NCBI RefSeq assembly: GCF_025979705.1 | Contig: NZ_CP110136.1 | Location: 3,038,001-3,102,000, forward strand | Direction of reading: 5' to 3' | Origin: Hymenobacter sp. YIM 151858-1 | GTDB lineage: Bacteria; Bacteroidota; Bacteroidia; Cytophagales; Hymenobacteraceae | DNA length: 64,000 nucleotides | In this document: positions 1 to 64,000 of the stretch, piece by piece | How positions within the stretch are numbered: position 1 is the first letter of the stretch | Layout of the letters: each line of letters begins with the position of its first letter | Made by a program: the position numbers and the translations under genes | Notes under the pieces: generated by a model | Told to the model about the DNA's origin: nothing | The model's database searches: none | The model's input: only the letters and a program-made list of their open reading frames with translations

Positions 1-15
1 ACGGTGACCAGCTGC

Positions 16-933
16 TCAAGCGTAGCGGCTGTCGAAATAGTCAGCAATTGCGCTTCGGGCCCCGTGGGCGGGGGCGCCGTAGCCGGCGACTGGCTGCGCG
101 GGGGCGAGTACGAGGGCGTTGCGTTCGATGTCATTGAGCATGAAATTTTTGGCGGTGGCTTTCCAGTCGCGGCGGCGGGGCGGCTCCCCGTCCTTGCGCC
201 AGTTGGCTACTTTCTGGTGGTAGAAGCGCAGGTTGGCCAGCTCGAAGTCGGTGCCGGCAAAGGCGGCTATGAAGGCCTCGGGGTCGGCCAGCTCGGATTC
301 GGCAAACAGGACCTCGGGCCGCCCTCCTCCCCTGCCGGGGGCTTTTCTTTTTGGCGCAACTTTTTCTTTCGGGGCCTCGCCTGCACAGTCCTCCGCGGCC
401 AACTGCTCCGCTGAGAGCGAATCATCCAGCACGGCATAGCCCTTCTTCATTTTCGCGCCCGCCGCAGATGCGTTTGAAAAGTCTGTGGGGTTTTCTTCGT
501 CTGTTACCGTTACCGGTGTTTTAAGAATAGGAGGCACGGCTTGGCCGGTGGTCGGGCCACGGCTTGCGCCACGGCCTGGCCCACGGCTTGGGGCGGTTGT
601 GGTTGGAGCACTTTCAGGCGTAGCAGTGGGCAGGGCGGCTTCCGGTCCCAGCTCGTGCATGAGGGCCTGGCTGGGGTGGTGCTGGCTCTGGCTGGGCTGG
701 TAGGTGATGAGGCCCCAGGCGGTGAGGTCGCGCAGGCAGGCGCGGTAGGTGCCGGCGCTGCCGATGTGGGCGGCCCGCATCAGCTCGTCGCGAAACAGCA
801 GCACCGAGGGCGGGAAGTGAGCGGCGTTCCAGAGCTGGAACAGGGCCACGTACAGGCTGACGTGGTGCGGGGTGGCCGTGGGCTCGGCGGCCAGGAAGGC
901 AAAGGCAGCGCGGGTATGGGTAATGTAGTTCAT
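16..933 (-). CDS. Helix-turn-helix replication-like accessory protein
   Basis: A 305-residue protein if started at the ATG at 931-933 (Met-Asn-Tyr-Ile-Thr). An in-frame ATG at 1011 exists, but that extension would run into the divergent repressor's upstream region. Residues about 1-85 look like the winged-helix module of Bacteroidota phage or ICE replication-type proteins (helices around LYVALFQLWN and TYRACLRDLTAWGLI). A long Pro/Ala/Thr/Lys-rich linker follows, then a C-terminal domain ending near FYHQKVANWRKDGEP and a WKATAKNFML segment, reminiscent of replisome-organiser or primosomal DnaT-like proteins. It is divergent from the repressor gene at 1037. The family assignment is an inference from layout; I did not recognise a named family. 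The C-terminus is complete, with the stop at 16-18. Confidence 0.6.
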   Translation of the reverse strand: MNYITHTRAAFAFLAAEPTATPHHVSLYVALFQLWNAAHFPPSVLLFRDELMRAAHIGSAGTYRACLRDLTAWGLITYQPSQSQHHPSQALMHELGPEAALPTATPESAPTTTAPSRGPGRGASRGPTTGQAVPPILKTPVTVTDEENPTDFSNASAAGAKMKKGYAVLDDSLSAEQLAAEDCAGEAPKEKVAPKRKAPGRGGGRPEVLFAESELADPEAFIAAFAGTDFELANLRFYHQKVANWRKDGEPPRRRDWKATAKNFMLNDIERNALVLAPAQPVAGYGAPAHGARSAIADYFDSRYA

Positions 934-1036
934 ACAAACCGTAGCGGGTGGTAGCAGCAGGTAGTGAGCAGATGCGTACTTTGCATAGAAATACAAGCCG
1001 GTAACCAGCACGGTCCGGCCGCAGCACTACCCCACT

Positions 1037-1831
1037 ATGAGTCAGGAAACGCAGGTTGGCGACCGTATAAAGGCCTTTCTGGAAGCACACGGGCTGAACG
1101 CCTACCAGGCTTCGCAGAAGCTGGGCCACGAAAAGCCTTCAAAAGTTTACAAGCTGGTGAACAACGACGCCAAGCCGGGCTACGACACCATCGTGGAGCT
1201 ACTGACGACGTGGCCGGACCTGTCGCCGGAGTGGCTGATCCTGGGCACCGGGCCCATGCTGCGCGGCGGGGCGGCCTCAACCAACGACCTGCCGCTGTTC
1301 GCCGCCAAGGCGCCGGTGCTGCCGGAGCGGGGCATCAGCGGGGGCCGGATGGTGGCCGTGACGGTGGACCACACCGGGCACGAGAACATCCTGATGGTGC
1401 CCCTGCGCGACCAGGCCGCCTACGCCAAGCGCCACGATGACCCGGCTTTCTTGGACAAGCTCAGCACCTTCCGGCTGCCGCTGTTTGCCTCGGGTACCTT
1501 CCGCGCCTTCGAGGTGGACGGCGACGAGCTGCACCCCGGCATCAGGCGGCACGACGTGGCCGTGTGCTCCTTCGTGGAGCGGTGGGACCTGCTGGCGCCC
1601 GGCTCGGCTTGCGTGGTGGTAGTGCCCGGCAGCGTGCTGGTCCGGCGGCTGCCCTCGCCCATCACGGAGCGTCGGCAGGTAGTGGAGCTGCTGGCCGACA
1701 ATGCGCGGATAGCATCCATGCACGTGCCGGCGGCCGACATCATCGAGCTGTGGCAGGTGCGCGGCTACCTGACCACGCGGGTACCGGCCCCGCCGGTCAG
1801 GTCGGGCGGGCAGCCCGCCGACGGCGAGTAG
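1037..1831 (+). CDS. XRE-type repressor with degenerate S24 domain
   Basis: A 264-residue regulator. Residues about 7-45 form a helix-turn-helix (GLNAYQASQKLG, then HEKPSKVYKL), followed by the PEWLILGTGPM segment typical of Bacteroidota XRE/S24 phage repressors. Residues about 150-250 resemble a LexA/CI S24 peptidase domain. The catalytic Ser of the usual DGDSM motif is replaced by Glu (D163-E164-L165), and the Lys expected in the IKR-like strand is Arg (R203 in VLVRRL). It should therefore be unable to self-cleave in the RecA-dependent way. It is divergent from the gene ending at 16, and its 3' end overlaps the convergent HTH gene by 35 bases. It may be a constitutive repressor or a sensor whose S24 fold serves only for dimerisation. 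Confidence 0.8.
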   Translation: MSQETQVGDRIKAFLEAHGLNAYQASQKLGHEKPSKVYKLVNNDAKPGYDTIVELLTTWPDLSPEWLILGTGPMLRGGAASTNDLPLFAAKAPVLPERGISGGRMVAVTVDHTGHENILMVPLRDQAAYAKRHDDPAFLDKLSTFRLPLFASGTFRAFEVDGDELHPGIRRHDVAVCSFVERWDLLAPGSACVVVVPGSVLVRRLPSPITERRQVVELLADNARIASMHVPAADIIELWQVRGYLTTRVPAPPVRSGGQPADGE

Positions 1832-2183
1832 CGGCAGCCGGCTCAATCAGCGCGGCGTCGGTACGGTTGCGGCGCTGCCAGTCGTGCAGCTGGGACAATA
1901 GCACCCGGTCGCCGCGGCTGCTCTCGCCGGGCACGTAGTGCAGGCGGCGCGGGTGGTTATCGGGCAGGCGCATGTAGTCGCGCACGGTTTCGGGGTGCAG
2001 GCCCAGCAGCTCGGCCGCCCGGGGCACGGCGCAGGCCGGGTCAGGCGCCGGGGTATTTTCCATCTGGCGGCGGGCCTCGGCGGCGCAGGCCTTCTCCAGG
2101 GACTCGCGCACCCAGGGGTGGTCGTCAGGCATCCGCACGATGATGTGCAGGCCGTCGGCGGTGGTCGTGGTCAGCTCGGTCAT
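1797..2183 (-). CDS. Small helix-turn-helix DNA-binding protein
   Basis: A 128-residue protein. The centre (residues about 52-90) holds a MerR/excisionase-like helix-turn-helix: VPRAAELLGLHPETVRDYMR, then a basic wing and RVLLSQLHDWQRR. The C-terminus is very basic (ATRRRRAARPT). The start overlaps the upstream hypothetical gene by four bases (ATGA type), so the two are probably translated together. The 3' end overlaps the convergent repressor gene. The small size, position and HTH fit an excisionase or a phage transcription factor, but which one cannot be told from the sequence. Confidence 0.65.
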   Translation of the reverse strand: MTELTTTTADGLHIIVRMPDDHPWVRESLEKACAAEARRQMENTPAPDPACAVPRAAELLGLHPETVRDYMRLPDNHPRRLHYVPGESSRGDRVLLSQLHDWQRRNRTDAALIEPAAATRRRRAARPT

Positions 2184-2566
2184 GGCCGGGGTTGGGTAGC
2201 TCGTTCAGGGAAGAAATAGCCGCCGTTGTGCGGCACGGGGGTAATGCCGGTGGCCTGCCGGTGGCGGATAATGATATGCAGCTGCCCGAGCACCTGCGCG
2301 GCCGTATCGGTGTCAAACTGGGTGCGCCACAGCTCCAGCCAAACCGCCTCGCGGTGCGTGAGGTAAGGGCTATCGAGGCACTGGCACAGCTCCTGGCGCT
2401 GCGCCGGGGTCGGGAACGGGTAATTGCCGAAGTAATCGGGGCGGGGGCAGGCCCGCACGGCGGTTTCGAGGGCGGCGGTGGCGGCGCGGGGCTCTTCCAG
2501 CAGGTAGGGCGCCGGTGGCAGCGGGCGGCGGGGGTATTCCTTGTCGGCGGTGAAGTACAGAAGCAT
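2180..2566 (-). CDS. Hypothetical island protein
   Basis: A 128-residue soluble protein that I do not recognise. It is rich in Pro, Arg and aromatic residues (DYFGNYPFPTPAQRQEL; LTHREAVWLELWRTQFD) and ends in a basic, proline-containing tail. There is no signal peptide or membrane segment. It lies six bases downstream of the small HTH gene at 2573-2797 and overlaps the next HTH gene by four bases, so these three minus-strand genes look like one early operon of the island. Confidence 0.55.
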   Translation of the reverse strand: MLLYFTADKEYPRRPLPPAPYLLEEPRAATAALETAVRACPRPDYFGNYPFPTPAQRQELCQCLDSPYLTHREAVWLELWRTQFDTDTAAQVLGQLHIIIRHRQATGITPVPHNGGYFFPERATQPRP

Positions 2567-2572
2567 GGCGGG

Positions 2573-2797
2573 TTATTTGGAAAGCTGAGACAAATCCTGC
2601 TGCACGGCCTGGCTGCCGGCCTCCTTGATAAGGCGAACTGCCTCGGCCACGGCCGGGTGCGAGGGCCGGCCCTTACGTAGAGCCTTGGTAACGGCCGCCC
2701 GGGAAATGTCGAGCCGGTGGGCTATGTAAGTGATGGAGCCGTGGGGCAAAAGCTCCCGCAGGTCGGGCACTGATTTTTTTAGTTCAGATGGTTGCAT
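2573..2797 (-). CDS. Cro-like small HTH protein
   Basis: A 74-residue protein with a predicted helix-turn-helix at residues about 23-45 (ITYIAHRLDISRAAVTKALR). It starts the minus-strand three-gene operon and is divergent from the CI-like repressor at 2882. The shared 84-base intergenic region carries inverted operator-like repeats. The arrangement (small HTH gene opposite a full-length cleavable repressor) is that of a phage cro/cI switch, and I infer a Cro-like role from that. No enzymatic domain is visible. Confidence 0.65.
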   Translation of the reverse strand: MQPSELKKSVPDLRELLPHGSITYIAHRLDISRAAVTKALRKGRPSHPAVAEAVRLIKEAGSQAVQQDLSQLSK

Positions 2798-2807
2798 TTG
2801 GTTTCAA

Positions 2808-2870
2808 TTTGTTACATTTGTCATGGTTGTTACAAATTCACCCACTAAAGGAGTGACCAAATGTAACAAA
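2808..2870. promoter_or_regulatory. Divergent operator with opposed -7 promoter boxes
   Basis: The word TGTTACATTTG occurs on the plus strand at 2810-2820 and on the minus strand at 2859-2869. A related half-site, TGTTACAAATT, lies at 2828-2838. Each outer copy contains TACATTTG, a perfect match to the Bacteroidota -7 element TAnnTTTG: at 2813-2820 reading rightward (towards the repressor gene at 2882) and at 2859-2866 reading leftward (towards the gene starting at 2797). Repressor half-sites and promoter cores are thus the same bases. Binding of the 2882 repressor here is inferred from the layout. Confidence 0.6.
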
Positions 2871-2881
2871 AACTAAACTAT

Positions 2882-3631
2882 ATGACACAATCTGCTACCA
2901 TCAAAAAATCTCCGGCCCAGGAGGTGGCGGAAGAAAACCTGCGCACCAGTGCAGGGGAGCGTCTGCGGATAGTGCGCCAGGTGCGGGGGCTGACCCAGCA
3001 GCAAATGGCTGACCTGCTGGGCGTGAAGCGCCCGACGGTTACGCAGCTGGAGGCCGGCCGGCACCAGCCCAGTCAGGACGTGCTGGAAACGATTGTGCGC
3101 AAGCTGGAAATCAGCCGCAACTGGCTGTGGTTCGGCATTGGGCCGATGGAGGAAGCCACGCCGGGCCTCAACGGCAATGCCCGCCTGGCCCACCCGCTGG
3201 ATGAGGAAGACTACGAGGACTGGATACACATTACCGTACCTGCCCGCGCCGGCTTTGGGGACCTGTGCGACCTGGACACGACGCAGTTTGATACCATCCG
3301 CATCTACAGCCCCAGTCCGGAACTGCGCGGCCGGAAAACGTGGGTCATTGACGTAGACGGGGACTCGATGGAACCCCAGCTGCGCTCGGGTATGCAGGTA
3401 GCCGCCGTGCTGATTCCGCTGGAGGACTGCAAGTACGCGGTGAGCGGGGTGTACGCCGTGGTGTTCGGCAGCCAGTTTGCCATCAAGCGCATCAAGGATA
3501 ACGACCTGCTGACGAAGGGCTACCTGGTGCTGCATTCCGACAATGAAAACGCCGGCAGCCTGACCGTGGCCGCCGAGGATATCCGGTATATGTGGCGGGT
3601 GCTGGAAATCGTGCGGGGGAAGGTGCTGTAG
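2882..3631 (+). CDS. CI-like XRE repressor with active S24 peptidase
   Basis: A 249-residue repressor. The HTH lies at residues about 24-62 (GERLRIVRQVRGLTQQQMAD, then RPTVTQLEAGR). The S24/LexA-type autoprotease is at about 115-235, with catalytic Ser162 in GDSMEP and Lys202 in IKRIK. An Ala-Gly pair at 123-124 (PARAGFGD) sits where CI and LexA relatives are cut. In contrast to the repressor at 1037, all the autocleavage elements are present, so DNA damage-induced inactivation is likely. It is divergent from the Cro-like gene and faces an operator region with inverted repeats. The ATG at 2882 immediately follows an A-rich leader. Confidence 0.88.
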   Translation: MTQSATIKKSPAQEVAEENLRTSAGERLRIVRQVRGLTQQQMADLLGVKRPTVTQLEAGRHQPSQDVLETIVRKLEISRNWLWFGIGPMEEATPGLNGNARLAHPLDEEDYEDWIHITVPARAGFGDLCDLDTTQFDTIRIYSPSPELRGRKTWVIDVDGDSMEPQLRSGMQVAAVLIPLEDCKYAVSGVYAVVFGSQFAIKRIKDNDLLTKGYLVLHSDNENAGSLTVAAEDIRYMWRVLEIVRGKVL

Positions 3632-3744
3632 GCAAAGGGCGCAGTCAGCAGGGACGTGGTGCTTACGAGTTACCCACAGCGGAATACACTTGGCTGCATC
3701 ACCCCTATTATTGGTCAGTAGCCTCTTTACCCATCAAGGCAACA

Positions 3745-4308
3745 ATGAAGAAAACTGCTATCAAGAGCCACCTGAAGGATTATTCCATCTATCACAAACG
3801 CTGGACGACAATTAACCACGCTTTTGCAGCTGCCCTATCAGCCGCTGATGAATACGATGAGCAAGCTGTTGATGAAGCGCTAAAAGTGCTTGGGCAGGAC
3901 CCCGACGGTGAACTGTTGTGTGCCTATTGCGACGAGCCGGCCGCGACCTGGGACCATATCTCTTCGACAGTCAGCAAAGGTGAATTCTCAGGTATTGGGC
4001 ATCAGATCGGCAACCTGGTTCCGTGCTGCAAGGCCTGCAACTCCAGTAAGGGCAGTAAAAGCTGGCAGACGTATTTGAACTCGCGGAATCTGGATGAAGA
4101 AACGAAGCGGCAGAAGGCCGAATTGATTTCGTTATACATCCAGCGTGGCGTGGTCAATACCAAGCAGGTTATTGAGCAAACAAGCAGCAAGGAGCTTGCG
4201 GAGTTGAATGCCATTAAGAACGAGGTCTATCAACTGATGAAGCGCGCTGACGAACTTGCTGCAATTGTGAGGCACAACGTGCGAGTAGCGAGAAAAACCC
4301 AACACTGA
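3745..4308 (+). CDS. HNH endonuclease
   Basis: A 187-residue protein from the ATG at 3745; an upstream in-frame start at 3592 would overlap the repressor gene. The HNH/zinc motif is clear: C59-x2-C62, then WDH (D70-H71), GN at 89-90 in the NLVPCC segment, and C95-x2-C98 followed by N99 and a lysine-rich GSK segment. Such stand-alone HNH nucleases cut double-stranded DNA. The C-terminal half is helical and charged. The gene is visibly AT-richer than the chromosome around it, supporting recent acquisition. It could be a restriction-like defence nuclease, a phage packaging nuclease or a homing enzyme; no methyltransferase lies nearby. Confidence 0.82.
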   Translation: MKKTAIKSHLKDYSIYHKRWTTINHAFAAALSAADEYDEQAVDEALKVLGQDPDGELLCAYCDEPAATWDHISSTVSKGEFSGIGHQIGNLVPCCKACNSSKGSKSWQTYLNSRNLDEETKRQKAELISLYIQRGVVNTKQVIEQTSSKELAELNAIKNEVYQLMKRADELAAIVRHNVRVARKTQH

Positions 4309-4388
4309 AAGCCATGCGGCTTTCTTTGTAAGAATGCCTCTTCGGAGCCTGCAGCAGGTTTTCTCGCCCAGCCTGCGCATCTTGTTAT

Positions 4389-5072
4389 ATGCGCTACACT
4401 GAACGCCCCAAGCCGCCCATTGGCACGAAAGACATGCTGTACAGCCTCCTGCAGGTGCGCCCGGCTATGGAGAAGCTGTACGGCCAGAAGAAAGAATACG
4501 CGCCGCTGATAGCTGCTTTGATGGATCTGCCGCCGGACGCGAAGCTGCCCACGGCCAAGTCGCTGCAGCAGCAACTGGGTATCAGTGCGGCCGTGTTCCG
4601 GCGGTGGGCGGAAAACTGGCACGACGACTTTCTGGGGTTGATTCAAGAAGATGCCGACGTGCTGCAGTTCCGGCAGGTCGAGTACCTGTTTTGTGTGCCG
4701 GGGCCACGGGACTACATCACTTTTTTATGCCGGCTGGCGGTGCCGCCGCAGGTTGGTGAGGGAGTTGAGCTGGGCTTTATATCTGGCGTCACCGGCTCTG
4801 CCATCTACCACGTCGATAATGTCGCACACGAGTACCTGCACGACAAAATACAGGTGGTGGTTCGCCTGCGGGAAGGCTACTATGACCCCTACGTGCACCA
4901 CCTGTGCCATCGGGCCCGCTTCGAGAAAACGCTGACCTGGGAGGAGGAAAGCCAGCTTTCCGGCTACGCGGCAGAAAAGCGCCTGTATGAAATCTATGGT
5001 AGGCCGGCCCAGGCCACACCGGTTTACCAGCCACCGGTGGCAGTTGGCCGACGTCGGCGCTTCGGGGACTGA
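4389..5072 (+). CDS. Hypothetical island protein with N-terminal HTH-like segment
   Basis: A 227-residue protein that I do not recognise. Residues about 55-75 (PTAKSLQQQLGISAAVFRRW) look like a helix-turn-helix. The middle (QFRQVEYLFCVPGPRDYITF) and C-terminal part carry several conserved-looking aromatic and His residues (VAHEYLHDKIQ; YYDPYVHHLCHR). No signal peptide or membrane helices are visible. The tail is basic. It lies 80 bases after the HNH gene on the same strand and is the last gene of the island. A partner or regulator of the nuclease is possible, but that is only a guess from position. Confidence 0.6.
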   Translation: MRYTERPKPPIGTKDMLYSLLQVRPAMEKLYGQKKEYAPLIAALMDLPPDAKLPTAKSLQQQLGISAAVFRRWAENWHDDFLGLIQEDADVLQFRQVEYLFCVPGPRDYITFLCRLAVPPQVGEGVELGFISGVTGSAIYHVDNVAHEYLHDKIQVVVRLREGYYDPYVHHLCHRARFEKTLTWEEESQLSGYAAEKRLYEIYGRPAQATPVYQPPVAVGRRRRFGD

Positions 5073-5186
5073 GCCGCCGGCAGTTTCAGCCGGCCACAGG
5101 CCGGGTTCGTTGGCCGGTGCTATTCTTTGTTATTCGAATTTCAAAGTAAATGAAGGGGTACCAACAGCGGAGGCCATGGAACCAAG

Positions 5187-5216
5187 AAACGCCACTTTTC
5201 TCAAAAAGTGGCGTTT
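5187..5216. terminator. Hairpin after the island's last gene
   Basis: A 13-bp stem (AAACGCCACTTTT with its complement) and a short loop, flanked by A and T runs on both sides, so it could stop transcription from either direction. Confidence 0.55.
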
Positions 5217-5381
5217 CATAGTGGCCCGATCAGCCAGCATAATGGTCATGTACCAACTGCCGCTGAGCATAGGTATGCTGTACAGCCTAAACCGGGACAC
5301 AAATCAGGACCCAAAACCTAGTATTGCCCTTAATTAAATACTGTAGCTGGTTATACGCACCCAGGAGGGAGCGCACAACCA

Positions 5382-5420
5382 GAAGAAGCCCGCCGATAAC
5401 CGGCGGGCTTCTTCGTTTTT
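5382..5420 (+). terminator. Strong intrinsic terminator
   Basis: A perfect 14-bp GC-rich stem (GAAGAAGCCCGCCG and its complement) with a 5-base loop, followed by GTTTTT on the plus strand. It probably ends plus-strand transcription leaving the island. Confidence 0.75.
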
Positions 5421-5761
5421 AAGCCCATCTGGTTTTGCTCCCTTTGCCCGGCTGGCTTGAACCAAAAGCAGACCGCCGGCAGCCTAGGTGCAGCACCCCC
5501 TAACAACCCTTGGGGCAGGGCACAAGTGGCCGCACGGCCCGGCATGCGGCCAGCTGCGCAGAACAACAACGCCTTGGCCAAGCTCGCGCTTGGGCACGTC
5601 GACGGTGAGGATGGCAAAGGCCGCTATGCCTAAGGCGCGTTTGCCGGCGCGGGCGCTCCTTACTGCTTGAGGCAACAGATGGGCGGGTAGTACAACCAAG
5701 CGCCCGTTGGGGCTCACTAAAGGCTCGTAAACGACTCAGCGCACAACCAGCTCACTTGAGC

Positions 5762-8572
5762 CTAAGCGCAGCCCAAATAGACGCGAAAGGTGGCGCCGGC
5801 GCCCTCCTGGCTCTGCACCTCGATGCGCCCGCCGTTGGCCTGCACGATGCGGTTTACGAGGTACAGACCTACGCCCGTACCCGCCGTGTGGGTGTGAAAG
5901 CGACGGAACAGGTGAAACAGCTCCGCGCCGTACTTCTCGGCATCGAAGCCCAGCCCGTTGTCTTGCACCACCAGCACGGGCTGCCCGCCCTCCAGCCACA
6001 TCGAGACGTGGATGCGCGCCGGCCGCTGCGGGTCGGCGTACTTGAGTGCGTTGCTCACCAGGTTAAGCAGGATGGTGCGCAGGTTGGCGCGAGCAAACGC
6101 CACGGTGGGGCGCACGCCAAAATCGGTGGTAAGGCGGGCGCGGGCAGCGCGTGCCTGCGGTTCGAGCGTGTTGAGTACTTCTTCGGTCAGATCCGCCAGC
6201 ACTACCGGCTCGGCCGGTGTTTCGCTTGCTTTCTGGGCCTGGCCCAGCACGGCCAAGTCCTCGATGGTGGTATTCAACTGCTGCACGGCCTCCTCCACCA
6301 TCCGCACCAGCAACTGCTCTTCAGCCGGGTCGGCGAAGGTAGCGGTACGGAGCAGCTCTTCCAGCAAGCCTGCAAGGTTGTGAACGGGCTGCTTGAGGTC
6401 GTGCGAGGCAGCGTACACGAAATTATCCAGGTCGCGGTTGGTGCGCGTAAGCTGCTCGTTGGCGTGCTTGAGGTCGGTGATGTCGATGGCTGAGCCCACG
6501 TAGCCGTACAGCTCGCCGTTGGGATAGAAGCTGGGTGCACCCTGCGACAGCAGCCAGCGATACTCGCCATCGTGGCGGCGCATGCGGTGCTCCAGCGTGT
6601 ACAGCGAGCGGGTGCGAATGGCCTCGCCCAAAGTGCGTTGGGCATGCTCGAGCTCTTCGGCCGGCAGATAAGCGGCCCAGCCCGTGGCCGTGTATTCCTC
6701 CACGCTCTTCACCCCCACGAAGTTCAGAAAGGCCTGGTTGGCGTAGCGAATGGTCGTGTCCGGCGTCACGGCCCACACTTGATTGGGCGCGGCATCGGCC
6801 ATGATGCGGAAACGGGCCTCGCTCTCGCGCACGGCCGCAATGGCCTGCTGCTGGGCTGTTACTTCGAACACAAACGCCAGGATGCCGTCTACCTCGCCGC
6901 GTTCGTCGCGACGGGCTTGGTAGACGAAGGTGAAGTACCGGTCTTCCAGCACGCCATCTGCTGGGCGCGCCAAGGGAATCCGCAGGGCCTGCTCCTCGTG
7001 GGTTCGGCCGGTAGCGTAAACCCCGCGCAGTATCCCGGCCACGGGGGTACCCGCAATTTCGGGCATGGCCTCGAAGATGGAGCGGCCTGCTAAGTCGCGC
7101 CCCGGCAGCAGCCGCTGGTAGCTGGGGTTCACGAACTCAAACACCAGCTCCGGCCCGGCCAGGATGCAAATGCCGGCGGGCGCCTGCTCGAAGACGGTGT
7201 ACAGCTTACGCTGCTGGGCCTCCCGCTCGTGGCGGGCCAGCACCTGCTCGGTTACGTCGTGGGCGAAAATGGAGATGCCCGCCACCGCGCCGTTTTCCTG
7301 GTAGGCCTGGTAGGTGAAGGTGAAGTACACGTCCTTGGCGGGCTGGCCGCCGAGCTGTTCCACCGTGAGCAGCACCTCCGTGCCGTAGAAGGTTTGGCCC
7401 GTCTGGTACACGTTGTTCATCCAGGCCACGAAGCCTTGCGCGGCGGTTTCGGGCAGGGCTTCGGCCAACGGCAGCCCCACCAGCTGCCGGCCCGGAAACA
7501 GCTGCTGGTAGGCGGCGTTCACGTACTCGAAGCGGTGCGCGGGGCCGCGCAGCAGGGCGATGCAGGCCGGGGTTTGCTCGAACACCTGAAAGAAGGTTTC
7601 GCGCTGCTGGGCCTGGTGCTGGGCGGCGGCCAGCAAATCGGCCTGCAGCGCCAGCGCCGCCTGGGCCCGCTCCTGCACCCGGGCTTCCAGCTCTTGGTTG
7701 AGCTGCTGCACTTGCTGGCGCGCCACCACCTGCGCCGTCACGTCGGTGCCCACGGTAAACAAGCCGCTGATGCCCCCATCGGGCCCACACAGCGGCTCGA
7801 ACACCGTGTTCCAGTACACCAGCTCCTGCCGGCCGTTGCGGTAAATGGTAGTGGGCTGCTCACTGGCCGTATGCGGGGTGCCCGTGGTGAACACCCGCTC
7901 AAAAATGGCCAGCACCTCGGGCGTGGCCGCCTCGGGCATCACCTCAAACACGGGGCGCCCAAGCACCGCATCCAGGGTGCGCCCCCAGATGGCCAGCGTT
8001 GTGGCGTTGGCCATGGCCACCTGAAACCGGGGGCCGTGGTACACGGCCACGGCCACGGGGGCTTGCTCGATAAAGTGCCGAAACTCGGTGCGCTGCTGCT
8101 CGGCGTCGGCGCGGGCTACTTGCTCGTTGGCTCGGCTTTCGCTTAGCTGCCGCTCGGCCAAGCGGCTGGCCGTAATATCCTGCACCGACTGAATGATGTA
8201 CTGCACCTGCCCGGCCGCGTCGAGCACAGGCGTGTGGCGCGCCTTCCAGTGGCGCTCCACAAAGTGTCCGGGCCGGGTGCGGTCGGGCACGTCGTAGTGC
8301 TGCGGAGCCATGTCGTGCGGCTGGCGGGTGGCCATTACCTGGGCCAGCGAGGCGCGCACGTTGGCCACGGCGTTGGCCTCGGGGGTGAGCGGGTTGTCGG
8401 GAAACGCCTCGAAGATGTACTGCCCGACGATAGTGGCCCGCTCGGTTAAGGTCGCGGCCAGGTAGTCGTCGCTGGCCCCCACAATCACCCATTCTGCTGA
8501 GAGCAACAGGGTGGCGCCGGGCTGGGCATTGAAGACGGACAGCCAGTCGGGCGGAGGCAGGGTCGTGGGCAT
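5762..8572 (-). CDS. Five-PAS hybrid-free sensor histidine kinase
   Basis: A 936-residue cytoplasmic kinase from the ATG at 8572. The in-frame ATG at 8650 is rejected because a TATCTTTG -7 box (8648-8655) overlaps it. Five successive PAS/PAC units are visible, each ending in a signature such as QDITASR, GTDVTAQ, AHDVTEQ, FEVTAQQ and IDITDLK. PAS3 and PAS4 are close relatives of each other (VFEQTPACIALL versus VFEQAPAGICIL). The HisKA phospho-acceptor is the His of ASHDLKQP. The ATPase domain shows the N box (NLVSNALKY), G1 (DNGLGFD), F box (LFHLFRRF) and G2 (GTGVGLYLV). There is no membrane helix or receiver domain and no adjacent response regulator. The gene contains no CCTAGG motif, unlike most genes here. 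Confidence 0.93.
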   Translation of the reverse strand: MPTTLPPPDWLSVFNAQPGATLLLSAEWVIVGASDDYLAATLTERATIVGQYIFEAFPDNPLTPEANAVANVRASLAQVMATRQPHDMAPQHYDVPDRTRPGHFVERHWKARHTPVLDAAGQVQYIIQSVQDITASRLAERQLSESRANEQVARADAEQQRTEFRHFIEQAPVAVAVYHGPRFQVAMANATTLAIWGRTLDAVLGRPVFEVMPEAATPEVLAIFERVFTTGTPHTASEQPTTIYRNGRQELVYWNTVFEPLCGPDGGISGLFTVGTDVTAQVVARQQVQQLNQELEARVQERAQAALALQADLLAAAQHQAQQRETFFQVFEQTPACIALLRGPAHRFEYVNAAYQQLFPGRQLVGLPLAEALPETAAQGFVAWMNNVYQTGQTFYGTEVLLTVEQLGGQPAKDVYFTFTYQAYQENGAVAGISIFAHDVTEQVLARHEREAQQRKLYTVFEQAPAGICILAGPELVFEFVNPSYQRLLPGRDLAGRSIFEAMPEIAGTPVAGILRGVYATGRTHEEQALRIPLARPADGVLEDRYFTFVYQARRDERGEVDGILAFVFEVTAQQQAIAAVRESEARFRIMADAAPNQVWAVTPDTTIRYANQAFLNFVGVKSVEEYTATGWAAYLPAEELEHAQRTLGEAIRTRSLYTLEHRMRRHDGEYRWLLSQGAPSFYPNGELYGYVGSAIDITDLKHANEQLTRTNRDLDNFVYAASHDLKQPVHNLAGLLEELLRTATFADPAEEQLLVRMVEEAVQQLNTTIEDLAVLGQAQKASETPAEPVVLADLTEEVLNTLEPQARAARARLTTDFGVRPTVAFARANLRTILLNLVSNALKYADPQRPARIHVSMWLEGGQPVLVVQDNGLGFDAEKYGAELFHLFRRFHTHTAGTGVGLYLVNRIVQANGGRIEVQSQEGAGATFRVYLGCA

Positions 8573-8647
8573 CGAGAAAAACGCAAATTCCCAGCAGCCT
8601 TTGCAGGAGCTACCCAGGCTCACGTAAAATGGCTGGTGCTGGCCCGC

Positions 8648-8655
8648 CAAAGATA
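8648..8655 (-). promoter_or_regulatory. -7 promoter box of the PAS kinase
   Basis: TATCTTTG on the minus strand matches TAnnTTTG, 76 bases before the chosen start. It also argues against the longer reading frame. Confidence 0.5.
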
Positions 8656-9046
8656 AAAATATGCTCCGGCGTGTAGGGAGCCGGCCAACGAAGCTTACGC
8701 GAAAAGTTCGTGGCTTTCAGAAATATGCACCCGCACGCCTTCCGGCATCTGCTCGCCCTTTCGAGGGCAACCCAGCGCGCCCGGCGCGGCTCTGCCCAAG
8801 CCGCGCCCTAGGTTTGCGCTGTGCTTAAGCCATTGGTCAGGAAGATTTCCCGGATGCGGTGGGGCGAAACGGAACAGGTGCGGCAAGCGCGCACCACGGC
8901 ACCCGTGCTGCGCAATTCCTTCAAAGGCACGGCTGGTTTGCGCCAAATTCCTGTTGCAATGCCCCTCTTCAGCCACTGCCTGATACCCATGCGCTGATGA
9001 CACTGGCTGCTGCCTGGAGGGCAAAGAATACCAAGCGCGATTTGCC
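8651..9046. other. Non-coding stretch, about 400 bases
   Basis: Between the PAS kinase and the LytTR regulator. It holds the PAS kinase promoter box and a CCTAGGT motif followed by TTG at 8807. I see no supported gene, tRNA or clear hairpin. Confidence 0.5.
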
Positions 9047-9775
9047 CTACTGCCAGCCCCGCAGCAGCTTGTAAAACGCGTCGGCGTAGGTGTCGCTGAT
9101 GGGGATGATCTGGTCGGCAATCTGAATTCGGTTTTTCTCGATGTGGTCAATTTTATCAATGGCGACTAGGAATGAGCGGTGCACGCGGGCGAAGTCCTGA
9201 GCGGGCAGCAGCTCCTCGAGCTTGGCAAAGCTCAGCAGCGTCATGATCTTCTCATCCGGGGTATGAATCCGTAAATAGTCTTTCATGCCCTCCACGAAGA
9301 GAATATCCCGGGTAGCCACTTTCTGAATGCGGTGGCCAACTTTCAGAAACAGGTACTCCTGCTCGTTCCGGCTATCGGCTCTTTCTACTGATTTGTGCGG
9401 GGTATACCTAGGACTTTGCTCCTGGTACAGGCGCAAAACGCTTCGGTAAAACCGCTCGAACGTGAAAGGCTTCAGCAGGTAGTCCCGCACCTCCAAGTCG
9501 TAGGCCTTCAGCGCGTACTGGTCGTAGGCGGTGGTGAGGATGATCAGGGGTTTGGGGCTGAGCATCGGGATGAAGCTGAGCCCGTCCAGATCGGGCATGT
9601 TGATGTCCAGAAACAGCAGGTCGGGCTGGTCGGCCTTCAGCGGCGCGGCGGCCTCCAAGGGGCTCATGAAAGTGCCTTTCAGCTCCAGAAACGGGACTTT
9701 GCGGATGTATTCCTCCAGGATTTCCTGGGCCAGGTGCTCGTCCTCAATGATGTAGCAAGTGAGCTTCTCTTTCAT
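9047..9775 (-). CDS. LytTR-family response regulator
   Basis: A 242-residue regulator started at the ATG at 9773-9775 (KEKLTCYIIEDEH); the longer in-frame reading would overlap the kinase gene by 100 bases. Receiver domain at residues 5-118: acidic pair E11-D12, phospho-acceptor D57 (FLDINMPDLDG), Thr81/82 and Lys102 (LLKPF). LytTR DNA-binding domain at about 140-238, with the typical FVEGMKDYLRIHT strand and FARVHRSFLVAIDKI. It is the cognate partner of the LytS-type kinase, whose gene it overlaps by 32 bases. The pair sits divergently beside an ABC transporter operon that it may control. Confidence 0.93.
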   Translation of the reverse strand: MKEKLTCYIIEDEHLAQEILEEYIRKVPFLELKGTFMSPLEAAAPLKADQPDLLFLDINMPDLDGLSFIPMLSPKPLIILTTAYDQYALKAYDLEVRDYLLKPFTFERFYRSVLRLYQEQSPRYTPHKSVERADSRNEQEYLFLKVGHRIQKVATRDILFVEGMKDYLRIHTPDEKIMTLLSFAKLEELLPAQDFARVHRSFLVAIDKIDHIEKNRIQIADQIIPISDTYADAFYKLLRGWQ

Positions 9776-10766
9776 GCGCCGGTGCGTGGAGGCCGTGGAT
9801 GGTGAGCGTGACCGTAAAGGTGTTGCCCGCGTCCTGAATGGCAAGCGTGTGCTGATCGGGATACAACAATGCCAGCCTTTTCCGGACGTTGGGCAAGCCG
9901 ATGCCGCCGGGTTCCTGCAGCGTAGCAGCCTGTCGGTTGCCGATGGGGTTCTGCACGCTGAAGGTCAGGTTGCCGGCTGCTACCTCCAGGCGCACTTTCA
10001 GGTCGCCGGGCCCGAGGCGGGCGGGGCTGTGCTTGTAGGCGTTTTCCAGCAGGTGAATGAACAGCAAGGGGGCAATGGAGCAGGCTTCAACATCTCCCGC
10101 CAGCTGCAGGTCGACCACCGGGTTGCTCCGGTACCGAAGCTGCTGCAAGCTCACGTAATCATGCAGGTAATCCATTTCCCGGGCCAGCGGCACCGTGGCC
10201 GCATTCGACTCATAAATCATGTAGCGCATCAACGAGGCCAGGTGCATCAGCGCCTCCGGGGCCGCGGGGGCTTGCTTGTATACCAGCGTGTGGATGTTGT
10301 TGAGGGTATTGAACAGGAAGTGCGGGTTGATTTGCGACCTCAGGTAGTGCAGCTCCGCCTCCACGGCCTGTTTCTCTAGCTGCTCTTTCCGGATGGTGTT
10401 GAGCACCAGCGTCTCGGTGACGCGGGCCAGCCAGCTCAGGAAGAGAAAGACGACGGCCGTAACGAGGTGCATCATGTACTGCCCAAAGTCGAACGGCTTT
10501 TGGTAGAAAAGGAAAAAAGGCAGCGGCCCGGTCAGGCCGATGCCCGGCAGCCGCAGCCAATAACCACGTCCTTTCGGCCTGCCGGAATACTGGGTTAGCA
10601 GGTAGAAATGGCCGTAAAAAACGTACAAACAGGTGGCTATAAACCCTTTGGTGGTGCTCACCCAATGGGCGTCGCCATCCGTGCTCAGCTGCAAGCCGAC
10701 CAATAAGGTGAATAAGACCCAGACGACGAGGTGAATCAGCCAGAAGATTCGTTTGACGCGCTCCAT
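9744..10766 (-). CDS. LytS/YehU-type sensor histidine kinase
   Basis: A 340-residue membrane kinase. Four hydrophobic segments lie in residues 8-113 (IFWLIHLVVWVLFTLLVGL; FIATCLYVFYGHFYLL; LPFFLFYQK region; MMHLVTAVVFLFLSWL), followed by a coiled linker. The His_kinase box is LRSQINPHFLFNTLNN, with phospho-acceptor His149. The C-terminal ATPase part has LLENAYKHSP (N box) and the reduced GGIGLPNVRKRL motif typical of this family. It pairs with the LytTR regulator, which it precedes with a 32-base overlap. No periplasmic ligand domain is present, so the signal is probably sensed in or near the membrane. Confidence 0.93.
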   Translation of the reverse strand: MERVKRIFWLIHLVVWVLFTLLVGLQLSTDGDAHWVSTTKGFIATCLYVFYGHFYLLTQYSGRPKGRGYWLRLPGIGLTGPLPFFLFYQKPFDFGQYMMHLVTAVVFLFLSWLARVTETLVLNTIRKEQLEKQAVEAELHYLRSQINPHFLFNTLNNIHTLVYKQAPAAPEALMHLASLMRYMIYESNAATVPLAREMDYLHDYVSLQQLRYRSNPVVDLQLAGDVEACSIAPLLFIHLLENAYKHSPARLGPGDLKVRLEVAAGNLTFSVQNPIGNRQAATLQEPGGIGLPNVRKRLALLYPDQHTLAIQDAGNTFTVTLTIHGLHAPAHEREAHLLHH

Positions 10767-11020
10767 AGCACAAAGGTGGGTTTTGCGGCGGTGGCCGGCG
10801 CCGGCGCCTCGACCAGTTGCCCGGGCTAATCTACGAGCGGGGCAAAGCAGCCGGCCAGCGCATTGGCGGAAGCAAAGCCCCGATTGGTCGATTACTTCGC
10901 GGCGCCAGCATATCCGTTTTCATCTTCCGATTTGGCAAGTGTTGCTTCGACCTGAAAGAGAAAGCATCAACCTAGGTGCTTTCCTCATTTCAACATACGA
11001 ACCGAAGCCAATCAGCTAAC

Positions 11021-11950
11021 ATGGGAATGCACCCGTTGGTCCTTACTATCCGCAACGTCTCCAAACGATATGCGAATGGCGTTCAGGCATTGGATAATGT
11101 GTCGCTGGATATTCCGCCGGGCATGTATGGCTTGCTCGGCCCGAACGGCGCGGGCAAGAGCACGCTCATGCGTACGCTCGCCACGCTGCAGCAGCCCGAT
11201 ACCGGCACCATCCACCTAGGCGACATCGATGTGGTGCACCAGCAGGAGGCGGTGCGCCAAACGCTGGGCTACCTGCCCCAGGAATTCGGCGTGTACCCCA
11301 AAGCCAGTGCGGAGGAGCTGCTCGACTACTTCGCGGTGCTGAAAGGCATTACCAACCGGGCGCTGCGCCGGGAAACCACCGAGGCCTTGCTGCGGCAAAC
11401 CAACCTGTGGGACAAGCGCAAGCAGAAGTTGGGCGGCTTTTCGGGCGGCATGAAGCAGCGGTTTGGCGTAGCTGTGGCTTTGCTGGGCAATCCTAGGTTA
11501 CTGATTGTGGACGAGCCCACGGCCGGCTTGGACCCGGCCGAGCGGGTGCGCTTCCTGAACCTGCTGAGCGAGCTGGGCGAAAACAGCGTGGTCATCCTCT
11601 CCACCCACATCGTGGAGGACGTGGCCGAGCTGTGCACGCGCATGGCTATCATCAACCACGGCCGGATTTTGCTCGAAGCCGAGCCGCTGCGCGCCGTGGA
11701 GCAGCTGCACGGCCGCATCTGGCGCAAGCTCACCGATAAACAGAGCCTGCCGACGCTGGAGCAGGAGCACCAAATCATTTCGGCTAAGCTGCTGAGTGGC
11801 CGCACCTTGGTGCACGTGTTCAGCCCGGAAACGCCCGGCCACGGTTTTGAGCCGGTGGCCCCTGAGCTGGAGGATGTCTATTTCAGTGCCCTGGCGGGCT
11901 GCTTCGGCCCGGCCAGTCGGCAGCTGCAAGCGGAGGAGGTAGCGCTATGA
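11021..11950 (+). CDS. ABC transporter ATP-binding protein
   Basis: A 309-residue ATPase from the ATG at 11021 (MGMHPLVLTI); an upstream in-frame ATG at 10976 is less likely because family homology begins after 11021. Walker A is GPNGAGKS (40-47), the signature FSGGMKQR begins at about 140, Walker B is LLIVDEP (160-166) and the H-switch is His196 (LSTHIVED). The C-terminal extension after residue 225 is typical of CcmA-like ABC-2 exporter ATPases. The stop overlaps the start of the permease-peptidase gene by four bases, so they are co-translated and form one transporter. The neighbouring LytS/LytTR pair is divergent and may regulate it. Confidence 0.93.
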   Translation: MGMHPLVLTIRNVSKRYANGVQALDNVSLDIPPGMYGLLGPNGAGKSTLMRTLATLQQPDTGTIHLGDIDVVHQQEAVRQTLGYLPQEFGVYPKASAEELLDYFAVLKGITNRALRRETTEALLRQTNLWDKRKQKLGGFSGGMKQRFGVAVALLGNPRLLIVDEPTAGLDPAERVRFLNLLSELGENSVVILSTHIVEDVAELCTRMAIINHGRILLEAEPLRAVEQLHGRIWRKLTDKQSLPTLEQEHQIISAKLLSGRTLVHVFSPETPGHGFEPVAPELEDVYFSALAGCFGPASRQLQAEEVAL

Positions 11951-14900
11951 TGCTGCGACGGATTTTCGCGCTGGAGTTCCGCTACCAGCTGCGCCGGGCC
12001 GCTACCTGGCTCTACTTCGCAGTGATAGGGCTTATTGCGTTTCTCATTGTCACGGCCAATTACCTCTCCGATGCCCAGGAGGGCTACTTTCTGGTCAATG
12101 CGCCCATCGTCATTGCCACGGTGGCGGTGTTGTGCAGCGTGTTTTGGCTCTTGATCGGGGCCTCCGTGGCGGGCGACGCGGCGGCGCGCGATGTGCAGAC
12201 CCGCATGCACCTGCTCACCTACACCGCCCCTACCAGCAAAGCCGACTACCTGGGCGGGCGGTTACTGGCGGCCCTCGCCCTCAATGTGCTCGTGCTGCTG
12301 GCCGTGCCGGCGGGCCTGCTGCTGGCCCTGCACGGCTCCGGAATCGAGGCCGAGTTGCTGGGGCCGTTCCGCGCGGCGGCTTACCTCACGGCTTTTTTCT
12401 TTATCGTGTTGCCCAACGCTTTTTTCGCCACGGCCATTCAGTTCTCGGTGGCGGCGCTCAGCCGCCGGGCCATCGGCAGTTACCTGGGCGGCGCGGCCCT
12501 GTTTGTGGCGGCCTACGTGGTGGGGCAGGCGTTGCAGCACCAAGGGCAATGGGGCAATCTGATTGACCCCATGGGTTTTACCCCGATTATGGGCCATATG
12601 TCGAGCTGGAGCCCCCTGGAGCTGAATGCGCGCCTGGTGCTATTAGAAGACACGTTTCTCCTCAACCGCCTCCTGTGGCTGGGCGTCTCGCTGGGCATGC
12701 TGGCGTTTACCTATTCGCGCTTTCAGCTCGTGCTGCCCGAAGCCGGCCAAAAACAAACCCTAGGTCAGCAGCCACAAGCAACGGTGGCCGACCAGGAGCT
12801 GATCGACCACAAAACCGCCAAGGCCCTGCCGCCAACCCGGGGCACGTTTGGGCTGGCTACGCGGCTGCACCAGTTGCGCCTGCTTACCTCGACGGCCTTT
12901 TTGCAACTCGCCAAAAGCAAGGCCGGCCTGCCCCTGCTGGGTTTGCTGGCTTTGGCGGTGGGCTTGGCCGCCCCCGGCAACCTGAAGGCCCGAGGTGTGC
13001 CCTTGCTGCCCCGCACCGATTTTGTCGTGGATTACCTGACCGCGCCCATCACGCAGCCCGACAAGTTCTGGGTCATCATCGGGGTGCTCATCATTTTCTA
13101 CGCCGGGGAGCTGGTGTGGCGGGAACGGGAAACCGGCCTGAGCGAAATAGCCCACGCCGCGCCGGTGCCCGAATGGGTGCAGCTGCTGAGCCGGTATTTG
13201 GCCCTGGAGCTGGTGCTGGTGGCGTGGCTGGCCTTTCTGCTGATGGCCGGCCTAGGTGCGCAGGCAGCCATAGGTGGGTTCAAGCCCGAAATCGGGCTGT
13301 ACGTGCCGGTGCTGTTCGGGCTGCAGCTGCTGGATTGCCTGCTCTTTCCCTTGCTGGCCCTGGCCGTGCACGTGCTGCTGAACCAGAAGTACCCAGGGCA
13401 CCTAGTGGCGCTGCTGGCTTACGGGTGCCTCGTCTTTGCCCCGAAACTCGGCATCGAGCACAAGCTGCTCATCTATGCCGCCAGCCCAGGCTGGACCTAT
13501 ACCGACATGGCCGGCTTCGGGCCGACGCTGGCGCCCTGGCTGTGGTTTAAAGGCTACTGGCTGGCGTGGGGACTGTTGCTGGCGGTGGTGGCGGTGCTGT
13601 TTTGGGTGCGAAGCCGGGAAACCAGTGTGGCCGCCCGCCTGCAGCTGGCGCGGCAGCGCTTTACTGGCTCGTTGGCCCGGGTGGCGGCAGCGGCTACCGG
13701 CGGCATTTTGGTGGCCGGCGGTTTTATCTTCTACAATACCAACATACTGAACGACTACGCCAGCACTGCCGACGCGGAGGCGCAGCGGGCCGACTACGAA
13801 CACCGCTTCCGCCGCTACCAGAACCGGCCCCAGCCCCTGCTGGCCGGCGTAAACCTAGGGGTAGAGATATACCCCAAGCACCGGGCGGTGCAGCTAGAGG
13901 GCACCTACCTGCTGGTAAATAATCATCAGGGGCCTATCGACTCGGTTCTGTTAGCAACGGGGACGGGTGGCGTCGAAACCTCCTTGGTTCATTTCGACCA
14001 GCCAGCCAAGGAAGTGCTCGTAGACGCGGAGCACGGCCAGCGCATCTACGCCCTGGCGCAGCCTCTGCCTCCCGGCGATTCGCTGCGCCTGCGCTTTCGG
14101 GTATCCTACCAGGCGCGGGGTTTTTCTAACAACGGCGCCGACGCGCAGGTGCTGGCAAACGGCACCAGCTTCCGCAACATGGAGTGGCTGCCCGTCATCG
14201 GCTACCAGCCCTACCGGGAGCTCGACGAGCCTGGCGCCCGCAAAGCGCACGGCCTGGCACCCAGGCCCGCCACGGCCTCGCTCTACAACGTGGCAGCGCG
14301 CCGCTACGCCCCGTTTGCTGAGCAGATCAGCTTTGAGGCCGTTGTGGGTACCGATGCCGACCAGACAGCAGTGGCGCCGGGCACCCTGCGCCGTACCTGG
14401 CTTAAAAACGGCCGTCGCTACTTTCATTACGCCACCGACGCGCCCATCCGGAATGAGTACGCCTTTTTCTCGGCCAATTATGCGCTGCAGGAAGGCACAT
14501 GGCGCAACCCCTCGGCAAGCGCAAAGCAAGAGGTAGCCATTCAGGTTTACTACCCGCCGGGCCCGGCAGAGAACCCCGCGCGGATGATCCGCAGCGCCCA
14601 GGCGTCGCTGCACTACTACTCCCGGCAGTTTGGGCCCTACCCGCACCGGCAGCTCCGCTTTGTGGCCCACCCCAGCTACGCCTTCGGCCACCATGCCGCG
14701 CCTATCGACATCACGGCCGAAGAAGGCTTTTTTTTGCTGAACCCGAAGGCTGACGAGCGGGGCTTTGACCTGGTAACGGCCGTGGTGGCGCACGAGGTAG
14801 CGCACCAGTGGTGGGGCAACCAGCTCAAGCAAGCCTACGTGGAGGGCGCGGGCCTGATTACCGAAAGCCTGGCGTGGTACTCGGCCATGGGCGTGCTGGA

Positions 14901-15567
14901 GGACCAATATGGGCCCGAGCACCTAGGGGCGCTCCTGCGTTTTCTGCGGGAAGAAAACGAAACCCCGCGCACCCGCGCCGCCAAGCCCCTGCTGCAGGCC
15001 GACGGCTTTTACCAGAACTACCGCAAAGGCCCCCTGGCGCTGTACGCGCTCAGCCAGTACATGGGCCGCGACCGGGTAAACCACGCGGTGCGGAGTTTGC
15101 TGGCCAACCACCGCCCCGGCACGCTGCCCCGGCCTACCTCGCTGGACCTCTACCGAGAGCTGCAGGCGGCCGCGCCCGACTCGCTCCAGCCGCTGCTCCG
15201 CGACCTGTTCGAGGTCAATACCTTTTGGGAGCTGGCCACGAAAACCGCCACCGCCAAACAGACCCAAGCCGGCACCTGGCAGCTGACGCTCACCGTGCAG
15301 GCCACCAAGCTGGCGGTGGACAGCGCCGGCACCGAAACCAATCTGCCGATGCAGGACTGGGTGGAAATCGGCGTATTCACGCCGGCCGAAGCCGGTAAGG
15401 AGTTCGGCAAGCAGCTTTACCGGCAAAAGCACCTAATCAAAGCGGGCCGGCAGACCATTGTGCTGACGCTGCCCGGCCGCCCCGCCAAAGCCGCCGTTGA
15501 CCCGCGCCGTTTGTTCATTGACTGGAAGCTCACGGACAACGACAAAATGGTAAAGCTTGCCCAGTAG
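11947..15567 (+). CDS. ABC-2 permease fused to an M1-family metallopeptidase domain
   Basis: A 1206-residue inner-membrane protein. Residues 1-620 hold two sets of ABC-2-type membrane helices (AATWLYFAVIGLIAFLIVTA; later FWVIIGVLIIFYAGELVWRE and following). Residues about 640-1200 form an extracytoplasmic M1 aminopeptidase-like part. The zinc motif HEVAHQWWGN starts at residue 949. The third ligand is probably Glu973 (ITESLAWY), 19 residues after His953, where classical M1 enzymes have 18. A GAMEN-type exopeptidase motif is not evident (AFGHHAAPID instead), so peptidase activity or specificity may be altered. This fusion is known in Bacteroidota. It overlaps the ATPase gene by four bases and ends before a strong bidirectional terminator. 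Confidence 0.9.
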   Translation: MMLRRIFALEFRYQLRRAATWLYFAVIGLIAFLIVTANYLSDAQEGYFLVNAPIVIATVAVLCSVFWLLIGASVAGDAAARDVQTRMHLLTYTAPTSKADYLGGRLLAALALNVLVLLAVPAGLLLALHGSGIEAELLGPFRAAAYLTAFFFIVLPNAFFATAIQFSVAALSRRAIGSYLGGAALFVAAYVVGQALQHQGQWGNLIDPMGFTPIMGHMSSWSPLELNARLVLLEDTFLLNRLLWLGVSLGMLAFTYSRFQLVLPEAGQKQTLGQQPQATVADQELIDHKTAKALPPTRGTFGLATRLHQLRLLTSTAFLQLAKSKAGLPLLGLLALAVGLAAPGNLKARGVPLLPRTDFVVDYLTAPITQPDKFWVIIGVLIIFYAGELVWRERETGLSEIAHAAPVPEWVQLLSRYLALELVLVAWLAFLLMAGLGAQAAIGGFKPEIGLYVPVLFGLQLLDCLLFPLLALAVHVLLNQKYPGHLVALLAYGCLVFAPKLGIEHKLLIYAASPGWTYTDMAGFGPTLAPWLWFKGYWLAWGLLLAVVAVLFWVRSRETSVAARLQLARQRFTGSLARVAAAATGGILVAGGFIFYNTNILNDYASTADAEAQRADYEHRFRRYQNRPQPLLAGVNLGVEIYPKHRAVQLEGTYLLVNNHQGPIDSVLLATGTGGVETSLVHFDQPAKEVLVDAEHGQRIYALAQPLPPGDSLRLRFRVSYQARGFSNNGADAQVLANGTSFRNMEWLPVIGYQPYRELDEPGARKAHGLAPRPATASLYNVAARRYAPFAEQISFEAVVGTDADQTAVAPGTLRRTWLKNGRRYFHYATDAPIRNEYAFFSANYALQEGTWRNPSASAKQEVAIQVYYPPGPAENPARMIRSAQASLHYYSRQFGPYPHRQLRFVAHPSYAFGHHAAPIDITAEEGFFLLNPKADERGFDLVTAVVAHEVAHQWWGNQLKQAYVEGAGLITESLAWYSAMGVLEDQYGPEHLGALLRFLREENETPRTRAAKPLLQADGFYQNYRKGPLALYALSQYMGRDRVNHAVRSLLANHRPGTLPRPTSLDLYRELQAAAPDSLQPLLRDLFEVNTFWELATKTATAKQTQAGTWQLTLTVQATKLAVDSAGTETNLPMQDWVEIGVFTPAEAGKEFGKQLYRQKHLIKAGRQTIVLTLPGRPAKAAVDPRRLFIDWKLTDNDKMVKLAQ

Positions 15568-15599
15568 TTATGATTGGGCCACCCGTTAATCGGCCGCCT

Positions 15600-15647
15600 A
15601 AACAAGCAAAAGCGAGCAGCCAATTGGCTGCTCGCTTTTGCTTGTTT
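15600..15647. terminator. Bidirectional 22-bp terminator hairpin
   Basis: A perfect 22-bp stem (AAACAAGCAAAAGCGAGCAG... with its complement) and an AATT loop, lying between the convergent permease-peptidase and UlaG-like genes. T-rich and A-rich arms suit termination in both directions. Confidence 0.85.
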
Positions 15648-15715
15648 CAACAACGTTTCGCCTCAGTGCGGCACCGCTGATACAACGCAGCCTGCAGCAT
15701 ATCAGAGGCGCGGCC

Positions 15716-16498
15716 TTACTTAGCTGCGGGGTACCAATTGCGCAGGCGCACATCAATCTTCTTGTTGCCCGCGCCGACGGTTTTCTGGAACGCAGCCACG
15801 TCGCTTAGCCCGTTTTGGCCGCGGTAATGGTAGGGGTACACAATGCCCGGCCTGAACGCCAGTACGCCTTGCGCGGCTTGCTGCACATCCATGGTGTAAG
15901 GCAAGTTCATGCACACGAAGGCCACGTCGATGTTCTTAAGGGCGCGCATTTCGGGTATGTCTTCGGTGTCGCCGGAGAGGTACACGGTTTTGCCGCCCAG
16001 GCCCAGCACGTAGCCGTTGCCGCGGCCCTTGGGGTGCATGGCGTCGGCCGCTTCGGGCAGGTTGTACATCGGAATGGCCGACACCGACAGGCCCAGCGTA
16101 TCGAGCCGTTGGCCGTTGCCGAGGACGCGCACCTGCGGTTTGTACGCGGTCGGCAGCTTATCGGCCACCGCCTGCGGCACCACCAGCAGCGCCTTGCCGG
16201 CCGCGAGGCCCGCCAGCGTTTTTGGGTCGAGGTGGTCGCCGTGAATGTCGGTAATGAGGATGACATCGGGGGCAGCCAGCCCCGCGTACGCTTCTGCCCC
16301 GCCGGCGGGGTCAACGTAAATCGTCTTCCGGTTCCAGCTCAGCACCACGCTGCCGTGCGCAATGGGCTGCACCGTGAGCGGACCTTGCTTGGTGGCAATC
16401 TGATCGGCGGCTGGGCGCGCGTCGGGAGCGGCGGTTTGGGCCGGTGCCTGCGTGGCAACAGCCGCCAGCGCGGCTGTGAGTACGAGGGTATATTTCAT
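15716..16498 (-). CDS. Secreted UlaG-like metallo-beta-lactamase-fold hydrolase
   Basis: A 260-residue protein from the ATG at 16498 (MKYTLVLTAALAAVATQAPA, a signal peptide). A longer in-frame reading from 16615 would lack this signal at its N-terminus. The MBL-fold motif TDIHGDHLD (HxGDH type) gives the metal ligands, and later acidic/His ligands are in YLSGDTEDIPE and the YPYHYRGQ segment near the C-terminus. The family acts on lactones or phosphoesters; the substrate here is unknown. Export to the periplasm is predicted. It is convergent with the ABC operon across a strong terminator. Confidence 0.85.
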   Translation of the reverse strand: MKYTLVLTAALAAVATQAPAQTAAPDARPAADQIATKQGPLTVQPIAHGSVVLSWNRKTIYVDPAGGAEAYAGLAAPDVILITDIHGDHLDPKTLAGLAAGKALLVVPQAVADKLPTAYKPQVRVLGNGQRLDTLGLSVSAIPMYNLPEAADAMHPKGRGNGYVLGLGGKTVYLSGDTEDIPEMRALKNIDVAFVCMNLPYTMDVQQAAQGVLAFRPGIVYPYHYRGQNGLSDVAAFQKTVGAGNKKIDVRLRNWYPAAK

Positions 16499-16747
16499 AG
16501 GAATTTGCTGCTTACCGGGTACAACGTATCGGCGGGTGTGTGTGTGCTGCTTGCCTGCTGCCCGAGCAAAAGTGCCCGGCGCGGCAACCGGCACAATAAC
16601 CGAAGCGCCCCGCACAAGTTCAGATCAGCGGGCAAGCAAGCCCTAAGCCCAATGTGCGCTACCCGGCCGATGCGCCGCCTTGTGGGTGCCAGCAGGGTTT
16701 CTTATGCCGAAGACCTAGGGCAAGCCGGTTTGCGTACAGCGTTACCT

Positions 16748-17464
16748 ATGCGCCCTGCCGATACCCGCCACCGTGGCCCCCACCCTGCCGACGCCAACCT
16801 GTTTGCGCCCGAGCGAATACCGGTGCTGCGCCGTGCGGTTGCGGAGCTGTCGTGGCTGCTGACGCGCGGATACCCGCCCAGCGCGACCCTGAAGCTGGTG
16901 GGCGACCGGTACGCCCTCACCGAGCGCCAACGCGCGGCGGTGGGCCGCGCCGCCTGCACCGACGAGCAGCATCACCAACGTGCCCGCACGCAGCTACCCG
17001 CCGCCGACCTAGGCGGCCAGCCTATTGCCATCGATGGCTTCAACCTGCTTATTCTGCTCGAAACGGCCCTGAGCGGCGGGGTGGTGCTGCGGGGCCGCGA
17101 CGGCGCCCTGCGCGATTTATCGAGCATACACGGCACCTACCGCGCCGTGCAGGAAACCGACCGGGCCATTCGGCTGACGGCTGCCGCGCTGGCTGCCCTA
17201 GGTGCCGGGCCGGTGCGCTGGCTGCTCGATCAGCCCGTTTCGAACAGCGGTAGGCTGGCCGCGCGCCTGCGCGACCTGGGCACCGAACTCGGCCTGCCCT
17301 GGACGGCCGAAGTGGTGCCCAACCCCGACCGCGTGCTGGCCGACACCACGGATGTCGTGGTAACCTCCGATTCGGAAGTGCTCGACCGCGCGGGCTCCTG
17401 GCTTAACCTGGCCGCGATTGTACTGAAAGAAGCGCCTCCGCGCTGGCTCCTCGATTTGGGCTGA
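16748..17464 (+). CDS. DUF434 domain protein
   Basis: A 238-residue soluble protein of the DUF434/DUF5616 type. N-terminal helices (VLRRAVAELSWLLTRGYPPS) precede a Toprim/NYN-like core with conserved segments IAIDGFNLLILLE, LRDLSSIHGTYR, WLLDQPVSNSGRLA and TDVVVTSDSEVLD. The acidic residues in these motifs suggest a nuclease-like metal site, but the family's biochemical role is not established. The ATG at 16748 gives the normal family length; an in-frame ATG at 16651 is the alternative. The open frame continuing upstream through the antisense of the hydrolase gene is a composition artefact. Two ACCTAGG/CCTAGGT motifs lie in the gene, encoding Leu-Gly. Confidence 0.8.
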   Translation: MRPADTRHRGPHPADANLFAPERIPVLRRAVAELSWLLTRGYPPSATLKLVGDRYALTERQRAAVGRAACTDEQHHQRARTQLPAADLGGQPIAIDGFNLLILLETALSGGVVLRGRDGALRDLSSIHGTYRAVQETDRAIRLTAAALAALGAGPVRWLLDQPVSNSGRLAARLRDLGTELGLPWTAEVVPNPDRVLADTTDVVVTSDSEVLDRAGSWLNLAAIVLKEAPPRWLLDLG

Positions 17465-17614
17465 GCGCTGCCGGTATTCTCTGCATGCCGCAATTGCCCG
17501 CAAGCACGGCACCGCCCGCCTTGCCGGGCGCATGGCTGGCGAAGCCCGCCTCGTTTTTCTGACGGCATACCTCTGCCTTTTCGGCCTACGACGACCGCGC
17601 CCGTATACGCTTCC

Positions 17615-18319
17615 ATGAAACGACCCCACGTTATTTGCCACATGATGTCCTCGGTGGACGGGAAGATCCTGTCGGCCAACTGGCAGGACGAAACCCTGTT
17701 CAACACCTTTGCCGGGTATTTCGAGAAGTACCACGAGACGTTCATCAGCCAAGCCTGGATGTGCGGCCGCATTACCATGGAGCGCGACTTTTCGGGCGGC
17801 GTGCAGCCCGACTTGCTGCCCGCCCCGCAGCCCATTGCGCGCAAGCCATTTATCGGCGATTCGAACGCGGCCTCCTTTGCCATTGCCGTCGACCCGCACG
17901 GTAGGCTGGGTTGGGAAAGCAACACCACAGGCGGCGACCACATCATTGAGGTGCTCACTGAGCAAGTAAGCGACGAGTACTTGTACTACCTGCAGCGCCA
18001 GCGTATTTCCTACCTGTTTGCTGGCCCCACAACCGTCGATTTTGCCTCGGCACTGGAGCAGCTCGCCTCGCTCTTCCCTATCCAAACGCTGATGCTGGAA
18101 GGCGGCGGTCATCTGAACGGCTCATTGCTGAACGCCGGACTGATTGACGAATTAAGCTTGCTGCTGCTGCCCATTGCCGATGGCACGCCCAAATCGCCAA
18201 CCACCTTCGAAGTCAGCGAGTACCTGACCAAAGGGCCGGCTACGCGGCTGAGGCTAAGCCAGGTGCAGCAACTCGACAACGATGTGGTGTGGTTGAAATA
18301 CCGGTTTGCCCAAGCCTAG
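17615..18319 (+). CDS. RibD C-terminal/dihydrofolate reductase-fold protein
   Basis: A 234-residue NADPH-dependent reductase-like protein. It begins HVICHMMSSVDGKI, the RibD-C/DHFR-like opening. WMCGRITMERDF and the nucleotide-binding segment LMLEGGGHLNGSLLNAGLIDELSLLLLP (seen at about residues 160-187) are classical for this family. It lacks the RibD deaminase half. Related stand-alone proteins reduce pteridine- or flavin-type intermediates or confer drug tolerance; the substrate is not apparent here. It stands alone, 150 bases after the DUF434 gene. Confidence 0.85.
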   Translation: MKRPHVICHMMSSVDGKILSANWQDETLFNTFAGYFEKYHETFISQAWMCGRITMERDFSGGVQPDLLPAPQPIARKPFIGDSNAASFAIAVDPHGRLGWESNTTGGDHIIEVLTEQVSDEYLYYLQRQRISYLFAGPTTVDFASALEQLASLFPIQTLMLEGGGHLNGSLLNAGLIDELSLLLLPIADGTPKSPTTFEVSEYLTKGPATRLRLSQVQQLDNDVVWLKYRFAQA

Positions 18320-18673
18320 AAGGAAAACTGCCGGGTAGGCTTGCGCTCCTGGCGGAATGACACTCACGGGGCATGGGGCTTGCCGGACTGCTTTGGTGTT
18401 GGTGTACCTAAGGGCTGACCTTCGCCCTCCGCAGCTCCTACCAGCAACGGCATCCTTTTTGCAGATGCTGTTTCATTCGTTTTCGGCAGCACTGCCGACA
18501 TAGCTCCACCTTAAAACCCCGGCTCCGTGAGCCGGGGTTTTATTTTGCCCTTTGGTGGCCGGCGGCGCAGGCCGCACAAGCCAGGCACTTGCTTGCCTGT
18601 GCCGCTGCAAACAATTACACGCCGGGCGTGTACTGCAATCAGAAGCTCTTCGCCACACCAGAAAACTTCGGGA
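18320..18673. other. Intergenic stretch with a terminator
   Basis: About 350 bases before the AraC-like remnant. It contains one perfect hairpin terminator (18513-18541). Nothing else is supported; an ATG at 18527 opens a frame continuous with the downstream regulator but lies inside the hairpin. Confidence 0.5.
18513..18541 (+). terminator. Intrinsic terminator of the RibD-like gene
   Basis: A 13-bp perfect stem AAAACCCCGGCTC with its complement, loop CGT, followed by TATTTTG. Confidence 0.75.
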
Positions 18674-19502
18674 TTGAATTTGCTTACCTCGCAGCCGGGA
18701 ACCGTGCCGCCGGCGGCTGCCCTACAGCCATTTGTGGTTGGCTACGCCGACCTGTTTGTGCCCTTGCCGCAGCACCAAACCTATGCGGCCCGCATTGTGC
18801 CGCTAGGGTGCCCGGCCATTGTGCTTTTTTACGAAGGCCAGGTACGGATTACCGATGGCCCAAACGCCCATGAGCTGGCTCCGCCCGCGGGCTTTGTGGG
18901 GCAAATTACCCGCAGCAGCGGCAACGAGTACACCGGTACCACCCGGGGGTTTGCGGTGCAGCTGGCCCCGGCCGGCGCTTACGATCTGCTGCGCTGCGAG
19001 GTGCACCGCTACCAGAACACCACGGTGCCGCTGCACCACGCCCTAGGTGCGCAACTGGCCAGTGGCATTGCGCGGCAGCTAGGGCCCGGCATGGACTTTG
19101 CCAGCCGCTGCGCCGCCGCCGATGCCTTCTTGCTGCATCACCTGGCCATTCAGCAAGCCACGCTGGGGCTGGGCGGGCGGGCCGCCGCCATGCTGGTGCG
19201 CAGCCAAGGCCAGCTCGCGGTAGAGGAAGTAGCCAGGCAGCTGGAGGTATCGGTGCGCACCCTGCTGCGGCACTTTTCGCGCGAAGTAGGCCTGTCGCCC
19301 AAAACGTTTGCCCGGCTGGTGCGCTTTCGGGCGGCGCATGCCTACCTGCAGGCCCCCCCACGCCACCTTGGCCGAGGCCGTGCTGCGCTTTGGCTACGCG
19401 GATGCGGCGCATTTGGCGCGCGACTACCGCCACTTTGCCGGCGAAGCACTCCGGCCATACCAAACCGTGCGCAGCAGCATGGGTGCCCAAAGCGCCCCGT
19501 AG
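18674..19502 (+). pseudogene. AraC-family regulator with a frameshift in a C7 run
   Basis: Residues of an AraC/XylS regulator: an N-terminal sensing domain (QPFVVGYADLFVPLPQ) and the first HTH (LAVEEVARQLEVSVRTLLRH). The second HTH (TLAEAVLRFGYADAAHLARD, then YRHFAGEALRPYQ) is in the +1 frame. The frames meet at seven consecutive C (19353-19359); removing one C restores Q-A-P-H-A-T and a full-length protein. So the gene is frameshifted, or this is a sequencing error or a slippage-prone switch. The start is uncertain: TTG at 18674 or 18680 fits the homologous region, whereas the upstream ATG lies in a terminator. As read, translation would continue out of frame to about 19627. Confidence 0.75.
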
Positions 19503-19623
19503 GGCTGGGCCGCCTCCCTAGGTGCCGCCCCAACCTTTTGCCACCAGGGTTAGTATGCGGAAACAACAACGGGCGCCCAAGTGTGGCGGCCCGCATTTAC
19601 ACGGTTTCCCTTCCCCTACTGTC

Positions 19624-19794
19624 ATGAAACGCAATCTTCCTTGGCTGCCGCTGGTGCTGTGCCTGCTGCTGCTTCCGCTTACGGGCTGCGAGTTGGTCGG
19701 CGATATTTTTAAAGCCGGCGCCTACACGGGCATCATCGTGGCGGTGCTGCTGATTATTCTGGTGCTGTGGGTGCTGCGCCGCTTTCGGCGCTAA
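19624..19794 (+). CDS. Small lipoprotein-like membrane protein
   Basis: A 56-residue protein from the ATG at 19624. Lys-Arg, then a hydrophobic stretch ending in a lipobox-like LPLTGC, is followed by ELVGDIFKAGAYTGII and a second hydrophobic helix (IIVAVLLIILVLWVL) ending in Arg-rich RRFRR. Very similar tiny proteins are common in Bacteroidota; their function is unknown. The stop precedes a strong terminator. The longer frame from 19522 adds an unlikely basic leader. Confidence 0.75.
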   Translation: MKRNLPWLPLVLCLLLLPLTGCELVGDIFKAGAYTGIIVAVLLIILVLWVLRRFRR

Positions 19795-19815
19795 GCACCT
19801 GGGCTTTTTTTAACG

Positions 19816-19850
19816 CACAAGGCCGGTTCTGAAGCAGAACCGGCCTTGTG
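19816..19850. terminator. Bidirectional terminator
   Basis: A 15-bp perfect stem CACAAGGCCGGTTCT with its complement and a GAAGC loop. TTTTTT precedes it, serving the minus-strand T9SS gene; it lies between two convergent genes. Confidence 0.75.
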
Positions 19851-19878
19851 GTTTATGGCACGACGTTGGGCGCGCAAA

Positions 19879-22182
19879 CTATTGCTTAAGCACGCGCACC
19901 GTTTGCACACCCGTGGGCAGCGCCACCTGCACCAGGTACACGCCCGCCGGCTGCTGCCCTAGGTCGAGGGAGGCGCGCGCAGCGCCGGCAGCCCACTGCA
20001 CTTGCTGCACCTTGCTGCCCACCACCGAGTACACGCTCACCTGCGCCGGGGCGCCCAGCTCGGCATTGGCAAACAGCTCGAAGCGGCCGTTCGTGGGGTT
20101 GGGCACCGCCGTAAGGGTTGCGCCGCCCGCGCAGCGTTTGCAGGCCTCCACTACCACCACCGGCGAGTAAGCCGTGGTGCCATCCGCGTCTTCCTGCCGC
20201 AAACGGTAGTAGCTGAGCACCGGCAGCGCGGCCGCATCGAGGTACTGGTAGGAGCGCACAACCGTGGAGTTGCCAGCCCCGGCTACCGCACCCACGGCCT
20301 CAAACTGCCGGCCATCGGTAGAGCGCTCTACCACAAAGCGGCGGTTGTTTTTCTCGGAGGCCGTTTGCCAAACGCAGCGCACCTCGGCGGCACCCAGGCG
20401 CTCGGCCTTAAAGGCCACCAGCTCGACGGGCAGTACCCCGCCCGGGCGCGACGACACCCCGAACGGCGAGAAGCTGGTAATGCCGCTGCGCGTAACGGTG
20501 TAGGTAGTGCCCGATACCTCGGCCGGCGTTACCTGAATGCCCGTATCCCAGCTGTTGCGGCTGGTGTTGTAGTGCTCCAGGCGGGCCTGGGCCGGATTGA
20601 AGCCTGCAGCGGCATGCGCGCTGCTCCACTCCAGCTGCACGGTAGCATCGGAGCCGCCGGCGTTTTCTTCGCTGATAAACCACGTACGGCGCACGTTGCT
20701 GGCATCGAGGGCAGCGCCCTGCCCGGTTTTGCCGCTGTAGTTCGGGAACATGCCCGGGGCTATTTCTACGGCAAACACATCTTCGGAACGCGCCGCCGAC
20801 TGCTTAATGCGCACGGGGTTGTAGCTGTTGTTGAGCCCCACCGGAAACTCCACAAACTGGCCGTTGGCCTGCACCGTTTGGCGCAGCGCGCCGCCCTCGT
20901 CGGCCCGGATGTAGGCATCGGCGCTGCCGCCCGTGATTTTGCCGCCGCGGATCAGGGTCAGGTCGTGCGACGTCAGGCGTACCGTGGGGCTGCCAATAAG
21001 CTCGAGGTTGCCGTTGAGCACCGTTGGGCCCGCCAGCGTTTTGGTTCCGCGGCCGTTTAGCACCAGATTGCCGAACACTTGCGCCCCCAGCGTAATGTTG
21101 TTATCGTGCACGTACCGCACGGTGCTGGTGTTGGCCAAGCGGCCCAGCAAGGGCACGCCCTGGTTGGCCCGCTGAATCTCAAGCGTGGCCCCGTCGAGCA
21201 CATCGATGGTCGCATCGATTGCGTTGCCGTTGCCGGTTAGCACCGCCAGCGAGGCGGCCGCGGTACCATCGCCCACGACCACGCGCGAGTTGGTGCCGCT
21301 CACCGTCCAGTTGGCACTCAGGCGGTCGTCGGCTACCTGGCTCAGCACGTAAAACGTTTGGCTGTTGGCCGTAAAGCTGGCCGGGGCGTTGCCGGTGCCG
21401 TCGCGGTTAGGCGCCCAGCTGGCCAGCTCGTTCAGGTTGCCGGTGCCTTTGTAGTAAAACACCGAGGTTTCGGGCGTTACCACTACATCATCCACCGACA
21501 GGCCGTTGCCGTTGGTGGCGTTGTTCAGCTCGTAACGCCAGCGCAGGGCTATTTCGCTGCCGTTGGCCACGTCTACGTTTTGCAGCGTGTAGGTGCGTGT
21601 GCGGCGGTTGGCGTCGGAGTTGCCGTTTTTGTTTTCGATAACGGTAGCCGTGGAGGGCGCATCCACGTTCAGGGCGGCTACGTTCTTCCAGTCGTTGGCG
21701 CCAGTACCCACCACGCCGCCCATGGCCGAAATGGCGCTGGTGCTGGTTTTGTAGTCGAAGGAAACCTGAGCGGCATCTTGCCGGCCCGAGTTGTACCACT
21801 GCTCGATGGCAAACGAAACGGCCAGGTTGCGAATGGTTTGGCCGGTGTTGTTTTTGAAGCGAATGCCCACGTAGCCCGTGCCGCTGGTAGTAAACGACGC
21901 CACGCCACCTAGGGCGCGGTCGGTGGCGCCGGCAGTGCCAAAGTGGTAGAAGCTGGCCGTGTTGATGCTGCCGTCGTTGGCCGGTGCCGGCCAAGCCTGC
22001 AAGCCGGCGTACTCGATGTACACCCCGGTCAGGGTTGTATTGCTGGTGAACGTGGTTCGGCCGGCCAGCCCGTCGAAGTTTTGGTTGTAGGCCGTAACGG
22101 AGCTGAACGTGTGCTGGGCATGCGCACTACCCACGCCTGCGGAAAGCGCTGCCAGCAGCAGCAAGGAGTAAAGTTTGTTCAT
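19879..22182 (-). CDS. T9SS-secreted surface protein with sorting domain
   Basis: A 767-residue secreted protein. Signal peptide: residues 1-22 (LYSLLLLAALSAGVGSAHAQ). Residues about 25-220 form a beta-sandwich-like region seen in Bacteroidota exoproteins (NQNFDGL, then YVGIRFKNNTGQTIRNLAVS). Residues 260-620 are beta-rich. The C-terminal about 80 residues are a type A sorting domain (AVPNPTNGRFELFA ... GVYLVQVALPTGVQTVRVLKQ) that directs Type IX secretion and anchoring. The sequence resembles cell-surface proteins with lamin-tail or endonuclease-linked sandwiches, but no catalytic domain is visible. A -7 box lies just upstream, and a terminator follows in the shared intergenic gap. Confidence 0.88.
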   Translation of the reverse strand: MNKLYSLLLLAALSAGVGSAHAQHTFSSVTAYNQNFDGLAGRTTFTSNTTLTGVYIEYAGLQAWPAPANDGSINTASFYHFGTAGATDRALGGVASFTTSGTGYVGIRFKNNTGQTIRNLAVSFAIEQWYNSGRQDAAQVSFDYKTSTSAISAMGGVVGTGANDWKNVAALNVDAPSTATVIENKNGNSDANRRTRTYTLQNVDVANGSEIALRWRYELNNATNGNGLSVDDVVVTPETSVFYYKGTGNLNELASWAPNRDGTGNAPASFTANSQTFYVLSQVADDRLSANWTVSGTNSRVVVGDGTAAASLAVLTGNGNAIDATIDVLDGATLEIQRANQGVPLLGRLANTSTVRYVHDNNITLGAQVFGNLVLNGRGTKTLAGPTVLNGNLELIGSPTVRLTSHDLTLIRGGKITGGSADAYIRADEGGALRQTVQANGQFVEFPVGLNNSYNPVRIKQSAARSEDVFAVEIAPGMFPNYSGKTGQGAALDASNVRRTWFISEENAGGSDATVQLEWSSAHAAAGFNPAQARLEHYNTSRNSWDTGIQVTPAEVSGTTYTVTRSGITSFSPFGVSSRPGGVLPVELVAFKAERLGAAEVRCVWQTASEKNNRRFVVERSTDGRQFEAVGAVAGAGNSTVVRSYQYLDAAALPVLSYYRLRQEDADGTTAYSPVVVVEACKRCAGGATLTAVPNPTNGRFELFANAELGAPAQVSVYSVVGSKVQQVQWAAGAARASLDLGQQPAGVYLVQVALPTGVQTVRVLKQ

Positions 22183-22213
22183 ATAACGGTGGTGATAAAG
22201 GGCTTTGGTTGTC

Positions 22214-22221
22214 CAAAATTA
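22214..22221 (-). promoter_or_regulatory. -7 promoter box of the T9SS gene
   Basis: TAATTTTG on the minus strand (TAnnTTTG), 31 bases before the start codon. The -33 element is not clear. Confidence 0.45.
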
Positions 22222-22370
22222 GATTTTATCCCTTCACCTGCACCATTCTAAGCCCAATTGCTTTGCCCTAAGCCAGCACCACGCAACGCCAAGCAAATCA
22301 AGGGTTAAGTCATTTTGTTGCAAACCTTGCAACCCAACCGCAATATTCCTGATGAGGTTTGCGCAAATAA

Positions 22371-22398
22371 AAATGGAAACCCGTTCGGGTTTCCATTT
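22371..22398. terminator. Terminator of the fatty acid hydroxylase gene
   Basis: A 12-bp perfect stem AAATGGAAACCC with its complement, loop GTTC, flanked by A/T. It lies 26 bases past the minus-strand stop at 22425. Confidence 0.7.
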
Positions 22399-22424
22399 CA
22401 GTATTGTTGAGCGGGCCTGGGCGC

Positions 22425-23069
22425 CTACTTGCGCTTCTCGGGCATGGTGCCGATGATGTGGTCCCAGATGGTAGTGGATACACCAAAAGCTACTTCGTCT
22501 TGCCGGTAGTGGTGCTGGGCGTGGTGGTGCCACCAAAACTTCAGGAAGTTTTTGGGCGGGGCATACACGTGGATGGCGTAGTGCACGAACAGGTAGAGCG
22601 CGTAGCCAAACACGAAGCCCGCCAGAATGCCCAGGCCCGCGTAGCCGAACACAAAGCGGAAGATGAAAAACAGCAACGACGTGACGAACACCGTCAGGAT
22701 AGGCGGCATGGCCAGGCGCGTTTTGTCCTTCGGAAACTCGTGGTGCACGCCGTGCATGGTGTACTGAAACTTGGCCTTGCCGGGCGTGTCCGCTTTCATG
22801 TGGTACAGAAAGCGGTGCATCAGGTACTCGACCAGCGTAAAGGCAAACCAGCCGGCCAGAAACAACCCGAACGCCGACAGGCCCGTGAGCAGGCCGCGGC
22901 TGAGGCCGTAGTAAAGGCTTACGGCCGCTACGGCGAAGAAGATGGTGAGGGGCGCGGCAATGTGCGTGTGCGTCATGCGCTCCAGCACGGGGTTCTCAAA
23001 CAAACGCGCCGAACCTTTGTGCTTGGGCTTGTGCAGTTGGCCCGACGCAGGAGCAGCCTGTTGTTCCAT
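22425..23069 (-). CDS. Fatty acid hydroxylase superfamily membrane protein
   Basis: A 214-residue integral membrane di-iron enzyme. The His clusters are HRFLYH, HGVHHEFP, HYAIH and HHHAQHH, between four hydrophobic segments (LTIFFAVAAVSLYYG; GLSAFGLFLAGWFAFTLVEY; LTVFVTSLLFFIFRFVFGY; ILAGFVFGYALYLFVHY). Such proteins (FA2H/Scs7-like) 2-hydroxylate fatty acids or sphingolipids; Bacteroidota sphingolipids are a plausible substrate. The start at 23069 is preferred over ATG 23108 because a TACTTTTG -7 box (23096-23103) lies between them. Confidence 0.88.
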   Translation of the reverse strand: MEQQAAPASGQLHKPKHKGSARLFENPVLERMTHTHIAAPLTIFFAVAAVSLYYGLSRGLLTGLSAFGLFLAGWFAFTLVEYLMHRFLYHMKADTPGKAKFQYTMHGVHHEFPKDKTRLAMPPILTVFVTSLLFFIFRFVFGYAGLGILAGFVFGYALYLFVHYAIHVYAPPKNFLKFWWHHHAQHHYRQDEVAFGVSTTIWDHIIGTMPEKRK

Positions 23070-23095
23070 AAGAGTGGTAGAGGAAGTTGAGGGGG

Positions 23096-23103
23096 CAAAA
23101 GTA
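23096..23103 (-). promoter_or_regulatory. -7 promoter box of the hydroxylase gene
   Basis: TACTTTTG on the minus strand, 27 bases before the start at 23069. It decides between two in-frame ATGs. Confidence 0.55.
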
Positions 23104-23140
23104 GCCATGAACGCACAAACGCCGGGCCACTTATAAGGTT

Positions 23141-23824
23141 TTAGGCAGTATGCAGAAAACGTGTCAGCAAGTGATGCACGGTTTCGGGGGTGCAAGCCGG
23201 GTGCGTGCAGCGGAGTTGGGCCGTGGCGTAAAACCGCTCGCGGGCGGCCAATGTTTGGCGCAGCCGCTGCTCCAGGGCCGCTGCATCGGGCAGGGCGGCC
23301 AACAGGGGGCGGGTGGCGGCCGCATGTTGCAAGCGCGCAAGCAGTTCGGGCACCGGTACGTCCAGCCAAAGCGTCAGGCCGGTTTGGGCGAGCAACTCGG
23401 CGTTGCCGTGAAAGCAGGGCGTGCCGCCGCCGGTGGCCAGCACCAGGCGCGGCTGCTCGGCTACCACGGCGCGCAGGGTGCTGGCCTCCGCCTGCCGAAA
23501 ATACGCCTCGCCTTCGGCCGCAAAAATGTCCGGAATGCTGCGGCCCTGGCGCTGCACAATTTCCTCATCAAGGTCGCGAAAGGGCAGGCCGTAGCGCGCG
23601 GCCAAGGCCCGGCCCAGGGTGGTTTTGCCCGCGCCGGGCATACCTATCAGGTGAATTCTGAATTCTGAATTGGGAATTATGAATTGCTCGGCCGGGGCTG
23701 CGGCGGGTTGGGCCGGCAGTGGCCCTGCCGGGTCGGCGGCGGGTGCCAGGTGGCTGGCGGCAGTTGGGTCCTTAGCAGCTTGGGGCGTCGGCGAACCTAG
23801 GGCGCTATTCAATTCAGCATTCAT
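23141..23824 (-). CDS. aroK: Shikimate kinase with low-complexity N-terminal extension
   Basis: ATP-dependent 3-phosphorylation of shikimate in the chorismate pathway. Core domain at residues about 57-227: P-loop GMPGAGKTT, substrate motif DLDEEI (with Asp, Arg and Glu further on: FRQAE), and the GGGTP shikimate loop. The family is normally about 170 residues. Here an Ala/Pro-rich N-terminal extension of about 55 residues runs from ATG 23824, and its ends are encoded by repeated words (GAATTCTGAATT near 23655-23690 and a related stretch at 23808-23826). It may be untranslated: no ATG lies closer to the core, so a non-ATG start near Asn-Ser-Glu-Phe (about 23665) is possible. The identity of the kinase is clear; the start is not. 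Confidence 0.88.
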   Translation of the reverse strand: MNAELNSALGSPTPQAAKDPTAASHLAPAADPAGPLPAQPAAAPAEQFIIPNSEFRIHLIGMPGAGKTTLGRALAARYGLPFRDLDEEIVQRQGRSIPDIFAAEGEAYFRQAEASTLRAVVAEQPRLVLATGGGTPCFHGNAELLAQTGLTLWLDVPVPELLARLQHAAATRPLLAALPDAAALEQRLRQTLAARERFYATAQLRCTHPACTPETVHHLLTRFLHTA

Positions 23825-23830
23825 AATTAC

Positions 23831-24892
23831 CTAGCCCAGCTTCACGCGGGGGTCGAGCACGGCGTAGAGCACATCCACGGCGATGTTGATAACCACAAAC
23901 AGGAAAGCCACGAAGATGGTAGCGCCCATTACCACCGGGAAGTCGAGGTTTTCGACGGCGCGGAGCGTAACGGTACCTAGGCCCTTCCAGTTGAAGATGT
24001 ACTCGATAAAAAACGCACCCGCCATCAGCGACGCCAACCAGCCCGATACGGCCGTTACCACGGGGTTGAGGGCATTTTGCAAGGCATGATGCAGCACCGT
24101 GCGGCGCTTACTGAGGCCCTTGGCCCGCGCCGTGCGCACAAAATCCTGCGACATCACATCGAGCATGGAGCTGCGCGTGAGCTGCACGATTACGGCCAGC
24201 GGCCGGATACCTAGGGCAAACGCAGGCAGCACGAGGTTGCGCAGCACCACGTGCGACTCGGCCGTGAACGGGTCCGTCTCGAACAGCTGGCCCGTGAGGT
24301 TGAGGCCTGTGTAGCGGCTCCAGTAAAACCCGAACGCCATGGCAATGAGAATGCCGGCCACAAACGACGGCACCGAAATGCCCAGCACCGATACCGTAAG
24401 CAGCGTACGGTCGAGCCAGGTGTGGGCCCGCAGCGCCGCCACAATGCCGAAGCCAATGCCCAGCACGGCGGCCAGCAGCATGGCGGCCAAGGCCAGCCAC
24501 AAGGTGCCGCTGAAGTGGTCGAGCAGGATGTCGAGTACGTCTTTGTTCGATTGGAACGAGCGGCGCAAATAGGGCTTCTTGAGCACCACGGCACGCTCGC
24601 CACCCAGGGGCAGCAGCGCAACGCCGCCGTAGCGGGCCACGCTGGCCGAGTCGCGGGGGTGCACACCCACCGGCGACACATCGTTGAGGTAGCCCACGAG
24701 CTGCACCGGCAAGGGCTGGTCGAGCCCTAGGTCGGCGGCAATGGCGGCGCGGGTGGCCACGTCGGAGCGCTGGCCGGCCAGCAGGGCCACCGGGTCGCCG
24801 GGCAGCACCTGAAACAGCACGAACACCGTAAGCGCCACGCCTACCAAAATCAGCAGGCCGTGCAGCAGCCGGCGGAGGATGAAAAGGAGCAT
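23831..24892 (-). CDS. OppB/DppB-type ABC transporter permease
   Basis: A 353-residue inner-membrane permease of peptide/nickel importers. It opens MLLFILRRLLHGLLILVGVALTVF-like and has six predicted helices. The EAA-loop region is QDFVRTARAKGLSKRRTVLHHALQNAL, followed by the family ending FEYIFNWKGLG-like (here FIEYIFNWKGLGTVTLRAVENLDFPVVMG) and DPRVKLG. A large extracytoplasmic loop (residues about 60-130) follows helix 1. No second permease, binding protein or ATPase is adjacent, so partners must be encoded elsewhere. It is followed within seven bases by aroK. Confidence 0.9.
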   Translation of the reverse strand: MLLFILRRLLHGLLILVGVALTVFVLFQVLPGDPVALLAGQRSDVATRAAIAADLGLDQPLPVQLVGYLNDVSPVGVHPRDSASVARYGGVALLPLGGERAVVLKKPYLRRSFQSNKDVLDILLDHFSGTLWLALAAMLLAAVLGIGFGIVAALRAHTWLDRTLLTVSVLGISVPSFVAGILIAMAFGFYWSRYTGLNLTGQLFETDPFTAESHVVLRNLVLPAFALGIRPLAVIVQLTRSSMLDVMSQDFVRTARAKGLSKRRTVLHHALQNALNPVVTAVSGWLASLMAGAFFIEYIFNWKGLGTVTLRAVENLDFPVVMGATIFVAFLFVVINIAVDVLYAVLDPRVKLG

Positions 24893-24898
24893 GGGTTT

Positions 24899-24977
24899 TC
24901 AGCTATTAGCTGTCGGCTGTTAACTATTAGCTGTTAGGTCCTAGGCTAAAGGCTAACAGCTGACGGCTAACAGCTTT
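24899..24977. repeat. Word-repeat palindrome AGCTGTTAGC
   Basis: An imperfect palindrome built from variants of AGCTGTTAGC, TTAGCTGTCGGC and their complements, with CCTAGG near its centre (24940). It fills the gap between the permease gene and the upstream DoxX-like gene. Confidence 0.6.
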
Positions 24978-24979
24978 TA

Positions 24980-26083
24980 TCAAAGCAATTCCTCCAGCTT
25001 TTCGCGGTCGGGGATGTCGTGGTAATGGAATTTGCCCCTTACCACGCCGTTCTGCAGCAGCATAAAGCCGGGGTTCGAGCGAATCATCGACTTGAGCACC
25101 GTGGCATCGGCGAAGTAGTACTTGCCCGAGAGGTTTACCTCGTGCCGGAACGCGTCGAAGTCGGCCGGGCTGTTGCTGGTGATGATCATCGTCTCGATGT
25201 TCTTCTTCGACGAATCGGCCCCGGCCAGGGTAGCGTTGATTTGTTCAAACCGGTCGCGGTCGGCCTTCTCAAGGCCCTGCACAATCAGCAGCAGTTTGTT
25301 GCCCTTGAGCACTTCCTGGGTTACGTCGGCCTGGTCGGCGCCCCACACCCGGAAGTCGATGATCTTCGGGCCGTCTTCGGGGTTCAGCGCCACCATCTGC
25401 TTAAACTTCCAGGTGGTGTCGGTGGGGTACTCGGTAAACTCCTGGGTTTCGCTGCCCTTCGCCATGATGTACTTGTAGCGCAGCGGCGCCGAGGGCTGCA
25501 TCAGCTTGCCGATGTTGTTGCCCACCTTGTAGGGCAGGAAATCGAAGTACGGCAAATGACCCAGGGCGTACACCCCGATGCCCACGGCCACCGCCCCGGC
25601 AAACGTAATGTACATGGTACCTAGGGTGCCTTTGGCAAACACACGGCGCAGGTAACGCTGGTTCAGGAACACGATCAGCCAGAGCACCAGCAGGAACACA
25701 TCCTTGCTGAACGACTGCCACGGCGTGAGTTTAATGAAGTCGCCGAAGCAGCCGCAGTCGGTTACCTTGTTGAAGAAGGCCGAGTAGAACGTGAGGAAGG
25801 TGAAAAACACCAGCAGCCCGAACAACGACCACAAGGTGAAGCGCAGATTCCAGCGCAGCAGCAGGGCCACGCCCAGCACCACCTCCAACGAGCTGAGCGT
25901 GATGCTCAGGGTACGGGCCATACCCTTGAAAGCCAGGAAGAACGAGCCGAAATCGGCGGCAAAAACCTCGAAGTATTCTTCGAGCTTGTAAGCCGTACCG
26001 ATGGGGTCGTTCAGCTTGATAAGGCCCGAGAAGATAAACAACACGCCGAGCAGCAGCCAGCAGAGTCGAACGAAGGTGCGCAT
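24980..26083 (-). CDS. BT_3928-type DoxX-like membrane protein with thioredoxin-like C-terminus
   Basis: A 367-residue protein. Four hydrophobic segments in residues 5-150 form a DoxX/MauE-like module (VRLCWLLLGVLFIFSGLIKL; ITLSSLEVVLGVALLL; LWSLFGLLVFFTFLTFYSAFF; DVFLLVLWLIVFL), with a Cys pair in TDCGCFGD. A further helix lies at about 160-178. The C-terminal 190 residues are soluble, including a QGLEKADRDRFEQINATL segment and a final thioredoxin-like strand pattern (NPGFMLLQNGVVRGKFHY). This is the Bacteroidota BT_3928 family, which travels with DUF1599, folP and cdaA, as here. The role is unknown; redox or quinone-linked function is suggested by the DoxX module. Confidence 0.85.
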   Translation of the reverse strand: MRTFVRLCWLLLGVLFIFSGLIKLNDPIGTAYKLEEYFEVFAADFGSFFLAFKGMARTLSITLSSLEVVLGVALLLRWNLRFTLWSLFGLLVFFTFLTFYSAFFNKVTDCGCFGDFIKLTPWQSFSKDVFLLVLWLIVFLNQRYLRRVFAKGTLGTMYITFAGAVAVGIGVYALGHLPYFDFLPYKVGNNIGKLMQPSAPLRYKYIMAKGSETQEFTEYPTDTTWKFKQMVALNPEDGPKIIDFRVWGADQADVTQEVLKGNKLLLIVQGLEKADRDRFEQINATLAGADSSKKNIETMIITSNSPADFDAFRHEVNLSGKYYFADATVLKSMIRSNPGFMLLQNGVVRGKFHYHDIPDREKLEELL

Positions 26084-26110
26084 GGGTTAGATGGAGCTTA
26101 AGTCAAAGCC

Positions 26111-26677
26111 TTAAACTGCGGCGGCAGTGGAGGGTTCGGCGGCACCGCGCAGAATTAGCGCAAATACAGCGTAGTTGAGCATGTCGCGGTAATTGGCATC
26201 TACGCCTTCCGAAGCCAGCGTGCGGCCCTGCAAATCTTCGATCTGCTTGGTGCGGTGCAGCTTCATCAGGATAATATCGGTGATGCTCGACACGCGCATT
26301 TGGCGCCAGGCCTCGCCGTAATCGTGGTTTTTGGCAAACAGCAGGCGGCGGTTTTCGGCCACCTCCTGGTCGTAGGCATCGGCCACAAACGCCGGCTCCA
26401 GCTCCAGGGGCGCATCGGTGGGCAGGCGCAGCTGCATCAGGGCAATAACGCAGTAGTTGATGATGGCCACAAATTCATCATCGATAGGCTCTTGCACCAG
26501 CTGCGTACCTTTCTCCTGAATGGAACGGATGCGCTGCGCCTTGATGAAAATCTGATCGGTAATGCTGGGCAAACGCAAGATGCGCCACGCCGTGCCGTAG
26601 TCGTGGGTCTTGGCCAGAAACAGCGCCCGGCACCGCTCGATGATGCGGTCGTATTGGAGCTGGGTTTGGTCGTTCAA
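26111..26677 (-). CDS. DUF1599 (Nmad1) protein with internal duplication
   Basis: A 188-residue soluble protein made of two copies of one module: AKTHDYGTAWRILRLPSITD (about residues 22-41), then about 85 residues later AKNHDYGEAWRQMRVSSITD. Each copy is followed by a lysine/arginine-rich IKAQRIRSIQEKG or LKLHRTKQIEDLQG-like helix. Pfam calls the domain nucleotide-modification-associated domain 1. Its role in Bacteroidota, where it is a core gene beside folP and BT_3928, is not established. It lies 27 bases upstream of the BT_3928-type gene, probably in one operon, and is divergent from folP. Confidence 0.88.
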   Translation of the reverse strand: MNDQTQLQYDRIIERCRALFLAKTHDYGTAWRILRLPSITDQIFIKAQRIRSIQEKGTQLVQEPIDDEFVAIINYCVIALMQLRLPTDAPLELEPAFVADAYDQEVAENRRLLFAKNHDYGEAWRQMRVSSITDIILMKLHRTKQIEDLQGRTLASEGVDANYRDMLNYAVFALILRGAAEPSTAAAV

Positions 26678-26822
26678 CGTGAAAAAGCTATTTTTAGAAC
26701 AGAGCGGAGGTATTAGGGCTAAGGTCTTAGAACTTTCTTTGCAGGGCTAATGGCGTTGCTCGCGGCAACGCTTTGTTGGTTTCTGCCAAACCCTAATTCC
26801 TGCTGTTCTAAGCCCTGAACCC
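26678..26822. repeat. Inverted word-repeats TTAGGGCTAAGG / TTCTAAGCCCTGAA
   Basis: The divergent DUF1599-folP gap holds TTAGGGCTAAGGTCTTAGAAC at about 26712-26732 (plus strand) and a partly complementary CTGTTCTAAGCCCTGAA at about 26802-26818. Copies of the same words occur upstream of ftsY. No clear -7 box was found. Confidence 0.5.
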
Positions 26823-27704
26823 ATGAAGGCCCTGGTTGCGCAAGATACGCTATTTCGGGTGAGGCAGACGCTGCGCTGCCCCGGCGGCCGCGTGCTCGAT
26901 TTGGCCCGCCCGCAGGTAATGGGCATCCTCAACGTTACACCCGATTCGTTTTTTGCCGGCAGCCGCCTGCAGGCCGAAACCGAGCTGCTGCAACGCGCCG
27001 AGCACATGCTGCGGGCCGGCGCCACCGTGCTCGACCTAGGCGGCTACTCCTCGCGCCCCGGCGCCGAGGATGTACCTGCCGATGAGGAACTTGCCCGCCT
27101 GCTGCCCGCCGTAGAGGCCGTGCGGCGCAACTTTCCGGAGGCTTTCGTGTCTGTGGATACGTTTCGGGCCCGCGTGGCCGAGGAGGCCGTGCAAGCCGGC
27201 GCCGACATCATCAACGACATTGGCGGCGGGCTGCTCGACGAGGCAATGTTCGAAACGGTGGCGCGTTTGCAGGTGCCCTACATTTTGATGCACATGCGCG
27301 GCACGCCGCAAACCATGACGCAGCTTACCCACTACGATACCGACCTGGTGCAGGAGCTGGTGCGCTACTTCCGCGACCGGGTGGCGGCCCTGCGCGCGCT
27401 GTGGCCCGATGCCGACGTGGTGCTCGACCCCGGCTTTGGCTTTGCCAAAACGCCGCAGCAAGGCTACGAGCTGCTGCGCCGCCTGCCCGAGCTGCGCAAC
27501 ATTCTGGATTTGCCGCTGTTGGTAGGACTTTCCCGTAAAACCCTTGTCTGGAAGCCCCTGGGTCTTACGCCCGAGGCGGCTTTGCCGGGCACCCTGGTGC
27601 TCAACACCCTGGCCCTGATGGGCGGCGCTAACCTGCTGCGCGTGCACGACGTAGCGGAAGCTGTGCAGCTGGTGCGCTTGGTTCAGAATACTTTAAGCTC
27701 GTAA
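26823..27704 (+). CDS. folP: Dihydropteroate synthase
   Basis: Condenses 6-hydroxymethyl-dihydropterin pyrophosphate with p-aminobenzoate in folate synthesis. A 293-residue TIM barrel with all family motifs: MGILNVTPDSFF, DLGGYSSRPGA, VSVDTFRA, INDIGGG, LMHMRGTPQTM, DPGFGFAKT, LVGLSRKTLV and a final RVHDV. The Ser-Arg-Pro sulfonamide loop and the second-loop threonines are intact. The start at 26823 matches the family. It lies four bases before cdaA and is probably co-transcribed with it. An ACCTAGG motif encodes Leu-Gly at 27035. Confidence 0.97.
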   Translation: MKALVAQDTLFRVRQTLRCPGGRVLDLARPQVMGILNVTPDSFFAGSRLQAETELLQRAEHMLRAGATVLDLGGYSSRPGAEDVPADEELARLLPAVEAVRRNFPEAFVSVDTFRARVAEEAVQAGADIINDIGGGLLDEAMFETVARLQVPYILMHMRGTPQTMTQLTHYDTDLVQELVRYFRDRVAALRALWPDADVVLDPGFGFAKTPQQGYELLRRLPELRNILDLPLLVGLSRKTLVWKPLGLTPEAALPGTLVLNTLALMGGANLLRVHDVAEAVQLVRLVQNTLSS

Positions 27705-27708
27705 TCCC

Positions 27709-28554
27709 GTGTTTCCTCCCGTCTCCATCGGCTTCCTGCGCATCGGCTGGATCGACGTCGTAGACGTGCTGCTGGTTACGGTGCTGTTTTACCAGATTTA
27801 CAAGCTGCTTACCGGCTCGGTGGCGCTGCGTATTTTCCTGGGTTTCTTGTCGATCTACCTGCTCTACCTGGTGGTGAAAGCCGCCGGCATGGAGCTGCTG
27901 ACCACCATCCTAGGTCAGTTTATGAGCGTGGGCGTGCTGGCCGGCATCATCCTGTTTCAGCAGGAAATCCGGCGCTTTCTGCTCAACATCGGCAAGGCCA
28001 CTTCCTTCGAGCGCGTGCGCATGTTTCCGTGGCGCCGCGAGCAGCAGCAACAGCGCATGAGCGTAACGCCCTTCGTGGAAGCCGCCAAAAGCCTTTCCAG
28101 CAAAAACACCGGGGCGCTCATTGCCTTCCAGCAAGCTTCGGACCTGAAGTTCTACGCCGAAAGCGGCGACTTGCTCGACGCTGCCGTGAGCAAGCGCCTG
28201 CTGATGAGCATCTTCAACAAAACCTCCCCGCTGCACGACGGCGCCGTTATCGTGGCTGGCGGCCGCATCAAAGCCGCTCGCTGCATCCTGCCCGTCAGCG
28301 AAAATCCCGACGTGCCCGCCTCCATGGGCCTGCGCCACCGTGCTGCCATCGGCCTTTCGGAAGTAACCGACTCGGTGGTGCTGGTGGTGAGTGAGGAAAC
28401 CGGCCAGATGTCCATCGTGCGCGGCGGCGAAGTGTACCGCAACCTCTCGGGCCAGGATTTGCGCGCCAAGCTCAACGAGTTCCTGTTCGATGCTATGCCG
28501 CGTACGGGCGCAGGTACTACGTCGGCCCGCTCGGCAGCAGAGGTAGCAGCTTAG
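27709..28554 (+). CDS. cdaA: Diadenylate cyclase CdaA
   Basis: Makes c-di-AMP from two ATP. A 281-residue protein starting with GTG at 27709, four bases after folP. Three N-terminal membrane segments (VVDVLLVTVLFYQIYKLL; LRIFLGFLSIYLLYLVVKAA; FMSVGVLAGIILFQQEI) precede the DAC domain, whose catalytic motifs are HDGAVIV (D177-G178-A179) and RHRAA (R209-H210-R211). A charged linker after residue 95 connects them. The folP-cdaA pairing is a recognised Bacteroidota arrangement (B. fragilis-type CdaA); c-di-AMP controls osmolyte transport and wall homeostasis in other bacteria. Confidence 0.95.
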   Translation: MFPPVSIGFLRIGWIDVVDVLLVTVLFYQIYKLLTGSVALRIFLGFLSIYLLYLVVKAAGMELLTTILGQFMSVGVLAGIILFQQEIRRFLLNIGKATSFERVRMFPWRREQQQQRMSVTPFVEAAKSLSSKNTGALIAFQQASDLKFYAESGDLLDAAVSKRLLMSIFNKTSPLHDGAVIVAGGRIKAARCILPVSENPDVPASMGLRHRAAIGLSEVTDSVVLVVSEETGQMSIVRGGEVYRNLSGQDLRAKLNEFLFDAMPRTGAGTTSARSAAEVAA

Positions 28555-28566
28555 AATTTTACCTAG

Positions 28567-29199
28567 GTGTTTACACGCGTTCTTTACCGTTGGCTAGCAG
28601 GGGCAACACTCCTTGCCAATAGCGGATTAGCCTGTGGCCAGATAATGAGTGGCCAACCTGCGAAAAAGGGACACACTACGTGGTTTAACACGTACATGGG
28701 CCGGCGCCCGCAAGCCTGGTTTGAGACGAAGGCGCCGCTTACAACTGAATTGCGAAGCGCTGCACCCAAGCATTTGCAAGACAGCTTGGCACTGGTACTG
28801 CTTCCGGATCATCGTATTCTGTTGCCCAACGATCAGCAACTCATTCGCCTGTATTTGCTGAATGCTACTTCCAAGAAAGTACCAATTGAGCGCGCTGACG
28901 CCACGCTACTTGATGTTGGAGTTGAGCTTCGGTTGGATGAACGTTGGGTGCTCCCTGCCTACCCAATGGATATGTTCTGCGGAAACAGCTTCTGGCAAGA
29001 CACCTTAGCCCCTCGCTCTTACTGTGCTATCAACCTCGATGCATATTACTTCTATAAGGGCACAATCCCTGTAGAAGCCAGAGCAAGTGCCCGGGTAGGC
29101 CAAACGATGGTGAAGTCGCCGGTTTTTACCGTTCTGCTCACGCCTTTGCAGCTCTTTTTCCTACGTCACCCTAGGGTTCCTTTGCCCATCATCAATTAG
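28567..29199 (+). CDS. Hypothetical exported protein of atypical composition
   Basis: A 210-residue protein from GTG 28567, whose first G is also the last G of an ACCTAGGT motif. The N-terminus (RVLYRWLAGATLLANSGLAC) is signal-peptide-like. The mature part has no recognisable domain; it includes LVLLPDHRILLPNDQQLIRL, VGVELRLDERWVLPAYPMD and two Cys (about 139 and 154). Base composition is clearly AT-richer than in the flanking genes, hinting at later acquisition. Position twelve bases after cdaA suggests read-through expression. A strong terminator follows. The function is unknown. Confidence 0.65.
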   Translation: MFTRVLYRWLAGATLLANSGLACGQIMSGQPAKKGHTTWFNTYMGRRPQAWFETKAPLTTELRSAAPKHLQDSLALVLLPDHRILLPNDQQLIRLYLLNATSKKVPIERADATLLDVGVELRLDERWVLPAYPMDMFCGNSFWQDTLAPRSYCAINLDAYYFYKGTIPVEARASARVGQTMVKSPVFTVLLTPLQLFFLRHPRVPLPIIN

Positions 29200-29204
29200 C
29201 CCAC

Positions 29205-29246
29205 CAAGCAAAAGGCCCGGCAGGATTATGCCGGGCCTTTTGCTTG
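29205..29246. terminator. 18-bp bidirectional terminator
   Basis: A perfect stem CAAGCAAAAGGCCCGGCA with its complement and a 6-base loop. It separates the cdaA operon from convergent kbl. Confidence 0.85.
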
Positions 29247-29259
29247 AGGTAACTGCTGC

Positions 29260-30507
29260 TTAGGGCGTGTTCTGCACCACTTGGCCAGCCTCGGGCTGCG
29301 CGGCCGAGCGGTCCTTCAGCGTGCCCAGCTCGCGGCCTACCTCGATGAAGGCGTTGATGGCCTTGTCGAGATGCGCGCGGGTATGGGCAGCGGAGAGCTG
29401 CACCCGGATGCGGGCCTGGCCTTTCGGCACCACGGGGTAGTAGAAGCCCACCACGTAAATACCTTTCTCGAGCATTTTGGCGGCAAACTCCTGCGCCAGC
29501 TTGGCGTCGTAGAGCATTACGGGCACGATGGGGTGCTCACCGGGCTTGATGTCGAAGCCGGCGGCGGTCATCTTCTCGCGGAAGTACTTGGTGTTTTCCT
29601 CCAGTTGGTCGCGCAGCTGGGTGCTTTCCGTCAGCAGATCGAGCACGCGGATGCTGGCGCCCACGATGGCCGGGGCCAAGGTGTTGGAGAACAGGTAGGG
29701 GCGGCTGCGCTGGCGCAGCATGTCGATAATTTCTTTGCGGCCCGAGGTGAAACCACCCATGGCGCCACCTAGCGCTTTGCCCAGCGTGCCGGTAATGATG
29801 TCGACGCGGCCCATTACGTTGCGGTACTCGTGGGTGCCGCGGCCGGTTTTGCCGAGGAAGCCCATCGAGTGGCACTCGTCAATCATCACCAAGGCCTGGT
29901 ACTTGTCGGCCAGGTCGCAGATTTGGTCGAGGCGGGCAATGGTACCGTCCATCGAGAACGAGCCGTCCGTCACGATGATGCGGTGGCGGGTGCCCTTGGC
30001 TACGGCGTCCTGGAGTTGCTTCTCCAGGTCTTCCATGTCGTTGTGGTTGTAGCGGTAGCGCTGGGCTTTGCACAGGCGCACGCCGTCGATGATGGAAGCG
30101 TGGTTAAGCGCGTCGGAGATGATGGCGTCTTGCTCGTTGAACAAGGGCTCGAACACGCCGCCGTTGGCATCGAAAGCCGCGGCGTACAGGATGGTGTCTT
30201 CGGTACCCAGGAACTCGGCAATCTTGCGCTCCAGCTCCTTGTGAATATCCTGCGTGCCGCAGATAAAGCGCACCGACGACATGCCGTAGCCGTGCGTGTC
30301 GATGGCTTCTTTGGCGGCCTTAATTACCTCGGGGTGCGACGACAGCCCCAGGTAGTTGTTGGCGCAGAAGTTCAGCACCTCACCGGCCTCGTTGGTCTCG
30401 ATTTCGGCGCCTTGCGGTGAGGTAATGATGCGCTCTTTCTTGTAAAGACCGGCTTCTTTAATCTCGGCCAGCTGCTGCTGGAGGTCGGGTTGTAGGGTGG
30501 TGTACAT
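29260..30507 (-). CDS. kbl: Glycine C-acetyltransferase (2-amino-3-ketobutyrate CoA ligase)
   Basis: PLP enzyme that splits 2-amino-3-oxobutyrate with CoA to glycine and acetyl-CoA, the second step of threonine breakdown. 415 residues. Motifs: [59 protein letters not shown], and the PLP lysine in [13 protein letters not shown]. It has the usual family length plus a short Gln/Ala-rich tail. It is expressed alone from a TATCTTTG -7 box 49 bases upstream. The first-step enzyme, threonine dehydrogenase, is encoded 2.4 kb away at 32909. Confidence 0.95.
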
Positions 30508-30555
30508 GCTCCGGGATTACAGGTATAAAGAAATGCAGTGTTGCGGTGCGGGCAC

Positions 30556-30563
30556 CAAAGATA
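30556..30563 (-). promoter_or_regulatory. -7 promoter box of kbl
   Basis: TATCTTTG on the minus strand (TAnnTTTG), 49 bases before the kbl start. Confidence 0.55.
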
Positions 30564-30737
30564 AGGAACGCCTCGGGCCCTAGGTCATGGCCTCGCGCAC
30601 GGCCCACCGGGGCACGCGACGCCCGCAAAGCATCCGGCTTGCTTAACACGCAAAAGGCAACAAAAGTCATTTTTTGGTAAGCGCCAGGCCCGATCTTCAC
30701 TACTTCAACCCGCAACACTGCTAACCACTCGCTGATC

Positions 30738-31607
30738 ATGAAAAGCTGGGCAAAGAAAACCGCCGCTGCGGCCGGCGGCTTAGTGGGCGCAACCGCCGTA
30801 GCGGTGGCTGTGGGCACCCTGCTCTGGAACCGTGCTACCGAAAGAACAGTGGAGCGCCTGCTGACACCGGCGCCCGATGCCGTTCCGCAGGTGTTTTCGG
30901 CCGATGAACTGGCCACCTTGCCCGCTTCTGTAGCCCGGTATTTTCGGTTTGCCCTGACACCCGGCCAGCCGCTCATTCGCAGCGCCCGCACCAGCCAAAC
31001 CGGCGAGTTTAACGCGGGCAACGGCTGGAGCCCGTTTACGGCCACGCACCACGTACACGTAACACCGCCCGGCTTCGTGTGGGATGCGCGCATCTACATG
31101 ACTCCGGTGCTGCCCGTGCGCATCCGCGACAGCTACGTGGCCGGGCACGGCGCCATGCAGGGCAAATTTGCCGGCGTGGTGCCCGTGGTAAATGCCGTAA
31201 ACCGCCCCGATATCGACTCGGGCGCCTTGCTGCGCTACCTGGCCGAGGCGGTGTGGTACCCCACCGCCCTGCTGCCCAGCCAAGGCGTTCGGTGGAGCGC
31301 CATCGACGAGCATACTGCCCTGGCCACGCTCACCGATGGCGCCACCACCGTGTCGTTGCAGTTTAGCTTTGGCGAGCAGGGCGAAATCGTGCGCAGCTAC
31401 GCGCCCGCCCGCTTCCGCGATGTAAACGGGCAGGGCGTGCCCACGCCCTGGGGCGGTACCTACCAGCAGTACATCCGCGTGGCCGGCATGATGGTGCCGC
31501 AAAGCGGCGACGTAGCCTGGTTTCTGCCCGAAGGCCGAAGTCCCTACTGGCGCGGCACACTGCAAACCGTGTACGAATTTGCCAACGGCTCGCGGGCCCC
31601 TAGGTAA
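30738..31607 (+). CDS. DUF6544-like membrane-anchored protein
   Basis: A 289-residue protein. One N-terminal hydrophobic helix (AAAAGGLVGATAVAVAVGTLLW) after Lys-rich start residues anchors it. The rest is soluble and outer-facing: LPASVARYFRFAL, TGEFNAGNGWSPFTATHHVHVTPPGFVWDA (seen as two conserved stretches), LLRYLAEAVWYPTALLPS, and VNGQGVPTPWGGTYQQY. This resembles the DUF6544/DUF6920 family, found in many bacteria and without known function. It is divergent from kbl. The stop codon lies inside a CCTAGGT motif (Pro-Arg-stop). Confidence 0.75.
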   Translation: MKSWAKKTAAAAGGLVGATAVAVAVGTLLWNRATERTVERLLTPAPDAVPQVFSADELATLPASVARYFRFALTPGQPLIRSARTSQTGEFNAGNGWSPFTATHHVHVTPPGFVWDARIYMTPVLPVRIRDSYVAGHGAMQGKFAGVVPVVNAVNRPDIDSGALLRYLAEAVWYPTALLPSQGVRWSAIDEHTALATLTDGATTVSLQFSFGEQGEIVRSYAPARFRDVNGQGVPTPWGGTYQQYIRVAGMMVPQSGDVAWFLPEGRSPYWRGTLQTVYEFANGSRAPR

Positions 31608-31679
31608 GCCACACCCGCCAGCCCGGCAACACCTGGATACATAGGCGCTCGGCGCGAGCAAAGCAGGCGCTAAACCGCT

Positions 31680-32762
31680 TTATTTCGGCACCTGGGCGCG
31701 TTGCCTAAAGGCCTGCACGCCCTGCCGCCCGCTTTCCATGAGTTGCTGCTTCTGCGCATCGGGCACGCGCCTAATCTTCGGCTGAAAACCCACGGTGCTG
31801 ATGCTGATGGTGCGCTGCCAGTCCTGCGGCTGGGCTGGGTTGAGGTTTTCGATGGCCACGTTGTAGAGCGCGCCCACATACGACGGAAAGTCGTGAATGT
31901 CGTAGGCGGCGAGTTGCTGGCGGCCGGTGGCGGTAGTATCCAGCCGGATTTGCTCGGCACGGTCGAGGCGCAGACCTAGGGTTTCGGCATTGAACACCTG
32001 CCCGCGGGCATCGGGCGTGGCGGCCACGTCGGGGGGCAAGTACCGGGGGTAGTCGAACAGGCGGATGGGGTAGTTAGCCAACAGCCCACCATCTACCAGC
32101 ACCTGCACGGGCTGGCCTTTGGCCGGCTTGCCCTGCAGCACATGCCCTTGCGCATCAAGCAACACCGCCCGGAAGTACATGGGTATGCTCATGCTGATGC
32201 GCACGGCATCGGCCACGCGCATGCCGGGGTGGGTTTCGTGGCTGAACACCTGCACGCGCTGCGTGGTAAGGTTGGTGCCGGTGGTGTACAGGTCGCGGAA
32301 GCGGCCGGGCTGCTGCCGGGCCAGTTGGTGCAGCTCACCTAGGGTAAGGTTGGGGTTGCCGGTTTTGCGGGCCACCAGCTCGGCCAGGTAGCGCGCCAGG
32401 GCATCGCCGCGGTACCAGCCGTACTGCCGGAGCAGGCGCGTGCTGCCCCCCACGAAAATGAAGCGGCCGTCGTTGAGGCGCTGCACGGGCGCGCGGTTCA
32501 CCACCTCAACAACCTCGTCGGCCGAGTAGCCCACGGCCAGCAGCGCCGCCTGAATGGCTCCGGCCGAGGTACCGCCCACCCGCTCGATGCTGCGCAGCAC
32601 GCCTTGATGCTCCAGCTCTTGCAGGGCGCCCCCGTAGGCTATGCCCCTGATGCCGCCGCCCTCCATCACGAGGTTGCGGTACGTGGGTTGGGCCTGAGCC
32701 ACCGCGGCGCAGCTGGCACACAGAAGCGCCGCGGCCGTATAACAAATTTGTTGCAGCTGCAT
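31680..32762 (-). CDS. Secreted patatin-like phospholipase
   Basis: A 360-residue lipid acyl hydrolase from the ATG at 32762, with a signal peptide (ICYTAAALLCASCAAVAQA). Patatin motifs: oxyanion loop GGGIRG, nucleophile elbow GTSAG (Ser), and catalytic Asp in DGGLLANYP. The following region (FPSYVGALYNVAIENLNPAQ) matches the bacterial patatin/RssA-like branch. A longer frame from 32936 is rejected because it lacks the signal at its N-terminus and would overlap tdh. It probably hydrolyses phospholipids outside the cytoplasm. It is divergent from tdh. Confidence 0.9.
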   Translation of the reverse strand: MQLQQICYTAAALLCASCAAVAQAQPTYRNLVMEGGGIRGIAYGGALQELEHQGVLRSIERVGGTSAGAIQAALLAVGYSADEVVEVVNRAPVQRLNDGRFIFVGGSTRLLRQYGWYRGDALARYLAELVARKTGNPNLTLGELHQLARQQPGRFRDLYTTGTNLTTQRVQVFSHETHPGMRVADAVRISMSIPMYFRAVLLDAQGHVLQGKPAKGQPVQVLVDGGLLANYPIRLFDYPRYLPPDVAATPDARGQVFNAETLGLRLDRAEQIRLDTTATGRQQLAAYDIHDFPSYVGALYNVAIENLNPAQPQDWQRTISISTVGFQPKIRRVPDAQKQQLMESGRQGVQAFRQRAQVPK

Positions 32763-32838
32763 ACCTCCACGAGGCCTACACCGGCCGAGAGGTTGCAACA
32801 GAAGCGGCAACCCCAACCGCCGAGGCCCCCGAAGTTGG

Positions 32839-32846
32839 TATCTTTG
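32839..32846 (+). promoter_or_regulatory. -7 promoter box of the threonine dehydrogenase gene
   Basis: TATCTTTG (TAnnTTTG), 63 bases before the ATG at 32909. Confidence 0.5.
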
Positions 32847-32908
32847 TGTACTGGCCTGCGGGCTTTTTCTGCTGATCTGCTTTTCCCCACCCGTTTTCCT
32901 TCTTACGC

Positions 32909-33907
32909 ATGAGCACAACCGGCACAGGCGACACAATTCTGGTAATTGGCGCCGGCGGACAACTGGGTTTCGAACTCACCCACGAACTGCGCCAGCTTTA
33001 CGGCGCTTCCAACGTAGTAGCCGCCGACGTGCGCCTGCCCAAACACCCCGAGCTGGCCGATGCCGGCCCGTTTGTGCAGCTCGATGTGCTCGATAAAGCG
33101 GGCCTGGGCGAAGTGATGCAGCGCTACAAGCCCAAGCAAGTGTACCACCTGGCCGCCTTGCTCTCGGCTACCGCCGAAAAGAACCCCAAGTTTGGCTGGG
33201 AGCTGAACATGGACGGCCTCTTCAACGTGCTCGATGCCGCCGTGGAGCACGGCACGGGCCGCGTTTACTGGCCCTCGAGCATTGCCGTGTTCGGCCCCAA
33301 CACCCCCCGCGACAATACCCCGCAATACACCGTAATGGACCCGGGCACCATCTACGGCATCAGCAAGCAGGCCGGCGAGCTGTGGCTCGACTGGTACTAC
33401 CGCAAGCACGGCCTTGATGTGCGCAGCCTGCGCTACCCCGGCCTCATCGGCTACAAGAGCCTGCCCGGCGGCGGCACCACCGACTACGCCGTGGACATTT
33501 ACCACCACGCCGTGCACGGCCTGCCCTACCAGTGCTTCTTGCAGGAGGATACCTACCTGCCCATGATGTACATGCCCGATGCCCTGAAGGCTACGCTCGA
33601 TTTGATGCACGCCCCCGCCGAGCAAATCAAAATCCGGACCTCCTACAACCTAGGAGCCATGAGCTTCTCGCCGCGCGAAATCACGCAGAGCATTCAGCAG
33701 CACCTGCCCAACTTCGAGGTAACGTACCAGCCCGATTCGCGCCAGCAAATCGCCGACTCCTGGCCCAAGAGCATCGACGACTCGCGCGCCCGCCAGGACT
33801 GGGGCTGGACGCCGCAGTTCGACCTAGGTGCCATGACGGCCGACATGCTCCGGCACCTGCAGGAGGAACCGCAGTACCTGGCCCCGCTGGCCGCCGAAGC
33901 GAAGTAA
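32909..33907 (+). CDS. tdh: L-threonine 3-dehydrogenase, SDR/epimerase type
   Basis: NAD-dependent oxidation of L-threonine to 2-amino-3-oxobutyrate. A 332-residue extended SDR: nucleotide motif VIGAGGQLGFEL, YHLAALLSATAEKNP, SSIAVFGPNTP, and the catalytic YGISK tetrad. The family-specific GLIGYKSLPGGGTTDYAV and YLPMMYMPDAL stretches identify the UDP-galactose-epimerase-like TDH of Bacteroidota and Flavobacteria rather than the zinc MDR enzyme. Its product is the substrate of Kbl encoded at 29260. A REP-like double hairpin follows the stop. Confidence 0.93.
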   Translation: MSTTGTGDTILVIGAGGQLGFELTHELRQLYGASNVVAADVRLPKHPELADAGPFVQLDVLDKAGLGEVMQRYKPKQVYHLAALLSATAEKNPKFGWELNMDGLFNVLDAAVEHGTGRVYWPSSIAVFGPNTPRDNTPQYTVMDPGTIYGISKQAGELWLDWYYRKHGLDVRSLRYPGLIGYKSLPGGGTTDYAVDIYHHAVHGLPYQCFLQEDTYLPMMYMPDALKATLDLMHAPAEQIKIRTSYNLGAMSFSPREITQSIQQHLPNFEVTYQPDSRQQIADSWPKSIDDSRARQDWGWTPQFDLGAMTADMLRHLQEEPQYLAPLAAEAK

Positions 33908-33918
33908 GCCGAACGACT

Positions 33919-34029
33919 GTAGCGCGGACTTTGTAGTCCGCGTCCCCGGATAGTATTTCCTAATCGTCAGGCCCTAGGTCAACTATTGGACATTACTATC
34001 CGGCGGACGCGGGCTGAAGCCCGCGCTAC
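33919..34029. repeat. REP-like double hairpin, copy 1
   Basis: Two GC-rich hairpins in opposite orientation: CGCGGACT-TTGT-AGTCCGCG (33923-33942) and CGCGGGCT-GA-AGCCCGCG (34008-34025). They are joined by long arms that also pair (GCGTCCCCGGATAGTA with its near-complement at 33992-34008). CCTAGGT lies in the central loop (33973). Typical of REPIN/BIME elements mobilised by RAYT transposases. Confidence 0.75.
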
Positions 34030-34090
34030 TTCGTTCAACGCCTAACCGCCTCTATCCGTACCACAGCGCAGGCATTTAGTCTGCGCTGAT

Positions 34091-34822
34091 ATGATCGTAA
34101 ACTACACTTCCGAGGGCTGGCAAATCATTTACCAGCAAGCCCATGCGCTGCTGGCGGCCCAACTGCTGCACCAATGGCCGGCTTTCCTGCCGCTCGAGCA
34201 ATGGGTGGGCCTGCTGGCCGCCGTAACGCAGCACGACGACGGCCAGCGCCGCTGGGACGGGCGCTACGCCATTACGCCCGCCGGCGCCCCCGCCGATTTC
34301 ACCACCAAGGAATTTTCGCTGGAGCAAGCCACCGAGCTCATGCACCAGGCCCGGTTTCAGGGGCGGTGGCGCAGCCTGCTTACCAGCATGCACATGAGCT
34401 TTTTGTACGAGGAACTGCGCGGCCAAAGGCAGGAAATCGACGCGTTTCTCGACGAGCAGCGCCACTGCCAGCAGCGCTGGCGGCGCGAGCTGAAAATGAC
34501 CAAGGCCGACGCCGAGCGCGCCTACGCCCTGATGCAGTGGTGCGACCGGTTTTCGCTGATTTTCTGCCGCCAGGAGCTGCCCGAGATGGAGCGCGCCCTC
34601 GAAATCAGCCGCGGGCCCGACGGCCAGCGCTACGACGTGCGCCAGCTTGCCGCCGACGAGGCCGTAACCGTGGAGCCCTGGCCTTTTGCGGCCGATGCCT
34701 TTGAGGTGGGCGTAGAGGCCTCGGTGCTCACGCAGCTGCAGTTCAAAAACGACCAGGAGCTGAGCCAGGCCTTGCGCGAGGCGCCCGTGCAAAACCTGCG
34801 CTGGCAGCTGCGCCGCAGCTAG
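34091..34822 (+). CDS. DUF3891 family protein
   Basis: A 243-residue cytoplasmic protein of the DUF3891 family. N-terminal QQAHALLAAQLLHQWP is followed by VTQHDDGQRRWDG, an HD-like His-Asp motif, and a helical C-terminal part (LMQWCDRFSLIFCRQELPEMER) rich in His, Cys and Gln. No signal or membrane segment. The fold suggests a metal-dependent HD-type hydrolase, but the substrate is unknown. It stands alone after the REP element. Confidence 0.8.
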   Translation: MIVNYTSEGWQIIYQQAHALLAAQLLHQWPAFLPLEQWVGLLAAVTQHDDGQRRWDGRYAITPAGAPADFTTKEFSLEQATELMHQARFQGRWRSLLTSMHMSFLYEELRGQRQEIDAFLDEQRHCQQRWRRELKMTKADAERAYALMQWCDRFSLIFCRQELPEMERALEISRGPDGQRYDVRQLAADEAVTVEPWPFAADAFEVGVEASVLTQLQFKNDQELSQALREAPVQNLRWQLRRS

Positions 34823-34909
34823 CCTGCGCCAACGAAAGCCCAAAGGCCCCCGTAGTACCGCGCAGGGCCCCGCCGCGGGCCCCTCCCCGATTACGCGACC
34901 CTGACCCCT

Positions 34910-35881
34910 ATGGCTACCTCCTCGTTTCAGCTATCCTCGTTGCCCGGCCTGTTCAAAGCCACCGCCACCCAGTTCATGGAGAACAACTCCCTGCGCCTGG
35001 CCGGTGCGCTGGCCTACAACGCCATCTTCTCCATTCCGCCGCTGCTGCTCATCGTTATTGCCTCGGCTGGGTATTTCTTCGGCGAAGAGGCCGTACAGGG
35101 CAAGCTGATGCAGCAGCTGAGCGGTTTTGTAAGCCCCGATGCCGCCAAAATCATCCAGGAGTCCATCAGCAGTTTTCATGAGCAGCAAAAAGGCGGCATG
35201 GCGGCGGCCATCGGTTTGGGCACGCTCATTTTTGCGGCCACCACGTTTTTCGTTACGCTGCAGGAAAGCCTCAACAGCATCTGGAACCTGAAGGTGAAGC
35301 CGCGCAACGGCCTGTGGGAGTTTATTCACGCGCGCTTGCTTTCGTTTGGCCTGATCCTGAGCGTGGCCTTGTTGCTGCTGATTTCGTTTGTGGTCAGCGC
35401 CGTGCTCAGCTTCTTCACCGATTACCTCCAGCAGCTGTTGCCGGGCGTGGCCGTGTTCTTTATCCGCCTGATCGATTTGCTGCTCTCGCTGGGCATCACC
35501 ACGGCTTTGTTTGCCCTGATCTACCGCTTTCTGCCCGACGCCATCATCCGCTGGCGCGACGTGTGGACGGGCGCTTTCATCACGGCCCTGCTGTTCATCA
35601 TCGGCAAGTACCTGATTACCTTTTACATCGCCACCTCCGACCCCGGCTCGGCCTTCGGGGCGGCTCGTTCGCTCATCATCCTGCTCGTCTGGATTTACTA
35701 TTCCTCGCTGATCATCTTTTTCGGCGCCGAGTTCACGCAGCAGTACGCCGATTGCTACGGCCAGCACGTGCAGCCCAAAGCCCACGCCGTGCGCATTGAG
35801 GTGCGCGAGGTGCCGCCCGGCGAAACCAAGGAAGAGCAAAACACCGGCCGCCCGCACGCCGAGGGGCGTTTCCGGAGCTAG
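34910..35881 (+). CDS. YihY/virulence factor BrkB family membrane protein
   Basis: A 323-residue inner-membrane protein with about six helices. Family signatures: SLRLAGALAYNAIFSIPPLLLIVIA, FGTLIFAATTFFVTLQESLNSIWN-like segment, FALIYRFLPDAIIRWRDVWTGA, and LLVWIYYSSLIIFFGAEFTQQYA. The C-terminal 45 residues are a charged cytoplasmic tail. The family was once called RNase BN; the nuclease assignment is obsolete and transport or exporter function is suggested but unproven. It is a single gene. Confidence 0.92.
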   Translation: MATSSFQLSSLPGLFKATATQFMENNSLRLAGALAYNAIFSIPPLLLIVIASAGYFFGEEAVQGKLMQQLSGFVSPDAAKIIQESISSFHEQQKGGMAAAIGLGTLIFAATTFFVTLQESLNSIWNLKVKPRNGLWEFIHARLLSFGLILSVALLLLISFVVSAVLSFFTDYLQQLLPGVAVFFIRLIDLLLSLGITTALFALIYRFLPDAIIRWRDVWTGAFITALLFIIGKYLITFYIATSDPGSAFGAARSLIILLVWIYYSSLIIFFGAEFTQQYADCYGQHVQPKAHAVRIEVREVPPGETKEEQNTGRPHAEGRFRS

Positions 35882-35923
35882 TATTTTGTCGAGCTTAGGC
35901 TGATTTCTCGTCTAAAAACCAAT

Positions 35924-35961
35924 AGGTTTGACGCATAGCTATTCCTCTATGCGTCAAACCT
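35924..35961. promoter_or_regulatory. 15-bp perfect dyad over the start codon
   Basis: AGGTTTGACGCATAG (35924-35938) and its exact complement (35947-35961) with an 8-base spacer. The left arm with the preceding T makes TAGGTTTG, a -7 box match; the right arm contains the ATG at 35949. It could be a protein operator or, if transcription starts upstream, an RNA hairpin that hides the start. Confidence 0.6.
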
Positions 35962-37088
35962 TACTGTTTGTGGCCACCTTGCTCGTGCTGGGCATCGTGG
36001 CGCCCGATGCCCACGCCCAAACCCCGGCCGATACCGCTCGCCTCATTATTCTGAGCCCGGTGGTAGGCGAGGTGATTGACGCGCAGGAAAAAGCCACCTA
36101 CGGCCTCTTCCCCTACTACTCCACCGACAGCCTTGCCGAAGGCCGGCTGTACCGCGCCCTGCGCCCCGACAGCACCGTTACGCTGCTCACCCGCTTCCGC
36201 GACGGCAACACCCGCCGACGCATCATCGGCCCCGAGGAGCTGCAGGCTGCCCGCGCTGCCGTGGCCCGGCCCGTCGCGTTGCCCGCCCAAACGGCGGTGC
36301 CCCAAGCCAAAGGCGCCCAGCCCGACTCCATCGGCACGATGTACTCGGTGGAGCTGCGCTCGGGCAACTCGTTTGTGGGCACGCTGGCGGCCAGCCGCCC
36401 TGCTGCCCTCGAATTTACCACCCGCGACCTAGGGCGCATTACGGTGCAGCGCGACAATATCCGCAGCATGCAGCCGCTCACGGTGGAGCAAACCCGGCGG
36501 GGCTGGGACCCGGTGGGCAACGGCACGCGCTTGTTTTTTGCGCCCACGGCCCGCATGCTGCGCAAGGGCGAGGGTTACGTGCAAGACGTCAATATTTTCC
36601 TGATCGGGGCCAACTACGGCATTACCGACTACTTTTCGGTGGGGGCATTGGTGCCGGTGTTGCCCGGTACGCAGCTGAGCCTCGTGGCCCTCACGCCGAA
36701 AGTGGGCGTGCCCGTTACCGAAAAGGTGAATTTGGCCGCCGGCGTGCTGTTTGTCACCGGCTTCGGCTCGAGCGCCGGCATTGCCTACGGCGCCGGCACC
36801 TACGGCACCGCCGACCAAAACGCCACCCTGGGCCTGGGCTACCTGTTTGCCGAGGGCGAGGTAGAAAGTAGCCCGGTGGTGCTGGTAGGCGGCGCCGCGC
36901 GCATATCGCGCCGCATTTCCCTGGTCAACGAAACGTACATTTTCGACGGCGGCCTAGGTGGTTTGGCGGGCGTTAGGATGGCGGCAGCACGCCTGAGCGG
37001 CAGCCTCGGCTTTTTGTACCTCTCGGGGCTGAACACCATCTTTCCGGCCTACCTCGAGGCCGCCTACCGCTTCGGAAAAGTGAAATAA
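35949..37088 (+). CDS. Hypothetical outer-membrane or surface protein
   Basis: A 379-residue exported protein from the ATG at 35949; the frame also opens at a TTG at 35928. Signal peptide RQTLLFVATLLVLGIVAPDAHA. Residues about 110-170 resemble a small Sm-like or SH3-like barrel found in Bacteroidota envelope proteins (MYSVELRSGNSFVGTLAA, then LGRITVQRDNIRSM). The C-terminal 210 residues have alternating beta-strand patterns with aromatic ends (LFFAPTARML; DYFSVGALVPVLP; AGVRMAAARLSGSLGFLYL; YRFGKVK), fitting a membrane beta-barrel. The function is unknown. The start codon lies inside a 15-bp inverted repeat. Confidence 0.75.
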   Translation: MRQTLLFVATLLVLGIVAPDAHAQTPADTARLIILSPVVGEVIDAQEKATYGLFPYYSTDSLAEGRLYRALRPDSTVTLLTRFRDGNTRRRIIGPEELQAARAAVARPVALPAQTAVPQAKGAQPDSIGTMYSVELRSGNSFVGTLAASRPAALEFTTRDLGRITVQRDNIRSMQPLTVEQTRRGWDPVGNGTRLFFAPTARMLRKGEGYVQDVNIFLIGANYGITDYFSVGALVPVLPGTQLSLVALTPKVGVPVTEKVNLAAGVLFVTGFGSSAGIAYGAGTYGTADQNATLGLGYLFAEGEVESSPVVLVGGAARISRRISLVNETYIFDGGLGGLAGVRMAAARLSGSLGFLYLSGLNTIFPAYLEAAYRFGKVK

Positions 37089-37124
37089 GCCCGGCCGGCC
37101 GGCGTACCCGGCTACGCGCCGTGC

Positions 37125-37132
37125 TACCTTTG
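37125..37132 (+). promoter_or_regulatory. -7 promoter box
   Basis: TACCTTTG, 17 bases before the ATG at 37150; implies a very short leader. Confidence 0.55.
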
Positions 37133-37149
37133 GCTTTTATCCCTTTTCT

Positions 37150-37875
37150 ATGAAGCGCTATTTACTAGCATTTGCCCTTGTTTGGGCACCCATGTTCTCC
37201 TTCGCGCAGGCGGGCAAATCGGCCAAAGCGAGCAACACGGCTGCGGGCCTCTCCACCGAGCAGCTGGAGCGCGAAATGGCCGATGCCATTTGCCAGGATT
37301 TTGAGCGCGAAAACAAAACGCGGCCGCTGGCGGAGCTTACCAAGGAAGAGGCTACCACCATGATGCAAAACTCCATGTTTAAGGTGATGAGCGCCCGCGC
37401 CACCGAAGTGGAGAAAATCCTGAAGAAGAACAAGCAGGACCCGAACACCGCCATGCGCGAGGTGGGCCAGCGCGTGGGGGCTCAGCTGGCCGGCAACTGC
37501 CCGGTGGCCATGCTGCTGTTTGCCCGCCTCAGCGGCAACAAAGCCGCCGCCGACGCCGTCGGTTCCGTCGATGCAGCTTCGCTCGCCATCAGCGCGGCCG
37601 AGCGGCCCCTCATCGAAACCCTGGCCGCCGATGCCTGCACCGAGCTGGGCCGCCTGAACGCCGCCACGCCGCTGGCCGGGCAAACCACCGAAGCGCGCCA
37701 AACGGCCGTACAGCAGGCCATTCTGCACGCCGCCAAAGCCCACGCCAAGGAAATCGGCGACTTCTACGGTGCCGATGTATTCTTCGACACCGAAAAGCTG
37801 AAAGTAATCGGCATGAAAATCGGCTCCCTGATGGCCTCCAAATGCACCCCGCTTATTGCCGAAATGGGGCAGTAA
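37150..37875 (+). CDS. Exported protein with a duplicated cysteine-containing helical domain
   Basis: A 241-residue protein with a signal peptide (RYLLAFALVWAPMFSFAQA). The mature part is two related helical modules. Module A: MADAICQDFERENKTRPLAE, then about 50 residues to VGAQLAGNCPVAML. Module B: LAADACTELGRLNAATPLAG, then IGSLMASKCTPLI. Each has a Cys near its start and one near its end, so two intramodule disulfides are likely in the periplasm. I do not recognise the family. It is expressed from its own promoter and followed by a strong terminator. Confidence 0.72.
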   Translation: MKRYLLAFALVWAPMFSFAQAGKSAKASNTAAGLSTEQLEREMADAICQDFERENKTRPLAELTKEEATTMMQNSMFKVMSARATEVEKILKKNKQDPNTAMREVGQRVGAQLAGNCPVAMLLFARLSGNKAAADAVGSVDAASLAISAAERPLIETLAADACTELGRLNAATPLAGQTTEARQTAVQQAILHAAKAHAKEIGDFYGADVFFDTEKLKVIGMKIGSLMASKCTPLIAEMGQ

Positions 37876-37892
37876 GCCTCGTGCATCCTTCA

Positions 37893-37936
37893 AACGAAAA
37901 GGCCCGGTTCAGCTACCTGAACCGGGCCTTTTCGTT
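37893..37936. terminator. 20-bp bidirectional terminator
   Basis: A perfect 20-bp stem around loop CTAC, with A/T outer arms, between the convergent exported-protein and rlmN genes. Confidence 0.85.
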
Positions 37937-37954
37937 GGCGGCGCCGCGGGGCAC

Positions 37955-39022
37955 CTAGGCGGGCTGGCCTTCTTTGGTGGCCAACTGGCCGCAGGCGGCG
38001 TCGATGTCTTTGCCGCGCGAGCGGCGCACGTTTACCTGCACGCCGCGGTCGGCGAGGTACTTCATAAACGGCACGAGGCGGTCTTCCTGGGCGTTGAGGA
38101 AGGCGGCCGGGGCAATGGGGTTGTACTCGATCAGATTCACCTTGCAGGGAATCCACTTCGTGATTTCGAGCAGGGCCTTGGCGTCGTCAATCGAGTCGTT
38201 GAAGTTGTCGAACACGATGTACTCGTAGGTTACCATGCGGCCGGTTACCTGGTGGTAGTGCTGCAAGGCCTCCTTCAGCACCGGCAACGAGTTCGACTCG
38301 TTGATGGGCATGATTTCGTTGCGCTTCTCATCGGTGGGCGCGTGCAGGCTGAGGGCCAGGTTGGCCTTGAAACCGTCGTCGGCCAGCTTCTTGATCATCT
38401 TGGAGATGCCGGCGGTGCTCACCGTAAGGCGGCGAGCCGCCATGCCCAGGCCCTCCTTGTTGTCGGTGATGCGCTCCACACTCTTGAGCACGTTGGCGTA
38501 GTTGAGCAGCGGCTCGCCCATGCCCATGTACACGATGTTGGTGAGCGGCTTGCCGAAGTGTTCCTCGGCCTGCTGAGCAATAATGGCCACCTGGTCGAAG
38601 ATTTCGGCCGTATCGAGGTTGCGCTTGCGCTCCATGTAGCCGGTGGCGCAAAACTTACACGTAAGCGAGCAGCCCACCTGCGACGAGATGCACGCCGTCA
38701 TGCGGTCGTCCTTAGGGATGAGCACGCCCTCTACCAGGTGCCCGTCGTGCAGCCGGAAAGCGTACTTGATGGTGCCGTCGGTGCTTTGCTGCTGCTTCTG
38801 AATCTGAACGGAGTTGATGCTGAAGTGCGCATCGAGCAACTCGCGGGTGCTCAGCGAGATGTTGTTCATCTCGGCGAACGAGTGCGCCACGTTGCGCCAC
38901 AGCCACTCCATCACCTGCTTGGCGCGGAAAGGCTTTTCGCCGTGCTCAACAAAAAAGGCCTTGAGCTCGTCGAGGGTGAGTTTGCGGATGTCGCGTTTGG
39001 TAACGATGGGCAGCGTGATCAT
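37955..39022 (-). CDS. rlmN: 23S rRNA / tRNA adenine C2 methyltransferase RlmN
   Basis: Radical-SAM methylation of A2503 in 23S rRNA (and A37 of some tRNAs). A 355-residue protein from the ATG at 39022. N-terminal helical domain (KPFRAKQVMEWLWRN), the [4Fe-4S] motif CSLTCKFC within SQVGCSLTCKFCATG, then IVYMGMGEPLLNY, RLTVSTAGI, LSLHAPTDEKRN, and a C-terminal Cys in DAACGQLA, the usual mechanistic cysteine. A TACCTTTG -7 box lies only five bases before the ATG, so the message is essentially leaderless from this promoter. Confidence 0.96.
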   Translation of the reverse strand: MITLPIVTKRDIRKLTLDELKAFFVEHGEKPFRAKQVMEWLWRNVAHSFAEMNNISLSTRELLDAHFSINSVQIQKQQQSTDGTIKYAFRLHDGHLVEGVLIPKDDRMTACISSQVGCSLTCKFCATGYMERKRNLDTAEIFDQVAIIAQQAEEHFGKPLTNIVYMGMGEPLLNYANVLKSVERITDNKEGLGMAARRLTVSTAGISKMIKKLADDGFKANLALSLHAPTDEKRNEIMPINESNSLPVLKEALQHYHQVTGRMVTYEYIVFDNFNDSIDDAKALLEITKWIPCKVNLIEYNPIAPAAFLNAQEDRLVPFMKYLADRGVQVNVRRSRGKDIDAACGQLATKEGQPA

Positions 39023-39026
39023 AGCA

Positions 39027-39034
39027 CAAAGGTA
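39027..39034 (-). promoter_or_regulatory. -7 promoter box of rlmN
   Basis: TACCTTTG on the minus strand, directly before the rlmN ATG; suggests a leaderless transcript or an additional downstream start. Confidence 0.5.
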
Positions 39035-39071
39035 CAACCAAACAGCGGCTTAGGTTCCTTTTGCGCGGGGC

Positions 39072-39497
39072 TCAGCGTTGCTGCCGCAGCCAGGCGTCGG
39101 CGGTGGCTTCGTCGTCGAAGTAGCGCACGGTAAGGGGCACGGCCAGCTCGTGCACGATTTGCACCGTAGCCAGGCGGTTGAACACATCCTGCGCCTGCAC
39201 AATGGCGGCAAAGCGGTAGCCCGCCGTAGCCACGGCCTGCGGCGCCCAGGTGGCCGTGAGCCAGTCGCGGTCGGCGGCGCTCAGGCGCGGCATCAGGCGG
39301 TGGTCGGTCAGGATTTTGTGCAGCCCTTCGCGGCGCAGCAAGGCCAGCGCCTCGTTGTAGATGGCGCGCACCTCGGCGCTGCTGGCGGGCACACCTTGCC
39401 AACTTAGGTGCACGTATTCGCCGGGCATCAGCTGCACCTGGCCTACCGGGTGCTGCGCATGCATGCGTAAGGAGGCCGAAAAAGAAGACAGGGGCAT
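39072..39497 (-). CDS. STAS/SpoIIAA-like domain protein
   Basis: A 141-residue cytoplasmic protein from the ATG at 39497; the longer frame to 39602 has no support. The pattern GEYVHLSWQGVPASSAEVRA, LLRREGLHKILTDHRLMPRL, WAPQAVATAGYRFAAIV, then LAVPLTVRYFDDEATADAWL resembles the STAS/SEC14-like SpoIIAA family common in Hymenobacter-type genomes. These are thought to be signalling or lipid-binding folds. No conserved phospho-serine is certain. A single gene upstream of rlmN on the same strand. Confidence 0.65.
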   Translation of the reverse strand: MPLSSFSASLRMHAQHPVGQVQLMPGEYVHLSWQGVPASSAEVRAIYNEALALLRREGLHKILTDHRLMPRLSAADRDWLTATWAPQAVATAGYRFAAIVQAQDVFNRLATVQIVHELAVPLTVRYFDDEATADAWLRQQR

Positions 39498-39626
39498 AAC
39501 AGGCAAAGCGTGAGCAGGCGGCGACCTTAAAGGTAGTACAAGTTGCGCCACCCCAAAACTGCCGTTGCGGGCCGCTGCCATATCTGCCTGAGCCTTCTTC
39601 ACCTAGGCGTGCTCGGCCCCTTCAAG

Positions 39627-40271
39627 CTAGCAGCAGTTGTAGTACACCACGGCTTTGTGCTGGCGGGGCAGGTAGGCCAGCCGGCGGCCGTCCTCCTCGT
39701 AGAGGCTGTAGGCGAAGCCGGGCAAGCCGGTTTGCTGCACTTCTTTCCAAACTGCTTGGCTGGCGTGGCGGTCGGGGGCGGTGCCGGGCTTTACGGCGGG
39801 CTGCAGGAAGCGCTCCGGGGCAAAAAAGCCGTCGAGCCGCTCGCGCACGTAGGCCTCGCGCTGGGCGGTGGTGGGGTTCTGGCCGTACTTCAGCAAGCCG
39901 TAATCGAGCAACGCCGTTACCGGAAACTGCTCGCGCCAGAGCGTATCGCCCTGGGCCGACACGATGGTGAACTGCGCCTGCCCCGTGAGCAGCGAATCGC
40001 CCACGATGCGCAGCGCAAACACATCGTTGGCCTGCTGCGACGAAAACCGGTGCTCGGCCGTGGCTTCCATGCGGGCGCGGCGGGCGGGCAGCGGCGTGGT
40101 AGCGGCCGGCGGCATGCCGGGCGGCACCTCGGCCGCGGGCACGCCGCCGGTTTGGGGCGGGCGGTTGGCCGGGTTGGGGGCCGTGGTTTCGGGCTGATCG
40201 GGGTTGGTTTGGCAGGCGCCTAGTAGCGCGCCGGCCAGCCAGGGGGCGGCAAAGCGGAGGTGGTGGAGCAT
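39627..40271 (-). CDS. Hypothetical lipoprotein
   Basis: A 214-residue lipoprotein from the ATG at 40271. N-terminal LRFAAPWLAGALLGAC has a lipobox (LGAC), then a Pro/Thr-rich linker of about 45 residues. The globular domain (residues 70-214) is unrecognised: FALRIVGDSLLTGQAQFTIV, TALLDYGLLKYGQNP, RLDGFFAPERFL, and the ending YLPRQHKAVVYYNCC with two adjacent terminal cysteines. Attachment to the outer membrane is probable. The function is unknown. Confidence 0.7.
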   Translation of the reverse strand: MLHHLRFAAPWLAGALLGACQTNPDQPETTAPNPANRPPQTGGVPAAEVPPGMPPAATTPLPARRARMEATAEHRFSSQQANDVFALRIVGDSLLTGQAQFTIVSAQGDTLWREQFPVTALLDYGLLKYGQNPTTAQREAYVRERLDGFFAPERFLQPAVKPGTAPDRHASQAVWKEVQQTGLPGFAYSLYEEDGRRLAYLPRQHKAVVYYNCC

Positions 40272-40301
40272 GCAGGCTGTACGCACGCGGGCCCTAGGTC
40301 G

Positions 40302-40736
40302 TTAGGCAGCCGGGGCACCTAGGCGGGCAGCGGCTACTTCGGGAAGCAAAGCCAGCTTGCGGGTGTTGTAGTCGAAGCAGAGCATGCCGGTTTTGGCGCG
40401 GGCAATGTCGCGGCCTTCGGTGGTTTGGATGTGGTACACCACATCGAAGCCATACTTGTGCAGATCGGTGGCGGCCATTTGCACGCGCAGCACGTCGCCG
40501 TAAAAGCCCTCGCCCTTGTACTCCACAGCCAAATCCGACATGATCATGCCCTGCTTGGTGGCGGGGTCGTACTCGGCCAGCTCCATGTGCCGCAAAAACT
40601 GCACGCGGGCTTCGTGCAGCAGGCTAACGAGGGCATCGTTGCCGAGGTGGGCGCCGTAATTCAGGTCGGTGATGCGCACGGGCAGCTCCACTGTTACGGA
40701 AAACGTCTCGGGCAAGGCTACTTTTACGCGGGCCAT
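40302..40736 (-). CDS. Hotdog-fold acyl-CoA thioesterase
   Basis: A 144-residue 4HBT-family thioesterase from the ATG at 40736. Characteristic segments: RITDLNYGAHLGNDALVSLL (catalytic Asp-like/His position), HEARVQFLRHM, and DLAVEYKGEGFYGDVLRV. It probably hydrolyses short or aromatic acyl-CoA thioesters, substrate unknown. It is divergent from mnmD with a 49-base gap; its TACCTTTG -7 box (40799-40806) lies inside the mnmD coding region. Confidence 0.85.
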   Translation of the reverse strand: MARVKVALPETFSVTVELPVRITDLNYGAHLGNDALVSLLHEARVQFLRHMELAEYDPATKQGMIMSDLAVEYKGEGFYGDVLRVQMAATDLHKYGFDVVYHIQTTEGRDIARAKTGMLCFDYNTRKLALLPEVAAARLGAPAA

Positions 40737-40785
40737 ATGTTGGTACTGGGTATTTGGTACGAGGTAATCAGACTGAACGCAAACG

Positions 40786-41472
40786 ATGAGCGACGTTACA
40801 AAGGTAGAAGTACGGCAAACGGGCGACGGCTCGAGCACCTTGTACGTGCCGGCGCTTGATGAGCACTACCACTCGACCCACGGTGCGCTGCAAGAGTCGG
40901 TGCACGTGTTTATTCGGGCGGGCCTCGAGCCGTTGCTGCTCACCGCCGACCGCCCCCAGCACATTCTGGAAGTGGGCTTGGGCACCGGCCTCAACGCCCT
41001 GCTTACGCTGCAGCGCAGCCTCACCGCCCGCGTGCGCATTCACTACGATGCCGTCGAGACGTTCCCGCTGCCGCCCGACATCGTGGAGGCCCTAGGTATT
41101 GAGCGCTACGTGCTGAACCCGGAGCTGCTAGACCTGCACCGCCAACTGCACGCCGCCCCCTGGAACACGCCCGTCGACCTGACGCCGCACTTTGAGCTGC
41201 GCAAGCTGCACGTGGCGCTGCAGCAGGCGCACTTGCCCGCCAACCACTACCAGCTCATTTACTTCGATGCCTTTGCGCCCGAAAAGCAACCCGATATGTG
41301 GACGCAGGCCGTGTTCGAGCAGCTATTCGCGGCTACGGCGCGCGGCGGTGTGCTGGTGAGCTACTGCGCCAAGGGCGCCTTCAAGCGCAGCCTGAAAGCC
41401 GCTGGCTGGGAAGTGGAGGCGCTGCCCGGCCCGCCCGGCAAACGCGAAATGACGCGGGCCCGCAAGCCGTAA
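40786..41472 (+). CDS. mnmD: tRNA 5-methylaminomethyl-2-thiouridine methyltransferase (stand-alone MnmD)
   Basis: SAM-dependent last methylation of wobble mnm5s2U in tRNA. 228 residues correspond to the methyltransferase half of E. coli MnmC only; no FAD oxidase domain is present, as known for stand-alone MnmD. Signature: YHSTHGALQESVHVFI, SAM motif LEVGLGTGLNALL, and YFDAFAPEKQPDMWTQAVF, ending GPPGKREMTRARKP. It therefore needs the nm5s2U substrate made by MnmE/MnmG directly. It is divergent from the thioesterase gene. Confidence 0.92.
   Translation: MSDVTKVEVRQTGDGSSTLYVPALDEHYHSTHGALQESVHVFIRAGLEPLLLTADRPQHILEVGLGTGLNALLTLQRSLTARVRIHYDAVETFPLPPDIVEALGIERYVLNPELLDLHRQLHAAPWNTPVDLTPHFELRKLHVALQQAHLPANHYQLIYFDAFAPEKQPDMWTQAVFEQLFAATARGGVLVSYCAKGAFKRSLKAAGWEVEALPGPPGKREMTRARKP
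40799..40806 (-). promoter_or_regulatory. -7 promoter box of the thioesterase gene, inside mnmD
   Basis: TACCTTTG on the minus strand, 63 bases before the thioesterase start and within the first codons of divergent mnmD; the two promoters must overlap. Confidence 0.45.
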
Positions 41473-41691
41473 AAATTCTCACCTGCTCAACGCTCGCCGC
41501 CTTCTGCCAGTGCCAAATGAAACTACAATGGGCACTTCGGTATGATAGCCGTGAGCGGCTGCAGCAGCTCGTCGGTTTCTTTTAGACCCCTGAGCTAAAA
41601 CGGGATTACCGCATGGCTAAGCAAGACCAAAGAAGCTTGCACTAAAACGGCACTGTCGTTTTGCACGCGTCTTCCGTATTTGGCGGTAGTT

Positions 41692-42915
41692 ATGAGTCGA
41701 AAATTCGTCGAAATAGAAGGCCAGCACTGGGTTGAGCAGGGCATCATCAGCCCCGAGCAGCACCAGCGCCTGCTGGCCCTATACCCCGAGCAGCAGCGCG
41801 CCATTGGCTTGTTGCCCTTGTTGGGCAGCCTGTTGGTGAGCCTCAGCGCCTTGAGCCTGGTGGCAGCCAACTGGCAAGACCTACCCGAGCTGCTGCGCCT
41901 GGGCTTGCTTATCGGCTCGATGGTGGGCGCTTACCTAGGCGGCGAGCATTTCCTACACCGCGGTTTCCGCTCGATGGGCATTGGCCTGGTAGCCCTAGGT
42001 CTGGTTTTGTTCGGGGCCGGTATTGTGCTCACGAGCCAGATGTACCAGCTGGTGGGCTACGATGTAACGGGGCTGCTGGCGTGGGTAATGGCCGGCGTGG
42101 TGCTCACCTTCATCTACCAAAGCCACTTCCTGTTCATTCTGGCCGTGGCCATTGGCGTGCTGGCGCAAGGCTACAGCGTGGGTAGCCTTAGCAGCTACAG
42201 CTACACTAGCGCGCTGCTGATGGCCGGCGGCCTCGGTTACTACTGGTGGCGCCGGCCCGACGCGCTTTGCGGAGCCATTCTGGCCACGGGCCTGCTGTGG
42301 CAATCGGCGTTGCTGATTAACCACTTGCACATCAAAATCACGTGGTTTTTTGTGCCGGCCATGCTGGTGTACGCCGCCGGCGATTGGCAGCCCAACCGCC
42401 CTGCGGCCCGCGCCCTGCAAGCCCCGCCCTTGGTGGCCGCTTTCCTCTTTATGCTCGGCCTAGGTATGTTTGGCGAAGCCGGCAGCTACACCGATCAGCT
42501 GCGGCCGCACTTTGTGGGCTTTGTGGGGGCGCTGCTGCTGGTGTTTGGCCTGTCGGTAGCGGGCAAGCACGCGCGCGGGCACCTGAGCAGCGCCGCCGAT
42601 TGGTTGCTGCTGTTGCCAGGCTACTACTTCCCCGGCGGGTTGCCGCTGGCCGTGGCGGCGCTGGTGGTGCTGTATGCTTACACCGGCTCGGTGCTGTACC
42701 GCGGCTTTCAGGAACAAGCTGCAGACCGCGTAAACCTGGGCACGGCGCTGTTCATCCTCACTACCATGGTAGCTTATTTTAAGCTGACGTGGGAGTTCAT
42801 GGATAAGTCGTTGTTCTTCCTGCTCGGGGGCTTGTTGCTGCTGGGCCTGAGCTGGTACTTGCGCCGCCGGGCTCGTTCTATTCCGCCCTCCAACCAACCC
42901 ACGCCCCAACGATGA
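41692..42915 (+). CDS. DUF2157 multi-helix membrane protein
   Basis: A 407-residue protein from the ATG at 41692. Residues 1-45 are cytoplasmic (VEQGIISPEQHQRLLALYPE), the DUF2157 start motif. About 11-12 hydrophobic segments follow (LLPLLGSLLVSLSALSLVAA; LLRLGLLIGSMVGAYLGG; and so on). It ends in a basic tail (YLRRRARSIPPSNQPTPQR). The gene overlaps the GDYXXLXY gene by four bases, a pairing conserved in many bacteria. The function is unknown; envelope transport or scaffold roles are guesses. Confidence 0.85.
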   Translation: MSRKFVEIEGQHWVEQGIISPEQHQRLLALYPEQQRAIGLLPLLGSLLVSLSALSLVAANWQDLPELLRLGLLIGSMVGAYLGGEHFLHRGFRSMGIGLVALGLVLFGAGIVLTSQMYQLVGYDVTGLLAWVMAGVVLTFIYQSHFLFILAVAIGVLAQGYSVGSLSSYSYTSALLMAGGLGYYWWRRPDALCGAILATGLLWQSALLINHLHIKITWFFVPAMLVYAAGDWQPNRPAARALQAPPLVAAFLFMLGLGMFGEAGSYTDQLRPHFVGFVGALLLVFGLSVAGKHARGHLSSAADWLLLLPGYYFPGGLPLAVAALVVLYAYTGSVLYRGFQEQAADRVNLGTALFILTTMVAYFKLTWEFMDKSLFFLLGGLLLLGLSWYLRRRARSIPPSNQPTPQR

Positions 42916-43487
42916 AGCTGTTGCCTACGCTCTTCTTGTCGGGAGCGGCCGATAAGCGCCGCCGCTGGGTAGCCTTGGCCGTGGCCGCGCAGGTGCTGTT
43001 TCTCTTGCTGGTGGCCGGGGCAGGCTCGGCCATCAGCAGCTACGGCCGGGCGGTGGTGCTGCGCACGTCGCCCGTCGACCCGCGAGACTTGCTGTACGGC
43101 GACTACGTTACCCTGAACTACGACGTAAGCCAGTTGCCGCGGCCGCTGTGGCGTGGCTCGGAGGCTCCGCGCCGGCACCGTCCCGTGTACGTGGAGCTGC
43201 GCCCCACCCCCGCCGGCTACTACGAGGCCGTAGCGGTGTACCCCGCCGAGCCCGCCTCGTTGCCCGCCGACCATGTGGCCCTGCGCGGCTGGATTGTGAA
43301 CGTGTGGCGCCAAGGCCTGCAACTGCGCTACGGCCTGGAGCGCTACTACGTGCCCGAAGGCGAAGGCCGCAAGCTGGAACGCCGCGCCGGTCGGCAGCCG
43401 CTGCTGGTGCACGTGAGCGTGGCTCCGTGGGACCAGTCGCGCATTACCCGCGTCGAAATAGCTCCTAAACCAGCAGAGCGCCCGTAA
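42912..43487 (+). CDS. GDYXXLXY-domain membrane protein
   Basis: A 191-residue protein with one N-terminal helix (WVALAVAAQVLFLLLVAGAGSAI) and an extracytoplasmic domain carrying the family motif GDYVTLNY after VDPRDLLY. The C-terminal part is basic (YYVPEGEGRKLERRAGR). Co-translated with the DUF2157 gene (ATGA overlap), so the two proteins likely form a complex. The stop lies in the left arm region of a terminator hairpin. Confidence 0.88.
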   Translation: MKLLPTLFLSGAADKRRRWVALAVAAQVLFLLLVAGAGSAISSYGRAVVLRTSPVDPRDLLYGDYVTLNYDVSQLPRPLWRGSEAPRRHRPVYVELRPTPAGYYEAVAVYPAEPASLPADHVALRGWIVNVWRQGLQLRYGLERYYVPEGEGRKLERRAGRQPLLVHVSVAPWDQSRITRVEIAPKPAERP

Positions 43488-43506
43488 CTGGGGCGCTCTG
43501 CTGGTT
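43468..43506. terminator. 16-bp terminator spanning the stop codon
   Basis: Stem AACCAGCAGAGCGCCC with its complement; the loop begins at the end of the GDYXXLXY gene. Between convergent genes. Confidence 0.75.
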
Positions 43507-43519
43507 TGTGGGGAGTTGG

Positions 43520-44035
43520 CTACCGCGTGTTCAGGGCGAGTAGCTGGCGGTCGGCTTTGTCCAGGTCCACCAAAGCGTACTTCTTTTGGTTGGTGATGCT
43601 CATCTCGTCGAGCACATCCACCACGTCGCAGTACCTGGCATCGGGGCTGGTTTTGATGAGCACGGTGGCTTGTGGGCTGCGTTGCTTGAACTGCAGCAGC
43701 ACTTGCCGAACCCCAGCCGCGCCAAAGTTGGTGGTGCGCAGCTCGGCGGGTGCCTCAGCGGTGTTCAACCCAAAGAAGTAGTGCACCTGGCTGTTCTTAC
43801 CCAAAATGAGCGTGAGGGCTTGGCTGGCCGGCACATCGGTGTCGCTATCCGCATCGGTTACGGGCATGGTCAGCTGCATCACGTTGGGCTTGGCAAACGT
43901 GGTGGTGAGCATGAAGAAGGTGAGCAGCAGAAAGGCGAGGTCCACCATCGGGGTCATGTCGAGGCGGAAGGCTTGCTTTTTGGCGCGGGGCTTGGTGCTG
44001 CGGCTCGGGGCGGAGGTGGGCTGGATGTCGGCCAT
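43520..44035 (-). CDS. Orphan ExbD/TolR-family protein
   Basis: A 171-residue protein from the ATG at 44035 (alternative ATG 44071). A Lys-rich N-terminus (KPRAKKQAFRLDMTPMVDLAFLLL in three short overlapping segments) leads to the single TolR/ExbD membrane helix, whose conserved Asp (TPMVDLAF) conducts protons in Exb/Tol motors. The periplasmic domain follows, with NSQVHYFFG and VLIKTSPDARYCDVVDVLDEM. No exbB or tonB partner lies nearby, so it must team with a motor encoded elsewhere. Confidence 0.9.
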   Translation of the reverse strand: MADIQPTSAPSRSTKPRAKKQAFRLDMTPMVDLAFLLLTFFMLTTTFAKPNVMQLTMPVTDADSDTDVPASQALTLILGKNSQVHYFFGLNTAEAPAELRTTNFGAAGVRQVLLQFKQRSPQATVLIKTSPDARYCDVVDVLDEMSITNQKKYALVDLDKADRQLLALNTR

Positions 44036-44115
44036 GGCGGTGGAGGTGTTGGTTGAGGTTTCACCTGCCAAAACGCCGGGCTTCGTTGGCTTATTACACC
44101 CAGGCCTTCGGGGCG

Positions 44116-44706
44116 CTACTCGCCGGCGTGCTGCGCCTCCTCAAACCACCACACGCGCTCCGGCGCCACGCAGGCGTGCAGGGGCACGTCGCCGGGCCAG
44201 GCATCGGTAATGCGCTCCACGGGCGGCTCCAGGCTCAGGCCGATGCGCTGCGCCCCAGGGCACTCCTGCAAGAATCGGTCGTAGAAGCCTTTGCCGTAGC
44301 CCACGCGGTGGCCTTGCAAATCGAAAGCCAGTAAGGGCAGCAGCACCGCATCGATGGTAGCGGCCGCAACGGCTGGCGCACCTAGGGGCTCGGGTATGCC
44401 CCAGGCGTTGGGCTGCAAGGCGGTACCGGGGCCGAGCAGGCGGTGCGTTAGCTGGCCATCGGCTTGCACCACGGGCACCACCACCTGCACCTGCGGAAAC
44501 TCCGCCCACAACCGCCGGATGATAAGCCAGGTGTTCAGCTCGTGCTGCCGCTCGATGGGCAGAAACACGTGCACCGTGCGCCAGGCGCCTAGGTCGAAGG
44601 CGGCAAACAGCCGGGCGGCCACCTGCGCGCTGCGCGCGGCCAGCTCGGCTTCCGGGAGGGCGCGGCGGCGCCCGAGCATGTCGCGGCGGAGGTCGGCTTT
44701 CAGCAT
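44116..44706 (-). CDS. 5-formyltetrahydrofolate cyclo-ligase
   Basis: ATP-dependent conversion of 5-formyl-THF to 5,10-methenyl-THF. 196 residues. Motifs: N-terminal KADLRRDMLGRRRAL (ATP site), VHVFLPIERQHELNT, PLLAFDLQGHRVGYGKGFYDRFL (the GYGKGFYDRFL signature is complete), and the final CVAPERVWWF. Full length for the family (YgfA/MTHFS). It is followed by bshC's operon on the same strand upstream, with two CCTAGG motifs in and near the gene. Confidence 0.93.
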   Translation of the reverse strand: MLKADLRRDMLGRRRALPEAELAARSAQVAARLFAAFDLGAWRTVHVFLPIERQHELNTWLIIRRLWAEFPQVQVVVPVVQADGQLTHRLLGPGTALQPNAWGIPEPLGAPAVAAATIDAVLLPLLAFDLQGHRVGYGKGFYDRFLQECPGAQRIGLSLEPPVERITDAWPGDVPLHACVAPERVWWFEEAQHAGE

Positions 44707-44803
44707 GGCGGTTTGGCGGCTGCTTGCCGTGGTTTTGCTGGTTTGGCCGGCATCGCCCTAGGTTGCTTTGTGCGTAGCCGGCGTGGGCAGCTGGCTTCGG
44801 GTG

Positions 44804-46384
44804 TTATTCTTCTTCGATTACGGTAAACTCCAAAGCCAGCGGCTCGAACGCCTCGACGAGCTGATCGATAAAGCCCGGGTTGTTCGCCACAATGCTCAGC
44901 ACGTTGTCGTGGCGCTCCTGCAGGCTGCCCCCTGGGAAGAGCTTTTCCTTGAGGCCGCTGAGCTGGTTGTAAGCGGTTTCGTGCTTGGCTTCGGCGGCTT
45001 TACTCAGGCGCTTTTCGAGGCCGGCCACAATGCCCGTTACCTTTTGCTGCTCGGCCGCTACGGTTCTCACCAGCGTGGGGTCGAGGCGCTGCGCCACGGC
45101 CGACACAGCGGCAAAGGCGGCGGCCAGCTGCTCCTGCTGCTCGGCCAACGACACCTCCTCCTGACCTAGGGAAACCGCCACCTGCTTTTTCAGCTCGGGC
45201 AGCGGGCGGAACAAATCGTTGGTGCCGAGGCCCAGCTTGCGCAGCTTGCCCAGGTGGGTGCGGCCCACGTACAGCGCCGAGTTGCGCAGCAGCACCAGGG
45301 GCATGGGCACTTGGTAGTGCTCGAATACTCCCTTCAGCTGCAGCCAGTAGGCTACTTCGGCGCCGCCGCCCACGTAGCACAGGTTGGGCAGCAGCAGCTC
45401 CTGGTAAAGCGGGCGCAGCACCACGTTGGGGCTGAAGCACGCGGGCTCGGCTTCGGCGTGCGCTACGGCTTCGTCAATCGTCCAGCGGATATCGGTGTTG
45501 CGCACCACTACGTGGCCGTCTTCCAGCTCCAGCCGCTCGCGCTTGCCCGTGCTGGTGAGGTAAAACAGGTTGAGCGGGCGGGCATACACCTGCGGCTTGT
45601 AGCCGGCAGCCTCTAGGGCGGCATCGGTGGCTTGCACCGCTTGGTAGGCAGCCTGGGTGCGCAGCTCCTCGGCCAGCACCGGCGCCAGCACTTGCTTTAG
45701 CTCGGCGTCGTCGGGCTCTACGCTCAGCAGGCCGTACTGGCCAAACAAGGTGTGCGTGAGGCGGCGGGTGGCTTCGGCCAGGGTTTGGCTTTGCTCGTAG
45801 GCTTCGCGGAAGGCCGCGGGCACCTCGGCGGGCAACTGCGCCAGCACCTGCTCGGTAAGGCCCGCCAGCGGCATGCGGCCCACGGGCCCGCCGGTTTGCT
45901 CGGCCTGCCACTCCAGCTTTTTGCCGAACAGGTGCAGGTGGTTGATTTCGGCGAAGTCGTGGTCTTCGGAAGCCATCCAGTACACCGGCACGAAATCGTA
46001 CTGCGGGTACTGCTCCTTTAGCTGGCGGCAGAGCTTTACCACCGTGGCAATTTTGTAGATGAAGTACAGCGGCCCGGTAAGCAGGTTGAGCTGGTGGCCG
46101 GTGGTAACGGTGAAGGTGGTTTCCTTCGCCAGCAGCCCTAGGTTGGCTTGCACGGCCGGGTGCAGCTCGGGCAGGGCGCTCAGCTGTCGGCGCAATGCTT
46201 GTTGTAGCCGCTCGCGGGTAGCAGCCGGGTACTGCGCACGCTTCTCCTCCAGCTGCTCGGCAAAAGCCTCCAGCGTCGGGAAGCGGTGATAAAAAGGCTG
46301 GAGCCTGGGCTCTTGCTTCAGGTAATCAGCGACAAACGCGCTAAACGCGCCGGTGGCGGCGTAGGGCAAACAGTGCACGGGCAT
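44804..46384 (-). CDS. bshC: Bacillithiol biosynthesis cysteine-adding enzyme BshC
   Basis: Adds cysteine to glucosaminyl malate, the last step of bacillithiol synthesis. 526 residues, normal length. Characteristic segments: VTTGHQLNLLTGPLYFIYK, FVPVYWMASEDHDFAEINHL, YCGG-like CYVGGGAEVAYWLQLK, and a coiled-coil stretch of about 70 residues before the C-terminus (LAEQQEQLAAAFAAVSAVAQ). BshC is known in Bacteroidota as well as Firmicutes; bshA and bshB are not in this window. It is near rimO, a common Bacteroidota neighbourhood. Confidence 0.94.
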   Translation of the reverse strand: MPVHCLPYAATGAFSAFVADYLKQEPRLQPFYHRFPTLEAFAEQLEEKRAQYPAATRERLQQALRRQLSALPELHPAVQANLGLLAKETTFTVTTGHQLNLLTGPLYFIYKIATVVKLCRQLKEQYPQYDFVPVYWMASEDHDFAEINHLHLFGKKLEWQAEQTGGPVGRMPLAGLTEQVLAQLPAEVPAAFREAYEQSQTLAEATRRLTHTLFGQYGLLSVEPDDAELKQVLAPVLAEELRTQAAYQAVQATDAALEAAGYKPQVYARPLNLFYLTSTGKRERLELEDGHVVVRNTDIRWTIDEAVAHAEAEPACFSPNVVLRPLYQELLLPNLCYVGGGAEVAYWLQLKGVFEHYQVPMPLVLLRNSALYVGRTHLGKLRKLGLGTNDLFRPLPELKKQVAVSLGQEEVSLAEQQEQLAAAFAAVSAVAQRLDPTLVRTVAAEQQKVTGIVAGLEKRLSKAAEAKHETAYNQLSGLKEKLFPGGSLQERHDNVLSIVANNPGFIDQLVEAFEPLALEFTVIEEE

Positions 46385-46528
46385 GGGCGGAGTAGACGTT
46401 GCGGCTGCAACGTTCGCAAAAAAACCGCGGCCACAAATTAATGTTCAAGCTCAACTTTATTTCGGTCTATTTCGTCATGGAATTCTCACGCTGATTTGGT
46501 AGATTGCTCTACACCCATTCCGCCCGCT

Positions 46529-46732
46529 ATGATGTCGTCTATCCCGCTTTGGTACTGGCTGGCAGCCGTGGTGCTCCTGCCTTGGCTGTTTACGCTGTGG
46601 CACATCCGCAGCGGCGAGTTTCCGGGCCGCTGGGAACGGCGCCGCTGGATGTCGTCGGTGGCTTATCTGCCCTTTATTGGCATGTGGCAGTACTGGACGA
46701 GCGGCGTGCACCGGCGCCGCGTATCGCACTAG
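46529..46732 (+). CDS. Small membrane protein
   Basis: A 67-residue protein from ATG 46529 (a second ATG is next to it). One hydrophobic segment (WYWLAAVVLLPWLFTLWHI) is followed by a basic, Trp-rich part (GEFPGRWERRRWMSSVAYLP). Unrecognised. A terminator follows 37 bases later. It is the only plus-strand gene in this cluster, which supports it being real only moderately. Confidence 0.55.
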   Translation: MMSSIPLWYWLAAVVLLPWLFTLWHIRSGEFPGRWERRRWMSSVAYLPFIGMWQYWTSGVHRRRVSH

Positions 46733-46771
46733 CCCTACCCTACCACCCACCCCAACAACCCTCCAGAACAC

Positions 46772-46803
46772 AAAAGGCTGCGGCAGTACTGCCGCGGCCT
46801 TTT
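46772..46803. terminator. Bidirectional terminator
   Basis: A 15-bp stem AAAAGGCTGCGGCAG with one mismatch and a 2-base loop, between the small plus-strand gene and convergent rimO. Confidence 0.75.
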
Positions 46804-46824
46804 TCATGCTCGGTGCTGCCGGGC

Positions 46825-48141
46825 TTAGTTGCTTACCACTTCGCCGTACAGGTCGAAGTCCGAAGCCTCGGTAATCTTCACGTCGGCAAAATCACCTAGG
46901 CGCACGTACTGGCTGGTGGCGGGCACCAGCACCTCGTTGTCGACCTCGGGCGAGTCGTACTGCGTACGGCCCACCCAGTAGCCGCTCTCCTTGCGGTCGA
47001 ACAGCACTTTGTAGGTGTTGCCCACTTTCTGCTCGTTCAGGTCCATCGAAATGCTCTGCTGCAGCTCCATGATGGCGTCGGCACGCTCTTGCTTCACCTC
47101 GGCGGGCACGTTGTCTTCCAGGCTGAAGGCGTGGGTATTCTCCTCGTGCGAGTACGTGAAGATGCCCAGGCGCTCAAACTTGGTGTCCTCCACAAACTGG
47201 TACAGCTCCTCGAAGTCTTGCTGCGTTTCGCCGGGGTGGCCGGCAATCAGCGTGGTGCGCAGGGCAATGTCGGGCATGCGCTGCCGAATCTGATCGACCA
47301 GCTCCACGGTGCGGCGCTTGCTGATGCCGCGGCGCATGGTTTTCAGCATGTTGTCGCTGATGTGCTGCAAGGGCATGTCGAGGTACTTGCACACGTTCTC
47401 GCGCTCCTGCATCACGTCGAGCACCTCCATCGGGAACTGCGAGGGGTAGGCGTACTGCAGGCGAATCCAGTCGATGCCGTTCACGTCGCTCAGGCGGCGC
47501 ACCAGCTCGGCCAGCTTCCGCTCGCCGTATTTGTCGAGGCCGTAGTACGTGAGGTCCTGCGCAATCAGGATCAGCTCCTTGGTGCCCATGTTGGCCAGCT
47601 TGGTGGCCTCGGTTACGAGGTCCTCCATGGGCTTATCCACGTGCTTGCCGCGCATCAGCGGAATGGCGCAGAACGAGCACGGGCGGTTGCAGCCCTCGGC
47701 AATCTTGAAGTAGGCGTAGTGCCGGGGTGTGGTCAGCAAACGCTCGCCCACCAGCTCGTGCTTGTAGTCGGCATTCAGGGTTTTCAGCAGCTGCGGCAGC
47801 TCCAGGGTACCGAAGTAGGCATCCACCTGCGGAATCTCCACCTCCAATTGGTCCTTGTAGCGCTGCGAGAGGCAGCCCGTTACGTACACCTTTTCCACCT
47901 TGCCGGCCTCTTTGGCGTCGGCGTACTGCAGAATGGTGTCGATGCTCTCCTGCTTGGCGTTGTCGATGAAGCCGCAGGTGTTGATGATGACGATGCCCGC
48001 CTCGTTTTTCGTCGACTCGTGCGTTACGTCATAGCCGTTGCCGCGCAGCTGGCCCATCAGCACTTCCGAGTCCACCAGGTTCTTGGAGCAGCCCAGCGTG
48101 ATGACGTTTACCTTATTGGCCCGATTGCCTTTTACTTTCAT
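46825..48141 (-). CDS. rimO: Ribosomal protein S12 methylthiotransferase RimO
   Basis: Radical-SAM methylthiolation of Asp88 of S12. A 438-residue protein from the ATG at 48141. UPF0004 domain cysteines: LGCSKNLVDSE, INTCGFID and VTGCLSQRY. Radical-SAM cluster CNRPCSFC in AEGCNRPCSFCAIP with MRGKH. The C-terminal TRAM domain contains GNTYKVLFDRKESG. The S12-specific CSKNLVDSE distinguishes it from MiaB. A TACCTTTG -7 box lies about 110 bases upstream, with a REP-like region beyond. Confidence 0.96.
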   Translation of the reverse strand: MKVKGNRANKVNVITLGCSKNLVDSEVLMGQLRGNGYDVTHESTKNEAGIVIINTCGFIDNAKQESIDTILQYADAKEAGKVEKVYVTGCLSQRYKDQLEVEIPQVDAYFGTLELPQLLKTLNADYKHELVGERLLTTPRHYAYFKIAEGCNRPCSFCAIPLMRGKHVDKPMEDLVTEATKLANMGTKELILIAQDLTYYGLDKYGERKLAELVRRLSDVNGIDWIRLQYAYPSQFPMEVLDVMQERENVCKYLDMPLQHISDNMLKTMRRGISKRRTVELVDQIRQRMPDIALRTTLIAGHPGETQQDFEELYQFVEDTKFERLGIFTYSHEENTHAFSLEDNVPAEVKQERADAIMELQQSISMDLNEQKVGNTYKVLFDRKESGYWVGRTQYDSPEVDNEVLVPATSQYVRLGDFADVKITEASDFDLYGEVVSN

Positions 48142-48251
48142 GCAAGTAGCGCGAAGTTTCACTTCGCGTATCGTTGAACGGCGCTGCCTGGCAGCAAGCA
48201 CCTAATCCTGAACAAATTGCCTCGCTTTCGCCCGCGGCGAAAATTGGAGCG

Positions 48252-48259
48252 CAAAGGTA
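48252..48259 (-). promoter_or_regulatory. -7 promoter box of rimO
   Basis: TACCTTTG on the minus strand, about 110 bases before the ATG. Confidence 0.45.
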
Positions 48260-48298
48260 CGCAGGAGCCAACGCCTTTTCCTACTCCGAACGTTCACC

Positions 48299-48482
48299 AG
48301 TAGCGCGGACTTTGCAGTTGGCGTCCCCGAATAGTAATTTCTGTTGTCGGACCTAGGTAAAATGTAGCGTGGGCTTTGGCCCACGTTTGCCAGAACTGTG
48401 TCGTTGAACGGCAAACACCGCAACGGTTTCGTTCTGGCAAACGCGGGCTGAAGCCCACCCGACACCACGCAGCCCGCGCTAC
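48299..48482. repeat. REP-like compound hairpins, copy 2
   Basis: A degenerate copy of GTAGCGCGGACTTTGTAG-type sequence at 48299, then CGTGGGC-TTT-GGCCCACG (about 48368-48385). Long-range arms CGTTTGCCAGAAC (48384-48396) and its exact complement (48431-48443) follow, then GCGGGCTGAAGCCC and AGCCCGCGCTAC. ACCTAGGT lies inside (48352). Same family as the element at 33919. Confidence 0.7.
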
Positions 48483-48551
48483 ACGCAACATTTGATGTTA
48501 CTAGCCGGGGATGCGGAAAACAACCGGGGGTCGGCGTAGCCAAAGTCTGCG

Positions 48552-49706
48552 CTACATGCCACGCCCGCCGGTCAGCAAACTATACACGCCGGGCACCAGC
48601 TTGCGCATAATCGCACCTAGCAGCACGGCCAAACCGGCAATCAGCAGCGGCAGCAGCACAAACACCAGCGTATTCTGGCCCGGCCAGACGCGCAGCGCCC
48701 ACTCGGTTGCGTAGTTCACCAAGGGCACGTGCAGCGCATAAATCATGAACGAGAAGCCCACTACCCACGCAAACCAGCGCTGGCGCATGGCGGCGCGCAC
48801 CACCGCATCGGAGCCAAACCACATTACGCCGATGCCCAACGCCTCGGCCGCTTTGTGCAGCAGCAGCATGGGCAAGAAGGGTGGGTACTGATAGTGAAAA
48901 GCCGCGTAGCTTTTCAGCAGCACCACCACCAGCCAAAGCATGGCCATGGGTAGCACCGGGAACCAGCGAGGGGGCCGGAGCACGTCGATGCTGCGGCGGT
49001 GCAGCCACACGCCCAGGGCAAAGAACAGCAGGCCCGTGCCCCCGATAAACGGCTGAATATCGATGCCTAGCAGCCACAGCAGCCCCGTAACGCCGAAGTA
49101 AACCGCCGGCGCCCGGTCGACGGCCTTGCGCAACCACGGATAAGCCAGGTTGTAAATCAGCAGGCTCATCAAAAACCAAAACTGGAAGGGCACCGGCACC
49201 AACAGCCACCGCAGCAGCAATTGCCCCGGCGTGTAGCCGCTCACAAAGGGGTTGTCGGGCCCGAAACTGCTTAGGGCTGCATCCTGCACCAGCTGCCGCG
49301 TGGCCGGGAACTGCTCCATGGCCCAGGTGCCCGCTAGCCCGATAAAGCTCCAGAGCAAGTACGGCACCAGCAAGGTGCGCACCCGGCGCTGCACCCGCAC
49401 CCGGTGCGGCGTGCCGGAGTCGTGGTAGGCAAAAAGGTAGCCCGAAATGGCGAACAGAATCGGGATGCGGAACCGAAACAGCCCATTGGCCAGAAAATAC
49501 TGCAGGTACGCGCCCACCGTCAGCGGCTCCTCTACTGCCGAGGCGGCGTGCAGGTAGCGCGGGTGCAGGTTGTAGGCGTGCACGTACACCAGCATGAGCA
49601 TGGCCACGAACGACCAAAATCGCAGCTTCTGGCTCAGGAACGGATCCAGCCGCTTGGGTTTGACGGCTTCGTCAGCAGGGATGGGGACGTCGGCTACTAC
49701 TTGCAT
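48552..49706 (-). CDS. Acyltransferase 3 family membrane protein
   Basis: A 384-residue protein from the ATG at 49706 with about ten membrane helices. Family features: early FWSFVAMLMLVYVHAYNLHP (the catalytic His region), FRIPILFAISGYLFAYHD, RRVRTLLVPYLLWS, and FQFWFLMSLLIYNLAYPW. Such O-acyltransferases (OafA/YrhL-like) acetylate or succinylate envelope sugars; the acceptor is unknown. It interrupts the ftsY-rimO neighbourhood. Confidence 0.9.
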   Translation of the reverse strand: MQVVADVPIPADEAVKPKRLDPFLSQKLRFWSFVAMLMLVYVHAYNLHPRYLHAASAVEEPLTVGAYLQYFLANGLFRFRIPILFAISGYLFAYHDSGTPHRVRVQRRVRTLLVPYLLWSFIGLAGTWAMEQFPATRQLVQDAALSSFGPDNPFVSGYTPGQLLLRWLLVPVPFQFWFLMSLLIYNLAYPWLRKAVDRAPAVYFGVTGLLWLLGIDIQPFIGGTGLLFFALGVWLHRRSIDVLRPPRWFPVLPMAMLWLVVVLLKSYAAFHYQYPPFLPMLLLHKAAEALGIGVMWFGSDAVVRAAMRQRWFAWVVGFSFMIYALHVPLVNYATEWALRVWPGQNTLVFVLLPLLIAGLAVLLGAIMRKLVPGVYSLLTGGRGM

Positions 49707-49804
49707 ATCAACCAGATGCACCGGGTGGCGCAACGGTTGTCTGGTTGGTCAAAAGCCAGCTGCAAATAACTCACACACTAGGGTGGCAACACCCATAAAC
49801 AGAA

Positions 49805-49831
49805 GAGCCGCTGCGCATTACGCAGCGGCTC
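49805..49831 (-). terminator. Terminator of ftsY
   Basis: An 11-bp stem GAGCCGCTGCG with its complement, loop CATTA. On the minus strand it is followed by a T-rich tract; it lies just past the ftsY stop. Confidence 0.7.
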
Positions 49832-49852
49832 CGGGTACGCACCTAGGTACGC

Positions 49853-50836
49853 TTACTTCTTCGAGAACAACGAGTCGACGAACGTACGCCGGTCGAACAG
49901 CTGCAGGTCCGTCATCTTTTCGCCTACGCCGATGTAGCGCACCGGCACGTTCAGCTGGTCGGAAATGCCGATTACCACGCCGCCTTTGGCGGTGCCGTCG
50001 AGCTTGGTAATGGCCAGGGCCGAAACCTCGGTGGCTTTGGTGAACTCCTTGGCTTGCAGAAACGCGTTCTGGCCCGTGCTGCCGTCGAGCACCAGCAGCA
50101 CCTCGTGCGGCGCATCGGGAATTACCTTCTGCATCACGCGCTTGATCTTGCTCAGCTCGTTCATCAGGTTCACCTTGTTGTGCAGGCGGCCGGCCGTGTC
50201 GATGATGACCACGTCTGCCTGCATCTCCACGCCCTTCTTTACGGCATCGTAGGCCACGGAAGCCGGGTCGGTGTTCATGCCGTGCGAAATCACCGGTACG
50301 CCCACGCGCTGCCCCCAGATGATGAGCTGATCGACGGCCGCGGCCCGGAAGGTATCGGCGGCACCTAGCACCACCTTTTTACCGGCCGAGTGGAAACGGT
50401 GCGCGAGCTTGCCAATGGTGGTGGTTTTGCCCACCCCGTTCACGCCCACCACCATTATCACGAACGGCTGGCCGTTGGCGCCTTCGCGGTCGGCGCGCTC
50501 GAGCACGGCCGTGGAGCCGGAGTCGTTTTTCTGGAGCAGGTCGGCAATTTCTTCGCGCAGGATGCGGTCGAGTTCCGAGGTGCCCACGTACTTGTCGCGC
50601 GCCACGCGCTTCTCGATGCGGTCAATCACCTTCACGGTGGTATCAATGCCTACATCGGCGTGCACCAGCACCGATTCGAGGTCGTCGAGCACCTCTTCAT
50701 CGACGGAGCTTTTGCCCACTACGGCTTTGCTCAGCTGGTCAAAAAAGCTGGTTTTGGTTTTCTCCAGCCCTTTGTCCAGCGATTCGCGCTGCTCCTGATT
50801 TTCCTTGTCTTTCTTAAAGAAATCGAAAAGGCCCAT
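49853..50836 (-). CDS. ftsY: Signal recognition particle receptor FtsY
   Basis: SRP-receptor GTPase for co-translational membrane targeting. 327 residues. A short charged A-like region (FDFFKKDKENQEQRES) and N domain (KTSFFDQLSKAVVGKSSVDE) precede the G domain: P-loop GVNGVGKTTT (131-140), DTFRAAAVDQL, DTAGRLHNK, TKLDGTAKGG, and the final GVGEKMTDLQLFD. The short acidic part is normal for Bacteroidota. In this genome group it belongs with rpmB, rpmG and DUF4295; the latter genes lie directly upstream here. Confidence 0.97.
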   Translation of the reverse strand: MGLFDFFKKDKENQEQRESLDKGLEKTKTSFFDQLSKAVVGKSSVDEEVLDDLESVLVHADVGIDTTVKVIDRIEKRVARDKYVGTSELDRILREEIADLLQKNDSGSTAVLERADREGANGQPFVIMVVGVNGVGKTTTIGKLAHRFHSAGKKVVLGAADTFRAAAVDQLIIWGQRVGVPVISHGMNTDPASVAYDAVKKGVEMQADVVIIDTAGRLHNKVNLMNELSKIKRVMQKVIPDAPHEVLLVLDGSTGQNAFLQAKEFTKATEVSALAITKLDGTAKGGVVIGISDQLNVPVRYIGVGEKMTDLQLFDRRTFVDSLFSKK

Positions 50837-50837
50837 G

Positions 50838-50952
50838 TTTAGGTCTTAGGGATTAGGTCTTGGTATTTAGTGCAGCACGCCAGGCCACTAGGGCTGGCTT
50901 TGGCGGCCAAGGGCACGCAACTAAGACCTAAGCCCTAATCACCAAGCCCTAA
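50838..50952. repeat. Inverted word-repeats TTAGGTCTTAG / CTAAGACCTAA
   Basis: TTTAGGTCTTAGGGATTAGG at about 50838-50857 is partly complementary to CTAAGACCTAAGCCCTAATC at 50921-50940, about 65 bases apart, in the ftsY upstream gap. The words also occur in the DUF1599-folP gap. Confidence 0.55.
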
Positions 50953-50962
50953 CAACGCAAAA

Positions 50963-50986
50963 AAGTCCCACGAAAAGGCGGGACTT
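50963..50986 (-). terminator. Terminator of the rpmG-DUF4295 transcript
   Basis: AAGTCCC ... GGGACTT stem with a GC-rich interior; on the minus strand it is followed by TTTTTT. It lies after the structured element at 51003-51066. Confidence 0.7.
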
Positions 50987-51002
50987 CTTCACTATCAGAC
51001 GA

Positions 51003-51066
51003 GTGCGTAGCGGCTGCCCCGAAGGGAACCGGATGAGCGTTGGCACAGCCGTTCGACCGTACGCAC
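51003..51066 (-). ncRNA. Candidate structured 3' element after the DUF4295 gene
   Basis: Nested inverted repeats read on the minus strand: GTGCGTA with TACGCAC (7 bp), then CGGCTG with CAGCCG (6 bp) inside it, separated by 8 and 1 bases, and a CCC-TTCG-GGG tip. It lies between the DUF4295 stop and the terminator. It could be a 3'-UTR structure or processed small RNA. It does not have tRNA features. Confidence 0.35.
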
Positions 51067-51077
51067 CCGATAAGGTC

Positions 51078-51239
51078 TTACTTGCTGCCAGAAGCGAGGA
51101 ACTCCTGCACCTTGTCAACGGGCACCATCTCTTCTTTGAAGGTGTAGGCACCGGTTTTGGGCGAACGGACGGCGCGGATAACCTTGGCCCAGTCCTTACC
51201 GCCCGAAGTCTTCAGCGTAGCAACTACTTTCTTTGCCAT
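51078..51239 (-). CDS. DUF4295 family protein (ribosome-associated neighbour)
   Basis: A 53-residue basic protein (KKVVATLKTSGGKDWAKVIR, then AVRSPKTGAYTFKEEMVPVD and KVQEFLASGSK). It is the Bacteroidota-specific DUF4295, always found directly after rpmG. Here it starts eight bases after the rpmG stop on the same strand. The size, charge and position suggest a small ribosomal or ribosome-associated protein, but no experiment is known to me. Its transcript ends in a structured element and terminator. Confidence 0.92.
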   Translation of the reverse strand: MAKKVVATLKTSGGKDWAKVIRAVRSPKTGAYTFKEEMVPVDKVQEFLASGSK

Positions 51240-51247
51240 GACTCAGC

Positions 51248-51430
51248 TTACTTGATTTCCTTGTGGACGGTCATTTTCTTGAGCACCGAGTTGTATTTCT
51301 TCAACTCAATGCGCTCCGGCGTATTTTTCCGGTTCTTCGTGGTGATGTAGCGCGAGGTGCCCGGCTGGCCCGAGTTCTTGTGCTCGGTGCACTCCAGGAT
51401 TACCTGCACCCGGTTTCCTTTCTTGGCCAT
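51248..51430 (-). CDS. rpmG: 50S ribosomal protein L33
   Basis: 60 residues: a Lys-rich start, then [40 protein letters not shown] and [15 protein letters not shown]. Only one Cys remains, so it is the zinc-free (C-minus) form. Expressed with DUF4295 from a TATCTTTG -7 box 40 bases upstream. In this organism rpmB is not adjacent but 2 kb upstream, on the other side of an M24 peptidase gene. Confidence 0.97.
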
Positions 51431-51469
51431 CGTGATACAGTCAGGACGTGGGTTTCGATTTTAGGACTG

Positions 51470-51477
51470 CAAAGATA
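51470..51477 (-). promoter_or_regulatory. -7 promoter box of rpmG
   Basis: TATCTTTG on the minus strand, 40 bases before the rpmG ATG. It shows that rpmG and DUF4295 have their own promoter, separate from rpmB. Confidence 0.55.
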
Positions 51478-51605
51478 CGAGTTGTTTCGACAAAGTCAAA
51501 TAGCTGAGTGAATTGGTTTTTGGTTGTTTGTTGTTGCCCGGTAATAATCAGCCTTTAGCTGCTTCCGCGGCCACAAGTAGCACAAGCAAAAACTTTCGCA
51601 CGGCC

Positions 51606-53249
51606 TTACAATTTGGGCAGCCTGAAGTCGTCGAGGGCGCTGGGCTTGGCCATTAGCGCCTCAATATCGGCTACGGTGCGGGGCGCTTCCTTCGACAGGT
51701 TATCGTAGCCCGACGAGGTAATGAGCAGGTCGTCTTCGATGCGCACCCCGATGTTCCACCATTTCTTGTCGCAGGGGCTGCCCTCGGGGATGTAGATACC
51801 CGGCTCCACGGTAATCACGTTGCCGGCCTGCAGCGGGCCGTAGGTGCCGCGGTCGTGCACATCGAGCCCTAGGTAGTGCGAGGTGCCGTGCGGGAAATAA
51901 CGGCGCACCTCCGCATCGGTTTTGATGATGCCTAGGCGCTTCAGCCCCTCGGTAATTACGGCCTGCGCGGCTTTGTGCGGGGCCTGAAAATCGGCGCCGG
52001 GTTTGCACTCTTTGAAGCTGGCTTCCTGAGCGGCCAGCACTAGCTCGTAAATCTCGCGCTGCGCCGGCGAAAACTTGCCCGAAGGCGGTATGGTGCGCGT
52101 TACGTCGGCGGTGTAGCCGTGGTACTCGGCGCCGCAATCCATCAGCAGCAGCTCGTTGCCGATGCGCGGCTTGTCGTTGGTTTCGTAGTGCAGCACGCAG
52201 GCGTTGTTGCCGGCGCCCACAATGCTGGGGTAGCCCTCGAACTCGGCACCGTACTTTTTGTACACGTACTCGTGCAGGCCTTGTATTTCCATTTCGCCCA
52301 TGTCGGGCTTGGTGGCCTTCATCACCTCCTGCTGCCCCACTGCCGAAATGCGCACCGCTTGCCGCAGCAGCTTTATCTCCTCCGGCGTTTTCACTTCGCG
52401 CAGCTGGCTTAGCAGTTCGTCGAGGGTGGTGGCGTCGAAGCGCGAGGCCGGCCGCGAGGCTACCACCTTCTGCCGGTCGGCGTCGGTTTCGGCTTTCAGA
52501 TAGGCCTGTACGTAGGCATCGGCAGCCAGCTGGGGCTGCGAGGCTGCCATACCGGTGAGGTAAGGCCGCAGCTCGGCAGCGTTGGCGGTGCCGTAGCGCT
52601 GAATCATTTTGTGCGCTTCGCCTACGGCCGGGCTGAAATCGGCGGGCAAATTGGCTTTTTGCCGGAAACTGGCCACCAGGTCGGTGAGGTCGGCGGGGTT
52701 GCGCGGGTCGTTGGCAGCATCGGCCGGCAACGTCAGCATCAGCACCTGGCCAAAGCTGCCCCACTGAACGGGGGCCGCGGCAAACTCGGTGTTGTCGGCA
52801 GTGTACTGCAGGCCCAGTTGCTGCTTGGCGCCGTCCTTACCTAGGCGGCGGCCCGTCCACATTTCGCGGGCGGCGTTGCGGGGCTGCACGTACAGCGCCT
52901 CCGTTACTCCGGTTTGGCCGCCCAGGTTCTGCGGCTCTTTGAACAGCACGAGCACGGCATCAGGCTCGGTGTAGCCCGTGAGGTAGTACAGGTCGGGGTG
53001 CTGGTGGTAGATGTAGCTGACGTCGTTGGCGCGGTTGCGCACCGGCGCGGCAAACAGCACCGCTACCGAGCCGGCGGGCATTTGCTGGCGCAGCAGTTCG
53101 CGCCGCCCCTTATGAAAGGCAGGGCTTAAAAAATCGGTGGGGCGCTCGGGGCTGGCCGGCCGCTGGGCCTGGGCAGGTTCGAGGCCCAGAGCACCTAGGC
53201 AAAGCAGGGCGAAAGCTCCTTGGCGGAGCCACAACGGGGTTCGGAGCAT
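51606..53249 (-). CDS. Exported M24 Xaa-Pro aminopeptidase
   Basis: A 547-residue metallopeptidase from the ATG at 53249, with a signal peptide (LRQGAFALLCLGALGLEPAQA). The creatinase-like N-domain (residues 30-300) precedes the pita-bread catalytic domain. Metal ligands: Asp in MDCGAEYHGYTADVTRTI (two), His in HGTSHYLGLDVHD, Glu in VEPGIYIPEG, and Glu in VRIEDDLL. It removes N-terminal residues preceding proline. It probably acts outside the cytoplasm. It separates rpmB from rpmG; a long hairpin lies between it and rpmB. Confidence 0.93.
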   Translation of the reverse strand: MLRTPLWLRQGAFALLCLGALGLEPAQAQRPASPERPTDFLSPAFHKGRRELLRQQMPAGSVAVLFAAPVRNRANDVSYIYHQHPDLYYLTGYTEPDAVLVLFKEPQNLGGQTGVTEALYVQPRNAAREMWTGRRLGKDGAKQQLGLQYTADNTEFAAAPVQWGSFGQVLMLTLPADAANDPRNPADLTDLVASFRQKANLPADFSPAVGEAHKMIQRYGTANAAELRPYLTGMAASQPQLAADAYVQAYLKAETDADRQKVVASRPASRFDATTLDELLSQLREVKTPEEIKLLRQAVRISAVGQQEVMKATKPDMGEMEIQGLHEYVYKKYGAEFEGYPSIVGAGNNACVLHYETNDKPRIGNELLLMDCGAEYHGYTADVTRTIPPSGKFSPAQREIYELVLAAQEASFKECKPGADFQAPHKAAQAVITEGLKRLGIIKTDAEVRRYFPHGTSHYLGLDVHDRGTYGPLQAGNVITVEPGIYIPEGSPCDKKWWNIGVRIEDDLLITSSGYDNLSKEAPRTVADIEALMAKPSALDDFRLPKL

Positions 53250-53317
53250 AACAAAAGCCGCAGCGAGGCAGGTGCGTAGTACGGTAGAGCAGAATAGTTG
53301 CGCAGCTAAAGCCAAAG

Positions 53318-53378
53318 AAGCGAGATTTTGGCCGAAGGTTGCGCGCCACAGGCGGCAACTTCGGCCAAAATCTCGCTT
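53318..53378. repeat. Long inverted repeat between rpmB and the peptidase gene
   Basis: AAGCGAGATTTTGGCCGAAG (53318-53337) matches the complement at 53359-53378 exactly over 20 bases; a further TTGC pairs after a one-base bulge. The loop is about 11 bases. It may terminate rpmB transcription. Confidence 0.7.
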
Positions 53379-53426
53379 CCGGATATGCAGTAAGCCATGC
53401 GCCCGAATTCGGGCACGCGTCGTAGC

Positions 53427-53666
53427 TTAGTAAACTACGTAGCCTTCTTGCTTGGCTTTTTTCAACACGGCCATGATGCCGTTCTTGTTGATCGTGCGGA
53501 TGGTAGAAGCGGCTACGCGCAGGGTAACCCATGCATCCTCCTCGGGGATGTAGAAACGCTTCTTCTGCAGGTTCGGGTAGAACTTGCGCTTGGTCTTGTT
53601 GTTGGCGTGCGATACGTTGTTACCAACGCGCGTGCGCTTGCCGGTCAGATCACAAACTCGGGCCAT
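53427..53666 (-). CDS. rpmB: 50S ribosomal protein L28
   Basis: 79 residues: [20 protein letters not shown], then [20 protein letters not shown] and a C-terminal [19 protein letters not shown]. Full Bacteroidota length, with a single N-terminal Cys (zinc-free form). It stands alone here because an M24 peptidase gene follows on the same strand, rather than rpmG as in many relatives. Confidence 0.97.
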
Positions 53667-53799
53667 GGCTATGTGTTACTTGAGATGACAATGCGGGAAA
53701 CAGGGGCGCAAATATCGGCAAAACTCTGGATTAGTCAAACTTCTACCGAAAATTCATGAGGCAGAGCTCGTTGCCTATTGGGCTGAGACGCCGCCGCAC

Positions 53800-53967
<168 letters not shown>

Positions 53968-54348
53968 TTAACCCCGAACGGCGGCAATACATTCAATCTC
54001 GACCAATGCTTCGAGCGGCAGGCGCGATACTTCGACCGTGGTGCGGGCCGGGCGGTGCTCCCCAAACACCTCGGCGTACACGGCATTCATGCGCTGAAAA
54101 TCGGCGAAGTTTTTCAGGAACACGGTCGTCTTTACGATATCCTGCAGCCCCAGGCCGTGCGCCGACAGCACCGTACCTAGGTTGGCCAGCGCCTGCCGGG
54201 TTTGCACCTCGATGGTAGTGCCCTCGAGCTGCATGGTTTGGGGATTGAGCGGCGTTTGGCCAGAGCAGAACACCAGGCCGCCCGTTACAATGGCCTGCGA
54301 GTAGGGCCCAACGGCTTTGGGCGCATCGGGGTGGTGGATGGATTGCAT
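53968..54348 (-). CDS. RidA family deaminase
   Basis: Hydrolyses reactive enamine/imine intermediates from PLP enzymes. 126 residues from the ATG at 54348. Family marks: DAPKAVGPYSQAIVTGGLVF, SGQTPLNPQTM, QALANLGTVLSAHG, and the catalytic Arg in RTTVEVSRLPLEALVEIECI. A TACCTTTG -7 box lies 31 bases upstream; a longer frame from 54471 is not supported. It precedes the DUF5522 gene in one operon. Confidence 0.93.
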   Translation of the reverse strand: MQSIHHPDAPKAVGPYSQAIVTGGLVFCSGQTPLNPQTMQLEGTTIEVQTRQALANLGTVLSAHGLGLQDIVKTTVFLKNFADFQRMNAVYAEVFGEHRPARTTVEVSRLPLEALVEIECIAAVRG

Positions 54349-54378
54349 GTGCTGGAAAGCAAGGGGTTGGTTGCCGGG

Positions 54379-54386
54379 CAAAGGTA
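54379..54386 (-). promoter_or_regulatory. -7 promoter box of the RidA operon
   Basis: TACCTTTG on the minus strand, 31 bases before the RidA start; supports the shorter reading frame. Confidence 0.55.
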
Positions 54387-54614
54387 CCAACCAATGCCGA
54401 GGTGCGCGCCGCTTTCCGGGCACCCGGCCCCGGCTCCTTCCGTGCGCTGTTGGCGGGCTGTGCTTCAGCACCGGCAGCGGGCCTTCGCGGCTGAACGTCA
54501 GGTACCCGAAGCTCAGCCGGAGTTAGGGGTCAGGCATGTGAAGTTCACGGCGCGGCGGCTATTTTGTTATTCTTGAGACGCTTACCTCGGCGCACCTTCG
54601 CGACCCGAAATCCG

Positions 54615-54622
54615 TACTTTTG
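54615..54622 (+). promoter_or_regulatory. -7 promoter box of rocD
   Basis: TACTTTTG (TAnnTTTG), 42 bases before the rocD ATG. Confidence 0.5.
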
Positions 54623-54663
54623 GGCATCCCACCGATTTTTTAGCTCTCCAAAATTTTCCCACT

Positions 54664-55926
54664 ATGTCAGTTAGCACGCCTCCCGCTACCGCCGCCCCCA
54701 TTCAGCTGAGCAGCCAAGACCTGATGCAGCTCGAAGACCACTACGGTGCGCACAACTACCACCCCCTGCCGGTGGTGCTGAGCCGCGGCGAAGGCGTGCA
54801 CCTGTGGGATGTGGAAGGCAAGCACTACTACGATTTTCTGTCGGCGTACTCGGCCGTAAACCAGGGCCACTGCCACCCGCGCATCATTGGCGCGCTTATC
54901 GAGCAAGCCCAGAAGCTGACGCTTACCTCGCGGGCCTTCTTCAACGACCAGCTGGGCCGCGCCGAGAAGTACCTGTGCGAGCTGTTCAACTACGACAAGG
55001 CCCTGCTGATGAACTCGGGCGCCGAGGCCGTAGAAACTGCCCTGAAGCTGGCCCGCCGCTGGGGCTACGAGCAAAAAGGCATTGCGCCCAACCAGGCACG
55101 CATCATCGTGGCCGAGCACAACTTCCACGGCCGCACCACGGGCATCATCTCCTTCAGCACCGACCCCGACAGCACCGGCGGTTTCGGGCCTTACATGCCC
55201 GGCTACCAAGTGGTGCCCTACGACGACCTGGCCGCCCTCGAAGCCGCCGTGCAGGAGCCGCACGTGTGCGCTTTCATGGTTGAGCCCATTCAGGGCGAAG
55301 CGGGCGTGGTGGTGCCGTCGGATGGCTACCTGGCCCACGCGCACGCCATCTGCAAAAAGCACAACGTGCTGATGATTGCCGACGAGATTCAGACGGGCCT
55401 GGGCCGCACCGGCGAGCTGCTGGCCTCGTGCTACGAGGGCCTGCACGCCGACATCCTGATTTTGGGCAAAGCCCTGAGCGGCGGCGTGCTGCCGGTGTCG
55501 GCCGTTTTGGCGCGCAACGAAATCATGCTGGGCATTAAGCCCGGCCAGCACGGCTCCACCTTCGGCGGCAACCCGCTGGCTTGCGTGGTGCTGATGGCGG
55601 CGCTCGACGTGCTGCTCGAAGAAAAGCTGACTGAAAATGCCCGCGCCCTAGGTGAGGTGTTCCGCGAACGGATGCGGCGCCTGCAAGCCAAGCGCCCCGA
55701 GGTAGTGGAGCTGGTGCGCGGCAAAGGCCTGCTGAACGCTGTGGTAATCAAGCCCGCCCCCGACGGCCGCACCGCCTGGGATGTGTGCATGACGCTGATG
55801 GAGCGCGGCGTGCTGGCCAAGCCCACCCACGGCGACATCATCCGGTTTGCCCCGCCGCTGGTGATTACCGAGGAGCAGCTGCACGAGGCCTGCGACATCA
55901 TCGAGCAGGTGATTATGGCGTTTTAA
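54664..55926 (+). CDS. rocD: Ornithine--oxo-acid transaminase
   Basis: PLP class-III aminotransferase converting ornithine to glutamate semialdehyde. 420 residues. Motifs: [96 protein letters not shown], and the PLP lysine in [13 protein letters not shown]. The NYHPLP segment is typical of ornithine rather than acetylornithine aminotransferases. It stands alone with its own promoter and a terminator that contains a CCTAGGT motif. Confidence 0.95.
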
Positions 55927-55951
55927 GCGCACCGCTTTTCCCGAGTTCCCG

Positions 55952-55984
55952 CAAGCGGACGACCTGCCCTAGGTCGTCCGCTTG
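55952..55984. terminator. Terminator of rocD containing CCTAGGT
   Basis: A 14-bp perfect stem CAAGCGGACGACCT with its complement and a 5-base loop, then TTGTGTTTT. CCTAGGT (55968) spans loop and right arm. Confidence 0.8.
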
Positions 55985-56147
55985 TGTTTTATCAGCAGGG
56001 GCTTGGCGCATCCCTCGAAGGCAGTCAACACCTCCGGTTTACCTGCAGGTCAAGCACTTAACAAGCCATTCAGCTAGCCAACAGGATAATTCGCAGCGTT
56101 GCGGAACGCTTTCGGCGAGTAGCACGGTTTGCGGGCAGTGGCACGCC

Positions 56148-56155
56148 TAGGTTTG
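56148..56155 (+). promoter_or_regulatory. -7 box overlapping a CCTAGGT motif
   Basis: TAGGTTTG (TAnnTTTG) formed by the end of CCTAGGT plus TTG, 32 bases before the lipoprotein start. TTTG at 56128-56131 may be the -33 element. Confidence 0.45.
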
Positions 56156-56186
56156 TGCCGTTGGTATTGCTTTTTATCCTCCTGCG

Positions 56187-56423
56187 ATGTTAGCTCGTTA
56201 CGCCCTGCTTCTCGGTATTTCGGCCCTAGGTTTGGCCAGCTGCCAAACCAGCCGCTCGGCTTTTGGCCCGCACGCGGCGCCCGCCGTGGCTATGCTCGAT
56301 ACCGACAGCACGCGGGTGGTACTGATGCACGACTCGCAGAGCCCCGAACCCACGCGCGTGGTGGTGCCTGCCACCGACGCGGAAGCTCCGGCAGCACCTA
56401 GGGCAAAAGGCAACCGCCGATAG
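56187..56423 (+). CDS. Small lipoprotein
   Basis: 78 residues: a signal peptide with lipobox (LARYALLLGISALGLASC) and a short, Ala/Pro-rich mature part (VAMLDTDSTRVVLMHDSQSP, then EPTRVVVPATDAEAPAAPR). No domain is recognised. Two CCTAGG motifs lie inside. Probably membrane-anchored; function unknown. A terminator follows. Confidence 0.65.
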   Translation: MLARYALLLGISALGLASCQTSRSAFGPHAAPAVAMLDTDSTRVVLMHDSQSPEPTRVVVPATDAEAPAAPRAKGNRR

Positions 56424-56453
56424 GAATACATTATTTTGGTTTGGTTAATGGCG

Positions 56454-56481
56454 ATTGGCCCGGCATCTATGCCGGGCCAAT
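56454..56481. terminator. Intrinsic terminator of the lipoprotein gene
   Basis: A 13-bp perfect stem ATTGGCCCGGCAT with its complement and loop CT. Confidence 0.75.
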
Positions 56482-56611
56482 GTCGTTTTGGGCGGTTGCT
56501 TTGCGAAGGCGGCAAAGCCGTAAGCCGGCCTTTGGCTGATGCCCGATTCCGTACTTTTTGACTTCGCTTGATTAGCCTTGCAGCTACAAAGTCAGACTCA
56601 CGAACCGAACA

Positions 56612-57217
56612 ATGCAGAACACGGCCACTCGTGCTTGCTTGCTACTGCTGCTATTGCTTAGCAGCTGCCGGGCTGGCCGCCACGTTTTTTACTTTGCCCC
56701 AGGCCCCGGCGAAGTGCCATCGGCCGCGCCCAAGCCGGCTAATTCGGTAGCGGCTTCTTCTGCCTTGCTTCAGCACCAGGCCGCTAACGGGGCAAGCTCA
56801 GCGCTATTGCCCCGGCAACGCTCTGGGCTTCGGCAGAGCCATGCCGATAGTTACCCCGAAGGCAGAACGCTCTCGCAGCAACCTGGGCACTACCAGTCAA
56901 TTCGAATTGCGCGTACCTGCCGGCCGGCGTTGCAGGGCTTGGCTGCCCGCCCGGCTGGGCCGCAACGGGCGCTACACGCTACCATACCTCAGTACAGGCC
57001 GAAGTTAGTCAGCCAAAACGCGGCCCGATTGCCCTCCCAACAAAGCCTTAGCCGTGGCACCTGGCTGGAAATACTGGGGTGGGTTTTCGCAATAGGCGGC
57101 ATCGCGTTGGGTATATGGCTGGGCGGCTGGCTGGGCCTGCTGGTGGCACTGGTGCTGGTGGCCGCGGGCGCGCTGGTGGGCCTGTTCGGCACCTTCGTCA
57201 ACGGCAACCTGCCGTAG
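56612..57217 (+). CDS. Hypothetical lipoprotein with two C-terminal membrane helices
   Basis: A 201-residue protein. Lipobox-like start (RACLLLLLLLSSC), a low-complexity Ala/Ser/Gln/Arg-rich middle of about 110 residues, then two tight hydrophobic helices (LEILGWVFAIGGIALGIWLG; GLLVALVLVAAGALVGLFGT) and a short tail. I do not recognise it; similar architectures are common in Hymenobacter-type genomes. It may be an envelope-associated small protein. Confidence 0.6.
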   Translation: MQNTATRACLLLLLLLSSCRAGRHVFYFAPGPGEVPSAAPKPANSVAASSALLQHQAANGASSALLPRQRSGLRQSHADSYPEGRTLSQQPGHYQSIRIARTCRPALQGLAARPAGPQRALHATIPQYRPKLVSQNAARLPSQQSLSRGTWLEILGWVFAIGGIALGIWLGGWLGLLVALVLVAAGALVGLFGTFVNGNLP

Positions 57218-57242
57218 CACGTAGGGCTCTGGCCACCGACTT

Positions 57243-57250
57243 TATCTTTG
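57243..57250 (+). promoter_or_regulatory. -7 promoter box of hemB
   Basis: TATCTTTG (TAnnTTTG), 21 bases before the hemB ATG. Confidence 0.55.
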
Positions 57251-57271
57251 CCCCGCTGAACTACCTTTCCT

Positions 57272-58264
57272 ATGGCTCTAATCCCCACCCACCGCCCCCG
57301 GCGGAACCGCAAGTCCGACGTCATCCGCAACATGGTGCAGGAAACGACGCTGTCGGTGCACGACTTTATTTTCCCGCTGTTTCTCATCGAGGGCGAAAAC
57401 AAAACCGTTGAGGTAACGTCGATGCCGGGCATTCAGCGCTTTACGGCCGACCGCCTTCTTGATGAAATCGGCCAGTGCGTCGACCTAGGCATCAAAGCGT
57501 TTGCCCCGTTCCCGAGCATCGACGACCGCCTGAAGGACCGCCTGGCCAAAGAAAGCCATAACCCCGACGGGCTGTACGTGCGCACGGTGGAGCGCATCAA
57601 AAAGGCATTTCCGGAGGTGGTAATCATGACCGACGTGGCCATGGACCCCTACTCCTCCGACGGCCACGACGGCATCGTGGACCCCGACTCGGGCGAAATC
57701 ATGAACGACGCCACGCTGGAGGTGCTCGGCCAGATGGCCCTGGCCCAGGCCCGCGCCGGCGCCGATATCATCGGCCCATCGGACATGATGGACGGCCGCG
57801 TGGCCTGGATTCGCGACGTGCTCGACCGCAACGCCTTTTCGCACGTGAGCATCATGAGCTACACGGCCAAGTACGCCTCGGCGTTCTACGGCCCCTTCCG
57901 CGACGCCCTAGGTTCGGCCCCGAAAAAGGGCGACAAGAAGAGCTACCAGATGAACCCGGCCAACCGCCGCGAGGCCATCCGGGAGCTCCGCCTCGACGAG
58001 CAGGAAGGCGCCGACATGGTGATGATTAAGCCCGCCCTGAGCTACCTCGACGTGATTCGGGACGTGCGCGATAACACCACGCTGCCCGTAACGGCCTACA
58101 ACGTATCGGGCGAGTACGCCATGGTGAAAGCCGCCGCTCAAAACGGTTGGGTCGACGGCGAGCGGACCATGCTGGAAGTGCTGATGAGCATTAAGCGCGC
58201 CGGCGCCGACGCTATCCTGACGTACTTCGCCAAGGAGGCCGCGCAGGTTCTGCGCCGCGGTTAG
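57272..58264 (+). CDS. hemB: Delta-aminolevulinic acid dehydratase (porphobilinogen synthase)
   Basis: Condenses two 5-aminolevulinates to porphobilinogen in heme synthesis. 330 residues. Motifs: RRNRKSDVIRNMVQETTLSV, FPLFLIEGENKTVEVTSMPG, MTDVAMDPYSSDGHDGIV, SDMMDGRVAWIRDVLD, YTAKYASAFYGPFRDAL, and the Schiff-base lysine in MVMIKPALSYLDVIR. The metal region DPYSSDGHDG has Ser/Asp/His where the zinc type has cysteines, so it is the Mg/K-dependent type. A hairpin follows the stop. Confidence 0.97.
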   Translation: MALIPTHRPRRNRKSDVIRNMVQETTLSVHDFIFPLFLIEGENKTVEVTSMPGIQRFTADRLLDEIGQCVDLGIKAFAPFPSIDDRLKDRLAKESHNPDGLYVRTVERIKKAFPEVVIMTDVAMDPYSSDGHDGIVDPDSGEIMNDATLEVLGQMALAQARAGADIIGPSDMMDGRVAWIRDVLDRNAFSHVSIMSYTAKYASAFYGPFRDALGSAPKKGDKKSYQMNPANRREAIRELRLDEQEGADMVMIKPALSYLDVIRDVRDNTTLPVTAYNVSGEYAMVKAAAQNGWVDGERTMLEVLMSIKRAGADAILTYFAKEAAQVLRRG

Positions 58265-58282
58265 CCGTAAATTCTCCGAGCG

Positions 58283-58321
58283 TTGGGCAAACTTGGCGAA
58301 ACAGTCGCTGGGTTTGCCCAA
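58283..58321 (+). terminator. Likely terminator of hemB
   Basis: A 10-bp stem TTGGGCAAAC with its complement over a 19-base structured loop (GGCGA/TCGCT inside), then ATTTCGTTTTCC. Confidence 0.55.
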
Positions 58322-58346
58322 TTTCGTTTTCCATATGCCCTGTTTT

Positions 58347-58859
58347 ATGCCTATCCGCTTACTTATTCTGCTGGCAGCCGCCGGCTTGTGGCTGCGCCCC
58401 ACCACCGGGCGGGCTCAGGCGCAACCGCGCACGGCGCCGGATACCATCTCGCTGGAAGACGCCATTGGCGCGCACAACGAACGCGCCACCCGCCACAACC
58501 GCATGCTGGCGGCCTACAACGAGGCCCAGCAGCACACGCAGCAGGCCATTACCCAACTGAACGCGTTTTTCGACTACTACAACCACCAGTTTCAGCCCCG
58601 CAAAACCGACGCCCAGCTGCAACAGATGCTGCCACCCGTGGCGGCCAGCTTGCAACGAGCCCGGAGTATTTTGGCCACGGTGGTGTTTGAGGACGAAACG
58701 CGCCAAGCCTCCGTGCGCGAACTAACCGCCGTGGTGCACCGCGCCGAAACCCGCTTGCGCAACAGCCAGGCTTTTTTGGCCCGCTACCTGCGCACCAGCG
58801 CCGCCCAGCGCCCGGTGTTGTTTACTACCCGCGGTGGGCCCAACGAAATGACTCGCTGA
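58347..58859 (+). CDS. Hypothetical exported helical protein
   Basis: A 170-residue protein from the ATG at 58347 (alternatives 58335 and a TTG at 58293). A signal peptide (IRLLILLAAAGLWLRPTTGR) is followed by a helical, His/Gln-rich region likely to form coiled coil (NRMLAAYNEAQQHTQQAITQ, then LQRARSILATVVFEDETRQA). Unrecognised. A periplasmic role is inferred from the signal only. Confidence 0.6.
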   Translation: MPIRLLILLAAAGLWLRPTTGRAQAQPRTAPDTISLEDAIGAHNERATRHNRMLAAYNEAQQHTQQAITQLNAFFDYYNHQFQPRKTDAQLQQMLPPVAASLQRARSILATVVFEDETRQASVRELTAVVHRAETRLRNSQAFLARYLRTSAAQRPVLFTTRGGPNEMTR

Positions 58860-58946
58860 GCCTCTTTTCTCCACGGGGCGCGGGAGTACCTAGGGGCGCA
58901 AACCGGCCAGCTGGTTAGCTGCTTGCAGGGTGCCGACCCGTTTTTT

Positions 58947-59648
58947 TTAAAGGGCATTGGCCACGAAGTGCATCAGCTGGCGCACGCCCGCAAACAGCTC
59001 GTCGAGCTGGTAGCTCATCAGGAAGAAGCCTACGTAAAATGCACTCTGATGCTTGTAGTGCCATTGCACCACGGGCAGCCAGTAGCGTTGGCGCACGGCC
59101 GGCAGGTTGGACGCCACGCCCGTAGCCACCCCAATAATGCCACCGGCCACCAAATCGGTGGGGTAATGCAGCCCTAGGTAGAGGCGGGGCGCACAGATAA
59201 AAAACACCACGTAGAGCAGCGAGGCCACCCCAATGGGCCGCGACAGGAACAGCATGCCGGTGGCCAGGGCGAAGAAGATGGTGGCGTGGTCGCTCGGGAA
59301 TGAGCTGTTGTCGGCCGAGTCGGCGAGCAGCTGCGCGTGTACGGGCTCGAGCTGCAGCTCGGTATTGTGCAGGGGGCGCGGCCGCTCCGGGAAAATGTGC
59401 GTGAGCGTGCGGGTAACGGCCATGCCAATAAAACACCCGGCCAGCACGCCAATTACGATGCTGCGGCAGGCGTTGCCGCTGGGCGTGTTGCCGCATTTAA
59501 ACCACGTCCACCACAGCACCACCGTAAACAGGGCACCTTTCAGCAGGTTGTTGTAGCTCAGAAAATCGATGAACGTATCGAACAGAGCCGATTGGTGCAC
59601 ATACTGGTTCAGGCCTTCCAGGATAACGCGGTCGAAAGCTGGTAACAT
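58947..59648 (-). CDS. PAP2-family phosphatase
   Basis: A 233-residue membrane phosphatase from the ATG at 59648, with about five helices. PAP2 motifs: ERPRPLHNTE (KxxxxxxRP), SSFPSDHATIFFAL (PSGH, here PSDH), and PRLYLGLHYPTDLVAG (SRxxxxxHxxxD). These dephosphorylate undecaprenyl pyrophosphate, PG-phosphate or related lipid phosphates; the exact substrate is unknown. It is probably transcribed alone. Confidence 0.92.
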   Translation of the reverse strand: MLPAFDRVILEGLNQYVHQSALFDTFIDFLSYNNLLKGALFTVVLWWTWFKCGNTPSGNACRSIVIGVLAGCFIGMAVTRTLTHIFPERPRPLHNTELQLEPVHAQLLADSADNSSFPSDHATIFFALATGMLFLSRPIGVASLLYVVFFICAPRLYLGLHYPTDLVAGGIIGVATGVASNLPAVRQRYWLPVVQWHYKHQSAFYVGFFLMSYQLDELFAGVRQLMHFVANAL

Positions 59649-59817
59649 GGCGCATGGGTGGGTAAAGGGTGGTACGAGGCGGGGCAACAACATACATAAT
59701 TTAATAATTAATAATTGTTTAATGATAGTTTATTTGAATTGTTCTTCCGAAAAGTTACGCCCCTGATATGCCCGCGCAGCTATCCTACAGCCCGCAATCA
59801 ACCGCATTAAGGCCTGT

Positions 59818-61197
59818 TTAATGCCGCCCGAAAGGCCAGCGGCCCTGCCGCGAGTTGCTGATCAGAAATACCATTACGCCCACCGCAATAACGGTCAGGC
59901 CCGAAAGCATAAACGAGAGCCCGGTGCTCCACAAAACCAGCAGCCACACCACCACCGCTACGATTACCGGCAAAGGGTATAGCGGCATCCGGAAGGGCAA
60001 ACCCGCAGTGCCGCGCCGGCGCCGCAGCAGCACCAGCCCCACGGCCTGCCCCACAAACTGCACCAGGATGCGCATGGCCAGAATGGCACTGATGACCTCG
60101 GAAAGCTTGAACAGCAGGCTAAACACAAACCCGGCCCCGCCCAGCACCAGCAACGACACGTACGGGAAGTGCTTGGTAGGATGCAGGCGCGCAAACACCG
60201 GCAGAAACTCGCCATCGGCAGCGGCGGCGTACGGAATGCGGGAGTAGCCCAGCAGCACCGCAAACAGCGAGGCAAACGCCACCCACAGCACCAGCGCCGT
60301 GGCCGCCAATGCGGCCGTGTGCCCAAACAGGCGCTCCACAAAGGTGCTTACAATGAACTCCGACTGCGCTGCCTCGGCCCAGGGCAGCACGCGCGCTACG
60401 CTGTAATTAAGCAGCAGGTACAGCACGGCAATGCCCAGAATACTCAGGAAAATAGCCCGCGGAATAATGCGCGCCGGCTGCCTGATTTCGGCCCCTAGGT
60501 GGCACACGTTGTAGTAGCCCAGGTAGCTGTAAATGGTTTTGACGCTGGCCTGACCCAGGGCCAGCGCCGGCAGCACAAACCAGCCCTTGGCGGCATCGGC
60601 CGCGGCTACGGGCGTGAGCGGCGGAAACGGCACGGCCTCGCGGCCCAGCAGCAGGCCGCTGGCAATGAGGCCCACCAGCAGCACCAGCACCCCCACCCAC
60701 AAGGCCACGCCCAGCTTGCCCACCGAGCCAATTCGCCGGTACAGCAGCGCCACCAGCAGCAGCACTACCGTGCCGCTTACCAGCTTGGGCTGCCACCACT
60801 CGGGCAACGGCACCAGGTAGGCAAAGTACTGCGCAAACCCTATGGCCCCCGAGGCCACCACCAGCGGCGCCTGCACCAGGGTTTGCCACACGTACAAAAA
60901 CGACATCAGGCGGCCCCAGGTATGCTCGCCGTAAGCCAGCTTGAGGAAGCGGTACGAGCCGCCGGCCTCGGGGTACGCCGCGCCCAGCTCCGACCAGATC
61001 AGCCCATCGACCACCGAGAGCACCGCCCCCGCCACCCAGGCCCACATAAAGTACGGCCCGAGCAGCTGCATTATCAGCGGCAGCACCACAAACGGCCCAA
61101 TGCCCACCATATCAATCATGTTGAGGGCTGTGGCCTGCAGCAGGCCCAGCTCGCGGCGCAGCGTATCGGTGGGGTTGGTGGTAGAGGTATCGGGCAT
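59818..61197 (-). CDS. APC-family amino acid permease
   Basis: A 459-residue inner-membrane transporter with about 12 helices. N-terminal LRRELGLLQATALNMIDMVG is followed by IGPFVVLPLIMQLLGPYFMW; other family segments are YPEAGGSYRFLKLAYGEHTW and YLGYYNVCHLGAEIRQPARI. The AGGSYRF/AGAEIRQP-type motifs place it in the APC/LAT branch. The substrate cannot be told. It stands alone; CCTAGGT encodes part of the helix-6 region. Confidence 0.93.
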   Translation of the reverse strand: MPDTSTTNPTDTLRRELGLLQATALNMIDMVGIGPFVVLPLIMQLLGPYFMWAWVAGAVLSVVDGLIWSELGAAYPEAGGSYRFLKLAYGEHTWGRLMSFLYVWQTLVQAPLVVASGAIGFAQYFAYLVPLPEWWQPKLVSGTVVLLLVALLYRRIGSVGKLGVALWVGVLVLLVGLIASGLLLGREAVPFPPLTPVAAADAAKGWFVLPALALGQASVKTIYSYLGYYNVCHLGAEIRQPARIIPRAIFLSILGIAVLYLLLNYSVARVLPWAEAAQSEFIVSTFVERLFGHTAALAATALVLWVAFASLFAVLLGYSRIPYAAAADGEFLPVFARLHPTKHFPYVSLLVLGGAGFVFSLLFKLSEVISAILAMRILVQFVGQAVGLVLLRRRRGTAGLPFRMPLYPLPVIVAVVVWLLVLWSTGLSFMLSGLTVIAVGVMVFLISNSRQGRWPFGRH

Positions 61198-61439
61198 AAG
61201 GGCGGCGGTAGAGAGGCAGGCCTTGAAGCGAAGTAACTGCTGTGGCGCAGCCAGGGTTTAGACGCGCCTAGTCCCGGCAGGGTTGGTGTCGAAAGCCGTG
61301 CTAATATTGCCGCTTCTGCCGCTGTGCCCGTGCGGCTTGCGCGGTGCCGTGCACTACAGCAGCCCCTAGGTGCGTTTAGCCTGTGGCCTGGGCATGGGGC
61401 GCGGCTTACCTTTACCCTGCAAGGCGAAACCTTTAGTTC

Positions 61440-62168
61440 ATGAAATACCCTGTATTGATGGGGGCGCTGGCAGCCCTGTTGCTGAGCGCAACTGCCCCCG
61501 CCGTGGCCCAAAAGGCCAAAACCAAAGTAAAAGGCGCCGGTGCGGCCGAGCTGTCGGTGGCGGCGCGGCGGCTGTTGCCGCTGTTTGGCGGCCTCACGCC
61601 GCAAGCCGCTCAGCAACTGGTGGGCGAGCCGTACCTCAAAGGCCTGGAGCAGAGCTTTCCGTCGCGGGCCGAGGCTAGCCAGTTTTTCGCCAACAAAGGC
61701 TACGAATACCTCACCGAGGGCCAGGCCGATACGGCCCGCTACCGCTTTAACCTGGCCTGGCTGCTCGATCCTAAAAACCCCGAAGCCTACCGCGGCCTGG
61801 GCTTGCTGGCCGCCACCACTTCGCCCGATCAGGCCATCGGCTTGTTCGGGCAAGGCCTGGCGCTGGCTCCCAACAATGCCCAGCTGCTTACCGACCTAGG
61901 CAGCAGCTACCTGCTGCGCTACAGCCAAACCAAAAAGGCCAAAGACCTGAAGACGGCCGAGGAGCAACTGCGCAAAGCCCTGGCCGCCGATGCCAACAGC
62001 GCCTACGCCTGGCAGCAGCTGGCGTGGGTGCAGTACTACCAAAACGAGTATGCCGGGGCCTGGGAGTCGTTGCACAAGGGCAGCACGCTCAATTTCAGCG
62101 GCGTCGACTTTGAGCTCGTAACCAGCCTCAAGGACAAAATGCCCGACCCCAAGGGCTTGTTTAAGTAG
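61440..62168 (+). CDS. Exported TPR-repeat protein
   Basis: A 242-residue protein with a signal peptide (KYPVLMGALAALLLSATAPA) and a helical domain with tetratricopeptide-like repeats: ASQFFANKGYEYLTEGQADT, ARYRFNLAWLLDPKNPEAYR, GLGLLAATTSPDQAIGLFGQ, and LRKALAADANSAYAWQQLAW. Such proteins scaffold envelope complexes. The partner is not evident. It precedes the beta-barrel gene on the same strand by 71 bases, with a weak hairpin between. Confidence 0.85.
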   Translation: MKYPVLMGALAALLLSATAPAVAQKAKTKVKGAGAAELSVAARRLLPLFGGLTPQAAQQLVGEPYLKGLEQSFPSRAEASQFFANKGYEYLTEGQADTARYRFNLAWLLDPKNPEAYRGLGLLAATTSPDQAIGLFGQGLALAPNNAQLLTDLGSSYLLRYSQTKKAKDLKTAEEQLRKALAADANSAYAWQQLAWVQYYQNEYAGAWESLHKGSTLNFSGVDFELVTSLKDKMPDPKGLFK

Positions 62169-62190
62169 GCCGCGGCCCCTTACTCACAAC

Positions 62191-62221
62191 GCAGCCCGCG
62201 CCGCTGGCGTAAGCGGGCTGC
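62191..62221. terminator. Weak hairpin between TPR and beta-barrel genes
   Basis: A 9-bp stem GCAGCCCGC with its complement and a 13-base loop; no clear T run. Confidence 0.4.
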
Positions 62222-62239
62222 TTACCATTCCTCTCCTAC

Positions 62240-62956
62240 GTGCGCATCACCAACTTATTGCTCGGGGCGGCCTTGTTGGCGCCGCTGGCAGCCGCGGCCC
62301 AGGCCCCGCGCCGCCACTTCGACGCGCAAGGCCGCGCTTTCTTCCGCGGGCCGTTGCGTCTATCGGCAGGGGGCGGCATTGCCCTGTACAACGGCGACCT
62401 GACCGCGAGCCTGGGCGACAACTTTATCGGGCCGGCCGGGCAGCTGGGCCTGATCTACACCTGGCGCCCGCACTGGAGCGTGGGCGGCGAGGCCACCGCG
62501 TTTCAGATCGGCGCCCGCGACCAACTGCCCGAGCGCAACCTGGCCTTCAGAGGCAACAACCTGGCCGTGGCAGCCTTTGTGCGCTACGAGCCCCTGCGCG
62601 ACCCATCGTGGTACGCCGGAACGCGCAACCGCTTTGCCCCTGTAAAGCCTTTCCTGAAAGCCGGGGTGGGCTACCTGCTGTACAACCCCAAGGCCTACAA
62701 CGGCACCGAGCGCCCCACCAACTCCACCACTTACCTTGCGGCCGAGCGCCCCGACTACACCGCCACCGCCATTACCATACCCGTGGGCGGCGGCCTGTCG
62801 TTTTTCCTGACGCGGCGGTTCTGGCTTACGGCCGAGGCAGCGTACGGCTTCACCACCACCGACCACCTCGACGACATCAGCCAGCGCGGCAACCCCGACC
62901 GCAACGACGGCTACGGCACCGTTACCCTGAAGCTCGAGTATCAGCTAGGTGAGTAG
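62240..62956 (+). CDS. Outer-membrane beta-barrel protein
   Basis: A 238-residue exported protein from GTG 62240. Signal peptide: ITNLLLGAALLAPLAAAAQA. The mature part alternates strands typical of small porin-like barrels (LRLSAGGGIALYNGDLTASL; GQLGLIYTWRPHWSVGGEAT; FFLTRRFWLTAEAAYGFTTT; TVTLKLEYQLGE) and ends in an aromatic-rich strand. Likely an outer-membrane structural or porin protein of unknown specificity. Confidence 0.85.
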   Translation: MRITNLLLGAALLAPLAAAAQAPRRHFDAQGRAFFRGPLRLSAGGGIALYNGDLTASLGDNFIGPAGQLGLIYTWRPHWSVGGEATAFQIGARDQLPERNLAFRGNNLAVAAFVRYEPLRDPSWYAGTRNRFAPVKPFLKAGVGYLLYNPKAYNGTERPTNSTTYLAAERPDYTATAITIPVGGGLSFFLTRRFWLTAEAAYGFTTTDHLDDISQRGNPDRNDGYGTVTLKLEYQLGE

Positions 62957-62965
62957 GTGGGGTTT

Positions 62966-63148
62966 GGTAGTTGGTATTGAGTATTCAGTAGTGAGCACTG
63001 AGCACCAAATCACGACGACCTGATGTTACTGCAACTACCGATACAAGTTCGCTCAGGCAGCCTTTCGCCGTTGCAGGCTCACTTGCCGCGCCGCACAAAC
63101 CATGCTTCATACTGAGTACCAAATACTAAGTACTCAATACCAATTGCC
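62966..63148. repeat. Inverted word-repeat pair before the SDR gene
   Basis: TTGGTATTGAGTATTCAGTA at about 62968-62987 is largely complementary to TACTAAGTACTCAATACCAA at about 63124-63143. Words such as AGTACTGAGTACC recur between. It fills the SDR upstream gap. Confidence 0.55.
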
Positions 63149-63152
63149 CACT

Positions 63153-63938
63153 ATGCCTTTTCCCGCTGATGCGGCCACGCGGTGGTCGTTGCAAGGCCGT
63201 GTTTTTCTGGTAACGGGCGCTTCGGCCGGCATTGGCGCGGCGGTAGCGGCCGAGCTGATGGGTTTTGGCGCCACGGTGGTAGCGGCCGCGCGCCGGCCCG
63301 AGCCGCTGCAGCAGGCCGTGGCCGCTTGGCAGCAGCAAGGCCTCGATGCCCACGCCATGCCCGCCGACGTGAGCACGCCCCTAGGTCGGCAAACCCTGGT
63401 GGAGCAGGTGCAGGCGCAGTTTGGCCGGCTCGATGGGCTGGTAAACAACGTAGGCACCAACATCCGCAAGCCCACCACGGCCTACTCCGACGACGAGTAC
63501 CGCCACGTGATGCAAACCAACCTCGATTCGGCTTTTCACCTGTGCCAGTTGGCCCACCCCTTGCTGAAAGCCAGCGGGCAGGGCAGCGTGGTAAATATTT
63601 CGTCGGTGGCGGGGCTTACGGCTGTGCGCACCGGCGCCGTGTACGCCATGACGAAAGCTGCTATGGTGCAACTCACGCGCTACCTGGCTGCCGAGTGGGC
63701 CCCCGATGGCATCCGGGTAAACTGCGTGGCGCCGTGGTACATCAGCACGCCGCTGGCCGCCGGGGTGCTCAGCAACGAGAGCTACCTGCAAGAGGTGCTC
63801 GGCCGCACGCCCATGCGCCGCATCGGCGAGCCGCACGAAGTAGCCGCGGCGGTGGCTTTCCTGAGCCTGCCCGCCGCCAGCTACATCACCGGCCAGACGC
63901 TTTCGGTTGACGGAGGCTTTGTGGGCTACGGTTTCTGA
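63153..63938 (+). CDS. Short-chain dehydrogenase/reductase
   Basis: A 261-residue SDR from the ATG at 63153; a longer frame from 63102 has its extra residues encoded by intergenic word-repeats. Cofactor motif TGASAGIG, then NNVGTN, catalytic Ser/Tyr/Lys in [20 protein letters not shown], and the C-terminal [12 protein letters not shown]. It resembles tropinone-reductase/gluconate-5-dehydrogenase-type SDRs; the substrate is unknown. It is the last gene; the final 62 bases show nothing. Confidence 0.92.
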
Positions 63939-64000
63939 GCTGCAAGTAGAGCGCTACTGCGGCTACACTGCGCTAATGCGCGGCCACCTCGCTTGGCTGC

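Follow-up and report, generated by a model that had tools for sequence, protein, structure and literature searches.

The window, a stretch of 64,000 nucleotides from Hymenobacter sp. YIM 151858-1 with a GC content of 62.3%, is divided by the distribution of a short word. Positions 1..5482 form a presumably phage-like island without CCTAGG, which encodes an S24-like protein (1037-1831; a weak match, just below the Pfam cut-off), a repressor-type protein with HTH and S24-peptidase domains (2882-3631) and an HNH endonuclease (3592-4308). The remainder, from 5483 to 63386, is a field with 73 occurrences of CCTAGGT/ACCTAGG on both strands, at 67 sites. CTAG occurs 103 times in the window, 70 times within CCTAGG (first at 5483, last at 63380) and 33 times outside it; ACCTAGG is present in 35 copies and CCTAGGT in 38, with both at once in 6 cases, so that 67 of the 70 CCTAGG sites are extended. 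A recount returned the site figures of the first-pass annotation, and its estimate of about 22 CCTAGG from composition agrees with a computed value of 21.4; order-1 and order-2 models predict 14.2 and 11.2, respectively. Ranked by order-2 z, the 6-mers of the window are headed by CCTAGG and its 7-mers by ACCTAGG, the latter with 73 occurrences on both strands against 4.8 expected. GCTAGC is found 6 times, against 29.

The proposed excess over a Markov model extends to the whole 4.62 Mb genome, in which CCTAGGT has 5,096 copies, or one per 907 bases, in both orientations as suggested (2,561 forward, 2,535 reverse); the reversed control TGGATCC, itself an avoided word, has 28. In this genome the word is not a palindrome but an asymmetric unit, CCTAGGT, which has a graded flank preference, GC-CCTAGGT-GC, that is also seen in noncoding DNA. 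Codon usage or chance has next to no prospect of explaining these counts. Most coding copies (291 of 313) do read CTA-GGN (Leu-Gly); however, the called coding sequence (513 kb, from our own simple codon-usage caller) holds 425 CCTAGGT against a mean of 16.5 after synonymous-codon shuffling (maximum 20 in 10 shuffles), the density is higher in noncoding (2.18/kb) than in coding DNA (0.85/kb), both strands carry copies, and just 8 of 204 genomes are enriched. Codon bias is ruled out by the shuffling, the antisense copies and the noncoding density. CCTAGGT is enriched genome-wide and specifically, beyond a Markov model and codon usage, and its density of about one copy per 900 bases does resemble that of HIP1 or an uptake sequence, as first suspected.

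The 5.5 kb island has no copy where about 6 would be expected at the genome rate, as the first-pass annotation had noted; since its own composition predicts just 0.7-1.8 CCTAGG, the absence is meaningful only against the genome rate. In other near-complete genomes, plasmid-like contigs have no copy in 40 kb (C2 and C3 of the related carrier G004) and none in 20 kb (C2 of G123). Such poor contigs fit an uptake word, though they may simply be recent arrivals. The draft genome G005 includes an 89 kb contig with a chromosome-like richness of 27 copies in 20 kb, which argues against an uptake sequence.

Among 204 Hymenobacteraceae genomes, eight have 5,096-8,746 copies of CCTAGGT, and the next-highest has 666. 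The comparison of Hymenobacter species called for at the outset places the enrichment in three of eight genomes of the genus, the other five having 35-93 copies; five further carriers are found elsewhere among the family genomes. The alignable DNA of carriers and non-carriers, which are sister species, is 80-83% identical (alignments of at least 150 columns), and the near absence of the word from the closest sisters counts against uptake. The seven-letter word, present about five thousand times in the window's genome and in each of its two close relatives, looks like a clade-specific DNA signature.

Alignments place a derived gain of CCTAGGT on the stem of the window's genome and its two relatives; orthologous sites were compared where aligned without gaps. 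A forward-strand copy at 55647..55653, in a class-III aminotransferase gene (54664-55926), reads CCTAGGC in Solirubrum, CCTGGGC in four of five sister species and CCTAGGT in the independently enriched H. cavernae. Two copies that are kept in Solirubrum lie in the M24 peptidase gene (51606-53315): one at 51868..51874 (forward strand), which is CCGAGGT in all five sister species compared, and one at 53193..53199 (reverse strand), which is two to four letters off in the four sister species that align. Also kept there are the forward-strand copy at 57907..57913, which corresponds to GCTGGGC (three species), CCTCGGC and GCTGGAC in the sisters, and the palindromic form ACCTAGGT at 49841..49848, one of 6 in the window.

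Single-step gains of the word number 19 against 7.8 expected, a ratio of 2.44 that includes an ad hoc factor of 0.6 and was reached by 17 of 456 controls. It is unlikely that a local mutational or repair bias writes the word directly, leaving it without function. Sixteen of the 19 gains are transitions, and the high noncoding density together with a spacing that is near exponential, not even, fits the neighbour-blind process that such a bias implies; the spacing also speaks against uptake. On the other hand, the gains start from six different words and involve five of the seven positions, sister states such as CCGAGGT require transversions as well, and the plasmid-like contigs C2 and C3 of the same cell hold 1 copy in 40 kb. 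Of the one-off words, 18 of 21 are at 0.72 of expectation or above, and most of those other than CCTAG[ACT]T lie near expectation (0.72-1.51), which again does not favour a bias. CCTAGAT, CCTAGCT and CCTAGTT are at 0.30-0.40, a deficit that could reflect consumption, although other CTAG words are scarce too; the three last-letter variants are at 3.8- to 15-fold, partly as shifted readings of CCTAGGT itself. Stretch L038 (1 copy in 20 kb) was left out of the neighbour and spacing counts, and the island out of these and the flank and strand counts. Among 499 gaps, pairs at most 60 bases apart comprise 20 '-+', 10 '+-', 5 '--' and 1 '++', the '-+' pairs taking in ACCTAGGT palindromes, of which a somewhat larger set has 13. 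Inverted pairs as terminators were rejected, since close inverted pairs are not a notable feature of these gaps.

As to conservation of sites in orthologues, a check proposed with the original observation, several sites are kept in Solirubrum, as above; the excess sharing of CCTAGGT between relatives is modest. Given agreement between two relatives, the word is retained in the third at 0.745-0.81; one-off words reach 0.66-0.73 and permuted words 0.71-0.73 (CCTAGGG, CCTAGGC and CCTAGGA being dropped from two control sets). In the pooled count, retention of the word was equalled or bettered by 73 of 236 permutation controls. For G004 and G005, the two related carriers, the terminal branches show more single-step losses than gains (40 against 17; 3,007 against 3,436 for permuted controls), so the drive would be weak or off there. 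The loss-to-gain ratio of 31:2 for the branch of the window's genome blends losses on its own line with gains on the branch shared by the two other carriers, which pair on the tree.

Other clades of the Hymenobacteraceae have other words that behave in the same way, namely TAGGCCA, CTACCCC, AACTATA and AAGTATA. Every dialect is denser in noncoding than in coding DNA and lies on both strands, with up to 34 word copies in 3.6 kb of noncoding DNA in Pontibacter burrus. Retention between relatives within a dialect is 0.54-0.83, against 0.29-0.43 for permuted words (14 comparisons). AACTATA and AAGTATA are one transversion apart, and both occur in one genome (L116); in five cross-dialect comparisons they are swapped at 8 of 28, 3 of 32, 4 of 34, 8 of 25 and 3 of 28 orthologous sites, most sites having neither word, which is a point against uptake. 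The dialects are congruent with clades on a one-gene tree of 51 of the 80 named loci plus the window and G004, with L122 as family outgroup; the 29 loci left off all lie outside the family except L104. The five dialect groups need 4 changes, the minimum possible. AAC, TAGGCCA and CTACCCC take one change each with high support, AAG takes one (support 81/80) with the wordless P. ummariensis nested inside, and CCTAGGT has two origins, the clade of the window's genome and H. cavernae.

In a HIP-like explanation (the model of Elhai 2015), the word is the target of a DNA methyltransferase, and mismatch repair guided by methylation retains every mutation that completes it. The density of our word is inside the range of 500-2,500 per Mb that the available part of a study of HIPs gives, together with alternate words that substitute for one another in related cyanobacteria (PMC4390886). 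In five of nine enriched genomes examined the top CTAG octamer is palindromic (ACCTAGGT in G030, G036, G104 and G123; CCCTAGGG in G072). It is not a palindrome in the window's genome, G004, G005 or G088, and 644 kb of the window's genome holds 19 ACCTAGGT against 443 ACCTAGGG, unlike a HIP, which is defined as a palindrome; the CCTAGGT of this clade, TAGGCCA, CTACCCC and AACTATA are all non-palindromic. Among the eight carriers, PF00145 has no match in six, PF01555 none in five (G004, G030, G036, G104 and G123) and PF02086 none in any, and PF02384 has no match in G005; the window's genome (G000) has PF01555 in common with G005 and PF02384 with G004. Because none of these four methyltransferase families is common to the three related carriers, the first-pass proposal of biased repair at a methylated site is unsupported, and a HIP-like origin seems rather doubtful. 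Repair of methylated cytosine (Vsr-type) as a general cause was rejected, PF00145 being missing in six of eight carriers.

A Chi-like role, in which a RecBCD/AddAB-type nuclease would halt degradation at the word and start recombination, so that incoming DNA bearing it is recombined more, appears improbable. Like our word, Chi sites are asymmetric and vary from species to species, with a length of 5-8 letters. One strong PDDEXK_1 (PF12705) match in a long frame, probably an AddB-like protein, is present in each of 24 of 24 genomes (984-1,218 residues in 23 of them, 388 in G092). This protein is also found in wordless genomes, however, the enrichment is above that of Chi, and noncoding strand counts per chromosome half, the halves not being tied to the origin, are 43:39 and 41:57. 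With no clear noncoding strand bias, replication-oriented signals (KOPS, Chi) were set aside. Over all copies the sampled chromosome has +118/-86 in its first half and +108/-135 in its second, a weak bias that may go with gene orientation.

We put at roughly 45% the reading that CCTAGGT, as GC-CCTAGGT-GC, acts in the manner of a DNA uptake sequence, as a self-recognition word specific to its clade, and we infer that uptake or recombination is the driving step. A putative protein would read the whole word in one orientation and favour word-bearing DNA during uptake or recombination of relatives' DNA; because such DNA would be favoured, mutations completing the word would then tend to spread in the population. 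None of the 22 genomes from genera g1 and g4 matches the T2SSE/PilB-type ATPase family (PF00437), and in two g6 genomes the matches fall below the cut-off. The reader is unlikely to be part of the known type IV pilus machine, since no ATPase of that machine was found in them. No receptor was found either. A ComEC-type Competence domain (PF03772), single and stop-free, is present in each of 20 of 20 genomes, equally in non-carriers and carriers, which weighs against uptake. No gene evident as a cause, for uptake, restriction or methylation, was seen in 264 kb of the window's genome; 2 of 58 and 30 of 172 called genes were shared with both related carriers but missing from the outgroup stretches, which are incomplete, and these candidates were judged by eye from the first 60 residues. 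A literature search for transformation or uptake words in this group returned nothing, and we know of no uptake or recombination signal sequences in the phylum Bacteroidota. Within that phylum, the available part of one report describes a preference of Riemerella columbina for uptake of its own DNA (PMC7965970). Tentatively, and at somewhat less than even odds, the Hymenobacteraceae would possess a genome-wide self-recognition system with changing dialects that depends neither on type IV pili nor on the tested methyltransferases, and in which uptake or recombination signals arose separately once more.

How HIP1, DUS and USS words originate has long been in question and is difficult to approach for words of great age. 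Here sister species include carriers and non-carriers, the states before the gain can be read and sister clades have evolved different words, so the origin, dialect change and loss of such words become directly testable. If the word is indeed used for self-recognition, a comparison of sister species can show how it is gained, how stable it is and how it switches, and if it bars gene exchange it would be a device of genetic isolation in a widespread environmental lineage.

Among known systems, HIP1 and alternate HIPs share with our words a density of roughly one copy per kilobase, variation of the word among related genomes and, in G030, G036, G104, G123 and G072, a favoured palindromic form; they are tied to methyltransferases, whereas none of the four families tracks the word here, and the word of this genome and several others are non-palindromic. 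Chi is likewise a short, asymmetric, species-specific word, in contrast with the higher enrichment, the lack of clear noncoding strand bias and the AddB-like protein of wordless genomes described above. Pasteurellaceae USS are comparable in density and asymmetry, with two long-lived types across the family as against at least five words in one family here. Neisseriaceae DUS have a length of 10-12, compared with 7-8 strict letters here; our word, known from sequence alone, is patchy within the genus, the pilus ATPase was not found, and the core is not universal, AAGTATA having GTA. The likenesses to DUS are thousands of asymmetric copies on both strands, clade dialects that are single transversions apart, two dialects within one genome and a short common core, CTG there and CTA in most words here. 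The available part of a study of the Neisseriaceae describes dialects one transversion apart, a genome with two of them, and copy numbers that reach 5,918 in 2.4 Mb (PMC3630211). The word pattern in the Hymenobacteraceae resembles these dialects more closely than it does HIP1.

The window contains 70 copies of CCTAGG, of which 67 extend to ACCTAGG or CCTAGGT and none falls in the island at positions 1-5482; this count bears out the first-pass annotation, which had reported about 70, mostly extended, and an empty island. Under an order-2 Markov model, CCTAGG is the top-ranked 6-mer of the window and ACCTAGG the top-ranked 7-mer. The enrichment is shared by the whole genome of Hymenobacter sp. 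YIM 151858-1 (4,621,779 bases, 3 contigs), which carries 2,561 forward and 2,535 reverse copies of CCTAGGT, compared with 28 copies of the reversed control word. Called coding sequence totalling 513 kb holds 425 copies, where synonymous shuffling (10 shuffles) leaves 16.5; coding fractions are approximate because the gene caller is of a simple, codon-usage type. The genome's two small contigs (158 and 101 kb) show a single copy in the 40 kb sampled. TGGATCC, which contains the BamHI site, is strongly avoided in this genome, with 28 copies genome-wide and, in the same called coding sequence, 3 observed vs 34.8 by synonymous shuffle. The island at 1-5482 looks phage-derived because it encodes an HNH endonuclease as well as a repressor-like protein with HTH and S24-peptidase parts, and gives one more S24 match, a weak one.

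The density of CCTAGGT in a 464 kb sample of this genome is 0.85/kb in coding DNA (173 sense and 140 antisense copies) and 2.18/kb in noncoding DNA, where G and C are preferred on both sides (GC-CCTAGGT-GC). Over 644 kb, enrichment relative to order-1 expectation is 33-fold for the octamer ACCTAGGG (CCCTAGGT), 10-fold for ACCTAGGC, 7.9-fold for ACCTAGGA and 4.5-fold for the full palindrome ACCTAGGT. The spacing from copy to copy is near exponential (CV 0.955, 499 gaps).

Eight of 204 genomes of the Hymenobacteraceae carry 5,096-8,746 copies of CCTAGGT, the next-highest genome having 666. Three of the eight belong to the genus of the window (the window's own genome, G004 and Solirubrum puertoriconensis) and five to a second genus (H. 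cavernae, G036, G088, G104 and G123); the remaining five genomes of the first genus, among them H. edaphi, H. busanensis and Hymenobacter sp. CRA2, have 35-93 copies each. In an aminotransferase gene tree, the window, Solirubrum and G004 form a single clade (support 100/100) nested within the non-carriers of their genus.

The gain of the word was followed in 264 kb of the window's genome, aligned with G004 (218 kb), S. puertoriconensis (197 kb), H. busanensis (134 kb) and H. edaphi (141 kb). Counts are 73-115 per 64-80 kb and 244-274 per 200 kb in the three related carriers; a compared stretch of a non-carrier has between 0 and 5. At carrier sites the non-carriers are 0, 1, 2, 3, 4, 5 or 6 letters off the word in 1, 88, 157, 174, 52, 22 and 4 readings (498 in all, several genomes per site). 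Among 280 readings at 13 sites in more distant Hymenobacter, 6 show the word, three of them in H. cavernae, in which it is enriched independently. These non-carrier states, with the near-absence in more distant species, show that CCTAGGT is the derived state in this clade. Of 338 word sites lying in sequence that aligns across the three carriers, 123 are shared by the whole trio and 104 by a pair, and 111 belong to a single genome; a permuted control word, by comparison, gained about 2.3-2.9 sites per terminal branch (1,448, 1,585 and 1,851 single-step gains over 629 permuted words). Single-step gains arose from CCTGGGT (6), CCCAGGT (5), CCTAGGC (4), GCTAGGT (2), CTTAGGT (1) and CCTAGGG (1), and a further 11 gains involved two or more changes each. 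At about 1796178-1797293 of contig C1 of the window's genome lies a gene that the three carriers share and the outgroup stretches compared lack; judged by eye, its product is a candidate spore photoproduct lyase, which is an enzyme of DNA repair.

Once present, the word is kept between pairs of genomes at 0.63-0.72 of sites, vs 0.39-0.43 for words with one letter changed and 0.45-0.48 for permutations. When two relatives agree, the excess is modest (0.745-0.81 vs 0.66-0.73 and 0.71-0.73, respectively). On the terminal branches single-step losses outnumber gains, 21:6 in G004 and 19:11 in Solirubrum, where permuted controls give loss-to-gain ratios of 0.94 and 0.82. The force writing the word was strong on the stem branch and is weaker today. 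Counted over overlapping 7-mers on both strands of the aligned stretches L159-L166 and L202-L230, changes from GC to AT exceed the reverse in the Solirubrum (5862:1812) and G004 (4240:2580) lines, and the two directions are in balance in the line of the window (2772:2950).

Screening 53 named loci of the family, each of at most 21 kb, brought out further words that share these marks: TAGGCCA in H. wooponensis and H. fodinae, CTACCCC in H. latericoloratus and Hymenobacter sp. HSC-4F20, ACCTAGG/AACCTAG in H. cavernae, and AAGTATA or AACTATA in 10 of the 11 Pontibacter loci, with P. ummariensis the exception. At this depth, most remaining Hymenobacter loci show no similar word. Outside the named loci, G072 uses CCCTAGGG. 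A draw of 241 genomes at order level includes G168 (genus g6), which has 11,674 AACTATA in 4.1 Mb, and four other g6 genomes with 644-1,179; no genome of the draw outside the family is comparably enriched. In each of the 14 same-dialect comparisons, the word is retained at clearly higher rates than permuted words. Between Pontibacter loci of different dialects the opposite word stands in place at 8/28 sites (L117 to L114; same word kept at 2), 3/32 (L115 to L113; 4), 4/34 (L126 to L114; 2), 8/25 (L114 to L117; 1) and 3/28 (L113 to L126; 8). H. telluris has 19 copies of CTCACCA vs 2.1 expected in 21 kb, possibly a further dialect. Words such as CCCCCAG and AAAAGCC/AAAGCCC, enriched chiefly outside genes in Hymenobacter sp. 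BT188 and H. qilianensis (L106, L109), resemble dispersed intergenic repeats and differ in kind from the dialect words. GATC is absent from 20-21 kb stretches of G088, G072 and H. properus (0 observed vs 40 expected in the last), an extreme avoidance that differs among related species.

None of the four DNA methyltransferase families searched is common to the three related carriers, and a search for ATPases of type IV pili or of type II secretion gave no match in any of 22 genomes of two genera (g1, g4). An AddB-like nuclease (24/24 genomes) and ComEC (20/20) occur in carriers and non-carriers alike. The open-licence literature yielded no paper on a CCTAGG word or methylome in Hymenobacter or on uptake sequences in Bacteroidetes/Bacteroidota, and no title or abstract start on highly iterated palindrome (HIP) or dialect words in the Hymenobacter/Pontibacter group; for competence in Hymenobacter and for words in Pontibacter/Hymenobacter the one paper listed concerns LexA. 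HIP precedents appear in PMC4390886. For Riemerella columbina, of the same phylum, a preference for self-DNA is reported in PMC7965970, whose authors give frequent A/T-rich words of unproven function. We infer that biased uptake or recombination may be the mechanism behind the present words. The words described here show asymmetry, graded flank preferences, dialects that follow clades, dialect pairs one transversion apart and a partial exchange of one word for another at the same site, and such features are, according to PMC3630211, attributed to biased uptake and recombination in the Neisseriaceae.
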